Origin: Prevotella sp. | Lineage (GTDB): Bacteria > Bacteroidota > Bacteroidia > Bacteroidales > Bacteroidaceae | NCBI GenBank assembly: GCA_017623155.1 | Contig: JAGAPR010000034.1 | Coordinates: forward strand, 1 to 48,131 | Direction of reading: 5' to 3' | Length of the DNA stretch: 48,131 nt | In this document: positions 1-48,131 of the stretch, piece after piece | How positions within the stretch are numbered: position 1 is the stretch's first letter | Layout: every line of letters starts with the position of its first letter | The notes under the pieces: generated by a model | What the model was told of the DNA's origin: nothing | Databases searched by the model: none | The model's input: only the letters and a program-made list of their open reading frames with translations | Program-made: the position numbers and the translations under genes

Positions 1-131
1 TAACGTAACTCTTGCTTCAAGTGGCTTTTTTGCGGCATCCAGTGGCTTTGATTTGATGATCATGGAATTCGCTAAAATGCTTTATCACAATGTTCTTTCA
101 CCGATTTTCTCTCATTCTCAGTTTTTTGTTG

Positions 132-139
132 TATCTTTG
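132..139 (+). promoter_or_regulatory. recF promoter -7 box
   Basis: TATCTTTG matches the Bacteroidota -7 consensus TAnnTTTG and lies 27 bp before the recF ATG. No clear TTTG is seen at the -33 position. The preceding 130 bp show only a short direct repeat (AGTGGCTTT at about 20 and 41) and no gene. Confidence 0.6.
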
Positions 140-166
140 CATGAAGATTAGCTATAATTCAGAGGG

Positions 167-1273
167 ATGATTCTGCGAAAACTGTCTATTATCAATTATC
201 GGAATATACCGACTGCCACACTTACCCTGTCGCCGAAGATGAACTGCCTGATAGGCAACAACGGTGCGGGTAAGACCAATGTACTTGATGTCATTTACTA
301 TTTATCGTTTTGCAGGAGCGCGCATAATCCGATAGATTCGCAGGTTATCAGGCACGATCAAGACTTTTTTGTGATTGAGGGCGACTATACCACGGAAAAC
401 GGAGAGCCGGAAGTGGTGTACTGCGGAATGAAACGAGGCACGAAAAAGCATTTCAAACGGAATAAAAAGGAATACAAACGGTTGTCGGAACACATCGGGC
501 TGATACCGATTGTGGTTGTTTCACCGGCTGACACGCTGCTCATCGAGGGCGGAAGCGAGGAGCGCCGCAAGCTGATGGATATGGTGATATCGCAATACGA
601 TCACGGATACATAGAGGCACTGAACCGTTATGGTAAGGCTTTGCAACAGCGGAATTCGCTCCTCAAGATGGAACCTGCGCCCGACCCGGAGATGCTTTCG
701 ATATGGGAAGAGGTGATGGCGGCGGAAGGCGAGACCATCTATGCCAAACGAGATGCGTTTGTGCGTGAGCTTGTTCCCGTGTTTCAGGATTATTACGGCA
801 CCATATCTTCCAATAAAGAAGAAGTGGGATTGAAATACATATCACACTGCCAGCGCGGACCTTTGCTTGATGTTATACGCCGCGACAGACACAAAGATCT
901 TGCCGTGGGCTACTCCCTGCACGGCGTTCACCGCGACGATCTGGAGTTTTCGCTCGGCGGTCATCAGATGAAACGCGAGGGAAGCCAAGGGCAGAACAAG
1001 ACTTTTGTCATAGCATTGAAGCTCGCTCAATTTGAATTTCTGAAACGAACGAGTTCAAAGACCACTCCGCTTTTATTGTTAGACGACATATTCGACAAGC
1101 TCGATGCCGGGCGCGTTGAGCAGATTGTGCGGCTTGTGGCAGGCAAAGAGTTCGGTCAGATATTCATAACAGACACCAACCGCGATCATCTCGAGAGTAT
1201 TCTCAGCGACAATTCGTTCGACTATAAGATTTTCTTTGTGGACAACGGGGAAATCGTCGAGCGTGACAAATAA
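167..1273 (+). CDS. recF: DNA replication and repair protein RecF
   Basis: RecF is an SMC-like ATPase that binds gapped DNA and, with RecO and RecR, loads RecA at stalled forks. The 368-residue protein has the usual family length. The Walker A motif GNNGAGKT is at residues 30-37, an ABC signature-like REGSQGQNK lies near residue 270, and the Walker B stretch LLLLDDIFDKLD near residue 305. The start at 167 places the conserved N-terminal strand (LRKLSIINYRN) directly at the beginning, 27 bp after a -7 box. The DUF721 gene follows after 35 bp on the same strand, an arrangement common in Bacteroidota. No anomalies are seen. Confidence 0.96.
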   Translation: MILRKLSIINYRNIPTATLTLSPKMNCLIGNNGAGKTNVLDVIYYLSFCRSAHNPIDSQVIRHDQDFFVIEGDYTTENGEPEVVYCGMKRGTKKHFKRNKKEYKRLSEHIGLIPIVVVSPADTLLIEGGSEERRKLMDMVISQYDHGYIEALNRYGKALQQRNSLLKMEPAPDPEMLSIWEEVMAAEGETIYAKRDAFVRELVPVFQDYYGTISSNKEEVGLKYISHCQRGPLLDVIRRDRHKDLAVGYSLHGVHRDDLEFSLGGHQMKREGSQGQNKTFVIALKLAQFEFLKRTSSKTTPLLLLDDIFDKLDAGRVEQIVRLVAGKEFGQIFITDTNRDHLESILSDNSFDYKIFFVDNGEIVERDK

Positions 1274-1308
1274 TCGTATCGGTACACATATTATATATAA
1301 AGGTAAGG

Positions 1309-1599
1309 ATGTTTAAAAGAGAAGTCAAGTCTATCAAATCGCTGATAATGCAGAACCTGCGTGCACAAGGGCTTGAAACGCCGTTGCTCCAGAAGCGTAT
1401 TATGGATGCGTGGCCGCTTATAGCGGGTCCGGTGGTGGAGCGTTACACGCGGGGAACGAGCATAAGTAACCAGACCATGTACGTGCATATCACCAATCCT
1501 GCGCTCCGTGCCGACCTGAGCATGAGGCGTCAGGAACTGGTAAGACTGCTTAACAACTACGTGGGAAGCAATATCATTGTCGATATACGGTTTAACTGA
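1309..1599 (+). CDS. DUF721 (DciA-like) protein
   Basis: A 96-residue protein with the DUF721 pattern: a helical N-terminal half (residues 1-45) with the DAWPLIAGP core, then short strands ending in a hydrophobic C-terminus (IIVDIRFN). DUF721 proteins include DciA, a loader of the replicative helicase, but short Bacteroidota members such as this have only the core domain, so a helicase-loader role is inferred from family membership. It follows recF by 35 bp with no separate promoter visible, so co-transcription is likely. It is convergent with the 5-FCL gene, whose stop is 38 bp away. Confidence 0.85.
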   Translation: MFKREVKSIKSLIMQNLRAQGLETPLLQKRIMDAWPLIAGPVVERYTRGTSISNQTMYVHITNPALRADLSMRRQELVRLLNNYVGSNIIVDIRFN

Positions 1600-1637
1600 T
1601 TATCCGAAAGGAACTGTTTCTGCTGCTGCCTAAGTTG

Positions 1638-2171
1638 TTAACAGATAACCTCATCCACCGGGATGTCCGTAGGCTCTACGGGTATCGTGTTCAAATACTG
1701 AAACGGAAAGCACACACCTATTTTATATTTATCCTTTATCGCGGGCAGAAAACGGTCATAATATCCTTTTCCTCGGCCGAGACGATTGCCGCTTTTGTCG
1801 AATGCCATGCCCGGTATCACAGCCAGATCAATATCGGAATAGTCGGTGAAAAGACGCCCGACGGGTTCCATTATTCCGTATGCCCCGACGCGCAAATCGC
1901 CCGGACCGGTGTAAACACGCAGTTCCATGGTGCCTTCTCCCGTCACTTTCGGCAGCAAAACGAGCTTGTCCCGTATCTCGTTCAACAGCAATCTGGTGTC
2001 TACTTCATCGGTCAACGAGTGGTAAAGCATCACCGTGCGGGCCGCGACAAAGCGCGGATGACCCGCCAAACGATTGATAACAGAAAGCGACAGCCTGCGC
2101 AAATCGTCTTGTGCAAGCTGCCGCTTTTCGGCTCTTATCCTGTCTCTCAGTTCTTTTTTATCCACTTTCAA
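1638..2171 (-). CDS. 5-formyltetrahydrofolate cyclo-ligase
   Basis: This enzyme converts 5-formyl-THF to 5,10-methenyl-THF with ATP, returning stored folate to the one-carbon pool in the cytoplasm. The 177-residue protein shows the N-terminal basic helix (KKELRDRIRAEKRQL), the substrate-loop region LRVGAYGIMEP (about 94-103) and the signature GRGKGYYDRF at 132-141. The length is normal. It is the last gene of the minus-strand unit M3 peptidase > deaminase > S41 protease > this gene, and starts 12 bp after the protease stop. No recognisable terminator hairpin lies in the 38-bp gap to the convergent DUF721 gene. Confidence 0.93.
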   Translation of the reverse strand: MKVDKKELRDRIRAEKRQLAQDDLRRLSLSVINRLAGHPRFVAARTVMLYHSLTDEVDTRLLLNEIRDKLVLLPKVTGEGTMELRVYTGPGDLRVGAYGIMEPVGRLFTDYSDIDLAVIPGMAFDKSGNRLGRGKGYYDRFLPAIKDKYKIGVCFPFQYLNTIPVEPTDIPVDEVIC

Positions 2172-2183
2172 GCATTATTTTAT

Positions 2184-3911
2184 TTATTTAGTCAGAGGCA
2201 TATATGCCGCATAACTTCTTTTATTGCCGTAACGGGCATTAGACATCACGACTGCCGTCTTGTCGCCTTTTCTGCCTTTTTTCATTTCAACGGGCTTCTT
2301 TGGAAATGACTTTCCCGCCCGGAACACATCGAAAGCCTTTTCTATTGCCGGGTCGTCCATGTTGAGACATTTGGTCCACTCCTCCTCGTCAAGCATGCTG
2401 TATATTATCCGGCTGACGATGAAACGTTCGAGTAGCTTGTGCGACTTGCGTATCATGAGGTTGCGACGACGCAATCCCTTGCGGTCGGCATATACGACGA
2501 AACGTTCAACAATGTTCTGTTTGTTGAGATAATCGTGCAGCGATTTCATGTCGGTATACTCGTTCAGCTTTGCCCGGTTACTGTCCGTATAGTCGTAAGC
2601 GAACTGCAATATCAGACCCGTCATGGCCGCTTCCTTGTAGTAGGAAGTTACTCCGAGCGTATCTTCGGGCACGAATATGTCGGGAGTTATTCCTCCGCCG
2701 CCATAGACGGGCCGTCCGATACTCGTGTGGAAAACCGGTCCCTCGTGCTTGATGCTGTCTTGCGAGAAATACTCGCCGTGCTGATAGCGTGTCATGAGGT
2801 CATCTTCATAATTCTTGTCGGCTCCCGATGTATACGGCTTCTGTATGCAACGCCCCGACGGAGTGTAGTAACGGGCGATTGTAAGTCTTATCATAGAGCC
2901 GTCGTTGAATGCCATCGGCTGCTGCACGAGTCCTTTTCCGAACGAGCGCCGGCCTATAATCGTGCCCCGGTCATTGTCCTGTATGGCTCCGGCGAATATC
3001 TCCGATGCCGATGCCGAGCCTTCGTCGATAAGCACCACGAGCGGTATCGTCTGATAACTGCCGCGCCCGTCGCTGCGATATTCCTGCCGCGGAGATTTCC
3101 TGCCCTGCGTATATACGATGAGACGGTCTTTCGGCAAGAACTCGTTCACCATCTGTATCACCGCCATCATGTATCCTCCCACGTTGCCGCGCAGGTCGAT
3201 TACAAGATTTTGCAGGTCTTCCTGCGACAGTTTGGCAAGCGATATGAGCAGCTCGGGGTATGTATTCTCGCCAAAGCTCTTCACCTTTATATATCCCGTG
3301 TTGTCGTTTATCATGTACGTGGCACTGATGCTTCGCTGCGGGATATCGTCTCTCGTGACGGTGACAAACCGCACTTTCTTCTCGCCGTATCCCAGCAATC
3401 CGAGCTTCACTTTGGTGCCTTTCGCACCTTTAAGCCGCCTCATGGCCTCCTCGTTGGTGACAACTTTTCCCACAAAAGGCTTTCCGTCGACAGATACAAT
3501 CTTGTCGCCGGCCTTCACCCCGGCCCTGTCCGCCGGTCCGGCATTGACAACATTCTGCACCCTTATGGTGTCCTCGCGTATCGTAAACTCTATTCCCACT
3601 CCCGAGAACGAGCCCCGCAAGTCGTCATTGGCGGCCTGCACGTCTTTCGCTCCGATGTACACCGAGTGCGGATCGAGCTCGGCGAGGATTTGTGGCATGG
3701 CATCTTCCACAAGTTTATTGATGTCAACAGTGTCCACATACTGGTCGTCCACGATATGCAACAGGTTGTTTATCTTGTTGCCGCCTGTATTGATGATGCT
3801 TAATCTGTTTCCCGTGAAGTGGCTTGTATAGAACGTTCCTATCACGATACCCACCACAACACACGCCGCCATGACAAGTGGCATGAGACGGTTTGACTTG
3901 TTTTTGTTCAT
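2184..3911 (-). CDS. S41 family C-terminal processing peptidase (CtpA/Prc-like)
   Basis: A periplasmic, membrane-anchored serine protease. It has 575 residues: a short cytoplasmic N-terminus, one membrane segment at about 9-30, a PDZ domain at about 85-170, and the S41 catalytic core at about 180-350. The Ser/Lys dyad can be placed at S301 (in GSASASE) and K326 (in SFGKG), exactly 25 residues apart as in Prc/CtpA. The roughly 200-residue C-terminal extension is usual for Bacteroidota members. The start abuts the deaminase stop with no gap, so translation is probably coupled. The in vivo substrates cannot be read from sequence. Confidence 0.93.
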   Translation of the reverse strand: MNKNKSNRLMPLVMAACVVVGIVIGTFYTSHFTGNRLSIINTGGNKINNLLHIVDDQYVDTVDINKLVEDAMPQILAELDPHSVYIGAKDVQAANDDLRGSFSGVGIEFTIREDTIRVQNVVNAGPADRAGVKAGDKIVSVDGKPFVGKVVTNEEAMRRLKGAKGTKVKLGLLGYGEKKVRFVTVTRDDIPQRSISATYMINDNTGYIKVKSFGENTYPELLISLAKLSQEDLQNLVIDLRGNVGGYMMAVIQMVNEFLPKDRLIVYTQGRKSPRQEYRSDGRGSYQTIPLVVLIDEGSASASEIFAGAIQDNDRGTIIGRRSFGKGLVQQPMAFNDGSMIRLTIARYYTPSGRCIQKPYTSGADKNYEDDLMTRYQHGEYFSQDSIKHEGPVFHTSIGRPVYGGGGITPDIFVPEDTLGVTSYYKEAAMTGLILQFAYDYTDSNRAKLNEYTDMKSLHDYLNKQNIVERFVVYADRKGLRRRNLMIRKSHKLLERFIVSRIIYSMLDEEEWTKCLNMDDPAIEKAFDVFRAGKSFPKKPVEMKKGRKGDKTAVVMSNARYGNKRSYAAYMPLTK

Positions 3912-4349
3912 TTATTCTTCCGGATTTAGGTATATCACTTCTATTCCAGCCTTGCGAAGCAGGTTTATCCCGTCTTCCAGACGGTAATGCTCGCCGTAGA
4001 CAACCCGCTTTATGCCGGCCTGTATTATAAGTTTCGAACATTCGATACATGGCGAAGCCGTGACGTAGAGCGTTGCCCCGTCGCTGTTGTTAGAACTGCG
4101 TGCGAGCTTTGTTATGGCGTTTGCCTCGGCATGCAATACGTATGGGAACGTGACATTGGCACTGTCTTCGCACACATTCTCAAACCCGCTCGGCGTGCCG
4201 TTGTAGCCGTCGCTGATTATCATCTTGTCCTTAACGACAAGTGCTCCCACCTGCCTGCGCCTGCAATAACTGTTCTCCGCCCAGATGCGTGCCATGCGCA
4301 GATAGCGCAGGTCGAGCTTTCGCTGTTTCTCGTCTGTCGCCGTATTCAT
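3912..4349 (-). CDS. dCMP deaminase family protein (ComEB-like)
   Basis: A zinc-dependent deaminase, probably converting dCMP to dUMP for thymidylate synthesis. The 145-residue protein carries the zinc ligand and catalytic motif HAEAN (H73, E75) and PCIEC (C101, C104). The long substrate insert SDGYNGTPSGFENVCED (about 46-62) separates dCMP deaminases from cytidine and tRNA-adenosine deaminases. It sits between the M3 peptidase (7-bp gap) and the S41 protease (0-bp gap) in one minus-strand unit. There is no metabolic link to the peptidases; the grouping may simply be shared housekeeping expression. Confidence 0.93.
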   Translation of the reverse strand: MNTATDEKQRKLDLRYLRMARIWAENSYCRRRQVGALVVKDKMIISDGYNGTPSGFENVCEDSANVTFPYVLHAEANAITKLARSSNNSDGATLYVTASPCIECSKLIIQAGIKRVVYGEHYRLEDGINLLRKAGIEVIYLNPEE

Positions 4350-4356
4350 CGCCTTT

Positions 4357-6450
4357 CTATTTGTTTTTCTTGATTTTCTTAATCCCGTTTCGCCTCAACA
4401 GCGCGTCTATCGTGGGTTCGCTGCCTCTGAAACGCTTGTAGAGAGTCATCGGATGCTCCGTGCCGCCGCGCGACAGTATGTTGTCGCGGAAGCTCTGTGC
4501 CGTGGCACGGTCGAATATTCCGCGACGCTTGAACACGCTGAACGCATCGGCATCGAGCACTTCCGCCCACTTGTAGCTGTAATATCCGGCGGCATATCCG
4601 CCCGCCATGATGTGACTGAACTGCACCGTCATGCAGGTATCGGACAACTGTTCGGTGACGATTGCCTTTGCCCACGCCTTTTTCTCAAACGTCATTATGT
4701 CGTCGTCGAACGGTTCTTTCTTTGTGTAATATGCCATGTCGAGCAACCCGAAGCTCACTTGCCGCATGCAAGCGTATGCCGCCATGAAGTTGCGACTCTT
4801 CACAATGCGGCTTATCAGGTCGTCGGGGAGAGGCTCTCCCGTCTGATAATGGAACGCGAATGTGCGCAAAAAGTCTTTCTCGACGGAGTAATTCTCCATG
4901 AATTGCGACGGAAGCTCCACGAAATCCCACCACACATTGGTGCCGCTGAGACTCTCGAAACGCGTATTGGCAAACATGCCGTGCAGCGAATGGCCGAATT
5001 CGTGAAGGAAAGTCTCCACCTCTCCGAGTGTGAGCAGCGCCGGTTTTTCGTCGGTGGGCTTTGTAAGGTTCATCACAACGCTGACATGCGGGCGCACGTT
5101 TTCGCCTTTACGGTCGATATACTGCCCCTGATACTCGGTCATCCACGCTCCGCCCTGCTTCCCGTTGCGGGGATGGAAGTCGGCATAGAACACCGCGAGA
5201 TAAGAGCCGTCGGCATCGAACACTTCGTAGGCTTTCACGTCGGGATGATACACCGGTATGTCTTTATTCTCTCTGAATGTTATTCCATACAGTCTGTTTG
5301 CGAGTCCGAACACTCCGTCTATCACTTTCGACAGTTCGAAATAGGGGCGCAGCATCTCCGCATCAAGATTGTATTTGCTCAGCTGCAACTTATGCGAATA
5401 GTGGCTGAAATCCCACGGGCGCATCACGAAATCGCGTCCTTCGAGCTTACGCGCCATGCGCTCTATGTCGCCAACCTCTTTCAATGCCGCCGGCTTATAG
5501 GCCTCGGTGAGGTCATCGAGCAGCCGGTATACGTTTCGCGTATTCGTGGCCATGCGGTGTTTAAGCACGTAGTCGGCGTATGTCTTGTAGCCGAGGAGTT
5601 GGGCTATCTCGCGTCTGAGGTTAACAATCCGTTTGCACACTTCTATATTATTCTCCGCGTTGTCTTTCGTGCACACGGTGTTTTTCGCCATATACAGCCG
5701 GCGGCGCAACTCCCTGTTTGTGGAATATGTCATGAACGGGCCGTAGCTCGGATGATCAAGCGTGATTATCCACCCGTCAAGACCGCGCTCACGGGCAGCC
5801 ACGGCGGCCGCTTCGCGCGCGGTGTCGGGCAGGCCGTCGAGTTCTTTCTCGTCGGTGATGTGCAGCGTGAAGGCTTTTTCTTCTTTCAGCAGGTTTTGCG
5901 AGAACCGCAGCGACAGCATCCCCGCTTCCTCGGTTAGTTTGCGCAGGCGTTCCTTGCCGGCTTCATCGAGCAACGCTCCGCTGCGTGCGAAACCGTCGTA
6001 GCAGTCGTCGAGCAACCGTTTTTCTTCCGGAGTGAGCTTGCGATGATGGCGCTTCACGGCCTTTATGCGCTCGAAAAGCCGCGGATTGAGGCGCACGTCG
6101 TTGGCATGCTGCGTGAGAATGGGCTGCATTTTCTGCGCCAAGGCATCCATCTCATCGTTTGTCTCGGCACTGAGCATATTGAAAAACACGGTGGATACGC
6201 GAGAGAGCAGGTCGTAATATCCCTCGCCATGCTCGTCGTCTTTGTTTATTATCGTATTATCGAACGTCGGCTTCGCTGGATTGTTTATCGTTTTTTCTAT
6301 CTGCTCGTTGTCGCGGCGTATGCCTTCCATGAACGCTTCCTCATAGTCTTCGAGTCTGATACGGTCGAAAGGCACAGTGTCGTGCGGCGTGCCGTATGGT
6401 TCGAAAAAAGGATTTACGCGTGTTGTGCTATCTGTCTTGATATCATCCAT
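4357..6450 (-). CDS. dcp: M3 family zinc metallopeptidase (dipeptidyl carboxypeptidase type)
   Basis: A thimet-oligopeptidase-family enzyme that trims short peptides, probably removing C-terminal dipeptides. The 697-residue length fits Dcp. The zinc motif HEFGH is at 483-487 with the following SLHGMF, and the glutamate zinc ligand region (ESLSGTNVWWDFVELPSQ) lies about 25 residues later, as in the family. No signal peptide is seen, so a cytoplasmic location is expected. A -7 box (TAACTTTG on the minus strand, 6473-6480) lies 22 bp upstream, making this the first gene of a four-gene unit ending at 1638. Confidence 0.93.
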   Translation of the reverse strand: MDDIKTDSTTRVNPFFEPYGTPHDTVPFDRIRLEDYEEAFMEGIRRDNEQIEKTINNPAKPTFDNTIINKDDEHGEGYYDLLSRVSTVFFNMLSAETNDEMDALAQKMQPILTQHANDVRLNPRLFERIKAVKRHHRKLTPEEKRLLDDCYDGFARSGALLDEAGKERLRKLTEEAGMLSLRFSQNLLKEEKAFTLHITDEKELDGLPDTAREAAAVAARERGLDGWIITLDHPSYGPFMTYSTNRELRRRLYMAKNTVCTKDNAENNIEVCKRIVNLRREIAQLLGYKTYADYVLKHRMATNTRNVYRLLDDLTEAYKPAALKEVGDIERMARKLEGRDFVMRPWDFSHYSHKLQLSKYNLDAEMLRPYFELSKVIDGVFGLANRLYGITFRENKDIPVYHPDVKAYEVFDADGSYLAVFYADFHPRNGKQGGAWMTEYQGQYIDRKGENVRPHVSVVMNLTKPTDEKPALLTLGEVETFLHEFGHSLHGMFANTRFESLSGTNVWWDFVELPSQFMENYSVEKDFLRTFAFHYQTGEPLPDDLISRIVKSRNFMAAYACMRQVSFGLLDMAYYTKKEPFDDDIMTFEKKAWAKAIVTEQLSDTCMTVQFSHIMAGGYAAGYYSYKWAEVLDADAFSVFKRRGIFDRATAQSFRDNILSRGGTEHPMTLYKRFRGSEPTIDALLRRNGIKKIKKNK

Positions 6451-6472
6451 GTCTGTCTGTTTATTTGGAATG

Positions 6473-6480
6473 CAAAGTTA
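6473..6480 (-). promoter_or_regulatory. Promoter -7 box for the M3 peptidase operon
   Basis: On the minus strand this reads TAACTTTG, a match to TAnnTTTG, 22 bp before the dcp start. No convincing -33 TTTG is visible. A perfect 14-bp palindrome (6528-6541) lies about 50 bp further upstream. Confidence 0.6.
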
Positions 6481-6527
6481 CACAAAATATCATTCACACA
6501 TTAATATAAAGTAAAAAATAACGTTAA

Positions 6528-6541
6528 TTGCCGCGCGGCAA
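6528..6541. promoter_or_regulatory. Perfect 14-bp palindrome TTGCCGCGCGGCAA
   Basis: A short GC-rich perfect palindrome in AT-rich spacer DNA, 48 bp upstream of the dcp -7 box. It could be an operator for a dimeric regulator. No second copy was noticed in the window. Confidence 0.35.
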
Positions 6542-6583
6542 ACCGAAATATCGCCGCCAAAAACGGCCGGCAGTAAGTAGTCA

Positions 6584-7080
6584 CGAGAGTTTAATGAATA
6601 ATACCGGTTAACAGTTCAACTTCGGAATTAACTAAAAATATGTAAACGAAAAGTAAAAAGTCGATACAAAACATTTTCGCGAAGTAGGTTTTGTTAACTT
6701 AAAATATTTAACTTAAAAGGCGGTTATTTAATGTTCGTAAACAATCGCATGTCGGCTTTTTCTCCTTTTCGCACATTTTCGCCTTGCAATAAGGCCGTAA
6801 TTGCATTGCATTTACGGCCTGACGGGCGTCCAATTAGGCCGTAATTGGAATGCAATTACGGCCTAATTGGAAAACAAGACGGTTTTTGGAACAATGAAAA
6901 ACGATAAAAATCGCCATAAACAGCTTATACACAAATATTTACGCAAAGCGCTCCATAATTCGCGTATTTGCGAGCTCGAAACTTTTTTTTCAGAAAAACG
7001 CATTCTCAGCGACGTTAACATAATAAGTTTTGACACTTTATTTATGCTTATTTAACCAAAAAGCGTATCAGATGTTAAAC
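6584..7080 (+). repeat. Long structured intergenic repeat, left copy (inverted partner at 24319-24803)
   Basis: This part of the 756-bp spacer 6451-7206 aligns along its length with the reverse complement of 24319-24803. Shared blocks, in order, include AACGAAAAGTAAAAAG, GAAGTAGGTTTTGTTAAC, two GGCCGTAA hairpins, GGAAAACAAGACG, CTCCATAATTCGCGTA, TCTCAGCGACGTTAACAT and GACACTTTATTTATGC. By eye the identity is roughly three quarters. No open frame is conserved as a plausible protein. It lies between the divergent dcp and outer-membrane protein genes. Function unknown: a dispersed repeat, a non-coding RNA or an upstream regulatory module are all possible. Confidence 0.85.
6792..6870 (+). repeat. 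Two adjacent GGCCGTAA hairpins in the left repeat copy
   Basis: Hairpin 1 (6792-6820) pairs AGGCCGTAA with TTACGGCCT and continues inward after one mismatch. Hairpin 2 (6830-6870) has perfect 18-bp arms, CCAATTAGGCCGTAATTG and its complement, around the 5-nt loop GAATG. Both are kept in the right copy, and one pair of hairpin 2 is exchanged with compensation there. No U-tract follows, so these are not ordinary terminators. Confidence 0.85.
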
Positions 7081-7143
7081 GTCAAATTTCGGATGTCACA
7101 AAAAAACTATATCACTTATCACAGTTTTATCGGATTATTTGTA

Positions 7144-7151
7144 TATCTTTG
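7144..7151 (+). promoter_or_regulatory. Promoter -7 box for the outer-membrane protein gene
   Basis: TATCTTTG matches TAnnTTTG and lies 55 bp before the ATG at 7207. It begins 63 bp after the end of the long structured repeat. Confidence 0.6.
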
Positions 7152-7206
7152 CATCCGTCATGAGACACAATATTTTTATATAACAAACTTTATATTTCAT
7201 ACAGAC

Positions 7207-7860
7207 ATGAAAAAAATCATCATCGCAATAATGGCGGTTGTAATGGCTCTGCCGGCCTGTGCGCAATACGACATGTATAGAGAACAAGGCAACGGATACC
7301 AGAGTTTCAAGGAAAGATATAATCTTTACTACGGTCTGCGACTCGGTTTGGCCGTGAGTTCGGTGCACTCCGACGACCCTACACTCGACGGCGGGGGCAA
7401 TCAGGCCGGACTGAACCTCGGTGGTGTGATTGGCGTCAACCTTTCTCCCACTACACCCATATCGCTCGAGACCGGACTGTTCTATACCGAAAAGGGCGGA
7501 AAAGGTGTTATCGACGGGGTTAAATTCACGTTCGACCTGAACTATTTGGAAATTCCCATCACGGCAAAATACAGATATGAGTTGAACGAAGATTTCTCCA
7601 TTCAACCGTTCTTCGGCGGATACTTCGCGTTCGGTGTTGGCGGAAAGGTTAAGAACTACAAGGAAAGAGAAAGCTGTTCGTCGTTTTCCGACGACTATTT
7701 CAAGCGGTTTGACGGCGGTCTGCGCATAGGATGCGGTGCCGAATACAGCATGATTTATGCCGAAGCGGCCTACGAATTCGGTCTGTCTAACATCTGTCAC
7801 AGCGACTTTGATTCATCAAGAAACGGATGCTTCTACATCAACTGCGGCATTAATTTTTAG
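7207..7860 (+). CDS. Outer-membrane beta-barrel protein (small porin-like)
   Basis: A 217-residue exported protein. The start at 7207 gives a clean signal peptide (about 1-20: MKKIIIAIMAVVMALPACAQ), with cleavage probably after ACA before QYD; an upstream in-frame ATG at 7030 would bury it. The mature part alternates short amphipathic strands and turns (ISLETGLFYTEKGG, FDLNYLEIPITAKYRYEL, FSIQPFFGGYFAFGVGG, LRIGCGAEYSMIYAEAAYEF) and ends in the aromatic residue F, typical of PF13568/PF13505-type 8-strand barrels. The ligand is unknown. It is a single-gene unit ending at the cloverleaf repeat. Confidence 0.85.
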   Translation: MKKIIIAIMAVVMALPACAQYDMYREQGNGYQSFKERYNLYYGLRLGLAVSSVHSDDPTLDGGGNQAGLNLGGVIGVNLSPTTPISLETGLFYTEKGGKGVIDGVKFTFDLNYLEIPITAKYRYELNEDFSIQPFFGGYFAFGVGGKVKNYKERESCSSFSDDYFKRFDGGLRIGCGAEYSMIYAEAAYEFGLSNICHSDFDSSRNGCFYINCGINF

Positions 7861-7861
7861 T

Positions 7862-8066
7862 TTTTTCTTAGGAGTTTTTTTAGAGGAGTAAAAGGAGTTA
7901 AGGAAGTTATCGCAGGCTGTGCCTGCTTGGAGTTAAAGACAAATGCTTTAAGTAATGAACCGGCAATGTTCACGACTTAAAGCATTTGTCTTTAACTCCC
8001 CGCTCGCTTTCGAGCGGATAACTCCCTTAACTCTTTTTACTCCTCTAAAAAAACTCCTAAGAAAAA
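7862..8066. repeat. 205-bp four-way (cloverleaf-like) palindromic element
   Basis: A 49-bp outer stem (7862-7910 with 8018-8066) has one mismatch and one G-U. It encloses three further stem-loops: GCAGGC-tgt-GCCTGC (7912-7926), a 25-bp perfect stem (7929-7953 with 7975-7999, arm GGAGTTAAAGACAAATGCTT plus 5 nt) and CCGCTCG-cttt-CGAGCGG (8000-8017). It fills the gap between two convergent genes (stops at 7860 and 8080). It contains no plausible gene. It may act as a bidirectional terminator and looks like a dispersed repeat. Confidence 0.9.
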
Positions 8067-8079
8067 CTCCTAAAACAAA

Positions 8080-10944
8080 TCATTTCAGCTTCGGTTTCAA
8101 CTCATCGGGAGAGTCGTTCGTGAACATGTTCACGGCCGGAGCGTCTTTCTCAAAAAGGTTTGTTATCGTATGAGGGGCAAGTGTGATCGACGGATTGAAG
8201 TCGTCGCCGCTCACATATTCTATTATCGCCTTACGCATCTGGCGGGCAACCACGCGACGGTCGAGGTCACTGTCAATGTCCATCGTCGTCATGAACAGCT
8301 TACCTTTCAATACGTTTGCCTCGACAATCATTCCTATTTTGCGACTTATGTGCCACGTATCTATCGGCTGGACAGGGGGCTGATAAGCAGCGGGGAATTC
8401 CCTAAGGTTCATCACCTGTGCCTTGTTGAGCAACTCCCACCAGTTCAAATTACTCCAATCATCGGTCGGAAAACCGCGGAAAAGCGGATGCCCTGTGTCA
8501 ATATATGCACCGGTGGTGTGCGGCGGACGCATCTTAAACCAACTCGTATTCCAGAAAACGGGAAGATATGTCTGCTTTATGTCGCTGCCCATACGCACCT
8601 TTCCGGCAGCCGTAATGAGCACACGACCGCCACGCCCGAGCACTTTCAACGCCTCGGCATCGAGCGTATCGGTGATATGTATGCCCTCGGCAGACGGCAT
8701 TTCCATGGATTTCGGATATACCCAGAAGTCCCATTTGTTCTCCGTTTGTGGAGCGTTGGCCGATGTCAGGGACACCGTGAGCGTCAGTTTCTTGGGTTCG
8801 TCGATGCCGTCAAGGGCGAATATAACATCGCACAAGGTGTTGTTCTTGCCCGTTTCAAAGTCTTTCCCCTGTGTCTTTCCCGTGCCGAGGACCCGTCCCT
8901 CACACGAAACAGTATACACGGCGGCAGCATCCCGCAATGTTTCTTTGTATGCGTTATACAACTCAACGGGCACTCTCAGTGTCTCGTCGTTGGTATAAAC
9001 AAATTTAGGGAAGCGCGCAAAAGGCACTATCGGCGAACAGAAACGATGCCAATCGGCAGCCGTGCAGTAGCCTTTCTCGCGCCAGAATACATTGAGAACG
9101 CCCACAAGAGCAGTGCCCTGACCACTGTAATCGTTCAATCCCAGCAGCTGAAAACCGGCATAATCCTTTGTCCGCAGATTGCGTTCAATCTCATATTTAT
9201 AAGCAAGAGTCTGTAGTTTGCCGCTCGCCATGAGGAATTTGTCGGCCTGCGAGGCCATTCCGTTATCGCGAAGCAGGTCTCGGAATATCTCGAAATTGCC
9301 TGCCTTGTACGCTCCGGTGTACTGATTGACCTCTTTTAAGTCGGGAAATGCACACCATTGCCCTTGTTCATGAGCCAATATCGGCGTTGTGTTGACATCA
9401 TCGGGAGACTTCGGCTTGAAGTTGCGCGGGCGCAATATCTGGTCGTAATAATCGTCGGTCGACTGCGGAGCATGCCTGTCCCAGTCGAGTCCGCGCGCTC
9501 CTCCTTTCACATGATACTCGCTCTTGGGGTCCCAAGCCCATCCTCCGCCCACCGACGCACCGCAATATACGCGGCGTTTATCGCCCGTCTGCTTCCAGTA
9601 ATCCACAAAGTCGCCCACCCAGCGCACCCAGTCGCCGGCCGGTTCGTTGCCCGCCGCGAGCATGCAGAACGACGGATGATTGCCATAAACCTTTACCATG
9701 CGCTGTGTTTCTTCAAGCAAATAGCGGTCGATGGACATCTTTCTGCCGAGCCGCACGCCGTGATTTGGCCATGAGGGACCCTCGGGTTGCAGATAAAAGC
9801 CCACCTTATCGGCTGCCGAGAATGCCGCTTCGGGCGGACAATAAGAGTGAAAACGCATCATGTTAAGACCGTATTCCTTGCATTTACGGAATATCTTTAT
9901 CCACGACTCTTCATCGGTGGGAGGATAACCCGTCAGCGGGAAGCAACAGTTGCCAACCGTTCCACGCAGCCATATAGGGTTGCCATTAAGATAAAACTGC
10001 CTGCCACGGATGGCTATCTCGCTCATTCCGAACGTCACGCGACGCACATCGTCGCCTATTGCGACGGTAATCTCATACAAATTCGGCTCAAACTCGCTCC
10101 ACAATTTCACGTCGTCGCCCATGTCAAGCACCACCGATGCCGTGTCGCCGGAGACCTTTTGTACGGCAATAATACCACTGTCGGGTGACGATACGCCCGA
10201 TGTTATCAACCGCGGGCGACCGAACGACACTTTACCGCGGCCTTTGTCGCCTGCCGTTCGCACCGAAACACGAATACGTTTGTTGCCCACATCGGGATAA
10301 ACCTGCACGTCTTCGAGGTAAACGCGGGGCACACTGCGCAGCTCTATCCTGCCCGTTACACCGTTCCAGCAGCCTTGTGTCTGGTCGGTAACGCTGTGAG
10401 AGTCTTGCCCCACGCACACATTCTCGATGCCGTTGTATATCCGTATGGCTATGTCATTGGCCTGTCCGGGCTTCACAAACGGCGTTATGTCAAACTCATG
10501 GGGCACACTCAGCGACGAGTCGCGCCCCGCAATGCTGCCGTTTACGTATACCGTCGTCTCGATGTGCGGGCGTTCGAGATACAAAATAACACGCCTCTTG
10601 CGCCATGTCTTGGGCACATCCACACGCTTCATGTACCACGCCGTGCCTACATAATGCTTGCCGGGAGTGAGGAAGAACGGAAATTTCATTTTCCCGGCGA
10701 CACGGTATTTCTCCATGTAGGGATTGAAAAAGAACGACGAGTCATAAAGACTGCTAACCCAACGGGTGTTCACCGTCACTTCATCGCCTTTGCCATTGGT
10801 GAGCATCGACCCGGGCAATGTTATCTTGTCGTTATATTCCGGCTTGTCACCCATTGCGAAATTCCACTCGCCGGAAAGGTCTATCGTCTGCGCTACTGAG
10901 GGCAATCCGATGATAATCAATAATATCAGAAAGTATTTTCTCAT
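8080..10944 (-). CDS. Exported GH2 family glycoside hydrolase
   Basis: A retaining exo-glycosidase of the GH2 family (beta-galactosidase, beta-glucuronidase and relatives). Of 954 residues, 1-18 form a signal peptide ending in VAQ. Next come a jelly-roll sugar-binding domain (about 20-205, with WYMKRVDVP and the ETTVYVNG block), an immunoglobulin-like domain (about 210-310) and a TIM barrel. The acid/base is probably E434 (GNEP) and the nucleophile E526 (HEQGQW). A further 250 residues form C-terminal beta domains. The exact substrate is not readable. It is the last gene of the SGNH > GH35 > GH2 unit, starting 62 bp after GH35 with no promoter seen in the gap. Confidence 0.92.
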   Translation of the reverse strand: MRKYFLILLIIIGLPSVAQTIDLSGEWNFAMGDKPEYNDKITLPGSMLTNGKGDEVTVNTRWVSSLYDSSFFFNPYMEKYRVAGKMKFPFFLTPGKHYVGTAWYMKRVDVPKTWRKRRVILYLERPHIETTVYVNGSIAGRDSSLSVPHEFDITPFVKPGQANDIAIRIYNGIENVCVGQDSHSVTDQTQGCWNGVTGRIELRSVPRVYLEDVQVYPDVGNKRIRVSVRTAGDKGRGKVSFGRPRLITSGVSSPDSGIIAVQKVSGDTASVVLDMGDDVKLWSEFEPNLYEITVAIGDDVRRVTFGMSEIAIRGRQFYLNGNPIWLRGTVGNCCFPLTGYPPTDEESWIKIFRKCKEYGLNMMRFHSYCPPEAAFSAADKVGFYLQPEGPSWPNHGVRLGRKMSIDRYLLEETQRMVKVYGNHPSFCMLAAGNEPAGDWVRWVGDFVDYWKQTGDKRRVYCGASVGGGWAWDPKSEYHVKGGARGLDWDRHAPQSTDDYYDQILRPRNFKPKSPDDVNTTPILAHEQGQWCAFPDLKEVNQYTGAYKAGNFEIFRDLLRDNGMASQADKFLMASGKLQTLAYKYEIERNLRTKDYAGFQLLGLNDYSGQGTALVGVLNVFWREKGYCTAADWHRFCSPIVPFARFPKFVYTNDETLRVPVELYNAYKETLRDAAAVYTVSCEGRVLGTGKTQGKDFETGKNNTLCDVIFALDGIDEPKKLTLTVSLTSANAPQTENKWDFWVYPKSMEMPSAEGIHITDTLDAEALKVLGRGGRVLITAAGKVRMGSDIKQTYLPVFWNTSWFKMRPPHTTGAYIDTGHPLFRGFPTDDWSNLNWWELLNKAQVMNLREFPAAYQPPVQPIDTWHISRKIGMIVEANVLKGKLFMTTMDIDSDLDRRVVARQMRKAIIEYVSGDDFNPSITLAPHTITNLFEKDAPAVNMFTNDSPDELKPKLK

Positions 10945-11006
10945 TGCTGATGTTTATTGTTTTTTTATGTTTAATGATATGAATAATCACTTTACAAGCC
11001 TTGAAT

Positions 11007-13037
11007 TCACGGCACGGGCACAATCTGCACGCCCAAGACTTTCTCTCCCGGCTTGTCTGTTTCTGCCTCACGGGGGAAATAAACCGGCATATTTTCCTGC
11101 AAAGGAAGTATCCGGAGCTCCAATTCCGTGCAACCTTCGGGCAAGCGCCAGAGTCCGAAAAGGAATTTACGGCCGTTGTAGAAATTATCGGCAATGAGTT
11201 TCCCGCCAGCATAGAGACGCGCAACATCACCCCGATAGTCTATTTCAAGCATGCGATGGAACTTGCTTACAGCCTCTTGCGGCACCGTAATACGGTATAC
11301 CGCGGCGGCATCGAAGTCGGCATCGACAGGCTCTTCGGCCACTTTCTGCACGCCGATGCTTATCTTGCGTGCCGGAACCGCGGCCTCCTTCACCTTGGTA
11401 CATGTGGCATTCAATCCTATATCTTCATGGACTGTTCCTTCATAAAACAGCCGCGAAGCCTCGTCGCCCGCCAACAAATAGATATTCTTATATATCGGTT
11501 TGGCCTGTCCCCGCGCCTTGACGTTCTTCAAAACCTTGCCGTCTACGGCTATCTCTACAGGCACACCGGCAATCTGTTCCATGTATATTTTGCCGTCGCG
11601 ACGCGCTATCAGTTGCGCGGTGGCATAGCGTATGCCGTCTACATTTACGGGAAATATGCACATCGTACCGGCCGGAATGGTGACAGGTCGCGACGGAAAC
11701 TTCACTCCGCAAACGTCGAACGTCACGTTTTTCTTTGCCGAAAGGTTTTGCAGACGCTCATAATTGTTTACGAACACGAAGCCGCTGCCATCCTTGGAAC
11801 GGTAAGACCATCGCAGGAAAGAGTCGTCGCCTTTCTTTATATCTTGCGGACACGGGAACGAAGCCGTCATCGGTGCGAGCATGTCGCCGTAGTCTTTCAT
11901 GAACAGATGCAGCTTGCGCAGAGTGAAATAATGCGGATTTGCCTGTCCGAACTCGCCGAGCGGAGCCTGAAAATCGTATGTTTTCACCGGCAGGTCATTA
12001 TAGTTTGTGCCCGGAGTACGTTGCGTCTCGTTAAGGTATGTGATGCCTTCGGGGTTGGTTCCGCCATGATACATGTAGTAGCCGAGCAGGTTACTGCCGC
12101 TTCCGAGCTTTACAATCGCGAGCGAATAGGCATCTTCGGGATATATGTACGGACGGCGGTGATAGGCCGTCATCATTCCGCCTCCGAGTTCACAGGTGAA
12201 ATACGGATACCTGTCATCGCCCTTGTCGAGTTTCTCTTTCTGCTCGCCGAGTTGCTCAGTGGCTATCGCCGTGCTGCTGCGGAACGCCTTGAAATTGAAT
12301 GCCTTGTAGTAATTCCCGGCTGTTTCGGCCGTGGAACGCTCCCAAAAGCCGTCGGCATAATCGCCATACAGTGGCAGCATCTCGCCGAAAGGAACGGGCG
12401 TGCGAAGTTCGGGCCAGCCGGTACGGGTGTAGAACGGCAGGTCGAAACCGATACCGAGGGCTATCTTTTTGAGTGCCATAAGGTAGCTGCCGCGCCCGCG
12501 ATACTCGTTGTCAAACTGTGCCGCGATTACCGGACCGCCGTCTTTCCATTGCAATCCCTGCACCTGAGTGAATATCTGGCGATACAAGCGCTCGGCATGT
12601 CGCATGAAAACGGCATTCTCCTCACGCATCTTACATCCCTTGGCAAACATCCAGTCGGGTATTCCGCCATTGCGCACCTCACCGTGACAGAACGGACCGA
12701 GACGCAAGACAACAGGCATTTCCTCTTTTTTGCACACTTCAAGAAAACGCCGCAAGTCTCTGCATCCGCTCCAATCAAACACTCCCTCACGCTCTTCCAC
12801 GTGATTCCAGAACACGTATGCCGCAATGATTGTGACACCGCCGGCTTTTATCCGGCGCACTTCTCTCTCCCATTCATCGGCCGGTATGCGCGAATAGTGC
12901 ACCTCACCCATCACCGGTACCACCCTTTTGCCATCCACAATGAGGCTGTGCTCATCCCAAGTGACAGTAGGAACCTGAGCCCGCAGTCCCATAAAACAGA
13001 ACAGACAGGCAAAAAATAAAACAAAACGCTGCTTCAT
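11007..13037 (-). CDS. Exported GH35 family beta-galactosidase
   Basis: GH35 enzymes remove terminal beta-galactosyl (rarely glucosaminyl) residues by a retaining mechanism. The 676-residue protein has a signal peptide (1-20, ending LRAQ) and the N-terminal TIM barrel with the family opening VPVMGEVHYSRIPADEWE. The acid/base is E178 (QFDNEY) and the nucleophile is probably E283 (TCELGGG). Beta-sandwich domains follow to the end. The last strand region (LELRILPLQENMPVYFPREA) is usual for Bacteroidota members. It lies 41 bp after the SGNH gene and 62 bp before GH2, so the three are probably co-transcribed from the promoter at 13908. Confidence 0.93.
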   Translation of the reverse strand: MKQRFVLFFACLFCFMGLRAQVPTVTWDEHSLIVDGKRVVPVMGEVHYSRIPADEWEREVRRIKAGGVTIIAAYVFWNHVEEREGVFDWSGCRDLRRFLEVCKKEEMPVVLRLGPFCHGEVRNGGIPDWMFAKGCKMREENAVFMRHAERLYRQIFTQVQGLQWKDGGPVIAAQFDNEYRGRGSYLMALKKIALGIGFDLPFYTRTGWPELRTPVPFGEMLPLYGDYADGFWERSTAETAGNYYKAFNFKAFRSSTAIATEQLGEQKEKLDKGDDRYPYFTCELGGGMMTAYHRRPYIYPEDAYSLAIVKLGSGSNLLGYYMYHGGTNPEGITYLNETQRTPGTNYNDLPVKTYDFQAPLGEFGQANPHYFTLRKLHLFMKDYGDMLAPMTASFPCPQDIKKGDDSFLRWSYRSKDGSGFVFVNNYERLQNLSAKKNVTFDVCGVKFPSRPVTIPAGTMCIFPVNVDGIRYATAQLIARRDGKIYMEQIAGVPVEIAVDGKVLKNVKARGQAKPIYKNIYLLAGDEASRLFYEGTVHEDIGLNATCTKVKEAAVPARKISIGVQKVAEEPVDADFDAAAVYRITVPQEAVSKFHRMLEIDYRGDVARLYAGGKLIADNFYNGRKFLFGLWRLPEGCTELELRILPLQENMPVYFPREAETDKPGEKVLGVQIVPVP

Positions 13038-13078
13038 TTATCAATTTATTATATTATATATCAATTTGTTTTTATCCG

Positions 13079-13840
13079 CTATTTATCTTTTCTTATCGCC
13101 TTGCTCACCTGCTCGGCAATCTGCCCGTGCCCCTTTATTGTGGGGTGACCGCTCTTTTTGTCGATACCTTTCAGCTCTATACACGGTACACCTTCATGCT
13201 CGCAAATGGCCTCTGCAGACGATGAAATATCGTCTCTCAGCCCGTCGTTAAGCAGAAAGTAGATCTCCGTATTGGGATAACGGTCTTTGATATACGCCAG
13301 CATATAGGCCATCGCAGGGCGAAACGTGTATAAATCGGCCTCGGAGATGCCCTCATACTTATATTCTCCCACGGGAACACCGGCCCAACTGTCGTTTGTT
13401 CCGCCAAATATAAAAATGATATCGGGGCATCCGAGATTATCCATTCTCGCTATAAACGAGCGGTCGCGATAGTCACTTCCATGATAACCGCGAAAGCTAA
13501 TGGTAGAGCCTGAGAATGAATTGTTCACGCAAAGCCGCCACCCGTTGTTCCTAACCACCTTGTGCCACCACGTCTGCCGCACACTGCTCACATCGGTGTT
13601 CTTATAATCCGGCGCGGCATGATACCACGTATAGTTTGCCCGCGGGGTTATAAATCCCTCGAAAGTGGAATAAGAATCTCCGAGCACCGACACGCTCTTT
13701 GTCTGCGCCTGCATGCCGAGGCAAACAAACACGAGGATTGTTACTGTCGACATGCGCAGTGCTGCCATGCGGAGAAGAGAACGATGGAAACTCCCGTCTC
13801 GGAGAATTACTGTGAATAATGAAAACATTTTCATATACAT
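13079..13840 (-). CDS. SGNH/GDSL-family hydrolase (probable carbohydrate esterase)
   Basis: An exported SGNH hydrolase, likely an acyl esterase that de-esterifies a glycan for the GH35 and GH2 enzymes encoded next to it. With the start at 13840 it has 253 residues. The nucleophile block GDSYS has its first Ser at 56, the GGTND block lies near 150, and the C-terminal GHPTIKGH block carries the catalytic His. A hydrophobic signal sequence (STVTILVFVCLGMQAQ) begins only at about residue 31, so the ATG at 13768 (MAALRM...) may be the real start, giving 229 residues. A consensus promoter lies 68 bp upstream of the longer start. Confidence 0.87.
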   Translation of the reverse strand: MYMKMFSLFTVILRDGSFHRSLLRMAALRMSTVTILVFVCLGMQAQTKSVSVLGDSYSTFEGFITPRANYTWYHAAPDYKNTDVSSVRQTWWHKVVRNNGWRLCVNNSFSGSTISFRGYHGSDYRDRSFIARMDNLGCPDIIFIFGGTNDSWAGVPVGEYKYEGISEADLYTFRPAMAYMLAYIKDRYPNTEIYFLLNDGLRDDISSSAEAICEHEGVPCIELKGIDKKSGHPTIKGHGQIAEQVSKAIRKDK

Positions 13841-13907
13841 ATTGATTTTATTTAGGTATAGTTATTACTTTGCCATGCCGGGGAAGGACGTGCCATGCAA
13901 GCGGCTA

Positions 13908-13939
13908 CAAAGGTAATAATATATAGTTTAATTGACAAA
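13908..13939 (-). promoter_or_regulatory. Consensus promoter for the SGNH-GH35-GH2 operon
   Basis: On the minus strand TTTG (13936-13939) is followed after 20 bp by TACCTTTG (13908-13915), a full Bacteroidota TTTG-N20-TAnnTTTG promoter. It drives the SGNH gene; the leader is about 60 nt, or about 130 nt if translation starts at 13768. GCCATGC occurs twice within the predicted early leader. Confidence 0.75.
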
Positions 13940-13967
13940 AAACCAAGGATGTATCATAGAACCTCCG

Positions 13968-16900
13968 TCACACTATCAGCGAGCGCAACGCCGCAGCCCC
14001 CTGATGGTTGATGTCGGCGTCAGTGAGTTCGTCGAGATAACGCTGCGAGCGCTCCGTGTCGCCCAAACCGCGATAACCGAGGGCCAGCATGTAGAGGCAG
14101 TGGATGCGGTTGCGGGCGTCGAGCGAATCCTCCCAGATGAGCAGGTCGGGCAGCGAGACGGCAAAATAGTCCATCACCTGCGGTTCGAAGATATGGTTGC
14201 GGCCGTAGTTGACGAGGCGGTTGAAACGGCCGTTGGCCTCGTCGCGGCGTCCGAGACGGATGAGGGCGAGACCCTGATAGAATATCTTGTCGGGCTTGGC
14301 ATCGTTATAGTACATCGCGGCGGCGGGCTCCTGCGGGCCTTCCGTGGCCAGCGTCCACCAGCGGCGGGCCTCCTCTTCTTCACCCTGATCGCTCATGGCA
14401 CAGCCCAACAGATAGTGGAAGTCGTTCTCCTGAGCACCGTGCAACTTGCCCTCGCCCAGATGGTGAGGATATTCGAGACACTCCTTGAGCAGTTTCTCGG
14501 CGCGTGCGGCGTTGCCGGCTGTCAGCGCCTGCTTGGCCAGCTCCACGCGACACGTCTGATATTGCGCCGAGACCTTGCCTTCGCCGCCCTCCCACGGATG
14601 GAAGACAAGACCGTCAATCAGCTCCATCGCCTCCTCGTAGCGGCCCAGCTGGTTGAGCAGCGTGACCTGTTCGAGCACGAGGTCGTCACGTCCGGCGACA
14701 ATGTCGGCATTCTCTTCGAGCAGCGCGAGACGCTCCTTGTGCGGCCGTTGCATGCGGCGGTAGAGCTGGTCGAGCTCCATGAGGATGCGCGCATCGGTGG
14801 TGTCGAGCCTGAAAGCGCGCTCCATGTAGTCCACGGCGGTCGCCTTGCGGTCGAGCTTGTTGAAATAGGCGAGGGCGAGGTTGCGCCATACCGTAGGGAA
14901 CTGCGGGTCGAGTCCGGCCGCGCGTTCCCATGCCTTGATGGCCACGTCATACTGACGGCGGTCGTAGTAGAGGCATCCGAGATAGTAGTATGCGCGTGCG
15001 CCGCTGGGATTTTCCTTTGTCGCAGCCGTCAGGGCTACCACAGCCTCGGGCCGGTTGGGGAAGCAATAGTCCGACGGAGCGGCCTCGGCCTCAGCCCATC
15101 GGCCCATATAATAATATGTCATGGGCGACACGGCTCCTTCTTCCTCAGCCATCCGCCATATCGCACAGGCCTCCTCGCGGCGTCCGGCAGCCATATAGTC
15201 GAGCGCAACCTCGTCGTAGTTGTGGGACGAGCGGCGGAGCATGGTGCGCATCGTGGCCAGCTCGGCGTCGTCGCCCGTGGCCATCCAGCGCTCGTAGCGG
15301 CAGACATAGTTGAAGCGGTCGAACGCCAGCGACTCGTCGATGAAGCGCAGACGCTCCTCCACCGCATAGCCGGCAAGGCGCATGATGACAGCCCGCAGCG
15401 CGCGGCACTTATGATTGTGCCAGTTGGCGGTCAGGCAGCGGTCTGTCTCGTCCAGCGCGTCGGCCAGCCGACCCTGCGCCAGCGAGATCTGAGCGGCCTC
15501 GAAATAGCCCGCGTCGGCCCACGCCTTGTTCCACGTCGACTTCCAGAAACGCTCGTAAGCCTCATCGAGCCGGCCCTGATACTTGAGCGCGAGACCGAGG
15601 TTGTATATCGGTTCGCCGTCGTAGGGATTGGGATTGCGGCGCGTTATGACGGCCACGGCGCGGCGCAGGTATTCCTCGGCGAGGTCGAAACGGCCGCGGC
15701 GCAGATACCACAGTCCCATCGCATTGCAACAGCGGTAGTCCGCCGGGTCGCGGCGCAGTGCCTCCTCATAGTAGTCCGTCGGGCTGTATGTGGCGTGGCG
15801 GTACTGCTCGAGATGCAGTCCGGTGAGATAGAGCTGCTCCGTTGTCTTCACGTCCTGCGGCAGCTGCGCGGCCTCGGCTGCGGGCGGAATGGGACGGATG
15901 TCGTCGGGCTCAGAACGCCAGACGAGTGGTGAGTGGTGAGTGGTGAGTGGTGAATTGGCTGCCGCCGGGGTATTGGATTCTTCCCGCTTCACTCTTCGCG
16001 CTTCACTTACCAAGGCTTCGAGGTCGTCAAAACGCGCGCCGCCCGTGGCAACTGTTTCGTCGTAGATAATCTCGGGCGAGAGGTCGAGAGTATTGTCATA
16101 GAAGACCGTTCCGTCTACGGTGGAGCGCAGGACGATGCGTGTGCGCTTGCGCGAGGTGGCCATGAGGCGGATGCGCACGCTGTCGGCAGCGGCCGGTTCG
16201 ACGTTGAGGATGTAGTCGCGCGAGGCCTGTTTGACCATGCCCAGCTCGCGATAGGGCATGAAATACTGCGTAAAGCGCTTCTCCTCGTAGGGCATCAGCC
16301 ACGTGAAGTCGGGCTGGTTCTCGGTATATACGCCCGCCATCAGCTCGATGTAAGGCCCGTCGGCGTCGGTCAGGTTGCGGTCCCAGGCGCGGCCGAAGTC
16401 GCCGTTGCCCCACGTCCACTGCTTCTTGCCGGGCGACAGATGGCGGCTGGCCACGTGGAGCATGCCCGCGCGGGTGTCGTTCTCATAGCCGCCCTCGAAG
16501 TCATAACGGGAGTTGACGCCCATATATGACGTCGGCACCTTGATGTTGCGGTAGTTCGATATGTCCACTCCGGCCGAATAGTCCATCTTATAGTATGTGC
16601 CCGTGGCGATGGGGAAGCTCGACACGGCACGCTTTCCGTGGTCGAAGACGGCGTTGATGTCGGGCGGGAAGACGCTCTGATAGTCGTCGTTGACGGCCAC
16701 GGCGGGGTTGGCCCACCATAGGAACGTCTGCGGCATGTCGGTGCGGTTGTAGAGCACGCCGCGTATCTCAAAATAGGCGCAGCCCGGGCGCAGCGTAAAT
16801 CCGGCCATGCCCTTCTGGTGTGTCATGCGCTCCATCTCGTTGACCCACACCGTCACGGAGCCGTCGGCATGCTCCTCTATCGACGAGTCGACGGGCAGAT

Positions 16901-17276
16901 AGGTCGACGGACGGTGATGCTGCGGCCAGTTGAACTCGATGCCGCCGCTGATCCACGGTCCGGTCAGACCGACCAAGGCGGGCTTGATAACGTGGTTGTA
17001 GTAGACGAAATGGCGCTGGCGGATCTTGTCGTATGCCATCTGCACGCGCCCGCCCAGCTCGGGAAGTATCATCACCTTGATATATTCGTTCTCGATGTAC
17101 ACCGCGTGATACTCCACGTCGGTCTTCCCGTCACTGATGCTCTCTATCACGGGATACGGATATACCGCCCCGCTCGAACCCTGATACACTCTCTTCTCAA
17201 GGAATATCGGATTCTTCTCCGGCTGTCCCACCTCGTATGTGGGGATTACAACCGTCTCTCTCCATGCTTTTACCAT
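13968..17276 (-). CDS. DUF5107 domain and tetratricopeptide-repeat protein
   Basis: A 1102-residue protein with no signal peptide, so probably cytoplasmic. Residues about 30-340 form a beta-rich domain that I recognise as DUF5107, resembling aldose-epimerase/galactose-mutarotase folds (VMILPELGGRVQMAYDK, GPWISGGIEFNWPQHHRP). A linker at about 415-465 contains a low-complexity insert (see 15924-15951). Residues about 465-1100 are consecutive TPR-type helices (for example YYYLGCLYYDRRQYDVAIKA). The biochemical activity is unknown. It follows the MFS sugar porter by 102 bp with no promoter between, suggesting that it handles the imported sugar. G+C is far above the neighbours (about 65% in a sampled line), which also opens long antisense frames that are not genes. 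Confidence 0.87.
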   Translation of the reverse strand: MVKAWRETVVIPTYEVGQPEKNPIFLEKRVYQGSSGAVYPYPVIESISDGKTDVEYHAVYIENEYIKVMILPELGGRVQMAYDKIRQRHFVYYNHVIKPALVGLTGPWISGGIEFNWPQHHRPSTYLPVDSSIEEHADGSVTVWVNEMERMTHQKGMAGFTLRPGCAYFEIRGVLYNRTDMPQTFLWWANPAVAVNDDYQSVFPPDINAVFDHGKRAVSSFPIATGTYYKMDYSAGVDISNYRNIKVPTSYMGVNSRYDFEGGYENDTRAGMLHVASRHLSPGKKQWTWGNGDFGRAWDRNLTDADGPYIELMAGVYTENQPDFTWLMPYEEKRFTQYFMPYRELGMVKQASRDYILNVEPAAADSVRIRLMATSRKRTRIVLRSTVDGTVFYDNTLDLSPEIIYDETVATGGARFDDLEALVSEARRVKREESNTPAAANSPLTTHHSPLVWRSEPDDIRPIPPAAEAAQLPQDVKTTEQLYLTGLHLEQYRHATYSPTDYYEEALRRDPADYRCCNAMGLWYLRRGRFDLAEEYLRRAVAVITRRNPNPYDGEPIYNLGLALKYQGRLDEAYERFWKSTWNKAWADAGYFEAAQISLAQGRLADALDETDRCLTANWHNHKCRALRAVIMRLAGYAVEERLRFIDESLAFDRFNYVCRYERWMATGDDAELATMRTMLRRSSHNYDEVALDYMAAGRREEACAIWRMAEEEGAVSPMTYYYMGRWAEAEAAPSDYCFPNRPEAVVALTAATKENPSGARAYYYLGCLYYDRRQYDVAIKAWERAAGLDPQFPTVWRNLALAYFNKLDRKATAVDYMERAFRLDTTDARILMELDQLYRRMQRPHKERLALLEENADIVAGRDDLVLEQVTLLNQLGRYEEAMELIDGLVFHPWEGGEGKVSAQYQTCRVELAKQALTAGNAARAEKLLKECLEYPHHLGEGKLHGAQENDFHYLLGCAMSDQGEEEEARRWWTLATEGPQEPAAAMYYNDAKPDKIFYQGLALIRLGRRDEANGRFNRLVNYGRNHIFEPQVMDYFAVSLPDLLIWEDSLDARNRIHCLYMLALGYRGLGDTERSQRYLDELTDADINHQGAAALRSLIV
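15924..15951. repeat. Four tandem GAGTGGT heptamers inside the DUF5107-TPR gene
   Basis: Four perfect copies of GAGTGGT in a row. Read on the coding strand they give part of NSPLTTHHSPLVW in the linker between the two domains (about residues 442-451). A second repetitive stretch (CTTCACTCTTCGCGCTTCACT, 15987-16007, less perfect) lies on its other side. The frame is kept because seven-base units times four plus flanks still close in phase. Confidence 0.85.
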
Positions 17277-17378
17277 ATTAATTAATTAACTTCTAAGTTC
17301 TAAATTATGAATTATGATTTTGTGGATTGGCTATTACACCTTAATTATATATACACCTTAGCCATTCTTTAAATAATA

Positions 17379-18740
17379 TCACTCCAGCCGTTTCCCCTTT
17401 GTCTCCGGCAGCCGTGCCTTGAAGATGGCAAAGCCGGCGAGGCATATCGCGCCGTAGAGCCAGAACGTGCCGCTGCTGCCGAGCGAGGCGTTGAGCGAGG
17501 GAAAGGAGAACGTCAGCGTGGTGCAGCCGGTCCAGAGGGCAAACGTACATGTGGCCATGGCCACGCCGCGCACCCGCGTGGGGAATATCTCGGAGAGCAG
17601 CACCCACGTCACCGGCCCGAGCGACATGGCATAGCAGGCTATCGCCGCCACTACGATCACCACCATGAAGAAGCCCGTGACGTGCAGATGATAGCATGTG
17701 CCGAGGATGAAGTATACCGCTGCCAGCGTACCTGCGCCGAAGAGCATCAGTGAGCGGCGGCCCCAACGGTCGACCGTGTAGATGGCCACGACGGTGAAGA
17801 TGACGTTGGCCACGCCCGTGATGACGATGTTGAAGAGCACGTCGCCCACGCTGTAGCCGGCTGCGGAGAATATCTCCTGCGCATAGTTGAATATCACGTT
17901 CGTGCCGCACCACTGCTGGAACACGGCGATGAAGACGCCGAGCACCAGCACGGAGGCATAGCGGCGTGAGAAGAGCGTGGCTAAGTTTCCGCTCTCCGAA
18001 GGCCCGGCCGGTGTGCCGCGCATGGCCTCGGCCTCGCTGCGGGCATATCCTGTCCCGCCGATGTGCGTGAGTGTGGCAAGCGCCTTGTCCTCCTGTGCGT
18101 GGACCATCTGCCACCGCGGACTCTCGGGGATGAAGAACGACAGGACGAGGAATGCCGCTGCGGGGAGAGCCTCGGCCCAGAACATCCAGCGCCATCCCGC
18201 CTGTCCGTTCCACGACGCGAGTATGTCGGCCTCGGTATAGCCGGCCGGCACCGGCTCGGCCAGCAGCCAGTTGACTATCTGCGCACCGAGTATGCCGAGC
18301 ACGATGGTCATCTGATTGAGCGAGACGAGCCGTCCGCGGACCCGGGCGGGCGAGATCTCGGCGATATACATCGGCGAGAGTGCCGAGGCTATGCCGATAC
18401 CGACGCCTCCGATGAAACGCGCTATATTAAATAAGGTGAAGTCGCTCACCGCCCCGGTAGCCACGGCCGACAGTGTGAAGAGCATGGCCGAGATGACGAG
18501 CAGAGGCCGGCGCCCGTAGCGGTCGGCCATGCCGCCGGCCACCATAGCGCCCACGAGACAGCCCACGAGGGCCGTCGACATGGCCACACCCTGCATGACG
18601 GGGTCCGCAGAGATGCCGAAGAAGACTTCGTAGAAGGGCTTTGCTCCGCCGATGACCACCCAGTCGTAGCCGAAGAGCAGACCGCCCATCGCCGAGACAA
18701 GGCAAATGAAAAAGATGAATGTCTTGTTGTAGTTGTCCAT
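17379..18740 (-). CDS. MFS sugar transporter (sugar porter family)
   Basis: An inner-membrane proton-coupled sugar importer of the XylE/GalP/AraE type. The 453-residue protein has 12 predicted membrane helices and the family signatures: GYDWVVIGGA near residue 25, DRYGRRP near 73, PESPRWQ near 195, DRWGRRS near 325 and the C-terminal PETKGKRLE. The sugar cannot be assigned, but the adjacent GH35 and GH2 genes suggest a hexose such as galactose. It is first in a unit with the DUF5107-TPR gene and divergent from an AraC regulator. Like its partner it is GC-rich (about 63% in a sampled line), pointing to joint transfer. Confidence 0.93.
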   Translation of the reverse strand: MDNYNKTFIFFICLVSAMGGLLFGYDWVVIGGAKPFYEVFFGISADPVMQGVAMSTALVGCLVGAMVAGGMADRYGRRPLLVISAMLFTLSAVATGAVSDFTLFNIARFIGGVGIGIASALSPMYIAEISPARVRGRLVSLNQMTIVLGILGAQIVNWLLAEPVPAGYTEADILASWNGQAGWRWMFWAEALPAAAFLVLSFFIPESPRWQMVHAQEDKALATLTHIGGTGYARSEAEAMRGTPAGPSESGNLATLFSRRYASVLVLGVFIAVFQQWCGTNVIFNYAQEIFSAAGYSVGDVLFNIVITGVANVIFTVVAIYTVDRWGRRSLMLFGAGTLAAVYFILGTCYHLHVTGFFMVVIVVAAIACYAMSLGPVTWVLLSEIFPTRVRGVAMATCTFALWTGCTTLTFSFPSLNASLGSSGTFWLYGAICLAGFAIFKARLPETKGKRLE

Positions 18741-18771
18741 AAAAGATTGCGTTTATACCGGTTAGTGTCTG

Positions 18772-18779
18772 CAAAGATA
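18772..18779 (-). promoter_or_regulatory. Promoter -7 box for the MFS-DUF5107 operon
   Basis: On the minus strand TATCTTTG, 31 bp upstream of the MFS start. No good TTTG is found at the expected -33 distance, in keeping with an activator-dependent promoter. Confidence 0.6.
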
Positions 18780-18879
18780 TGCAGAAAGGCTGAGTGGGGA
18801 AATAGAAAAACAAGTTGAAAGGATGGATAATCTTACGATTTACTCATCATCAGACAATCGGTAATACCGCAAGATAGCT

Positions 18880-19011
18880 TTGCTTGCTACCATCTGAGGT
18901 CTTGCATGCTATATAGAAGAGATTTCTCTAATAGGTATTACAGAAATCTCTAATGGGTATTACAGCATTCTCTGCCATATAGCATGCAAAACTTCAGATG
19001 GTAGCATGCAA
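18880..19011. promoter_or_regulatory. Nested palindrome and direct repeats in the MFS/AraC spacer
   Basis: The 344-bp divergent spacer holds an inverted repeat (18880-18916 with 18975-19011; 33 of 37 positions pair, plus one G-T), with core TTGCATGCTATAT. Its loop contains two 22-bp direct repeats (18922-18943 and 18944-18965, 19 of 22 identical, sharing TCTCTAAT and GGTATTACAG). Tandem half-sites two helical turns apart are the layout expected for an AraC-family operator. Both flanking promoters lie outside the structure. Confidence 0.75.
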
Positions 19012-19071
19012 CTCTTTAGACACCTATTGTTTTTTTATCCCGACGGGGTTTTATAATTCGGGAATTCTATA

Positions 19072-19079
19072 TAAATTTG
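19072..19079 (+). promoter_or_regulatory. Possible AraC gene promoter -7 box
   Basis: TAAATTTG matches TAnnTTTG but lies only 5 bp before the ATG at 19085, which would give an almost leaderless mRNA. No -33 TTTG is visible at 19-21 bp, so the call is tentative. Confidence 0.4.
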
Positions 19080-19084
19080 CAAGC

Positions 19085-19972
19085 ATGAAGCAGAAAGACG
19101 GATTCAGCGGCGAGCGTTCCATTGTGCTGCCGCAGATGATTATAGACATGGAGCGCAAAGACCCGCTGGTGTCGAGCCTTTACGTCACCGATATCGGATA
19201 TTATCCGCATGCCTACGGGCATTTCCGCGAGCGAAAGGAACCCATCGGACAGAACGTGCTGATATACAGCGCCGACGGGGCGGGGTGGTACCGCATCGGC
19301 AAGCTGGAGTTTGCCGTCGCCTCCAACCAGTTCTTCATTCTGCCCGCCGGCCAACCCCACGCTTACGGAGCCGACAGCAACAATCCATGGACAATCTATT
19401 GGGTGCATTTCACGGGCAGCCACTCCGACATCTACGCCCGCGGGGCAACCTCGCCGCAAGTTGTGCGACCGGGCATACATTCGAGAATAAACTACCGGAA
19501 CAACATCTTTGAGGAGATTTTCAACACGCTCAACGCCGGTTACAGCCGTGACAGTATGCGCTATGTGTCATCTCTCCTACACTACTATCTGGCTTCGATG
19601 CGCTATCTCAGAACGTTCAGGAACGCAGGACAGCGCATCGACGATGACAACGTGGTGGCCGCGGCGATACATTTCATGGAGGAAAACATGGAAAAACGTC
19701 TCACGCTTGAGGCCATAGCCGAATACACAGGATATTCGCCGAGCCACTTCTCAGCCATGTTCAAACGGCAGACAGGACGGAGCCCGCTCAACTACCTGAA
19801 CGGGATGAAGATGGAGGAGGCACGGCGCATGCTCGCCGAAACGCCGATGCGCATCAACCAGATATGCCACAAGGTGGGCATCGACGACTGCTATTATTTC
19901 TCGCGCCTCTTCAGCCGCACCACGGGTATGTCGCCAAAGGAATACCGAAAGGGAATGAAAACAGACGAGTAG
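19085..19972 (+). CDS. AraC family transcriptional regulator
   Basis: A sugar-responsive DNA-binding protein of 295 residues. The N-terminal half is an AraC-type cupin (YYPHAYGHFRERKEPIGQNVLIYSADGAGWYRIG and ILPAGQPHAYGAD), typical of one-domain-sensor regulators. The C-terminal 100 residues contain two helix-turn-helix units (LEAIAEYTGYSPSHFSAMFKRQTG and INQICHKVGIDDCYYFSRLFSRTTG). The start at 19085 is chosen because homologous regulators begin shortly before the LPQMII block; an in-frame ATG at 18998 would add 29 unrelated residues. It is divergent from the MFS-DUF5107 unit, which is its likely target. Confidence 0.93.
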   Translation: MKQKDGFSGERSIVLPQMIIDMERKDPLVSSLYVTDIGYYPHAYGHFRERKEPIGQNVLIYSADGAGWYRIGKLEFAVASNQFFILPAGQPHAYGADSNNPWTIYWVHFTGSHSDIYARGATSPQVVRPGIHSRINYRNNIFEEIFNTLNAGYSRDSMRYVSSLLHYYLASMRYLRTFRNAGQRIDDDNVVAAAIHFMEENMEKRLTLEAIAEYTGYSPSHFSAMFKRQTGRSPLNYLNGMKMEEARRMLAETPMRINQICHKVGIDDCYYFSRLFSRTTGMSPKEYRKGMKTDE

Positions 19973-20081
19973 TCATCCTGTTGACTGCTATCAGGGTCTG
20001 GAAACACCGTACACATAACGTGAAACGGCACGAATCACGACACCAAAGCGCACGGAAACGTGAAGAAACATTAACAAATGC

Positions 20082-20112
20082 TTTGTTGTACGAAATAATA
20101 ATCGTACCTTTG
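20082..20112 (+). promoter_or_regulatory. Consensus promoter for the SulP gene
   Basis: TTTG (20082-20085), 19 bp, then TACCTTTG (20105-20112): a full Bacteroidota promoter, 39 bp before the ATG at 20152. Confidence 0.75.
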
Positions 20113-20151
20113 CGCCCTGTTTTTCAGAACAACGAATTTATTATTAGTCAG

Positions 20152-21834
20152 ATGAAAGCATTTGCATTTAAACCGAAGTTGGTTTCAACTTTGAAAAATT
20201 ACAACCGTAAAACCTTTATGGCCGACCTCATGGCCGGCATCATCGTGGGCATAGTGGCACTGCCACTGGCCATCGCTTTCGGTATCGCCTCGGGCGTAAC
20301 GCCCGAGAAGGGTATCATCACGGCCATCGTTGCCGGACTCATCGTCTCCGTGTTCGGAGGAAGCCGCGTGCAGATAGGCGGACCCACGGGAGCGTTCATA
20401 ATCATCATTTACGGTATTATACAACAGTATGGCATGGAGGGTTTGGCCGTGGCCACGTTCATGGCGGGAGCGTTTCTCGTACTGTTCGGCATGCTGCGCC
20501 TCGGCACCATAATCAAGTACATTCCCTACCCCATCATCGTGGGCTTCACAAGCGGTATCGCCGTGACCATCTTCACCACGCAGATAAAAGACTTGCTCGG
20601 CCTGACGATGGACAGCGTGCCGGCAGATTTCATCGAGAAATGGATTGCTTACGGGCGGAATATAGCGACCATCGACCCGTGGAGCGCGGCAATAGGAATA
20701 CTGAGCGTGGCCGTGATAGCCGTAACTCCGAAGTTCAGCAAGAAAATTCCCGGCTCGCTCATAGCCATCATAATAATGACTGTGGCCGCTTTGATGCTGA
20801 AAAACATGGCTGGTGTGACCACCATAGAAACCATCGGCGACCGCTTTTCGATAAGCAGCACGCTGCCGGAACTAAGCATGCCGCAGATGACATGGGAGAC
20901 AATAAAGAGCCTTGTGTCGCCCGCCATCACCATCGCGATACTCGGTGCGATAGAGTCGTTGCTGTCCGCTACCGTTGCCGACGGTGTTATAGGCGATCAT
21001 CACGACTCAAACACCGAACTGGTGGCACAGGGTATGGCCAATCTCGCGTCGCCGTTATTCGGCGGAATACCGGCCACAGGAGCCATCGCCCGAACGATGA
21101 CGAACATAAACAACGGCGGCCGCACACCGATAGCGGGAATAATACACGCCGCGGTGCTGCTGCTGATATTCCTTTTCCTCATGCCGCTGGCACAATATAT
21201 ACCGATGGCATGCCTCGCCGGCGTGCTCGTGGTTGTATCATACGGTATGTGCGGCTGGCGCTCGTTCGCGGCTTTGATGAAAAATCCGAAGAGCGACGTG
21301 AGCGTGCTGCTCATCACTTTCTTCCTGACTATCATCTTCGACCTCACGATAGCGATAGAAGTGGGCCTGATAATAGCGTGCCTGCTGTTCATGAAACGTA
21401 TGTCGGAGACAACGGACGTGAAAGTAATCTTGGATGAGATAGACCCCAACGACGAGGCCGATGTGGACATGGGCAACCTCGAACACCTTACTATTCCGCA
21501 TGGTGTTGAAGTTTACGAGATTAACGGCCCGTACTTCTTCGGAGCCGGAAACAAGTTTGAGGAAATCATGGCAGCGTTCGGCGACCGTCCGCAAGTGCGG
21601 ATAATACGAATGCGAAAGGTGCCGTTTGTCGACTCGACCGGTATCCATAACCTCACAAACTTGTGCCTGATGAGCAAGAACGAGGGCATACAGATTGTGC
21701 TTTCCGGTGTCAACGACAAGGTACAAAAGGCACTGAGGAAAGCCGGTTTCAACGATATCGTCGGCGAAGAGAACATCTGCGGCCACATAGATCAGGCTCT
21801 CGTGCGAGCAGGTGATATTGTGGGCAGAGAATAA
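20152..21834 (+). CDS. SulP family anion transporter with STAS domain
   Basis: An inner-membrane transporter of the SLC26/SulP family (sulfate, bicarbonate or other anions; the substrate is not readable). The 560-residue protein begins with a short cytoplasmic stretch, then the SulP entry motif (DLMAGIIVGIVALPLAIAFGIASGVTPEKGI, about 24-54) and 10-14 membrane segments to about residue 425. A C-terminal STAS domain (about 435-555) contains the conserved VDSTGIHNL loop. The start at 20152 follows a consensus promoter by 39 bp; in-frame codons upstream cross that promoter. It is transcribed alone and convergent with the HAD phosphatase. Confidence 0.94.
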   Translation: MKAFAFKPKLVSTLKNYNRKTFMADLMAGIIVGIVALPLAIAFGIASGVTPEKGIITAIVAGLIVSVFGGSRVQIGGPTGAFIIIIYGIIQQYGMEGLAVATFMAGAFLVLFGMLRLGTIIKYIPYPIIVGFTSGIAVTIFTTQIKDLLGLTMDSVPADFIEKWIAYGRNIATIDPWSAAIGILSVAVIAVTPKFSKKIPGSLIAIIIMTVAALMLKNMAGVTTIETIGDRFSISSTLPELSMPQMTWETIKSLVSPAITIAILGAIESLLSATVADGVIGDHHDSNTELVAQGMANLASPLFGGIPATGAIARTMTNINNGGRTPIAGIIHAAVLLLIFLFLMPLAQYIPMACLAGVLVVVSYGMCGWRSFAALMKNPKSDVSVLLITFFLTIIFDLTIAIEVGLIIACLLFMKRMSETTDVKVILDEIDPNDEADVDMGNLEHLTIPHGVEVYEINGPYFFGAGNKFEEIMAAFGDRPQVRIIRMRKVPFVDSTGIHNLTNLCLMSKNEGIQIVLSGVNDKVQKALRKAGFNDIVGEENICGHIDQALVRAGDIVGRE

Positions 21835-21858
21835 AACGTATATTGATAAACAACGGGA

Positions 21859-21936
21859 TGCGCGTCCTGTGGTTCCATCGAAGAAAAGACTTGTGCTCAT
21901 TGAGGTCTTTTCTCGTGCGGAAACACAGGACGCGCA
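21859..21936. repeat. Long imperfect stem-loop between convergent genes
   Basis: Arms 21859-21890 and 21905-21936 pair over about 28 bp with one small internal loop and one bulge; the outer 13 bp (TGCGCGTCCTGTG) are perfect. It lies between the stops of SulP (21834) and the HAD gene (21942), so it probably ends transcription from both sides, although no U-tract follows. Confidence 0.8.
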
Positions 21937-21941
21937 CTATT

Positions 21942-22574
21942 TCAAACGATATTCAACAACTCTCCGAAATCATCTATCACAAAGTCGGCATTCACGAAAT
22001 CTTCCCGTTTCCCGTTGCCGTATGTCACGGCACATGTCTTCGTTCCGGCACTGCGCCCCATCTCGATGTCGAACACCGTATCGCCCACCACGAGCGCGTC
22101 TTCGGCCGTTCCGCCGACAGCTGCAAGTATCTTGTTCACCATTTCGGGCGCGGGCTTGGCATCGGTCACATCCCATGCCGACACGATATAAGATATATAC
22201 TCCTCCAGTCCCATGTCGCGCACAAAGGCTGTAAGCGTGTCGCGCCCGCGGCTGCTGGCTATCGTGAGCGTCATTCCCCGGTCGTGCATTTCCTTTAATG
22301 TTTCCTTCACGTGCGGAAACAACGGCACGGCACCCGGCACATTGTTTATGTCGAACAGTGCGGCGTATGTTTCCTCGCACTTTCTTCCCGTTTCCTCGTC
22401 CATCGGTATAAGTTCCGTGAAAGTACGGCGCAACGGCAAACCAATCATTGCCGCGCACTGTTCGTCGGTTCTTTGCGGCAATCCGAGCTTCGCTATCGTC
22501 TGCTGCATTGTTCTGACTATAAGCGAATTGGTATCACCCATAGTGCCGTCGAAATCCAAAATTATCGTTTTCAT
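21942..22574 (-). CDS. HAD superfamily hydrolase (phosphoglycolate phosphatase / beta-phosphoglucomutase type)
   Basis: A 210-residue haloacid-dehalogenase phosphatase. Motif I is DFDGT, with the nucleophile D7 and D9. Motif II is the ASSRGRD region near 107, motif III the lysine in AKPAPEMV near 147, and motif IV GDTVFDIEMG near 170. A helical C1 cap lies between motifs I and II. The substrate could be phosphoglycolate or a sugar phosphate. It follows the sodium:solute symporter by 29 bp and so is probably co-expressed with it. Confidence 0.9.
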   Translation of the reverse strand: MKTIILDFDGTMGDTNSLIVRTMQQTIAKLGLPQRTDEQCAAMIGLPLRRTFTELIPMDEETGRKCEETYAALFDINNVPGAVPLFPHVKETLKEMHDRGMTLTIASSRGRDTLTAFVRDMGLEEYISYIVSAWDVTDAKPAPEMVNKILAAVGGTAEDALVVGDTVFDIEMGRSAGTKTCAVTYGNGKREDFVNADFVIDDFGELLNIV

Positions 22575-22603
22575 CTGATTTTTGTTTATGTTTCACTTGT
22601 TCT

Positions 22604-24067
22604 TTATTTGCCTGTCGCCGTCATACTTTCATCTTGCTTTCTCTCTCCTTGACGGCCAATGCCCGACAAATACAGCCCCAAGAAAGTGATGATGCCGTTC
22701 ATCATCAACAGTTCGTAGCCGAATTTATATCCCAAAATATTTTGAGCCGTCACGTCGATGGCAAAGCAAAGCAACGGCGAAAGCACGGCGATATAAGGTG
22801 TCCACGAGTCGTTAACGCTCCTTTTCGTGGCCAGTCCGAAAGCGAAAAGGCCGAGCAACGGACCGTAACTGTATGAACATATTATGTATATGGCGTCTAT
22901 CACGCTCGTGGAATTGACAATCTTAAACATCAGTATGCACAAGACGAAAAGCACACACATCGTTATATGTGTGCGCCGGCGCAGCCGTTCGTCGCCGGGA
23001 CGACGCATGATATCCACGCAAAAACTCGTGGTGAGAGATGTCAAAGCCGAATCGGCACTGCTGAACGATGCCGCCACCATGCCGATGGTGAACAAGACGA
23101 CCACCGACACGCCGAGATTTCCCGACGCAGCAAACATCGGCAGAATGTCGTCGGATGCCTCCGGCAACGCCATTCCCCGGCTTTCGGCAAGCATAACGAG
23201 AAGAACACCGAGCGACAGAAACATCAGATTGACCGGCACAAAGGCAAAACCATACGTACACATGTCCTTGCGGGCCTCGCGCAAAGTCTTGCACGTGAGG
23301 TTTTTCTGCATCATATCCTGATCGAGTCCGGTCATTACCACCACTATGAATATGCCGCTGACAAACTGTTTCCAGAAGTTCTGCTTCGACATCCAGTCGT
23401 CAAACACAAATATACGGCTCATTCCGCTCTCCGAGACAGTGGTCACAGCCTCGCCAAGAGTAAGACCGAGGGCATCGGAAACATTGATGAATATGAGCAC
23501 GAGAGCCGTGAACAGGCATGCTGTCTGGAATGTATCCGTCCACACGAGTGTCTTTATTCCGCCACGATATGTGTATAACCATATCAGCGCGACCATGCAA
23601 ACGACGGTTACGGCAAACGGAATGCCAACCAAATCGAACACAAAACGTTGCAGAATGACGCAGACCACATAAAACCGCACGGCAGACATGGTCATCTTTG
23701 TAACGAGAAAGAACCACGCTCCCGTCTTATAGGCTCTGTCGCCGAGCCTGCTCCCGAGGTAGGTATATATTGTAGTGAGATTATGCCTGTAATACAACGG
23801 TAACAGAACAAAAGCCACCGCGAAATAACCGAGTATAAATCCGAGACATGTCTGTATATATGTCATGTCGGTATGCACCACCATGCCGGGCACCGACACG
23901 AACGTCACGCCGCTGATTGACGCGCCCACCATGCCGAAAGCCACCATGTACCACGGCGAGCGGCGCCCCGCCCTGTAAAATGTCTCGTTGGTTGCCCCGC
24001 GTCCGGTTATCCTGCTCACACCGAGGAGCACAAAAAAATATGCCAATATCGTGATGATGATTATCAT
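22604..24067 (-). CDS. Sodium:solute symporter family (SLC5-type) transporter
   Basis: An inner-membrane Na+-coupled transporter of 487 residues with about 13 hydrophobic segments. The family entry sequence TNETFYRAGRRSPWYMVAFGMVGASISGVTF lies at about 26-56. The substrate is unknown; sugars, sialic acid, proline or pantothenate are all family substrates. The ATG at 24067 is required to keep the first membrane helix and lies 4 bp from a consensus promoter. The HAD phosphatase follows after 29 bp, hinting at import followed by dephosphorylation of a metabolite. Two TTCGTGTnnACACGAA palindromes lie 130-190 bp upstream. Confidence 0.92.
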   Translation of the reverse strand: MIIIITILAYFFVLLGVSRITGRGATNETFYRAGRRSPWYMVAFGMVGASISGVTFVSVPGMVVHTDMTYIQTCLGFILGYFAVAFVLLPLYYRHNLTTIYTYLGSRLGDRAYKTGAWFFLVTKMTMSAVRFYVVCVILQRFVFDLVGIPFAVTVVCMVALIWLYTYRGGIKTLVWTDTFQTACLFTALVLIFINVSDALGLTLGEAVTTVSESGMSRIFVFDDWMSKQNFWKQFVSGIFIVVVMTGLDQDMMQKNLTCKTLREARKDMCTYGFAFVPVNLMFLSLGVLLVMLAESRGMALPEASDDILPMFAASGNLGVSVVVLFTIGMVAASFSSADSALTSLTTSFCVDIMRRPGDERLRRRTHITMCVLFVLCILMFKIVNSTSVIDAIYIICSYSYGPLLGLFAFGLATKRSVNDSWTPYIAVLSPLLCFAIDVTAQNILGYKFGYELLMMNGIITFLGLYLSGIGRQGERKQDESMTATGK

Positions 24068-24071
24068 GCCG

Positions 24072-24102
24072 CAAAGTTACTACAATTCGCAGATACGGCA
24101 AA
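24072..24102 (-). promoter_or_regulatory. Consensus promoter abutting the symporter ATG
   Basis: On the minus strand TTTG (24099-24102), 19 bp, then TAACTTTG (24072-24079). Only CGGC separates the -7 box from the ATG, so the transcript should be leaderless or nearly so. Confidence 0.75.
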
Positions 24103-24196
24103 GAAAAAAACGTACCGACTGCGATAATCCGCTTTTCTGTTTCATGGAAATCACATAAAATAGAACAAGCATACTAACCGGACATGCGGAGCAACA

Positions 24197-24222
24197 AAAT
24201 ATTCGTGTCGACACGAATATTT
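24197..24222. promoter_or_regulatory. Perfect 26-bp palindrome (possible operator 1)
   Basis: A perfect palindrome centred at 24209/24210 with core TTCGTGTCGACACGAA. It shares both seven-base half-sites with the palindrome centred 40 bp away. It lies upstream of the symporter promoter. Confidence 0.75.
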
Positions 24223-24241
24223 CTCTTAAATCGAAGAAAAA

Positions 24242-24257
24242 TTCGTGTATACACGAA
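24242..24257. promoter_or_regulatory. Perfect 16-bp palindrome (possible operator 2)
   Basis: TTCGTGTATACACGAA, a perfect palindrome with the same half-sites (TTCGTGT/ACACGAA) as 24202-24217 and different central bases. Confidence 0.75.
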
Positions 24258-24318
24258 ACTTTTAATAAAAACATTCTTTAAATCACGAATGGTGCTGCTC
24301 CCGCTTCGGTTATTCGGA

Positions 24319-24803
24319 TTTAACATCTGACACGGCATTTCGTTAAAGATGCATAAATAAAGTGTCAAGATATATTATGTTAACGTCGCTGAGAATCGAT
24401 TCTTTTCCACGAAAAAAATTTTTGGCGCAAATACGCGAATTATGGAGCACTTAATATAAATACCTATATATTAGATACTTATAACAATTTAAGCCGTTTT
24501 TCGTTGCCTCGAAAATCGTCTTGTTTTCCAATAAGGCCGTAATTGCATTCCAATTACGGCCTTATTGCACTCCCGTTAGGCCGTAAATGCAATGCAATTA
24601 CGGCCTTATTGCAAGGCAAAAATGTACAAAAAAGAGAAAAGGCCGATATATAATTGTTTACAAATATTAAATAACTACGTTTTAAGTTAAATATTTTAAG
24701 TTAACAAAACCTACTTCACGAAAATCTTTTGTCATGGCTTTTTACTTTTCGTTCACATACTTTTAGTTAAACGCGAAGTTGGAATGTTAAAGCAAACTCT
24801 CAC
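24319..24803 (-). repeat. Long structured intergenic repeat, right copy (inverted partner at 6584-7080)
   Basis: This occupies most of the 936-bp spacer 24068-25003. It contains hairpin 2 (24528-24567, arms AATAAGGCCGTAATTG) and hairpin 1 (24576-24607). It lies between the divergent symporter (-) and trpB2 (+) genes, oriented towards the symporter just as the left copy is oriented towards the outer-membrane protein gene. Small frames in it are not conserved beyond the DNA repeat itself. The rest of the spacer (24804-24964) is AT-rich trpB2 upstream DNA with no other structure seen. Confidence 0.85.
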
Positions 24804-24964
24804 GCGTGCTTACGCGCGAACCTTACACCCATACAGTATAAAATTATCAGAATAAACACCGTTTTACTTTATTTTAATTTATAAAAAGCGTATTTATATT
24901 CCGATTTTTCAGAAAAACAACGAAAATAATAACAAAAAACTATTTATTTTACAATAAAAAGCTA

Positions 24965-24972
24965 TACCTTTG
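24965..24972 (+). promoter_or_regulatory. trpB2 promoter -7 box
   Basis: TACCTTTG, 31 bp before the trpB2 ATG at 25004. The upstream DNA is strongly AT-rich; no clear TTTG at -33. Confidence 0.6.
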
Positions 24973-25003
24973 CAGTACTCAAACCTATTAAACAGATTAT
25001 AAT

Positions 25004-26368
25004 ATGTCGAAGCAAAAGAAATTTATTTTGGAGGAAAATCAAATACCCACACAGTGGTATAACATACAGGCCGACATGACCACAAAGCCGTTGCCCCCGC
25101 TAAACCCGGCAACGAAGAAGCCCATGACGGTGGAGGATTTGAGCCGTGTGTTCGCGTTGGAGTGCTGCAAACAGGAACTTGACACAGAACATGCGTGGAT
25201 AGACATTCCCGAAGAAGTGCTCGACAAATACAAGTATTACCGTTCCACGCCGCTCGTAAGGGCCTACGCCCTCGAAAAAGCCCTCGACACACCGGCGCAC
25301 ATATACTTCAAGAACGAAAGCACAAACCCGCTCGGAAGTCACAAGATAAACTCGGCGATACCGCAATGCTACTACTGCCGCGAGGAGGGAACGACCAACG
25401 TGACCACCGAGACCGGTGCCGGCCAGTGGGGCGCGGCATTGTCTTACGCGGCGAAAATATACGGACTCGAAGCCGCTGTGTATCAGGTGAAGATAAGCAT
25501 GCAGCAGAAGCCCTACCGCAGTTCTATCATGCGCACGTTCGGAGCGACTGTCACCGGCTCGCCGTCGATGTCGACCCGCGCCGGCAAAGACATCATCACC
25601 GCCGACCCTACGCACCCCGGCTCGCTCGGAACGGCAATATCCGAGGCCGTGGAACTGGCCACAACAACCCCCGGATGCAAATACACGCTCGGCTCGGTGC
25701 TCAACCACGTGACGCTGCACCAGACGATAATAGGACTCGAAGCGGAAAAACAAATGGAGATGGCGGGCGAATATCCCGACACGGTGATAGCATGCTTCGG
25801 CGGCGGTTCCAACTTCGGCGGCATCGCGTTCCCGTTCATGCGCCACAACATCAAGAACGGCAAGAAAACAGAATTCATCGCCGCCGAACCGGCAAGTTGC
25901 CCTAAACTGACGCGCGGCGTGTTCCGCTATGATTTCGGAGACGAGGCGGGCTACACTCCTCTGCTGCCGATGTTCACGCTCGGACACGATTTCAAACCGG
26001 CCAACATCCACGCCGGCGGACTGAGATATCACGGTGCGGGAGTGATTGTGAGCCAACTGATAAAAGACGGACTGATGCACGGTACTGACATTCCGCAACT
26101 CGAATCGTTCGATGCCGGACTGCTGTTTGCCCGCACCGAGGGCATTATCCCCGCTCCGGAGAGCTGCCACGCCATAGCGGCAACAATCCGCGAGGCCGTG
26201 AAATGCCGCGAAAGCGGCGAGAAGAAGATAATTCTCTTCAACCTGTCGGGCCACGGACTGATAGACATGTCGTCGTACGACCGCTACATTGACGGCGATT
26301 TGCAAAACTATTCCATCGCCGATGAGGAAATAATAAAGAACACTGCCGACTTGCTTCCGGCAGAATAG
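25004..26368 (+). CDS. trpB: Tryptophan synthase beta-like PLP enzyme (TrpB2)
   Basis: A PLP-dependent enzyme that joins indole and serine to tryptophan. The 454-residue length, the N-terminal extension (IPTQWYNIQADM) and ACG-type core identify the TrpB2 branch rather than the canonical TrpB1. The PLP lysine is K114 in GSHKINSA; the glycine-rich phosphate loop is CFGGGSNFGG near 264-273. No trpA or other trp gene is nearby, which fits TrpB2 proteins thought to salvage free indole. It is transcribed alone and ends at a terminator that overlaps the 3' end of mfd. Confidence 0.93.
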   Translation: MSKQKKFILEENQIPTQWYNIQADMTTKPLPPLNPATKKPMTVEDLSRVFALECCKQELDTEHAWIDIPEEVLDKYKYYRSTPLVRAYALEKALDTPAHIYFKNESTNPLGSHKINSAIPQCYYCREEGTTNVTTETGAGQWGAALSYAAKIYGLEAAVYQVKISMQQKPYRSSIMRTFGATVTGSPSMSTRAGKDIITADPTHPGSLGTAISEAVELATTTPGCKYTLGSVLNHVTLHQTIIGLEAEKQMEMAGEYPDTVIACFGGGSNFGGIAFPFMRHNIKNGKKTEFIAAEPASCPKLTRGVFRYDFGDEAGYTPLLPMFTLGHDFKPANIHAGGLRYHGAGVIVSQLIKDGLMHGTDIPQLESFDAGLLFARTEGIIPAPESCHAIAATIREAVKCRESGEKKIILFNLSGHGLIDMSSYDRYIDGDLQNYSIADEEIIKNTADLLPAE

Positions 26369-26391
26369 GAAAACAAAAACAAGTAATGTGC

Positions 26392-26424
26392 GCGCCGTGT
26401 CAGGACTCTGACGCGGCGCTTTTT
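26392..26424 (+). terminator. trpB2 terminator overlapping the mfd stop codon
   Basis: GCGCCGTGTCAG (26392-26403), loop GACT, then CTGACGCGGCGC (26408-26419) and TTTTT. This is a 12-bp stem with one G-T pair and a U-tract for plus-strand transcription. The last residues of Mfd (SAASES-stop) are encoded in the same stem. Confidence 0.85.
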
Positions 26425-29400
26425 ATTTCGGAAAGTATCGCCACTCCATCCGCCACGCTCTTCACTCCTGTTATCACTATCGAGCGACGGCCGTTCTGCT
26501 CCCGCAGATTACAACGGCGAGGATTGCGCGAGATATAGGCTATCATGCTGTCGAAAGCGGCACTGCGATAGTAAGGACTGTTGGCGTTGCTTACAAAGAA
26601 AAGCGTCATGCGGCTCTGCTTTATCATTATTTTCTCGCAACCGAGACTCTTTCCTAAATGCCGGAGGGGCACCACGTTCATGAGTTCTTCGGCCACCGGC
26701 GGCACTGCTCCGAAACGGTCGCGCAGCCGCAAGCGGTATTGGGCAAGCTCGTCGTCGCCCCGCAGATTGTCGAGCTCACGGTAAAGAAGCATGCGCTCGC
26801 TGTCGCTCGGCACGTAACTGTCGGGGAAATACATCTCGATATCGCTCTCGAAAGCACAATCATCGACAAAATCGCCACCGTCGGCAACGGCCTCTTCGGC
26901 ATAAAGCTCGGCAAACTCGTCGTTCTTTAACTCGGCAACCGCCTGATTTAATATCTTCTGATACGTCTCATAACCGAGGTCGGCAATAAATCCGCTTTGC
27001 TCCGCGCCAAGCAGATTTCCCGCTCCGCGGATGTCAAGATCCTGCATGGCGATGTTTATTCCGCTGCCAAGGTCGGAGAAGTTTTCCAATGCTTCGAGCC
27101 TGCGACACGACTCACGACTGAGCGACGAAAGCGGCGGCGCGAGCAGATAGCAGAATGCTTTGCGGTTGCCACGACCCACACGGCCGCGCATCTGGTGCAG
27201 ATCACTAAGTCCGAAGTTATGCGCCCCGTTGATGATAATGGTGTTCGCATTCGGGATATCAATACCGTTCTCCACTATCGTGGTAGATATCAGTACGTCG
27301 TAATCATGATTTGAGAAGTCGATAAGGATGTTCTCAAGCTCCTCGGGCTTCATCCTGCCGTGGCCTATGGCTATTCTCGCGTCGGGAACATATTTCTTTA
27401 TAATATCCGCAATACGCGTGAGGTCACTTATCCTGTTGTTCACAAAGTATACCTGCCCGTTGCGGCTCATCTCGAAATTCACCGCATCGGCAATCACTTC
27501 CGGGTCGAACGTGTGTATCTCCGTGTTTATCGGGTATCTGTTTGGCGGCGGAGTCTGTATTATACTGAGGTCTCTCGCTCCAACAAGCGAGAATTGCAAC
27601 GTACGGGGAATGGGGGTGGCACTCATCGTCAGCGTGTCGACATTGACTTTCATCTGCCGCAACTTCTCTTTCGTAGACACTCCGAACTTCTGCTCTTCGT
27701 CTATTATCAACAGTCCGAGGTCCTTGAATTTCACAGTCTTGCCAATCAGTTTGTGCGTTCCTATGAGTATATCGACCTTGCCGTCGGCAAGGTCTTTGAG
27801 CACTTCCTTTGTCTGCTTGGCCGTCCGCGCCCTTGTAAGATAATCCACTCTGACGGGAAAATTCTTCAATCGCCCGCTGAAAGTGCGGTAGTGCTGGTAT
27901 GCCAATACCGTGGTCGGAACAAGAACAGCAACCTGCTTAGAGTCGCACGCCGCCTTGAAAGCGGCCCTGACGGCCACTTCCGTCTTTCCAAATCCTACAT
28001 CACCGCACACCAGACGGTCCATGGGACGGCGCCGCTCCATGTCTGCCTTGACATCGTTCGTGGCTTTAAGCTGGTCGGGCGTATCCTCGTACAGGAAACC
28101 GGCTTCAAGCTCATGCTGCATAAACGAGTCGGCACTGAAAGCAAATCCCTGTTCTTTCTTACGTCGGGCATATAGTTTTATAAGGTCGCGGGCAATGTCT
28201 TTGAGCTTTGTCTTGGTGCGTTCTTTGAGCCGTTCCCACTGTCCGGTGCCCAAATGGCTGAGTTTGGGAGCCTCGCCATTGTCCTGCGCCTTATATTTCG
28301 ACACCTTATACAGTGAATGTATCGATACATAAATGGAGTCGCCGTGCTGATATTGGATTTTTATCATCTCCTGATAGCTGTCTCCCTGCGGCATACGCAC
28401 CAGTCCGCCGAAACGTCCGATGCCGTGGTCGACATGCACGACATAATCTCCCGGCTCAAACTGCCGTATCTCTTTTAGCGTAAGAGCGACCTTTCCGCTC
28501 CTCGCCTTGTCCGATTTCAGATTGTATTTGTGAAAGCGGTCGAATATCTGGTGGTCGGTATAGAAACACACGCGCATGTCATTGTCGGCAAATCCCTCGT
28601 GTATTGTCTTGTCCACCGGCGTGAAGTCTATCACCGCATTACCTCTGGCACGGTTCTCCTCACTGCCGAAAATCTCTTTGAGACGCTCGTTCTGCTTGCG
28701 GCTGTCGGCCAAAATGAACAACCGATACCCCCGAAGGAGATAGTCTTCGAGAGAGCGTGTGATTAAATCAAAGTTTTTATGAAACAACGGTTGCGGCGAT
28801 ATGTCAAAGGTGATAGTGGCATCCGGTTGTCTGATGGGGCGGCGACCTATTTCAATAGTGCGGAATTTCAACACGTCATCGGCAAAACGTGCCCCGCTGA
28901 CAAGTTGTAAATCCCGACGCAAGCGGGTCGCAATCTCGCGCTGTTCCATCTCGGTGGCTCCCTCCATCTGCTCTTTCACGGCCTGCTGCGAGAAGCCCTC
29001 GTCGTATATCCGGCCCACTGCGTCGCACACAAACTCGCTGTCCTTTATCACAAGCAGGGTGTCGGCAGGCAGAAACGACAACAGCGGCACGCGCTCGTCG
29101 GCCACTTGCGACAGTTCGGGAAGTATCTCGACACTGTCTTTCCGTTCGCGCGACAACTGCGTTTCAGTCTCAAACGTGCGGATGGACTCTATTTCATCAC
29201 CGAAAAAGTCGAAGCGGAACGGATACTCGCAACTATAAGAATATACATCAAGAATGCTGCCACGGAGCGCAAACTGCCCCGGTTCATAGACATAATCGAC
29301 CTCTTTGAAACCAAAATCGCGCAGCGTATGCGTCAGGTTCTGCATGTCGACGGTCTGCCCCTGACACAGTGATACGGTCCTGCTGTCAAGTCGTTGGCGC

Positions 29401-29816
29401 GAAATGACAAGCTCGGCAACCGCCTCGGGATATGATACTATATATAAAGATGTGTCGTCATCGGGCTCACGGGCCGACAGACGAGACAATGCCTCGGTGC
29501 GGAGTATCTCGGCGGCTGCATCGCGCTGACCGTACTTGACTGCTCTTTTATATGATGATGGGAAAAAAAGCACGGCATCACCACCCATCACCTGCATCAG
29601 GTCATGGTAGAAATATCCGGCCTCATCGGCATCGCGCAAAATAAAAAAGACTATGGATTTATGCTTGGCGGCAAGTCCGCAAAAAACCATCGGGGCGGAA
29701 GAAGCCACAAGACCATCGAGGAAAACCGTCTTAACCGACTTGTTTTCCAACGTTTTTGCCAGTGCTCCAATCTTGGGCAACCCGGCATACATCGTTTGTA
29801 TATCCTGTATATCCAT
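26400..29816 (-). CDS. mfd: Transcription-repair coupling factor Mfd
   Basis: Mfd removes stalled RNA polymerase at DNA lesions and recruits UvrA. The 1138-residue protein has UvrB-like N-terminal domains (about 1-330) and the RNA-polymerase-binding CarD-like domain (about 440-510; FEPGDYVVHVDHGIGRFGGL). The SF2 translocase follows, with Walker A GDVGFGKT at 605-612 and Walker B DEEQ at 706-709, then the TRCF relay region and a C-terminal UvrA-masking domain (about 970-1130). All expected parts are present. A consensus promoter ends 15 bp before the start, giving a very short leader. Confidence 0.97.
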   Translation of the reverse strand: MDIQDIQTMYAGLPKIGALAKTLENKSVKTVFLDGLVASSAPMVFCGLAAKHKSIVFFILRDADEAGYFYHDLMQVMGGDAVLFFPSSYKRAVKYGQRDAAAEILRTEALSRLSAREPDDDTSLYIVSYPEAVAELVISRQRLDSRTVSLCQGQTVDMQNLTHTLRDFGFKEVDYVYEPGQFALRGSILDVYSYSCEYPFRFDFFGDEIESIRTFETETQLSRERKDSVEILPELSQVADERVPLLSFLPADTLLVIKDSEFVCDAVGRIYDEGFSQQAVKEQMEGATEMEQREIATRLRRDLQLVSGARFADDVLKFRTIEIGRRPIRQPDATITFDISPQPLFHKNFDLITRSLEDYLLRGYRLFILADSRKQNERLKEIFGSEENRARGNAVIDFTPVDKTIHEGFADNDMRVCFYTDHQIFDRFHKYNLKSDKARSGKVALTLKEIRQFEPGDYVVHVDHGIGRFGGLVRMPQGDSYQEMIKIQYQHGDSIYVSIHSLYKVSKYKAQDNGEAPKLSHLGTGQWERLKERTKTKLKDIARDLIKLYARRKKEQGFAFSADSFMQHELEAGFLYEDTPDQLKATNDVKADMERRRPMDRLVCGDVGFGKTEVAVRAAFKAACDSKQVAVLVPTTVLAYQHYRTFSGRLKNFPVRVDYLTRARTAKQTKEVLKDLADGKVDILIGTHKLIGKTVKFKDLGLLIIDEEQKFGVSTKEKLRQMKVNVDTLTMSATPIPRTLQFSLVGARDLSIIQTPPPNRYPINTEIHTFDPEVIADAVNFEMSRNGQVYFVNNRISDLTRIADIIKKYVPDARIAIGHGRMKPEELENILIDFSNHDYDVLISTTIVENGIDIPNANTIIINGAHNFGLSDLHQMRGRVGRGNRKAFCYLLAPPLSSLSRESCRRLEALENFSDLGSGINIAMQDLDIRGAGNLLGAEQSGFIADLGYETYQKILNQAVAELKNDEFAELYAEEAVADGGDFVDDCAFESDIEMYFPDSYVPSDSERMLLYRELDNLRGDDELAQYRLRLRDRFGAVPPVAEELMNVVPLRHLGKSLGCEKIMIKQSRMTLFFVSNANSPYYRSAAFDSMIAYISRNPRRCNLREQNGRRSIVITGVKSVADGVAILSEIKSAASES

Positions 29817-29831
29817 TGAAAATTACGACGG

Positions 29832-29863
29832 CAAAGTTAACGCTTTTTGGTCGGATAGCCAAA
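29832..29863 (-). promoter_or_regulatory. Consensus mfd promoter
   Basis: On the minus strand TTTG (29860-29863), 20 bp, TAACTTTG (29832-29839). The box ends 15 bp before the ATG, so the leader is about 10 nt. Confidence 0.75.
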
Positions 29864-29902
29864 AAACAACACGCGCAACATACAACTGCGACAATAAAAA
29901 AA

Positions 29903-29946
29903 GAATTAAAGGAGACGAACGTATCCGTTTTTCACTCCTTTAATTC
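29903..29946 (-). terminator. Stem-loop after the CMD-cupin gene
   Basis: GAATTAAAGGAG (29903-29914) pairs with CTCCTTTAATTC (29935-29946). On the minus strand the stem is followed by TTTTTTTATTG, so it should terminate the CMD-cupin transcript before the mfd promoter. Confidence 0.8.
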
Positions 29947-29979
29947 CAACCACAATTCACCAAAAAGAAAAAGTTTTTA

Positions 29980-30807
29980 TCACTTCAATTTATCGTATTC
30001 TTCATCGGAAACCTCTTCAAGCCACTCGTTTGAAGTGTTCTCTCCGGACACTTCAAAGGCAAGATGGGCAAACCAACTGTCGGCAGCCGCGCCATGCCAG
30101 TGCTTCACATTGGCGGGAATATGCACCACATCTCCGGGCTTCATCATCTGCGCCGGCTTGCCCTCTTCCTGATACCAACCGCGACCAGCCACGCAGACGA
30201 GCATCTGTCCGCCGCCTTTCGTGGCGTGATGTATGTGCCAGTTGTTGCGACAACGAGGCTCGAAAGTTACATTGCTGAACGGAACTTGTTCGCCGGATAC
30301 ACGCGACAAATAACTGTTCCCCTTGAAATATTTGGCGTATGCGGTGTTGGGCTCGCCCAACGGGAATATCATCTCGCGCTGAAACGCCGCCTTGGCATCA
30401 TCGCCCGCAACGTCATCGGCCCACACTTCCTTGGCAAGACGGAACGCTCCCCACGCATTCGGCCACCCGGCATAAAATGCGATATGGGTCAGCATTTCCG
30501 AAATTTCGGTGCGGGTTACGCCGTTTGCCTTGGCAAATTGCAGATGATGCCCGAGCGACGAGTCGATAATTCCCTTGCCGACAAGAGTGGCTACGGTTAT
30601 CATACTACGGTCGTGAGGACTTAATCCCGGGCGGTTCCACACTTCTCCGAAGAGAACATCATCGTTAAGCTCCGCAAATTTCGGGGCAAACTCGCCAAGC
30701 TGTGTGCGGCCGGCTGTCTGTGTTATCTTTTCCTGTGCCATGATCAATGGTGCTGATTTTAATGTTGAAAATAATATTAATGCCACTACAAATCGCTTCA
30801 TGCTCAT
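29980..30807 (-). CDS. Exported carboxymuconolactone-decarboxylase-like and cupin fusion protein
   Basis: A 275-residue two-domain protein. Residues 1-25 form a signal peptide ending in MAQ, and a start two codons later (MKRF) is equally possible. Residues about 45-130 are a CMD/AhpD-like domain (MITVATLVGKGI, LGHHLQFAKANGVTRTEI, FYAGWPNAWGAFRLAKEV) without the CxxC of peroxidase-linked AhpD. Residues about 165-255 are a cupin with the metal-binding style HIHH...GRGWYQEEGK...PGDVVHIPANVKHWHG. The substrate is unknown. It is a single-gene unit with its own promoter box (30840-30847) and terminator. Confidence 0.88.
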   Translation of the reverse strand: MSMKRFVVALILFSTLKSAPLIMAQEKITQTAGRTQLGEFAPKFAELNDDVLFGEVWNRPGLSPHDRSMITVATLVGKGIIDSSLGHHLQFAKANGVTRTEISEMLTHIAFYAGWPNAWGAFRLAKEVWADDVAGDDAKAAFQREMIFPLGEPNTAYAKYFKGNSYLSRVSGEQVPFSNVTFEPRCRNNWHIHHATKGGGQMLVCVAGRGWYQEEGKPAQMMKPGDVVHIPANVKHWHGAAADSWFAHLAFEVSGENTSNEWLEEVSDEEYDKLK

Positions 30808-30839
30808 TCGCTTTTTAGAATATTGAATTGTTTACGATG

Positions 30840-30847
30840 CAAAAATA
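30840..30847 (-). promoter_or_regulatory. CMD-cupin promoter -7 box
   Basis: On the minus strand TATTTTTG, 32 bp upstream of the start at 30807; it fits TAnnTTTG. No -33 element is obvious. Confidence 0.5.
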
Positions 30848-31005
30848 CGATAAAACGTTATAAAAAGCTGTGTACATTTTGCGGTTATAAGTACCATATT
30901 CACGGTTTTTGTGACGAGCATTCTTTATGACTTCTCACAATGGCGAGAAGTCATTGGCACTCAAAAAAGCAGGCAACGGCCGGAACATACAGCCCGTGCC
31001 ATGCT

Positions 31006-32607
31006 TTATTTTCCGCGGAAGTGTATATAATTCAGCGTACAGACGGATTTCCCTTTCTCCGAAGAAGAGAATACAAGATATAGCGGATGCTTGCCTCTTA
31101 GCGCTTTAACACTTTTCAACTTGGCACTGATACTCTTCTGCTTCTTGCTCTTGCCGGCTTTCATAGTGAAGTTTCCTATCGGCTGCGGGCGGCCTTTCCA
31201 CGGGGCTTCGACATAAACCGATATTGTGCCGGCAACGTCACCGGGAATAATATCGAGTACAAGCTCTACCTCAGATAAACCTGCGAGTTTATCAAAATTG
31301 AAATACTTGTAACCCAAAACGGAGCCGTCGGTGTTGTTGATAACCGGATTTACGTTTATCTCCGGAGCATACGGATTATCTATTGCATGGTTGTCTATAT
31401 AGGTAGGCATGATATATGAGCCTGTATAATACATGTTGGGATACTTCTGTATCGCAGGCGACGGCCCCGTATAGTGTGAAGCTATTGCCGCAGGATACTT
31501 CCGCAATGGGTTCAGACCGTCAGTTTCAAATCCTTCCGAAGTATATTCCGCTTCGCTTATTGTCACCTTTCCCCCGGCTCCGGGAACGACAGTGACCTCG
31601 ATTGGAGCCACCATCGCCTGACGCGCGAACTCATCTCCGCCACTCTGCCGGTGATAGAACACCCACCACCGGCCGTTTATGCAAATGATGCTTCCGTGCG
31701 TATTCCCTTTCGGCGTAGCGGTAGGGATAGACTGTCCGTTGGCATCGGTATCTCGTCCGCGGCCGTCTATTATAGTTCCGCCATAAGTAAAAGGACCCAA
31801 CGGACTGTCACCGTAAGCGTAAGCAAGCGTATAGTTTGACCGTGGAAGCCCCCACTCGCCGTCATTTGAGACGCGACTATATATGAACACATACTTATCC
31901 TCAATCTTACGGATTGATGAAGCCTCATAAAAGCGGAACACGCCGTCTTGCTCAAATCCCGGCACCATATCGCTGATAATCTCCGTTCCCGGCTTGACCG
32001 TGGCCATCGTTGTCGGGTCAAGCTCTGCGCTATATGAACGTCCGAAGCCCCAATAGCCATAGACACGCCCGTCGTCATCGATGAACACAGCCGGGTCAAA
32101 AGCCAACACACCTATCGTCTCGTTCGGTTTGGCCGCATTCCAGTTTATCACCTCAAACGGGCCGTCGGGCCTGTCAGACCGTGCCACCATCCCGTTACGC
32201 CCGCCTCCCTGATTATTGGGATATAGATAATATTCTTTTTTGCCGTCGGGCAGCGTCCGCTCCGTCACGTCAGGAGCATATAGCACATCGCCACGGCCAT
32301 CACTATGGAGCAGATTTCCGAGTCCGTTGCGCTTCACTTCGAATATAACACCATCATAACGCCAGTTGTCGAGCGAGTCGACAGGGGCCGACCATACAAC
32401 AAGATTTGTGCCGCAATACATGTTGCGGAGCATATCATGGGAGCCGTAGAGATACACTCGCTTCTTTCCCGGATTGTCAGGGTCATCGAATATATACGGT
32501 TCGCCGTCGGGAATATGTTCCCAAAGGGGAAGAAACGGATTCATTCCTGATGCCACTTTGGCGAATATCAGCAGTCCGGCTATACACAAAAGCAGTCTGT
32601 TTGTCAT
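31006..32607 (-). CDS. Exported GH43 family glycoside hydrolase
   Basis: An inverting five-bladed beta-propeller enzyme, probably acting on arabinose- or xylose-containing (possibly galactose-containing) side chains. Of 533 residues, 1-21 look like a signal peptide. The catalytic base is probably D34 (HIPDGEPYIFDD), the pKa-setting residue D171 (AFDPAVF) and the acid E228 (YEASS). A C-terminal beta-sandwich resembling a carbohydrate-binding domain follows at about 400-530. There is no SusC/SusD, and none of the other carbohydrate genes in the window is adjacent. No Bacteroidota promoter is evident in the 61-bp gap to glmM, which holds a terminator instead. Confidence 0.9.
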   Translation of the reverse strand: MTNRLLLCIAGLLIFAKVASGMNPFLPLWEHIPDGEPYIFDDPDNPGKKRVYLYGSHDMLRNMYCGTNLVVWSAPVDSLDNWRYDGVIFEVKRNGLGNLLHSDGRGDVLYAPDVTERTLPDGKKEYYLYPNNQGGGRNGMVARSDRPDGPFEVINWNAAKPNETIGVLAFDPAVFIDDDGRVYGYWGFGRSYSAELDPTTMATVKPGTEIISDMVPGFEQDGVFRFYEASSIRKIEDKYVFIYSRVSNDGEWGLPRSNYTLAYAYGDSPLGPFTYGGTIIDGRGRDTDANGQSIPTATPKGNTHGSIICINGRWWVFYHRQSGGDEFARQAMVAPIEVTVVPGAGGKVTISEAEYTSEGFETDGLNPLRKYPAAIASHYTGPSPAIQKYPNMYYTGSYIMPTYIDNHAIDNPYAPEINVNPVINNTDGSVLGYKYFNFDKLAGLSEVELVLDIIPGDVAGTISVYVEAPWKGRPQPIGNFTMKAGKSKKQKSISAKLKSVKALRGKHPLYLVFSSSEKGKSVCTLNYIHFRGK

Positions 32608-32622
32608 CGTTATTAATTATAA

Positions 32623-32651
32623 AAAGCCGAAAGAAACAATCTTCCGGCTTT
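32623..32651 (-). terminator. glmM terminator
   Basis: AAAGCCGAAAG (32623-32633) pairs with CTTCCGGCTTT (32641-32651) with one mismatch. On the minus strand the stem is followed by TTATAATTAAT; the T-rich stem end makes it a plausible intrinsic terminator. Confidence 0.7.
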
Positions 32652-32668
32652 ATTGATATCATTTGTTT

Positions 32669-34057
32669 TTATTTGTTCTGCATGTCATACACCACCTGCA
32701 TGAGTTTCTTGCCCAACTCGTCGGCCTCCTCCATTGTAGCCGCTTCGCTGTAAACGCGTATTATCGGTTCAGTGTTTGAGGCGCGCAGATGCACCCATTT
32801 GTCGGCGAAATCAATCTTAACGCCGTCTATATCGTTCACTTTCTCATCCTTATACATGTCCTTCACTTTGGCAAGAATGGCCTTGATGTCGGTCGTCGGA
32901 GTGAGATCTATACGGTTTTTCGCTATGAAATAGTTGGGGAAAGAAGCCCTGAGTTCACTTACCTTGCAACCTTTACGGGCAAGAGACGAAAGGAAAAGAG
33001 CTATACCCACAAGCGCGTCGCGACCGTAATGGCTTTCGGGATAAATCACTCCGCCATTTCCCTCTCCGCCGATTACGGCTCCCACTTCTTTCATCTTAGT
33101 GGTAACGTTCACCTCTCCGACGGCCGATGCCGTGTAAACACCGCCGTGTGCGACGGTGACATCGCGCAGGGCACGCGTCGAGCTGAGATTGCTCACAGTG
33201 TTGCCGGGCGTATGCGAAAGCACATAATCGGCCACACTGACAAGCGTATACTCCTCGCCAAACATGCGTCCGTCCTCGCAAATGAATGCCAGACGGTCTA
33301 CATCGGGATCTACTACGATGCCGAGGTCGTAGTGGCCGCTCTTCATCTCGCTCATTATTCCGCCGAGATTTTTCTCCAGCGGCTCCGGATTATGTGCGAA
33401 ATCGCCGGTCGGCTCACCGTTGAGAAGAGTGTATTCGACGCCGAGTCTGTCGAAAAGTTCAGGAAGGATAATGCCTCCCACGCTGTTTATGGCATCGACA
33501 CACACACGGAAACCGGCTTTTCTTACTGCCTGTTCGTCAACCAAATCGAGCGCAAGCACCGAGTCGACATGCTTCCGATTATATGTATCATCGGCCGTGT
33601 AATGCCCCAACCTGTCAACATCGGCATACTCGAAATCTTCCGCTTCGGCAATCCTCAGCACCTCGTTGCCGTCTTCCTTGGTGAGAAATTCGCCCTCACT
33701 GTTGAGAAGTTTGAGCGCGTTCCACTGCCGGGGATTGTGACTTGCGGTGATGATGATGCCGCCATCGGCTCCCGACATGCGCACGGCCAACTCTGTTGTC
33801 GGCGTCGTTGCAAGACCGATATCCACCACATCATAGCCCATTCCTATGAGAGTGGAGCACACTATGCCGCGCACCATCTCGCCGGATATGCGCGCGTCGC
33901 GGCCTACAATAATCTTTCCGCCGTCAGCCTTTGCGCCGCGCCGGATGAAAGAAGCGTATGCCGTGGTGAATTTAACGATGTCGAGCGGGTTCAATGTGTC
34001 GCCTGTCGCGCCACCAATGGTACCCCGTATGCCTGATATTGATTTAATAAGAGTCAT
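32669..34057 (-). CDS. glmM: Phosphoglucosamine mutase (alpha-D-phosphohexomutase family)
   Basis: Converts glucosamine-6-phosphate to glucosamine-1-phosphate for peptidoglycan and LPS precursor synthesis. The 462-residue protein has the phosphoserine loop TASHNP with S106, the metal-binding loop DPDVDR near 250, the sugar-binding loop GEGNGG near 330 and the phosphate-binding RASNTEPIIRVY near 425. Some Bacteroidota members act on other hexose phosphates, so specificity is inferred. It is the last of a minus-strand run DHH phosphoesterase > DUF4827 lipoprotein > glmM that is often kept together in Bacteroidota. Confidence 0.92.
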   Translation of the reverse strand: MTLIKSISGIRGTIGGATGDTLNPLDIVKFTTAYASFIRRGAKADGGKIIVGRDARISGEMVRGIVCSTLIGMGYDVVDIGLATTPTTELAVRMSGADGGIIITASHNPRQWNALKLLNSEGEFLTKEDGNEVLRIAEAEDFEYADVDRLGHYTADDTYNRKHVDSVLALDLVDEQAVRKAGFRVCVDAINSVGGIILPELFDRLGVEYTLLNGEPTGDFAHNPEPLEKNLGGIMSEMKSGHYDLGIVVDPDVDRLAFICEDGRMFGEEYTLVSVADYVLSHTPGNTVSNLSSTRALRDVTVAHGGVYTASAVGEVNVTTKMKEVGAVIGGEGNGGVIYPESHYGRDALVGIALFLSSLARKGCKVSELRASFPNYFIAKNRIDLTPTTDIKAILAKVKDMYKDEKVNDIDGVKIDFADKWVHLRASNTEPIIRVYSEAATMEEADELGKKLMQVVYDMQNK

Positions 34058-34167
34058 TGACTTTTATCTTTTTTAATACATTATTATATATTACGGCATC
34101 ATTTCCCGCCCGCCGCGACATTCCCGGCTGCGCCTGATGCCACGAAAACGCGGACCTTGCCGCAAGG

Positions 34168-34791
34168 TTACTTCTCTCTCTGATATGTTATCTCATAATA
34201 ACACGGGTACACACTTGAAGTGGCGTATGAATGCCCTTGGGTGTGAGGTACAATCAAACGCACTTTCGCTATTTCCGCATCGGGGGTCGTTTGACGCCCT
34301 ACCCTGATGTATTGCAGCGGCACGAGCCACCCTGCCGGCACCGAAGCTCCATATGTGCTGTACATTACTCCCGAACTGAACGATGCCGTGTATTGGCTGC
34401 CGGTGCGTGTCACAGTCATCTTGTCATAGTTTCTCGGGCTGTAATCATTGCGCGACTGTATCGCCTTGTCCTTGATATTATACTCCAGATACCGGCACAA
34501 CAGGTTCACCTGCTTATTCTCTTCGAGCTTTTCGCCGGCACCCTTGCGCACTATCTGCATGTAAACGCCGCTGTTGGTAAGATATACGAACTCATTCTTT
34601 TCCACCGAAGTAGAATCTCCCTGTGCATGGAAAGTACCCTCACCTATAACGTTTATCTTCTCGCTTCGGATATATTCACTGATGGCGTCACGCTCTTTCT
34701 CTTTCATCTCGCCGTAAGTCTCATAATCGTCGCATGAGGTAAACGACAGCAATGCCGCCAGCGCGACAAACAGAATTAAAGGCTTTTTCAT
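34168..34791 (-). CDS. DUF4827 lipoprotein (FKBP-like)
   Basis: A 207-residue lipoprotein. The signal peptide ends in LSFTSC with the lipidated Cys at 20. The mature part (about 30-205) matches what I recall of DUF4827, a Bacteroidota-specific FKBP-like fold: KEKERDAISEYIRSEKINVI, a YxxG-type strand set and LVPLQYIRVGRQTTPDAEIAKVRLIVPHTQGH, where FKBP proteins end in a conserved strand. Peptidyl-prolyl isomerase activity is not assured. It has its own promoter box and lies between the DHH phosphoesterase and glmM genes. Confidence 0.85.
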   Translation of the reverse strand: MKKPLILFVALAALLSFTSCDDYETYGEMKEKERDAISEYIRSEKINVIGEGTFHAQGDSTSVEKNEFVYLTNSGVYMQIVRKGAGEKLEENKQVNLLCRYLEYNIKDKAIQSRNDYSPRNYDKMTVTRTGSQYTASFSSGVMYSTYGASVPAGWLVPLQYIRVGRQTTPDAEIAKVRLIVPHTQGHSYATSSVYPCYYEITYQREK

Positions 34792-34838
34792 TCTTGTCTT
34801 TTATTTATTACTGTATACTAATTAACATTCACAACTCG

Positions 34839-34846
34839 CAAAGGTA
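34839..34846 (-). promoter_or_regulatory. DUF4827 gene promoter -7 box
   Basis: On the minus strand TACCTTTG, with a TTG 22 bp upstream (34869-34871). The leader to the start at 34791 would be about 40 nt. Confidence 0.6.
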
Positions 34847-34878
34847 ATAAAATATGGCCTAATACAGGCAATATTTGC

Positions 34879-35913
34879 CTACTTTAACGTGCTTGAGAAA
34901 TGATATATGGCTTTTTTCGTTATTTCGACAGCCTCATCCATGCTGCATTCCAGTCGTCCGCCGGAAGCATTCAGATGTCCGCCTCCGTTGAAAAACTCTT
35001 CCGCCACCTTGTTACAGGGGAAGTTTCCCACCGACCGAAGACTCACAAGTATCAGATTGGGCCGTTCGGTATCCTCGCGCAAAGAGATAGACAGACGCAG
35101 GCCCTTTATCTGCAACGGCATATTGACAAGTCCTTCCGCGTCACCCTTGATAAACCGGAAGCGGCGCTGTTCCTGCTTGGTGATGGTGAAGAATGCCGCA
35201 TGATATTCGCTAAACACCTCCAATTTGCAATAAAGCACATAGCCGATGAGTCTCAAACGATTCTCACTGTAATTGTGATACACGTTGCGATAGATCTTGT
35301 CCTTGTCTATTCCTTTTGTCAGCAACTGACTTATGATGAAGAAAATATCGGGCGACGAACTGTTGTATACGAAGCCGCCGGTATCTGTCATCATGCCGCA
35401 ATAAACGGGAGCGGCAAACTGTGAGGTCATCATGTCAAAGCCGCCGAGCTGCCATACCAGCCGAAAAACAATCTCGCAGGTGGAACACATCTCGGGATGA
35501 GACACGACGAGAGCACACTCCATCGCGGGCTCGAGATGATGGTCTACCATCACCTTGCGCGCCGTCGCGCTTTCAAGCGATGCAGTCATGGCATCCACAC
35601 GCCGCGCATCATTGAAGTCGAGACAGAAGATAAGGTCGGCTCCGGCAAGCACGGCGTCGGCCTCGGCGGTATGTTTGTCATAACGCAATATCTTTTCTGT
35701 GTTCGGCATCCACTGCAAATAGTCGGGAAAAAGATCGGGAACCATCACCACCGGCTTCTTGCCGCGGTAACGCAGATACTCGGCCATGCCGAGACAAGAG
35801 CCTATGGCATCGCCGTCGGGATTGGTGTGACAGCACAAAACGATGCTTTGCGACTCTTCGATGAGCGCGTTCAGCATGTCGTGCTCGTCCTGTGATAGTA
35901 TATTTTTAAGCAT
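34879..35913 (-). CDS. DHH/DHHA1 phosphoesterase (NrnA-like)
   Basis: A Mn-dependent phosphoesterase of the oligoribonuclease / 3'-phosphoadenosine-5'-phosphate phosphatase / cyclic-dinucleotide phosphodiesterase group. In 344 residues it shows HTNPDGDAIGS (29-39), LDFND near 99, the DHH motif in VDHHLEP near 122, and the DHHA1 domain with GGGHLNASGG near 315. No sensor or membrane domain is present, so it resembles NrnA rather than GdpP. Its -7 box lies 7 bp from the ATG. Confidence 0.92.
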   Translation of the reverse strand: MLKNILSQDEHDMLNALIEESQSIVLCCHTNPDGDAIGSCLGMAEYLRYRGKKPVVMVPDLFPDYLQWMPNTEKILRYDKHTAEADAVLAGADLIFCLDFNDARRVDAMTASLESATARKVMVDHHLEPAMECALVVSHPEMCSTCEIVFRLVWQLGGFDMMTSQFAAPVYCGMMTDTGGFVYNSSSPDIFFIISQLLTKGIDKDKIYRNVYHNYSENRLRLIGYVLYCKLEVFSEYHAAFFTITKQEQRRFRFIKGDAEGLVNMPLQIKGLRLSISLREDTERPNLILVSLRSVGNFPCNKVAEEFFNGGGHLNASGGRLECSMDEAVEITKKAIYHFSSTLK

Positions 35914-35920
35914 AATGGCA

Positions 35921-35928
35921 CAAAGGTA
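35921..35928 (-). promoter_or_regulatory. DHH gene promoter -7 box close to the ATG
   Basis: On the minus strand TACCTTTG, separated from the ATG at 35913 by 7 bp. No TTTG is found at the standard -33 distance. Confidence 0.5.
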
Positions 35929-36104
35929 CGAAAAAGATGAGACATTATATAATTAATAACAAGGAAGTATTGATAAAAAAGCAGATTGACAATATCGCCA
36001 TGTCAACAATCAGCGTGCATGACGGCATTATGCAGACATGCACGCTGACATGATGTTTCAATGCGGCCGAAGCCGCATTCCGATTTCCTTGAATATATCC
36101 GGTA

Positions 36105-37016
36105 TCAGAACAAGCCGGCCGGATATACGCCCTCGTCGACGAGGCTCTGTATCTTGTCTACCACCGACTGGCGGTCGGCCGAGTATGTCACTCCAAACCA
36201 TTTGCTCGTGGTGTCGAGTACCTTCACCGTGGCTGTTTTCTCGCAGATGAGCTTGTTGACCATCAGCGGAATAAAGAATTCGGCTTTGAGATTTTCCATG
36301 TTCTTCGGGTCTGAGAGGAATTCTTTGAAATATTCCTCGCTATGCTCGAAGTAATCGGGTGTGAAGCCCCACATGTTCATCGACACGGGCGTGTTGTCGT
36401 CTACCGGCACCCACTCTCCGTTATCGTCCTTGTAGCATATCGGACCGTTCACGCGCATGATTTCCGTGCGCTCTACTACGGTGGTAAGATGCTCGTCGGC
36501 GTCTTTTGAACAGATGCCGCGGGCCACGCTTCCGTTTTCAGACAACGTGTTGCCTACACGGAAGCCCACCATCGCATAATTGTTCTTGCTGCCTTCGGGC
36601 AGGTCGGCAAGGAATTTACCTATCACCATAAACGCGTCGCGATTGTAGAAATCGTCGCAGTTTATCACGCAGAACGGCTCTTTCACCACGTCTTTCGCCA
36701 TGAGCACGGCATGGTTCGTGCCCCACGGCTTCACGCGGTCGGCTGGACACTCAAAACCCTCCGGCAGCGCGTCGAGACTTTGAAAACAAAGCTCTACGGG
36801 CACATGTCCCTCGTATTTTTTAAGAACTTTCTCACGAAAATCGTCCTCGAAATCCTTGCGTATGATAAAAACTATCTTTCCAAATCCGGCCTTTATGGCG
36901 TCATAGATGGAATAGTCCATGATTGTCTCACCGTTGGGGCCGAGTCCGTCGAGTTGTTTCAAGCCACCGTATCGGCTGCCCATTCCGGCAGCCAAGAGTA
37001 ATAAAGTTGGTTTCAT
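36105..37016 (-). CDS. Sugar-phosphate nucleotidyltransferase-like protein
   Basis: A 303-residue protein with the nucleotidyltransferase fold: the nucleotide-binding loop LLAAGMGSRYGGLKQL at 7-22, PWGTNHAVL near 98, and the metal-site strand VINCDDFY near 118. The body is that of the NTP_transferase family, but the C-terminal beta-helix of acyl- or acetyl-transferring relatives is absent and the residues defining base or sugar cannot be assigned. It is a single gene with its own promoter box (37058-37065). The next gene upstream is separated by a terminator. Confidence 0.85.
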   Translation of the reverse strand: MKPTLLLLAAGMGSRYGGLKQLDGLGPNGETIMDYSIYDAIKAGFGKIVFIIRKDFEDDFREKVLKKYEGHVPVELCFQSLDALPEGFECPADRVKPWGTNHAVLMAKDVVKEPFCVINCDDFYNRDAFMVIGKFLADLPEGSKNNYAMVGFRVGNTLSENGSVARGICSKDADEHLTTVVERTEIMRVNGPICYKDDNGEWVPVDDNTPVSMNMWGFTPDYFEHSEEYFKEFLSDPKNMENLKAEFFIPLMVNKLICEKTATVKVLDTTSKWFGVTYSADRQSVVDKIQSLVDEGVYPAGLF

Positions 37017-37057
37017 GATGTTATTATATTTTGTTATATCATTAATCTGTCTGTATG

Positions 37058-37065
37058 CAAAAGTA
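37058..37065 (-). promoter_or_regulatory. Nucleotidyltransferase gene promoter -7 box
   Basis: On the minus strand TACTTTTG (TAnnTTTG) with a TTG about 22 bp upstream, 41 bp before the start. Confidence 0.6.
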
Positions 37066-37201
37066 ATAAATAATTCCGAAACGTGACAATTAATATTGTG
37101 TTATTTGCAAGAAAAATAATTATTACTTCCCGACAATACCAATCTCTATGCCGCAAGTCTTAATCTTTGTTTTCCATCTATTCGCCCCCGACAGCCATAT
37201 C

Positions 37202-37247
37202 ATAAAAGCCCATACTGACTGATATATTCAGATAGTATGGGCTTTTA
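37202..37247 (-). terminator. Terminator of the GH25/zinc-ribbon operon
   Basis: ATAAAAGCCCATACT (37202-37216) pairs perfectly with AGTATGGGCTTTTAT (37233-37247). Transcribed on the minus strand it ends the zinc-ribbon gene transcript, with the T-rich end within the stem. Confidence 0.85.
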
Positions 37248-37299
37248 TATTATCGTTTGCTTTCAATGATTTGCCGCAAACGCATTGTTTTTGTCTTTT

Positions 37300-38442
37300 T
37301 CACTGCACGATTTTCTTCATGTTCAGCACACCGATTTTTCCGTCGGAGGTGACTTTTGCATCCACTTTATACGTGCAGAAAGTCTCTTTGTCGGCATCCG
37401 TGCGGTCTATTTTCATGTCCACCGTGAACGATACGCCGTATTCACGGCCTCCGTCGGCTGTTTCCTGCTTGTCTATTTTCCAGTCGCCGTTGGGCCTGAA
37501 TGTCATTGAATTGATGTCTTCCGGCTCATGCAGGCGTGCCATGTAACTGAGCACATCGCTCTTTGTTGCGTTTGCCTTGTGCAGAAAATCGTCCATCACA
37601 GGACTTATCGATGCCGTCAGTCCTGCTTCGTCGTTGGCGGCAAGCGCATTGAAGAATGTTGTGAACAGGCGACTCACAGAAGCCTTGTCGCCATCATCCA
37701 CACGCTTGGACTCCATAAGGTCGAACTTGTCGCGAGCCTCGTCGATATACATTCCGTCGGCATGTGCGTCGATATATTCGCGATATGAATCGCGGGTATC
37801 GGCCTGTACGGCCGCGAGCCAGTCGAGAGAGTCTATCTTTATCTTTGCCTCCACATTGTGAGCGCTTTCCGGATGTAATCTCATATAACGCTCAAATGCC
37901 GTCTTCGTGCCGTTGACAAGCGCGTCGTTCCACTCCGAATCCATCTTGCCGAGCCTGTCGAGACAAGCCAGAACCGAGTCGCGATGCTCTGCGGGAGCAT
38001 CCTTATACATGTCGAGATATGTTTGCAGCACGGCCGGTTCTTCGCTCGATACCGCGTTTTCAAATGCTTCCAACTCATTGCGTTGCTGCTCGCCTGTATA
38101 GAAATACAATCCAACGAATACCGCTATCAGCACAATGACGAAACAAACGGCGAATATCGTATAACTCTTTTTAGTGCTTTTCGGGGTTTCCGGCGCGCCG
38201 GCCGGTTCACCTGCGGGTGTCGACGACCGCGCCTCTCCATCTTGTGCCGCGCTGTTGAGGCCGGCGACAACAGGGTGCAACTGATGACCGCAGCCCGGAC
38301 ATAAATCCTGATTGTTGAACACTACCTCCCCGCATTCGGGGCATTTCATTACTTTTCCGGCTATCTCCACGCCACAACTCGGGCATGTCTTGGCTTTATC
38401 GCTGACCTGATGGCCGCACTCCGGACATTTTATTATTGCCAT
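37300..38442 (-). CDS. Double zinc-ribbon membrane protein
   Basis: A 380-residue protein of unknown function. Two zinc ribbons open the sequence (C6, C9, C20, C23 and C34, C37, C48, C51). A proline- and glycine-rich linker (about 60-93) leads to one membrane helix (about 95-118). A helical region (about 120-240) and a C-terminal domain resembling NTF2-like folds (about 245-378; RLFTTFFNALAANDEAGLTASISPVMDDFL) should lie on the outer face. The topology therefore puts the ribbons in the cytoplasm. It starts 13 bp after the GH25 gene and shares its transcript. Confidence 0.8.
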   Translation of the reverse strand: MAIIKCPECGHQVSDKAKTCPSCGVEIAGKVMKCPECGEVVFNNQDLCPGCGHQLHPVVAGLNSAAQDGEARSSTPAGEPAGAPETPKSTKKSYTIFAVCFVIVLIAVFVGLYFYTGEQQRNELEAFENAVSSEEPAVLQTYLDMYKDAPAEHRDSVLACLDRLGKMDSEWNDALVNGTKTAFERYMRLHPESAHNVEAKIKIDSLDWLAAVQADTRDSYREYIDAHADGMYIDEARDKFDLMESKRVDDGDKASVSRLFTTFFNALAANDEAGLTASISPVMDDFLHKANATKSDVLSYMARLHEPEDINSMTFRPNGDWKIDKQETADGGREYGVSFTVDMKIDRTDADKETFCTYKVDAKVTSDGKIGVLNMKKIVQ

Positions 38443-38455
38443 AATTTTACTGTTT

Positions 38456-39166
38456 TTATTTTTCCGATGCTTTGATATTACGCCTGTATCTTATTTCGCG
38501 CAGGCTGTGATTTCCCATAAATCTGCTTTTATCCACATATCCGTTGACACCTTTGAGGCTCCCCTTGCCGGTATACTGCCACATTGTTATGTCGCGCTCG
38601 TCGGCCAGCACCGGTTCCCTATCGGTATATTGGGCTATCATCAGCTGATAGTCGTCTACCTTTCCGCACAGGTGCTTGTTGTAAAAGTTGGTATATGTGT
38701 ATAATAAAGGCTTCTGCCGGTATGCCTCTTCCACAAGTTGAAGAAACTTGAAAAGCGAGTCGCAAAACTCGTCTGTATCGTATCCGCCGGCCGATTCGAT
38801 GTCTATCATCGGGATAAGGTCTTGGTCGCCGGGCAGACATTGCGTCTTGAAGTTCTCCAACTGCTTCACCTGTTCGGTCTTCGGCCGGTAGAAATGATAA
38901 CTGCCCACTTTCAGCCCATGACGGTGAGCCAGCTCTATGTTGCGTTCATATCGCTCGTCTATCCTGTCGCCGCCCTCGGTGGCTTTCAGATATACGTATG
39001 CCATTTTTGCGTTTTCGCCCACCGTCTCCCAGAACACTTCGCCTTGATAATGGCTCATGTCTATTCCGTGGACGTGCGTACAAGTATCTTCACACTGCTC
39101 GTAAAAATCTTGGCTTCGGGCACATAGAGAGATTAAAAGCAGCGATATTATTGTCAAATATTTCAT
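38456..39166 (-). CDS. GH25 family lysozyme-like muramidase
   Basis: A 236-residue exported enzyme expected to cut peptidoglycan between N-acetylmuramic acid and N-acetylglucosamine. The signal peptide (about 1-19) ends in ARSQ. The GH25 barrel starts with HGIDMSHYQG (D36), continues with VYLKATEGG, and holds the catalytic pair in MIDIES (D122, E124). The length is normal for a single catalytic domain. It is first in an operon with the double zinc-ribbon membrane protein and divergent from the C11 peptidase. Confidence 0.92.
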   Translation of the reverse strand: MKYLTIISLLLISLCARSQDFYEQCEDTCTHVHGIDMSHYQGEVFWETVGENAKMAYVYLKATEGGDRIDERYERNIELAHRHGLKVGSYHFYRPKTEQVKQLENFKTQCLPGDQDLIPMIDIESAGGYDTDEFCDSLFKFLQLVEEAYRQKPLLYTYTNFYNKHLCGKVDDYQLMIAQYTDREPVLADERDITMWQYTGKGSLKGVNGYVDKSRFMGNHSLREIRYRRNIKASEK

Positions 39167-39189
39167 TGTTTGATAACAAAATTAGATTG

Positions 39190-39197
39190 CAAAGATA
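39190..39197 (-). promoter_or_regulatory. GH25 operon promoter -7 box
   Basis: On the minus strand TATCTTTG, 23 bp before the GH25 start. It is back to back with the C11 peptidase promoter 22 bp away. Confidence 0.6.
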
Positions 39198-39219
39198 CTA
39201 ACTATTGATAAAATAAATG

Positions 39220-39227
39220 TAACTTTG
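39220..39227 (+). promoter_or_regulatory. C11 peptidase promoter -7 box
   Basis: TAACTTTG, 17 bp before the ATG at 39245. The -33 regions of this and the divergent GH25 promoter must overlap the opposite -7 box. Confidence 0.6.
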
Positions 39228-39244
39228 CCCGAAAATATTGAGAT

Positions 39245-40507
39245 ATGAGGTATTTATTGACCATGATTTGCACGGCATTCCTGATCATGTCGTGCGGTAG
39301 CGACAACGACGAGGCCGGCGGAAAAGAACCTGATGCCATCGCCAAGCGCACGGTGATGGCATACATAATGGCGGAAAACAACCTGTCGGGAAATGCCGTT
39401 GAAGACCTGAGAGAGATGAAAGAAGGCTCGAGAAACATTCCGGGCGATGTCAATCTTGTGGTTTTCGTTGACAATACGGACAGAAATACACCGCCATATA
39501 TAGCGAAAATATCCGGCGGAAAGATATATAAAGACAAGGAATACAACAAAGCCGGAGAAGAGTTTTACGCCTCCGACCCGCAACGAATGGGCGAAGCACT
39601 GAACCGAATGATGACCGCCTATCCCGCCGAAGAGTACGGACTGATACTGTGGGGGCACGCGAGCGGATGGCTGATGGCCAAAGACACTGTCGATTATCAT
39701 GCGGCAACGGCCGAAAGCAAGACAATGCACAGAGCCTACGGATATGACAACGGCAGCGACATGGGAAACGGCACACACCGCAAATGGATAAACATTCCCA
39801 CACTCGCAAGAGTGCTCGAGAGCATGCCGCAACGGTTTAAGTTCATACTGGCCGACATTTGCAATTTCCAATGCGCCGAAGTGGCATACGAACTGCGAAA
39901 CGTGACCGACTTCATTATAGGTTCGCCGGCCGAAATTCCCGGAATCGGCGCACCTTACGACAAAATAGCACCTTTGCTCTTCGGTCGTTCGGACGATTTC
40001 TACAAGCCCATTGTCGATACATATTTCGAGCAAAAAGACTATTACGGCAACACCACCCCGCTGTCTGTAATCAAGACAAGCGAGATGGAAAACCTCGCCG
40101 CCGTGACCGGCGATGCGCTCGGAGCACTTGCAGCGGGCGTTGACATCGACACCGAAAACGCAATTTTTTATTTCGGAGAAAAACGTGGAACAACCATATA
40201 TAAAACACTTACCGACATAAACTGCGTGATGAAAGACAACCTGCCGGATGCCGCGTTATACGACAATTGGAAAGAGCAACTTGACCGGACGGTGGTATAC
40301 AGGACGTGGACAAAGACATGGACAACATCATATCCGCTTAATTTCCTGTTCGAAGATGCCGGCGAACACTACGGTGGCATGAGCATGTTTTTCCCGAAAG
40401 CCGAATACGACGGCATGGTTTTTTCATACGATTACAACAACGACATAAAGCTGTTGCAATGGTATTATGCCGTAGGAATGGAGCGTTTTTACCAAAATCG
40501 GGAATAA
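39245..40507 (+). CDS. Clostripain-family (C11) cysteine peptidase lipoprotein
   Basis: A surface or periplasmic lipoprotein of 420 residues (lipobox LIMSC, C17). The C11/caspase-like fold is indicated by the catalytic His138 in LILWGHASGW and Cys206 in ILADICNFQ, each at the end of a hydrophobic strand. Other family marks are the start of the fold (KRTVMAYIMAENNLSG) and the C-terminal GMSMFFP strand. Members usually cut after Arg or Lys. It is a single-gene unit. Confidence 0.9.
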   Translation: MRYLLTMICTAFLIMSCGSDNDEAGGKEPDAIAKRTVMAYIMAENNLSGNAVEDLREMKEGSRNIPGDVNLVVFVDNTDRNTPPYIAKISGGKIYKDKEYNKAGEEFYASDPQRMGEALNRMMTAYPAEEYGLILWGHASGWLMAKDTVDYHAATAESKTMHRAYGYDNGSDMGNGTHRKWINIPTLARVLESMPQRFKFILADICNFQCAEVAYELRNVTDFIIGSPAEIPGIGAPYDKIAPLLFGRSDDFYKPIVDTYFEQKDYYGNTTPLSVIKTSEMENLAAVTGDALGALAAGVDIDTENAIFYFGEKRGTTIYKTLTDINCVMKDNLPDAALYDNWKEQLDRTVVYRTWTKTWTTSYPLNFLFEDAGEHYGGMSMFFPKAEYDGMVFSYDYNNDIKLLQWYYAVGMERFYQNRE

Positions 40508-40558
40508 TTGACAAAAAAAGCATACATCATTTTCAGTACTTATAGCATTTATTGAAAT

Positions 40559-40648
40559 GTTACAAGGCCGTTGTAACATCATTACAAGGCCGTTGTAACA
40601 TCATTACAAGGCCGTTGTAACACCATTACAAGGCCGTTGTAACACCAC
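40559..40648. repeat. Four tandem 22-bp palindromic units upstream of glnS
   Basis: Units start at 40561, 40583, 40605 and 40627; each contains TACAAGGCCGTTGTAAC followed by ATCAT, ACCAT or ACCAC. Each unit is itself an interrupted palindrome (TTACAA-ggccg-TTGTAA). It occupies the middle of the 317-bp gap 40508-40824. It ends 82 bp before the first glnS promoter box. Confidence 0.92.
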
Positions 40649-40729
40649 AGATTTAATATTTTTAATGTTAAAATACGGCTCTTACAGTAAAAAAATATAC
40701 ACCACAACAGTTATCAAATATTTATTTCG

Positions 40730-40793
40730 TAACTTTGCACTTTACATAATTATATACATACAGTGGGTTTTTGTCATATATTTAGTAACTTTG
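40730..40793 (+). promoter_or_regulatory. Two tandem glnS operon promoters
   Basis: TAACTTTG occurs at 40730-40737 and again at 40786-40793, 56 bp apart, each followed by CACT and preceded by similar AT-rich DNA (ATATTTA), as if a promoter had been duplicated. The second is 31 bp before the glnS ATG. Confidence 0.7.
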
Positions 40794-40824
40794 CACTCAC
40801 AAATACAAAAAACATAAGATTATT

Positions 40825-42540
40825 ATGACTGAGAAAAATTGTAGTGAAAACGAAGAGAAAAGAAGTTTGAGCTTCGTTGAACAAATGGTGGAAAACGACC
40901 TCGCGGAGGGGAAAAACGGCGGAAGAATACAAACACGCTTCCCGCCCGAGCCTAACGGATATATACATATAGGACATGCCAAGGCTATTTGCATGGACTT
41001 CGGAGTGGCCGAAAACTATGGCGGAGTGTGCAACCTGCGCTTCGACGACACCAACCCTTCAAAAGAAGACACCGAATATGTAGACTCGATACTGAACGAC
41101 ATCAAATGGCTCGGTTTCAAATGGGGCAACGTCTACTACGCATCCGATTACTTCCCGCAGTTGTGGGACTTCGCCGTATGGATGATAAAAAACAACCTCG
41201 CATACATCGACGAACAGACATCAGAACAGATTGCCGAGCAGAAAGGCACCCCGACAACACCGGGAAAACCAAGCCCCTATCGCGACAGACCGATAGAGGA
41301 AAGCCTCGAACTGTTCAACAAGATGAATACCCCCGAAGCCGTGGAAGGCTCGATGGTGCTGAGGGCCAAGATGGATATGGCCAATCCCAACATGCACTTC
41401 CGCGACCCGGTGATGTATCGCATCATACATACACCGCATCATCGCACCGGAACAAAGTGGCACGCTTACCCGATGTATGACTTCGCACACGGGCAAAGCG
41501 ACTATTTCGAGGGCGTGACCCACTCGATATGCACATTGGAATTTGTGCCCCACCGCCCGCTATATGACAAGTTCATAGACCTGCTCAAAGAGTCGGAGAA
41601 CAAAACGGAAGACAAGGCCGGCTACCGACCGAGGCAGATAGAGTTTAACCGGCTGAACATCACTTACACGGTGATGAGCAAACGAAAACTGCACACACTC
41701 GTAGACGAGCATCTCGTGAACGGATGGGACGACCCGCGCATGCCCACAATATGCGGTATGAGACGACGCGGATACTCGGCCGAGAGCATAAGAAACTTCA
41801 TACGCTCAATCGGTTACACCAAGTTTGACGCACTGAACGACTACGCACTGCTCGAAGCGGCCGTGAGAGACGATCTCAACAAAAAAGCCACGCGCGTGTC
41901 GGCCGTGCTCAACCCCGTGAAACTTATCATCACAAACTATCCCGAAGGACAAACGGAAGAGATGGAAGCAGTGAACAATCCCGAAAACAAAGCAGAAGGC
42001 ACACACAACATAACATTCAGCCGCGAACTGTGGATTGAGCGCGAAGACTTCATGGAAGATGCTCCCAAAAAGTTCTTCCGCATGACACCGGGCAAGGAGG
42101 TAAGACTGAAAAACGCCTATATAATAATGTGCACCGGATGCAAAAAGAACGCCGACGGAGAGATTGAAGAAATCTATGCCGAATACGACCCGCAGAGCAA
42201 GAGCGGCATGGAGGGAGCAAACAGAAAAGTGAAAGGCACTCTGCACTGGCTGAGCACAGAACACTGCCTGCCCGCCGAGGTGCGCCTTTACGACAGATTG
42301 TTCAGCGTGGAGAACCCGTCGGCCGACGAGCGAGACTTCCGCGAACTGCTCAATCCTAACTCGTTGACAGTGCTCAACAACTGCTACATAGAGAAATTCA
42401 TCACGGAAAAGAACGTAGGCGACTTCCTGCAATTCCAACGTATCGGATATTTCACAATCGATCCGGACAGCACCGAGAGCAAGCCTGTATTCAACCGTAC
42501 GGTGGGACTGAAAGATACATGGGCGAAAATAAACAAATAA
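40825..42540 (+). CDS. glnS: Glutaminyl-tRNA synthetase
   Basis: Class I synthetase that charges tRNA-Gln. The 571-residue protein has the HIGH signature at 48-51 (PPEPNGYIHIGHAKA) and the KMSKS-equivalent MSKRK at 284-288. The two C-terminal beta-barrels for anticodon recognition follow (about 340-571). Length and motifs are normal. It is the first gene of a six-gene operon; the TPR gene follows after 22 bp. Bacteria without GlnS use GatCAB, and a bona fide GlnRS fits many Bacteroidales. Confidence 0.96.
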   Translation: MTEKNCSENEEKRSLSFVEQMVENDLAEGKNGGRIQTRFPPEPNGYIHIGHAKAICMDFGVAENYGGVCNLRFDDTNPSKEDTEYVDSILNDIKWLGFKWGNVYYASDYFPQLWDFAVWMIKNNLAYIDEQTSEQIAEQKGTPTTPGKPSPYRDRPIEESLELFNKMNTPEAVEGSMVLRAKMDMANPNMHFRDPVMYRIIHTPHHRTGTKWHAYPMYDFAHGQSDYFEGVTHSICTLEFVPHRPLYDKFIDLLKESENKTEDKAGYRPRQIEFNRLNITYTVMSKRKLHTLVDEHLVNGWDDPRMPTICGMRRRGYSAESIRNFIRSIGYTKFDALNDYALLEAAVRDDLNKKATRVSAVLNPVKLIITNYPEGQTEEMEAVNNPENKAEGTHNITFSRELWIEREDFMEDAPKKFFRMTPGKEVRLKNAYIIMCTGCKKNADGEIEEIYAEYDPQSKSGMEGANRKVKGTLHWLSTEHCLPAEVRLYDRLFSVENPSADERDFRELLNPNSLTVLNNCYIEKFITEKNVGDFLQFQRIGYFTIDPDSTESKPVFNRTVGLKDTWAKINK

Positions 42541-42562
42541 AAGCCGCGAAAAGAATATCATA

Positions 42563-43987
42563 ATGCAAATAGACGACGAATACTTCGACAGCAAAGAGTT
42601 TCAGGAGATACTGACCTCTTACGAAGACTCAATGAAATCGGGCAGCACTCCGTTCATGGATGTTGACGATTTGGTTGACATTGCCGACTATTACAGCTAT
42701 AAAGGAAATGCGAACAAGTCTCGGGAGACAATCGAGCTGGCACTCGATTTGTATCCCGGGGCAGCGTCTCCGCTCATATTCAAAGCCGGTGAAGAACTGA
42801 GAAACGGCAATGTCGACGAGGCGGAAAAGCTTATCGACAGAATAACGGAGAAAGACTCGCCGGAATATAAATACCTCGAAGCTGAAATATTGATATCACA
42901 AAGCAGAATAGACGAGGCAGAAGAACTGCTCCACAAATATTTTATGACTGCCGCGCCGGATGACTACGACGATATAGTGCTCGACATAGCAAACATATAT
43001 ATCGACTACGGCATAAACGACAAGGCATATCAATGGATGATGCGGGCAAAAGACCATCACAACGCCGACTACAAAGAGCTCATGGCAAGAGCCTTGTTCG
43101 GAATGGGTAAATTCAGTGACAGTGCCGACATATTCAACGAGTTGATAGACGAGAATCCCTACTCCAAAAACTATTGGAACGCTCTCGCAAGCGCACAATT
43201 CATGGATGAAAAATTCGACGAGGCCATAACAAGCAGCGAATACGCCATTGCCATCGACCCGAAAGACCCCGAAGGACTTATAGCCAAGGCTAACGGACTC
43301 TATCGCTTGGGGAAATATGAAGAGGCATTGAAGTATTATGAAAGATATTGCAATGTCGTTCCCGATGATGAGTTCGGCTGGCTGAACCTCGGTACATGCC
43401 TCACCTATCTCAACTCGTACGATAAAGCCATTGCAGCCTTGCAGAAAGCAGAAAGCATCGCACCCGCAAACTCGCAATATCTGGCACAGATTTATCAAGA
43501 GCTCGCATTCGCTTACAGTGCGAAAAAAATGCCGGACAAAGCCATATCAATACTCAACAAGACAGAATATCTGGACTGCAACCACTCCGATATAGCTGTT
43601 TTAAAAGGTCATATATTACTGGAAAACGGCAGATGGAAAGAGGCCGAGAACATCTATAAGCAAGCCATTACGGAATCCAGCGGTTCCCCCGAGACCGTAT
43701 TACATATAGCGGTATCGCTATACGACAACAAATACATCGACACGGCATGCGACTTACTAAAGAAATTATTTGCCGCAGAAGGCGACAACTTCAACCAAGG
43801 GTATGCCTATCTGACACTCTGCTATTGGGATTTAAAGATGTTAAACGAATTTCTTTACTACTTGAAAATAGCCGTAGAACGCAATCCGCAGGAAGCAAAG
43901 ACCGTGCTTTCAGACATCTTTCCAAAAGATATCGAGCCAAAAGATTACTACAATTACATAACAAACAAATTAAAAATCAATCAATAA
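42563..43987 (+). CDS. Tetratricopeptide-repeat protein
   Basis: A 474-residue, acidic, cytoplasmic-looking protein made almost entirely of TPR-type helix pairs (for example residues about 230-265, FDEAITSSEYAIAIDPKDPEGLIAKANGLYRLGKYEEAL). It has no signal peptide and no enzymatic domain. It is probably a protein-interaction scaffold, partner unknown. It sits between glnS (22 bp) and dedA, whose ATG follows its stop without a gap. Confidence 0.88.
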   Translation: MQIDDEYFDSKEFQEILTSYEDSMKSGSTPFMDVDDLVDIADYYSYKGNANKSRETIELALDLYPGAASPLIFKAGEELRNGNVDEAEKLIDRITEKDSPEYKYLEAEILISQSRIDEAEELLHKYFMTAAPDDYDDIVLDIANIYIDYGINDKAYQWMMRAKDHHNADYKELMARALFGMGKFSDSADIFNELIDENPYSKNYWNALASAQFMDEKFDEAITSSEYAIAIDPKDPEGLIAKANGLYRLGKYEEALKYYERYCNVVPDDEFGWLNLGTCLTYLNSYDKAIAALQKAESIAPANSQYLAQIYQELAFAYSAKKMPDKAISILNKTEYLDCNHSDIAVLKGHILLENGRWKEAENIYKQAITESSGSPETVLHIAVSLYDNKYIDTACDLLKKLFAAEGDNFNQGYAYLTLCYWDLKMLNEFLYYLKIAVERNPQEAKTVLSDIFPKDIEPKDYYNYITNKLKINQ

Positions 43988-44623
43988 ATGAACATTATCT
44001 CGACACTGTTGGACAACCTTAATTACGTAACAATTCTCTTTCTGATGACTATTGAGAGCAGTGCCATTCCATTCCCGTCAGAGGTTATCGTGGCACCGGC
44101 GGCGTATCACGCGGCTGCCGGCGAGCTAAATGTCTTTCTTGTGATACTTTTCGCCACAATCGGAGCCGACCTCGGAGCCACTGTCAACTATGTCGCCGCA
44201 TATTATCTCGGCCGACCAATCATCTATAAATTCGTGAACAGCAGATGGGGAAAAATGTGTCTGCTAAACCAAGAGAAAGTGGAAAAGAGCGAAAAGTATT
44301 TCTACGACCATGGCACGGTGGCCACACTGACAGGCCGCCTGCTGCCCGTCATACGACAACTGATATCCATTCCCGCCGGACTGGCCAAGATGAATTACTG
44401 GAAATTCATTCTGTACACGACAATCGGAGCCGGCTGTTGGAATTGCATATTGGCCGCGCTCGGCTGGTATCTGCACTCCATTGTACCCGAAACGGAACTT
44501 AACGACAAGATATCCGAATACTCGCATCAAATTCAAATATTCATTGTCATTGTCTTTATCATGATCGTAGGCTACTTCATAATAAAGAGAATAATCAACA
44601 AGAACAACAAATCAACGAAATAA
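43988..44623 (+). CDS. DedA family membrane protein
   Basis: An inner-membrane protein of 211 residues with 4-5 hydrophobic segments and the SNARE-associated (PF09335) marks: the re-entrant motif ESSAIPFPSEVIV (about 19-31) and TGRLLPVIRQLISIPAGLAKM (about 115-135), with the conserved arginine pair. DedA proteins are linked to undecaprenyl-phosphate or phospholipid translocation. That would fit its place directly before genes making GDP-fucose for surface glycans. It starts at the base after the TPR stop; manC follows after 19 bp. Confidence 0.92.
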   Translation: MNIISTLLDNLNYVTILFLMTIESSAIPFPSEVIVAPAAYHAAAGELNVFLVILFATIGADLGATVNYVAAYYLGRPIIYKFVNSRWGKMCLLNQEKVEKSEKYFYDHGTVATLTGRLLPVIRQLISIPAGLAKMNYWKFILYTTIGAGCWNCILAALGWYLHSIVPETELNDKISEYSHQIQIFIVIVFIMIVGYFIIKRIINKNNKSTK

Positions 44624-44642
44624 AATTAAACCAATACACATT

Positions 44643-45710
44643 ATGGCAACCAACAATAACCATTTGGTAATCATGGCAGGCGGCGTAGGAAGCCGTTTCT
44701 GGCCCATGAGCACGGCTGAAAACCCGAAACAGTTTATCGATGTACTCGGCGTGGGCAAATCCTTATTGCAACTCACGGTAGAGCGATTTAAAGATATATG
44801 CGACCACAACAATATCTGGATTGTGACCAACGAGAAATATATGAACATAGTTAAGGAGCAGCTTCCGGATATTCCCGAGGGAAACATCCTGTGCGAACCG
44901 TGCCGGAGAAACACCGCACCCTGCATCGCTTATGTCAGCTGGAGGATTAAATCGAAAGACCCGAAAGCGAACATCGTAATATCTCCGAGCGACCATATCG
45001 TGACAAACGTGGCCGAATTCACACGCGTAATATCATCTTGCATGAGCTTTACAAGCAACAACGACGCCATCGTAACACTCGGAATAAAACCCTCGCGCCC
45101 CGAAACAGGATACGGATACATACAGGCCGACCTGTCGTCAAGCTCGTTGAGAAACAAGGAAATATATAAAGTCGACTCTTTCCGGGAAAAGCCCGACCTG
45201 CAAACCGCACAACAGTACATACAAAAGAAGAACTATTTTTGGAACGCCGGAATTTTCATCTGGAACGTAAACACCATCGTAAACGCATTCAGAGTATACC
45301 AACCGACAATGGCGAAACTCTTCGAATCGCTCATTCCCGTATACGGAACTGCCGACGAACAAAAAGAGATAAACAGGTTGTTCCCCGAATGTGAGAACAT
45401 CTCCGTCGACTATGCCATCATGGAAAAGGCCGAAGAAATATTCATCTGCCCGGCCGATTTCGGATGGAGCGACCTCGGCACATGGGGCTCGCTGCTCACA
45501 CAAACAAAAAAAGACCTCTATGGCAACAGTTGCATCGGCAACGATATAAACCTGTTTGAGACACACAACTGCATGGTTCACACAATGCAAGAAAAGAAAG
45601 TAGTCATTCAAGGACTCGACGGATACATCGTGGCAGAGAACAACGACACGCTCCTTATATGCAAATTATCGGAAGAACAACGCATAAAACAGTTTTCCGG
45701 ACAAGATTAA
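44643..45710 (+). CDS. manC: Mannose-1-phosphate guanylyltransferase
   Basis: Makes GDP-mannose from mannose-1-phosphate and GTP. The 355-residue protein opens with the nucleotide loop MAGGVGSRFWPMSTAENPKQF (about 11-31), then FREKPD near 181 and the short C-terminal left-handed helix region. It lacks the phosphomannose isomerase domain of bifunctional ManC (about 470 residues), so only the transferase step is covered. Its product is the substrate of the Gmd encoded 35 bp downstream. Confidence 0.94.
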   Translation: MATNNNHLVIMAGGVGSRFWPMSTAENPKQFIDVLGVGKSLLQLTVERFKDICDHNNIWIVTNEKYMNIVKEQLPDIPEGNILCEPCRRNTAPCIAYVSWRIKSKDPKANIVISPSDHIVTNVAEFTRVISSCMSFTSNNDAIVTLGIKPSRPETGYGYIQADLSSSSLRNKEIYKVDSFREKPDLQTAQQYIQKKNYFWNAGIFIWNVNTIVNAFRVYQPTMAKLFESLIPVYGTADEQKEINRLFPECENISVDYAIMEKAEEIFICPADFGWSDLGTWGSLLTQTKKDLYGNSCIGNDINLFETHNCMVHTMQEKKVVIQGLDGYIVAENNDTLLICKLSEEQRIKQFSGQD

Positions 45711-45745
45711 ACACATACTAACAATATAATTATCAACAAAATATT

Positions 45746-46840
45746 ATGGACAAAAAAATTGCGTTAATAACAGGTGTTACAGGACAAGACGGTTCATACC
45801 TGTCTGAGTTTCTAATCAATAAAGGATACGATGTGCACGGTATCATCCGCCGCAGCTCGGTGGATTACAGGGAAAGAATAGCCCACCTTGAAGGACACCC
45901 GCAATTCCATCTCCACTATGCCGACATGGGCGACTCGATGTCACTCGTCAAAGTAGTGGGAAGAGTAAAGCCAAACGAGATTTACAACCTTGCCGCTCAA
46001 AGCCACGTACAGGTGTCTTTCGACTCACCGGAGTTCACCGCAGACGTCGATGCGACCGGCGTTCTGCGCATATTGGAGGCTGTCAGAGCCAATCATCTTG
46101 AAGAAACATGCCGTATATATCAGGCATCGACATCAGAATTGTACGGTAAGGTGGAAGAAGTGCCGCAAAATGAGAACACACCTTTCCACCCCTACTCTCC
46201 ATACGCCGTGGCAAAGCTCTACGGCTTCTGGATTATAAAGGAATATCGCGAGGCTTACAACATGTTCTGTTGCTCGGGAATACTGTTTAATCACGAGTCG
46301 GAACGCCGCGGCGAAACATTCGTCACACGAAAAATTACACTTGCCGCCGCACGCATAGCGCAAGGAAAGCAAGACAAACTATACCTCGGCAACCTGTCGT
46401 CTCTGCGCGACTGGGGATACGCCAAGGACTATGTGGAGTGCATGTGGCTCATTCTGCAACACGACACGCCCGAAGATTTCGTCATTGCCACAGGCGTACA
46501 GCACTCCGTTCGCGAGTTCTGCCAGTACGCTTTCAGGGCTGCGGGCATCGAACTTGAATTCAAAGGCGAGGGAATGGACGAAAAAGGCTACGACGTCAAG
46601 ACCGGGAAATGCCTTATCGAGGTGTCGCCCGACTTCTATCGCCCGACGGATGTGGTCAACTTATGGGGCGATCCGTCGAAAGCCAAAAAGGAACTGGGAT
46701 GGGATCCGATGAAAACCACCTTTGAAGAGCTTGTCAACATCATGGTGAAACACGACATGCAGAAAGTGGCTGCCGACCATGTGGCCAGCGTCATGAGAAC
46801 AAACCTCGCCGAATATCTTGAGAAAGGAGTGGTGAAATAA
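45746..46840 (+). CDS. gmd: GDP-mannose 4,6-dehydratase
   Basis: Converts GDP-mannose to GDP-4-keto-6-deoxymannose with bound NADP. An extended short-chain dehydrogenase of 364 residues: nucleotide motif GVTGQDGSY at 10-18, the RRSS motif near 36-39, catalytic Tyr153 and Lys157 in SPYAVAK, and the [17 protein letters not shown] substrate motif near 185-200. Its stop overlaps the fcl start (TAATG), so translation of the two is coupled. Confidence 0.96.
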
Positions 46841-48009
46841 TGCTTGACAAGAACAGCAAGATATATATCGCGGGACACCACGGCCTTGTGGGTTCCGCGA
46901 TTTGGAATAATCTGAAAGCAAGGGGATACAACAATCTCATCGGAAGATCGCATAAGGAGCTCGACCTTACCGACCAAAACGCCGTAAAAGCATTCTTCGA
47001 CAGCGAGCGACCCGACGCCGTGGTGCTCGCGGCGGCATTCGTGGGCGGAATAATGGCCAACTCGCTGTATCGCGCCGACTTCATAATGCAGAACATGATG
47101 ATGCAATGCAACGTCATCGGCAACGCCTATTCGCACGGTGTGAAGAAGCTCCTTTTTCTCGGCTCCACGTGCATATATCCAAAAAACGCGCCACAACCGA
47201 TGAAAGAAGACGCGCTGCTCACATCGCCACTCGAATACAGCAACGAGGAGTATGCCATCGCAAAGATTGCCGGATTGAAGATGTGCGAGAGCTACAACCT
47301 GCAATACGGCACCAACTATATAGCCGTGATGCCTACAAACCTCTACGGCCCGAACGACAATTTCCACTTGGAAAACAGTCACGTGATGCCCGCGATGATG
47401 CGCAAGGTGTATCTCGCAAAACTCATACACGATAACAACTGGGACGCCATCAAGACCGACATGAACAAGCGGCCGGTGGAAAGCGTTACCGGCAGCAACA
47501 CGAAAGACGAGATACTTGCCGTGCTCGCAAAATACGGTATCGGCGACAATAAAGTCGTGTTGTGGGGCACAGGCACACCGCTCCGCGAGTTCTTGTGGAG
47601 CGAAGACATGGCCGACGCCAGTGTCCACGTGCTGCTCAACGTTGATTTCAAGGATATCATCGGCATAGAGAAGTACTCTTCGGTGTTCTACGGCACGGCT
47701 GTCAACGGCGATGTAGACCGTAACAACAGCGAGGGACGCGGCGGTGCCATCCCATCATTGGGAGAAATACGCAACTGCCACATCAATGTTGGCACAGGAA
47801 AAGAGCTTACCATTCGCGAGTTATCGGAGCTTGTGGTGAAAACAGTGGGCTTCGAGGGTGTCATCGAGTTTGACTGTTCGAAGCCGGACGGCACTCCCCG
47901 CAAACTGATTGATGTGGAAAAGCTGCACTCTCTCGGCTGGACGCACAAGGTTGAGATTGAAGACGGTGTGCAAAAACTATTTGATTGGTACAAAGACAGT
48001 CTGAAATAG
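46840..48009 (+). CDS. fcl: GDP-L-fucose synthase
   Basis: Epimerises and reduces GDP-4-keto-6-deoxymannose to GDP-L-fucose with NADPH. The protein has the NADP motif [10 protein letters not shown] (11-20), the serine of GSTCIYP near 110, and Tyr138/Lys142 in EEYAIAK. At 389 residues it is about 65 longer than E. coli Fcl; extra sequence lies around about 200-235 and 280-310 ([12 protein letters not shown]). Long forms of this kind are, to my knowledge, common in Bacteroidota. It is the last gene of the operon, followed by a strong terminator. Confidence 0.95.
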
Positions 48010-48043
48010 CTCAGGAAGCAAGACAAAATCACGCAATAACACC

Positions 48044-48096
48044 AAAAGCCCCGCCGCACCGGTTCTCCCTATCAAGACCGGTGCGGCGGGGCTTTT
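48044..48096 (+). terminator. Terminator of the glnS-fcl operon
   Basis: Perfect 20-bp arms, AAAAGCCCCGCCGCACCGGT (48044-48063) and its complement (48077-48096), with a 13-nt loop. The A/T ends allow it to work in both directions. Confidence 0.92.
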
Positions 48097-48131
48097 GCAT
48101 TCACGGAAAAACAATATCTGAGCACGACAGA

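Follow-up and report, generated by a model that had tools for sequence, protein, structure and literature searches.

Two non-coding stretches that align with each other in inverted orientation, each lying in a long spacer between divergent genes, raise the question of what kind of module they represent and what it does there. We investigated this pair in a 48,131-nucleotide stretch of a Prevotella MAG (hereafter the window), for which an original prediction made from the letters alone had described a module that occurs twice and had proposed an insulator, a shared upstream regulator or a transcribed RNA, with a mobile element as the main alternative.

The inverted pair and the architecture of the element

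Both members of the pair, E1 and E2 (Table 1), were indeed present and aligned colinearly without large gaps, at 82.8% identity over 472 bases, which is higher than the three quarters estimated by eye. The proposed interval for the first copy, 6584-7080, was borne out for 6608-7080, and the leading 24 bases (6584-6607) are unmatched in most copies. The flanking gene calls placed both elements between divergent genes, with the right end towards the inner gene in each case, as had been predicted. The module does not occur merely twice, since this MAG contains about 120 copies, E1 and E2 among them.

Table 1. Positions of the elements, their parts, the flanking genes and further arrays in the window
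Feature	Position	Strand	Remarks
Peptidase_M3 gene, dcp-like	4357-6450	-	E1 flank
E1, class A element	6608..7080	+	473 bp; ends set by 42-copy alignment
E1 left core	6682..6712	+	31 bp; 56 other genome sites with at most 3 mismatches
E1 array	6787..6874	+	four 17-bp imperfect palindromes, 5-bp spacers, 22-bp register
E1 right core	6957..6972	+	AATTCGCGTATTTGCG
Outer-membrane beta-barrel protein gene	7207-7860	+	E1 flank
Short, weaker 22-bp array	18902..18985	.	divergent spacer, 5.6 kb from E2; membership uncertain
SSF symporter gene	22604-24067	-	E2 flank
E2, class A element	24319..24790	-	472 bp
E2 right core	24426..24441	-	
E2 array	24524..24611	-	four units, 22-bp register
E2 left core	24686..24716	-	
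PALP-domain gene	25004-26368	+	E2 flank; consistent with the earlier trpB2 label
Family C array	40539..40664	.	GTTACAAGGCCGTTGTAACATC type unit; intergenic, 16 kb from E2

Each element carries a single array of four 17-bp imperfect palindromes in its middle, not at its ends, and the distance from the array end to the right core is 82 bp in both E1 and E2. Adjacent units of the E1 array are opposite in orientation, and units 3 and 4 of E2 show matching changes relative to E1. In a 42-copy alignment the array was the most conserved part of the element (0.93 per 100 columns versus at most 0.84 elsewhere), and the element length was nearly constant, with at most three gap positions in 37 of the 42 copies. 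We took the array conservation from this alignment because the hairpin-anchored alignments used for the indel rates of classes A and B may double-count copies, some having possibly been entered twice in a shifted register; in that set, which held 99 "class A" instances of which 60 were used, array blocks reached 0.96 (A) and 0.97 (B), and the class B left module also reached 0.96. The low indel rate (0.033 per substitution for class A and 0.016 for class B) was rejected as a sign of constraint, since an orthologous spacer of two other genomes, G070 and G214, is likewise nearly free of indels. The modules of the element are mosaic across copies. Its ends read TTTAACAT...ATGTTAAA, so that any terminal inverted repeat would be imperfect and about 8 bp long, and the TTAAC motif is also found internally.

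Since adjacent units pair as hairpins, and the changes between E1 and E2 match on both arms, we considered a structured non-coding RNA family. However, the Rfam search of the window yielded no match above the gathering score, and that of 32 element loci from other species yielded rRNA and tRNA only. Furthermore, the matching changes are equally well explained by conserved dyad symmetry, and the feature shared across species is a register of direct repeats at 22 bp. A structured RNA family is thus highly improbable, and the transcribed RNA of the original prediction found no support here.

Copies in the source genome and their placement

The genome-wide search that the original prediction had proposed indeed showed that the module recurs across the genome in intergenic DNA. 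BLASTN with E1 gave at least 40 long matches at 316 bits or more, E1 included, these being the best 40 of 131 candidates, and the closest of the copies scored in the same genome are 83-89% identical to E1. The 31-bp left core was found at 57 genome sites, versus none for its reversed control, so that the recurrence well exceeds chance; a hairpin pattern search of genome contigs returned no match. On a 788-kb map of the source genome, in which the elements were found by HMM, 41 copies fall into two sequence classes (24 class A and 17 class B), none of them reaching further than 60 bp into a called gene. The classes cluster regionally, as 27 of 38 neighbours belong to the same class (P = 0.0065).

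The predicted tie to divergent spacers held for class A, with 15 of 24 copies against 6.1 expected (p = 1.5e-4), but not for class B (6/17, 4.3 expected) or for other species, where 6 divergent, 13 tandem and 9 convergent placements were counted (28 callable of 37, with one orthologous pair counted twice). The ends of class A elements also face gene starts (left, 21/24; right, 17/24), and in another genome, G208, eight of the nine distinct elements examined, out of 24 detected, lie 5' of 16S rRNA genes. Both observations would fit cis-regulatory arrays, that is, enhancer or activator sites upstream of promoters, with a regulator and an operator particular to each species. However, class B ends show no clear bias (left, 10/17; right, 11/17), convergent placements are as frequent as divergent ones in the other species, and regulation does not predict the even spacing described below. 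Moreover, the 24 nearest-neighbour proteins that we scanned (20 from class A copies and 4 from the window, part of 82 flanks) share no common function; a shared regulon was rejected on the mixture of neighbours, which include SRP54, LepA, sigma-70, a dihydroxy-acid dehydratase and a heavy-metal ATPase. The suggested shared regulator of the flanking genes therefore found no support in this set, and we consider the cis-regulatory reading unlikely.

Even spacing along the chromosome

The 41 mapped elements are evenly spaced, with 38 gaps of 7.4-38.9 kb and a coefficient of variation (CV) of 0.45. With each of four weightings, one of them restricted to divergent spacers, 10,000 random placements into the actual spacers yielded none that matched this evenness. 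In a second species (G126), which has a different repeat unit, 21 elements in 400 kb showed the same spacing scale; these were found with an HMM built from six copies, and 2 of the 21 were among those training copies. Their spacing gave a CV of 0.45 with a minimum of 9.0 kb; uniform placement, the sole null used for this genome, gave P = 0.0001, and a search of G126 with L386 matched only L386 itself. Of 81 flanking proteins of the source, one matched the G126 stretch, at a distance of 6.4 kb from an element. In a third genome, G026, where detection was incomplete, the spacing was uneven, with three copies separated by 5.9 and 6.8 kb and most of the others detected at long distances. The density amounts to about one array per 14-18 kb, and the thresholds were picked in the course of the analysis.

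Dispersed bacterial repeats are usually viewed as scattered mobile remnants. The even spacing, the lack of mapped copies inside genes and the target-site duplication (TSD) analysis all speak against a simple mobile repeat here: among 39 anchored class A copies, no duplication of 4, 5, 6, 8 or 9 bases stood clearly above mismatched pairs, with 3 of 12 copies shown seeming misanchored at the right end. On the same evidence, a simple scattered MITE was rejected as the sole explanation. The insulator-like role raised in the original prediction is compatible with the even spacing.

Arrays of other sequence in the source genome

The source genome also contains 12 further 22-bp arrays, all intergenic, which form three groups; BLAST found no similarity between them and E1 or E2. 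The 788-kb map had 36 clusters at lag 22, and the remaining lags between 13 and 40 gave one at most. A 10-base half-site is common to the E1 unit and one of the 12 further arrays. These arrays of different sequence keep their distance, as none of the 12 has another array closer than 6 kb, against 5.4-7.0 expected (P = 0.0001-0.0007), and the joint CV of elements and further arrays is 0.36. Taken family by family, exclusion from the elements, counted within 6 kb, gave P = 0.007-0.04 for the seven family C arrays and P = 0.02-0.12 for the five others. At a threshold of 29, the array-element distance test was weak (P = 0.037 and 0.11 for the median, and 0.43 and 0.65 for the minimum), and looser thresholds brought in one array 1.5 kb from an element. 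The weak array at 18.9 kb of the window, 5.6 kb from E2, likewise goes against the separation.

The 22-bp register in other Prevotella

The same register occurs in other Prevotella, where the unit sequences differ and arrays have two to eight or nine units, and the right core AATTCGCGTATTTGCG recurs 3' of other arrays in other species. An excess at lag 22 was detected in G126 and G024, and in G016 only at looser settings; in G029 the register was weak, with 2 of 10 copies showing it, and a copy-by-copy analysis in G208 found it in none of six. Among 80 named loci, lag 21 was nearly as common as lag 22 (7 vs 8). G016 and G024 also contain other repeated spacers, and the gene calls of G024 look poor, with 46 genes in 200 kb.

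Seven other Prevotella loci have an array in the spacer upstream of dcp, where E1 lies; with 10 spacer arrays in all, 2.7 would be expected there (P = 0.005). These seven comprise four unit types, and since four of them have related units, they are not independent. The symporter slot occupied by E2 is not conserved. In G070 and G214, one orthologous element occupies the same place in both.

Possible chromosome landmarks or target immunity

We infer that elements of the E1/E2 type serve as chromosome landmarks for a putative DNA-binding protein oligomer, a reading to which we assign a probability of roughly 40%. In its favour are the register, the even spacing in two species, the separation of arrays that differ in sequence and their confinement to intergenic DNA, while the uneven G026 spacing and the symporter slot speak against it. 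The working part would be the array of about four short, mostly dyad-symmetric sites in a 22-bp register; since 22 bp is about two helical turns, all sites would face the same side of the helix. The protein, which may be nucleoid-associated or centromere-like, would assemble there as an oligomer, and a chromosome loop or a supercoiling domain may be anchored or delimited by one array per about 14 kb. A second array within about 6 kb would be superfluous or deleterious and hence would not be kept, so that selection would be the cause of the spacing. Somewhat more tentatively, the arrays may form a Prevotella chromosome ruler, with about one array per 14 kb, in which register and spacing are conserved, the letters are free, and the array families are interchangeable landmarks.

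The landmark reading has its main rival in target immunity: non-autonomous mobile elements would be moved by a Mu/Tn7-like transposase, the 22-bp repeats being its binding sites and the spacing a result of immunity, with new insertions kept at a distance from copies already present. The many copies, the frequent same-class neighbours and the mosaic modules fit spread by copying, and target immunity also predicts even spacing within one family. Precedents exist as well: in a Tn7-like transposon, TnsB has binding sites of 22 bp, adjacent ones overlapping by 1 bp (PMC9371665), and cis-immunity is named for Mu (PMC7350765). However, no TSD exceeded the null in the anchored copies, the array is central in the element rather than terminal, and dcp is preceded in several species by arrays with differing units. 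In addition, arrays of different sequence avoid each other, which immunity of a single family does not explain. We thus regard this rival as rather unlikely, although it deserves more weight than any other alternative considered here. In a variant of it, host-kept arrays of transposase sites every 14 kb or so would act as beacons that repel Mu/Tn7-like transposons, with units that track the current invader. One account would then cover the 22-bp register, the scale of the spacing and the unit differences between species. However, arrays aimed at different invaders would be expected to take independent positions, yet they keep apart, and we give this variant very little credence.

If the spacing is functional, as the landmark reading has it, chromosome domains in a major genus of the gut and rumen would carry a mark that can be seen across the whole genome, and domain anchoring could be tested directly by array deletion or relocation. 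If target immunity lies behind the spacing instead, the arrays would document that process in nature with unusual clarity.

Comparison with known systems

No description of these elements in Prevotella was found among the top matches of an open-access literature search, which covered titles and abstract openings. REP, REPIN and BIME sequences are short palindromes present in many copies in intergenic DNA, and REP/REPIN systems with RAYT combine a palindrome of 20-40 bp with a cognate Y1 transposase. The Prevotella elements are likewise multicopy intergenic palindromes, but they differ in their 470-bp unit, in their four sites at a fixed 22-bp register, in their even spacing and in the occurrence of other sequences in the same register. 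Iteron and centromere arrays consist of direct repeats near 22 bp that lie on one helix face and bind protein cooperatively; they are single plasmid loci or few per chromosome, whereas the Prevotella arrays recur about every 14-18 kb.

The ends of Mu/Tn7-like transposons resemble the arrays in their serial 22-bp sites (PMC9371665) and in an effect on spacing through immunity. These transposons have site arrays at both ends and generate TSDs, whereas the Prevotella element has one central array with no TSD seen, and Prevotella arrays of different sequence keep apart. BrickBuilt, a MITE of Porphyromonas gingivalis that is always intergenic, shares with our elements the order Bacteroidales, the intergenic location, a leader and a tail around a repeat block, a similar repeat period (23 nt) and the restriction of its sequence to few species (PMC4596501). 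BrickBuilt has 1 to 22.8 direct repeats of 23 nt without spacers, whereas E1 and E2 have four spaced, mostly dyad units and the source Prevotella register is 22; its empty sites carry 4-nt duplications, in contrast to the evenly spaced Prevotella elements with no TSD seen (PMC4596501). Its terminal inverted repeats are of the GAGACCTTTGCA type, whereas the Prevotella element ends are TTTAACAT-like and not GAGACCTTTGCA, and it has 19 copies in one strain, compared with about 120 of the Prevotella element (PMC4596501).

An intergenic element repeated across the genome

The two inverted, matching non-coding stretches of the original prediction were indeed confirmed in the window, with a common unit that is 82.8% identical between the copies E1 and E2. 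Both lie between divergent genes, E1 between a Peptidase_M3 gene (dcp) and an outer-membrane beta-barrel gene, and E2 between an SSF symporter gene and a PALP-domain gene.

Element copies and further 22-bp-register arrays in the window
Feature	Position	Strand	Length or remark
E1 common unit	6608-7080	+	473 bp
E2 common unit	24319-24790	-	472 bp
Further array, largest non-E1/E2 sequence group	40.54-40.66 kb
Weak singleton array	18.90-18.99 kb		5.6 kb from E2

We then searched the source Prevotella genome (2.74 Mb in 104 contigs, 84% complete) with E1 by BLASTN, and the best 40 of 131 candidates all carried a long match. A right-half query of the element added the copies C42:149632, C30:25721, C8:87918 and C28:14561, a 31-bp core occurred 57 times with at most three mismatches (reversed control, 0), and an oriented hairpin pattern gave 62 + 66 occurrences (control, 0), counts that include at least one second hairpin of one element. 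From the BLASTN, core and hairpin lists, at least 122 element positions were compiled genome-wide, some of them accurate only to a few hundred bases; apart from one test on these 122 positions, the spacing, register and array tests on this genome used fetched sequence. Many contigs end within or beside an element (C3, C8, C11, C21, C23, C26, C28, C39, C85, C90 and C93), which suggests that assembly of this MAG was limited by the elements.

An alignment of 42 copies was conserved from a left TTTAACAT-like end to a right ATGTTAAA-like end, with at most three gap positions across the element in 37 of them; two of the other five are truncated by contig ends. Conservation averaged 0.93 over the 100 columns around the central array and reached at most 0.84 in the other blocks. 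In the centre, four imperfect palindromes of 17 bp are separated by 5-bp spacers, giving a 22-bp register. Two main classes have this array in common and differ in their left and right modules, and mosaic copies exist. By eye, unit orientation alternates in class A (forward, reverse, forward, reverse), to which E1 and E2 belong, and in class B one forward unit is followed by three reverse ones. The left end is often adjoined by a short G+C-rich repeat (CTCCCCTTTGGGGAGG...GGGAGGGGCT type; for example at loci L013, L026, L140, L145 and L166), and class A right ends are often trailed by degenerate AGATG-like units in runs of variable length. The left flanks of L007, L008, L012 and L024 (roughly also L001) share an outer stretch, GAATAATGCAG, which recurs in inverted form past the right ends of L028 and L060, as would be expected of a second small repeat nested at these sites.

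Even spacing of elements and unlike arrays

Profile HMMs were used to map 788 kb of the source genome (C102, 1-200 kb; C89, whole; C42, 1-240 kb), and 41 elements were found, 24 of class A and 17 of class B. The 38 gaps ranged from 7.4 to 38.9 kb, with a mean of 18.5 kb and a CV of 0.45. Upon random placement in the real spacers under four weightings (uniform, by length, in long non-convergent spacers, and in divergent spacers only), the mean CV was 0.80-0.90, and 0.45 was never reached in 10,000 runs per weighting. The 400 kb fetched first gave a concordant result, as did the 122 positions on six long contigs (53 gaps, CV 0.47 vs 0.93 for uniform placement). Genes were called by a simple codon-score caller, and thresholds were chosen during the work. 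Since some contigs end in elements, close pairs are possibly under-represented in the assembly; we think that missing close pairs are not the cause of the spacing on long contigs. The classes cluster regionally among the mapped contigs, with one class A and eight class B elements on C102, and 13 and two, respectively, on C42.

The register was also scanned without reference to sequence, by counting self-matching stretches at each lag. The 788 kb afforded 36 clusters at lag 22 and at most one at every other lag from 13 to 40. Among other Prevotella genomes, G024 gave 6 vs 0, G126 gave 2 vs 0, and G016 gave one, with lags 13 and 40 likewise at one each; 80 named Prevotella loci gave eight at lag 22, seven at lag 21 and three at lag 33. 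A looser setting yielded 50, 8, 3, 6 and 12 lag-22 clusters in the source genome, G126, G016, G024 and the named loci, and the other lags, multiples of 3 left aside, gave means of 0.3, 0.0, 0.1, 0.0 and 1.2 and maxima of 2, 0, 1, 0 and 8, in the same order.

Beyond the 41 elements, 12 lag-22 arrays were detected at a threshold of 30/44 matches, all of them intergenic, against 0 or 1 at each of eight control lags. These arrays fall into three sequence groups (7, 2 and 3 members); none matched E1 or E2 by BLAST (E 0.01), and one of the 12 had a 10-base half-site in common with the E1 unit. None lay within 6 kb of another array, where chance predicts 7.0 or 5.4 (P = 0.0001 or 0.0007), and the joint CV of elements and further arrays was 0.36. 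Counted by group, no array of the largest (0/7; P = 0.007 and 0.04) or of the two smaller groups (0/5; P = 0.02 and 0.12) lay within 6 kb of an element. At thresholds of 28 and 27, 1/16 and 1/17 arrays were within 6 kb (P ≤ 0.0006), with one gap of 1.5 kb. At a threshold of 29 (14 arrays), P was 0.037 (uniform) or 0.11 (length-weighted) for the median distance to elements, and 0.43 or 0.65 for the minimum distance. Target immunity of a Mu- or Tn7-like mobile element would account for the register and for the spacing inside one family, but it leaves the distance between families of different sequence unexplained, and we consider this explanation rather unlikely.

Position relative to genes and a possible role

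Among named genomes, the 80 best homologues of dcp come from Prevotella, Prevotellaceae and relatives and are 79-86% identical. In 8 of the 80 named loci, a lag-22 array lies no more than 800 bp 5' of dcp, corresponding to the E1 slot. The other 842 kb contain 10 arrays, and no array was found in this slot with any of five control lags. When spacer length was allowed for, 7 of 10 spacer arrays lay in the dcp spacer, which was called in 37 of the 80 loci, with 2.7 expected (P = 0.005); of the 18 arrays, this test omitted seven located at the edge of a gene or the end of a locus and one from a locus in which no dcp spacer was called. Four of the seven dcp-spacer arrays have related units and are thus not independent, and no similarity was found among the units of the other three and E1. 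The E2 slot is not conserved, as an array was present in 2 of 29 symporter loci, both 3' of the gene (strand as read).

The divergent setting noted in the original prediction held for class A (15 divergent, 8 tandem and 1 convergent; n = 24), and a larger class A set, 59 located of 61 loci, was concordant (31, 18 and 2 of the 51 callable on both sides). However, it did not extend to class B (6, 9 and 2; n = 17) or to other species (6, 13 and 9; 28 callable of 37).

The arrays are all intergenic, have a register of two helical turns and keep a distance from the next array, and most units read show dyad symmetry; together, these features suggest a function as DNA rather than RNA. From the sequence, a protein may assemble on the arrays along one face of the helix, and we tentatively propose, at a probability of roughly 40%, that the arrays are chromosome landmarks for such a DNA-binding protein oligomer. 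Landmarks of this kind, kept by selection, would fit the even spacing, the distance between unlike arrays, and the arrays of new units 5' of dcp.

Related arrays in other Prevotella species

A genus-wide BLASTN search with E1 (398 genomes including the source, best two candidates per genome) gave only short matches in six other species. In five of these, the match was to the right core, a 16-bp motif 3' of the array, and other repeats of different sequence lie upstream of it. The right-core pattern, with at most one mismatch, was found in 36 of the 398 genomes, the source included (reversed controls total 6), with 30 copies in the source, 19 in G029, seven each in G126 and G207, six in G208, five in G026 and four in G070. 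Upstream of the right core, 22, 44 or 66 bp was among the six strongest direct-repeat lags in 10/10 cases (nine other species and the source); the strongest lag in G208 was 16. Per copy, a 22- or 44-bp self-match, counted without a control lag, was present in all copies from G126 (7/7), G026 (5/5), G207 (6/6) and G012 (1/1), in some from G070 (2/4), G214 (1/2), G209 (1/2) and G029 (2/10), and in none from G208 (0/6).

Spacing was also analysed in three of these genomes. In 400 kb of G126, an HMM of six copies, two of them inside this stretch, found 21 elements (E < 1e-5; one reversed-control match, E = 0.03) with a mean gap of 16.6 kb, CV 0.45 and minimum 9.0 kb (P = 0.0001 vs uniform placement). 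On two contigs of G208, 24 elements were compiled from 42 matches to a query covering part of the element only (gaps of at least 60 kb, CV 0.47, P = 0.00025). Of the nine distinct elements that were examined, eight are located 5' of 16S rRNA genes (L423, L424, L427, L428, L429, L431, L432 and L434); the spacing evidence from G208 is weaker because of the partial query and because 16S rRNA genes are themselves dispersed. The 19 matches in G026, where detection was incomplete, showed no even spacing, and the distances between three of the copies were 5.9 and 6.8 kb. At one element locus, G070 (L401) and G214 (L419) differ by some 1.7 kb of additional DNA close to the element. Other repeated intergenic stretches occur in G016 and G024 (L249-L268), for example as two copies of 265 bp in L257 and in tandem in L267.
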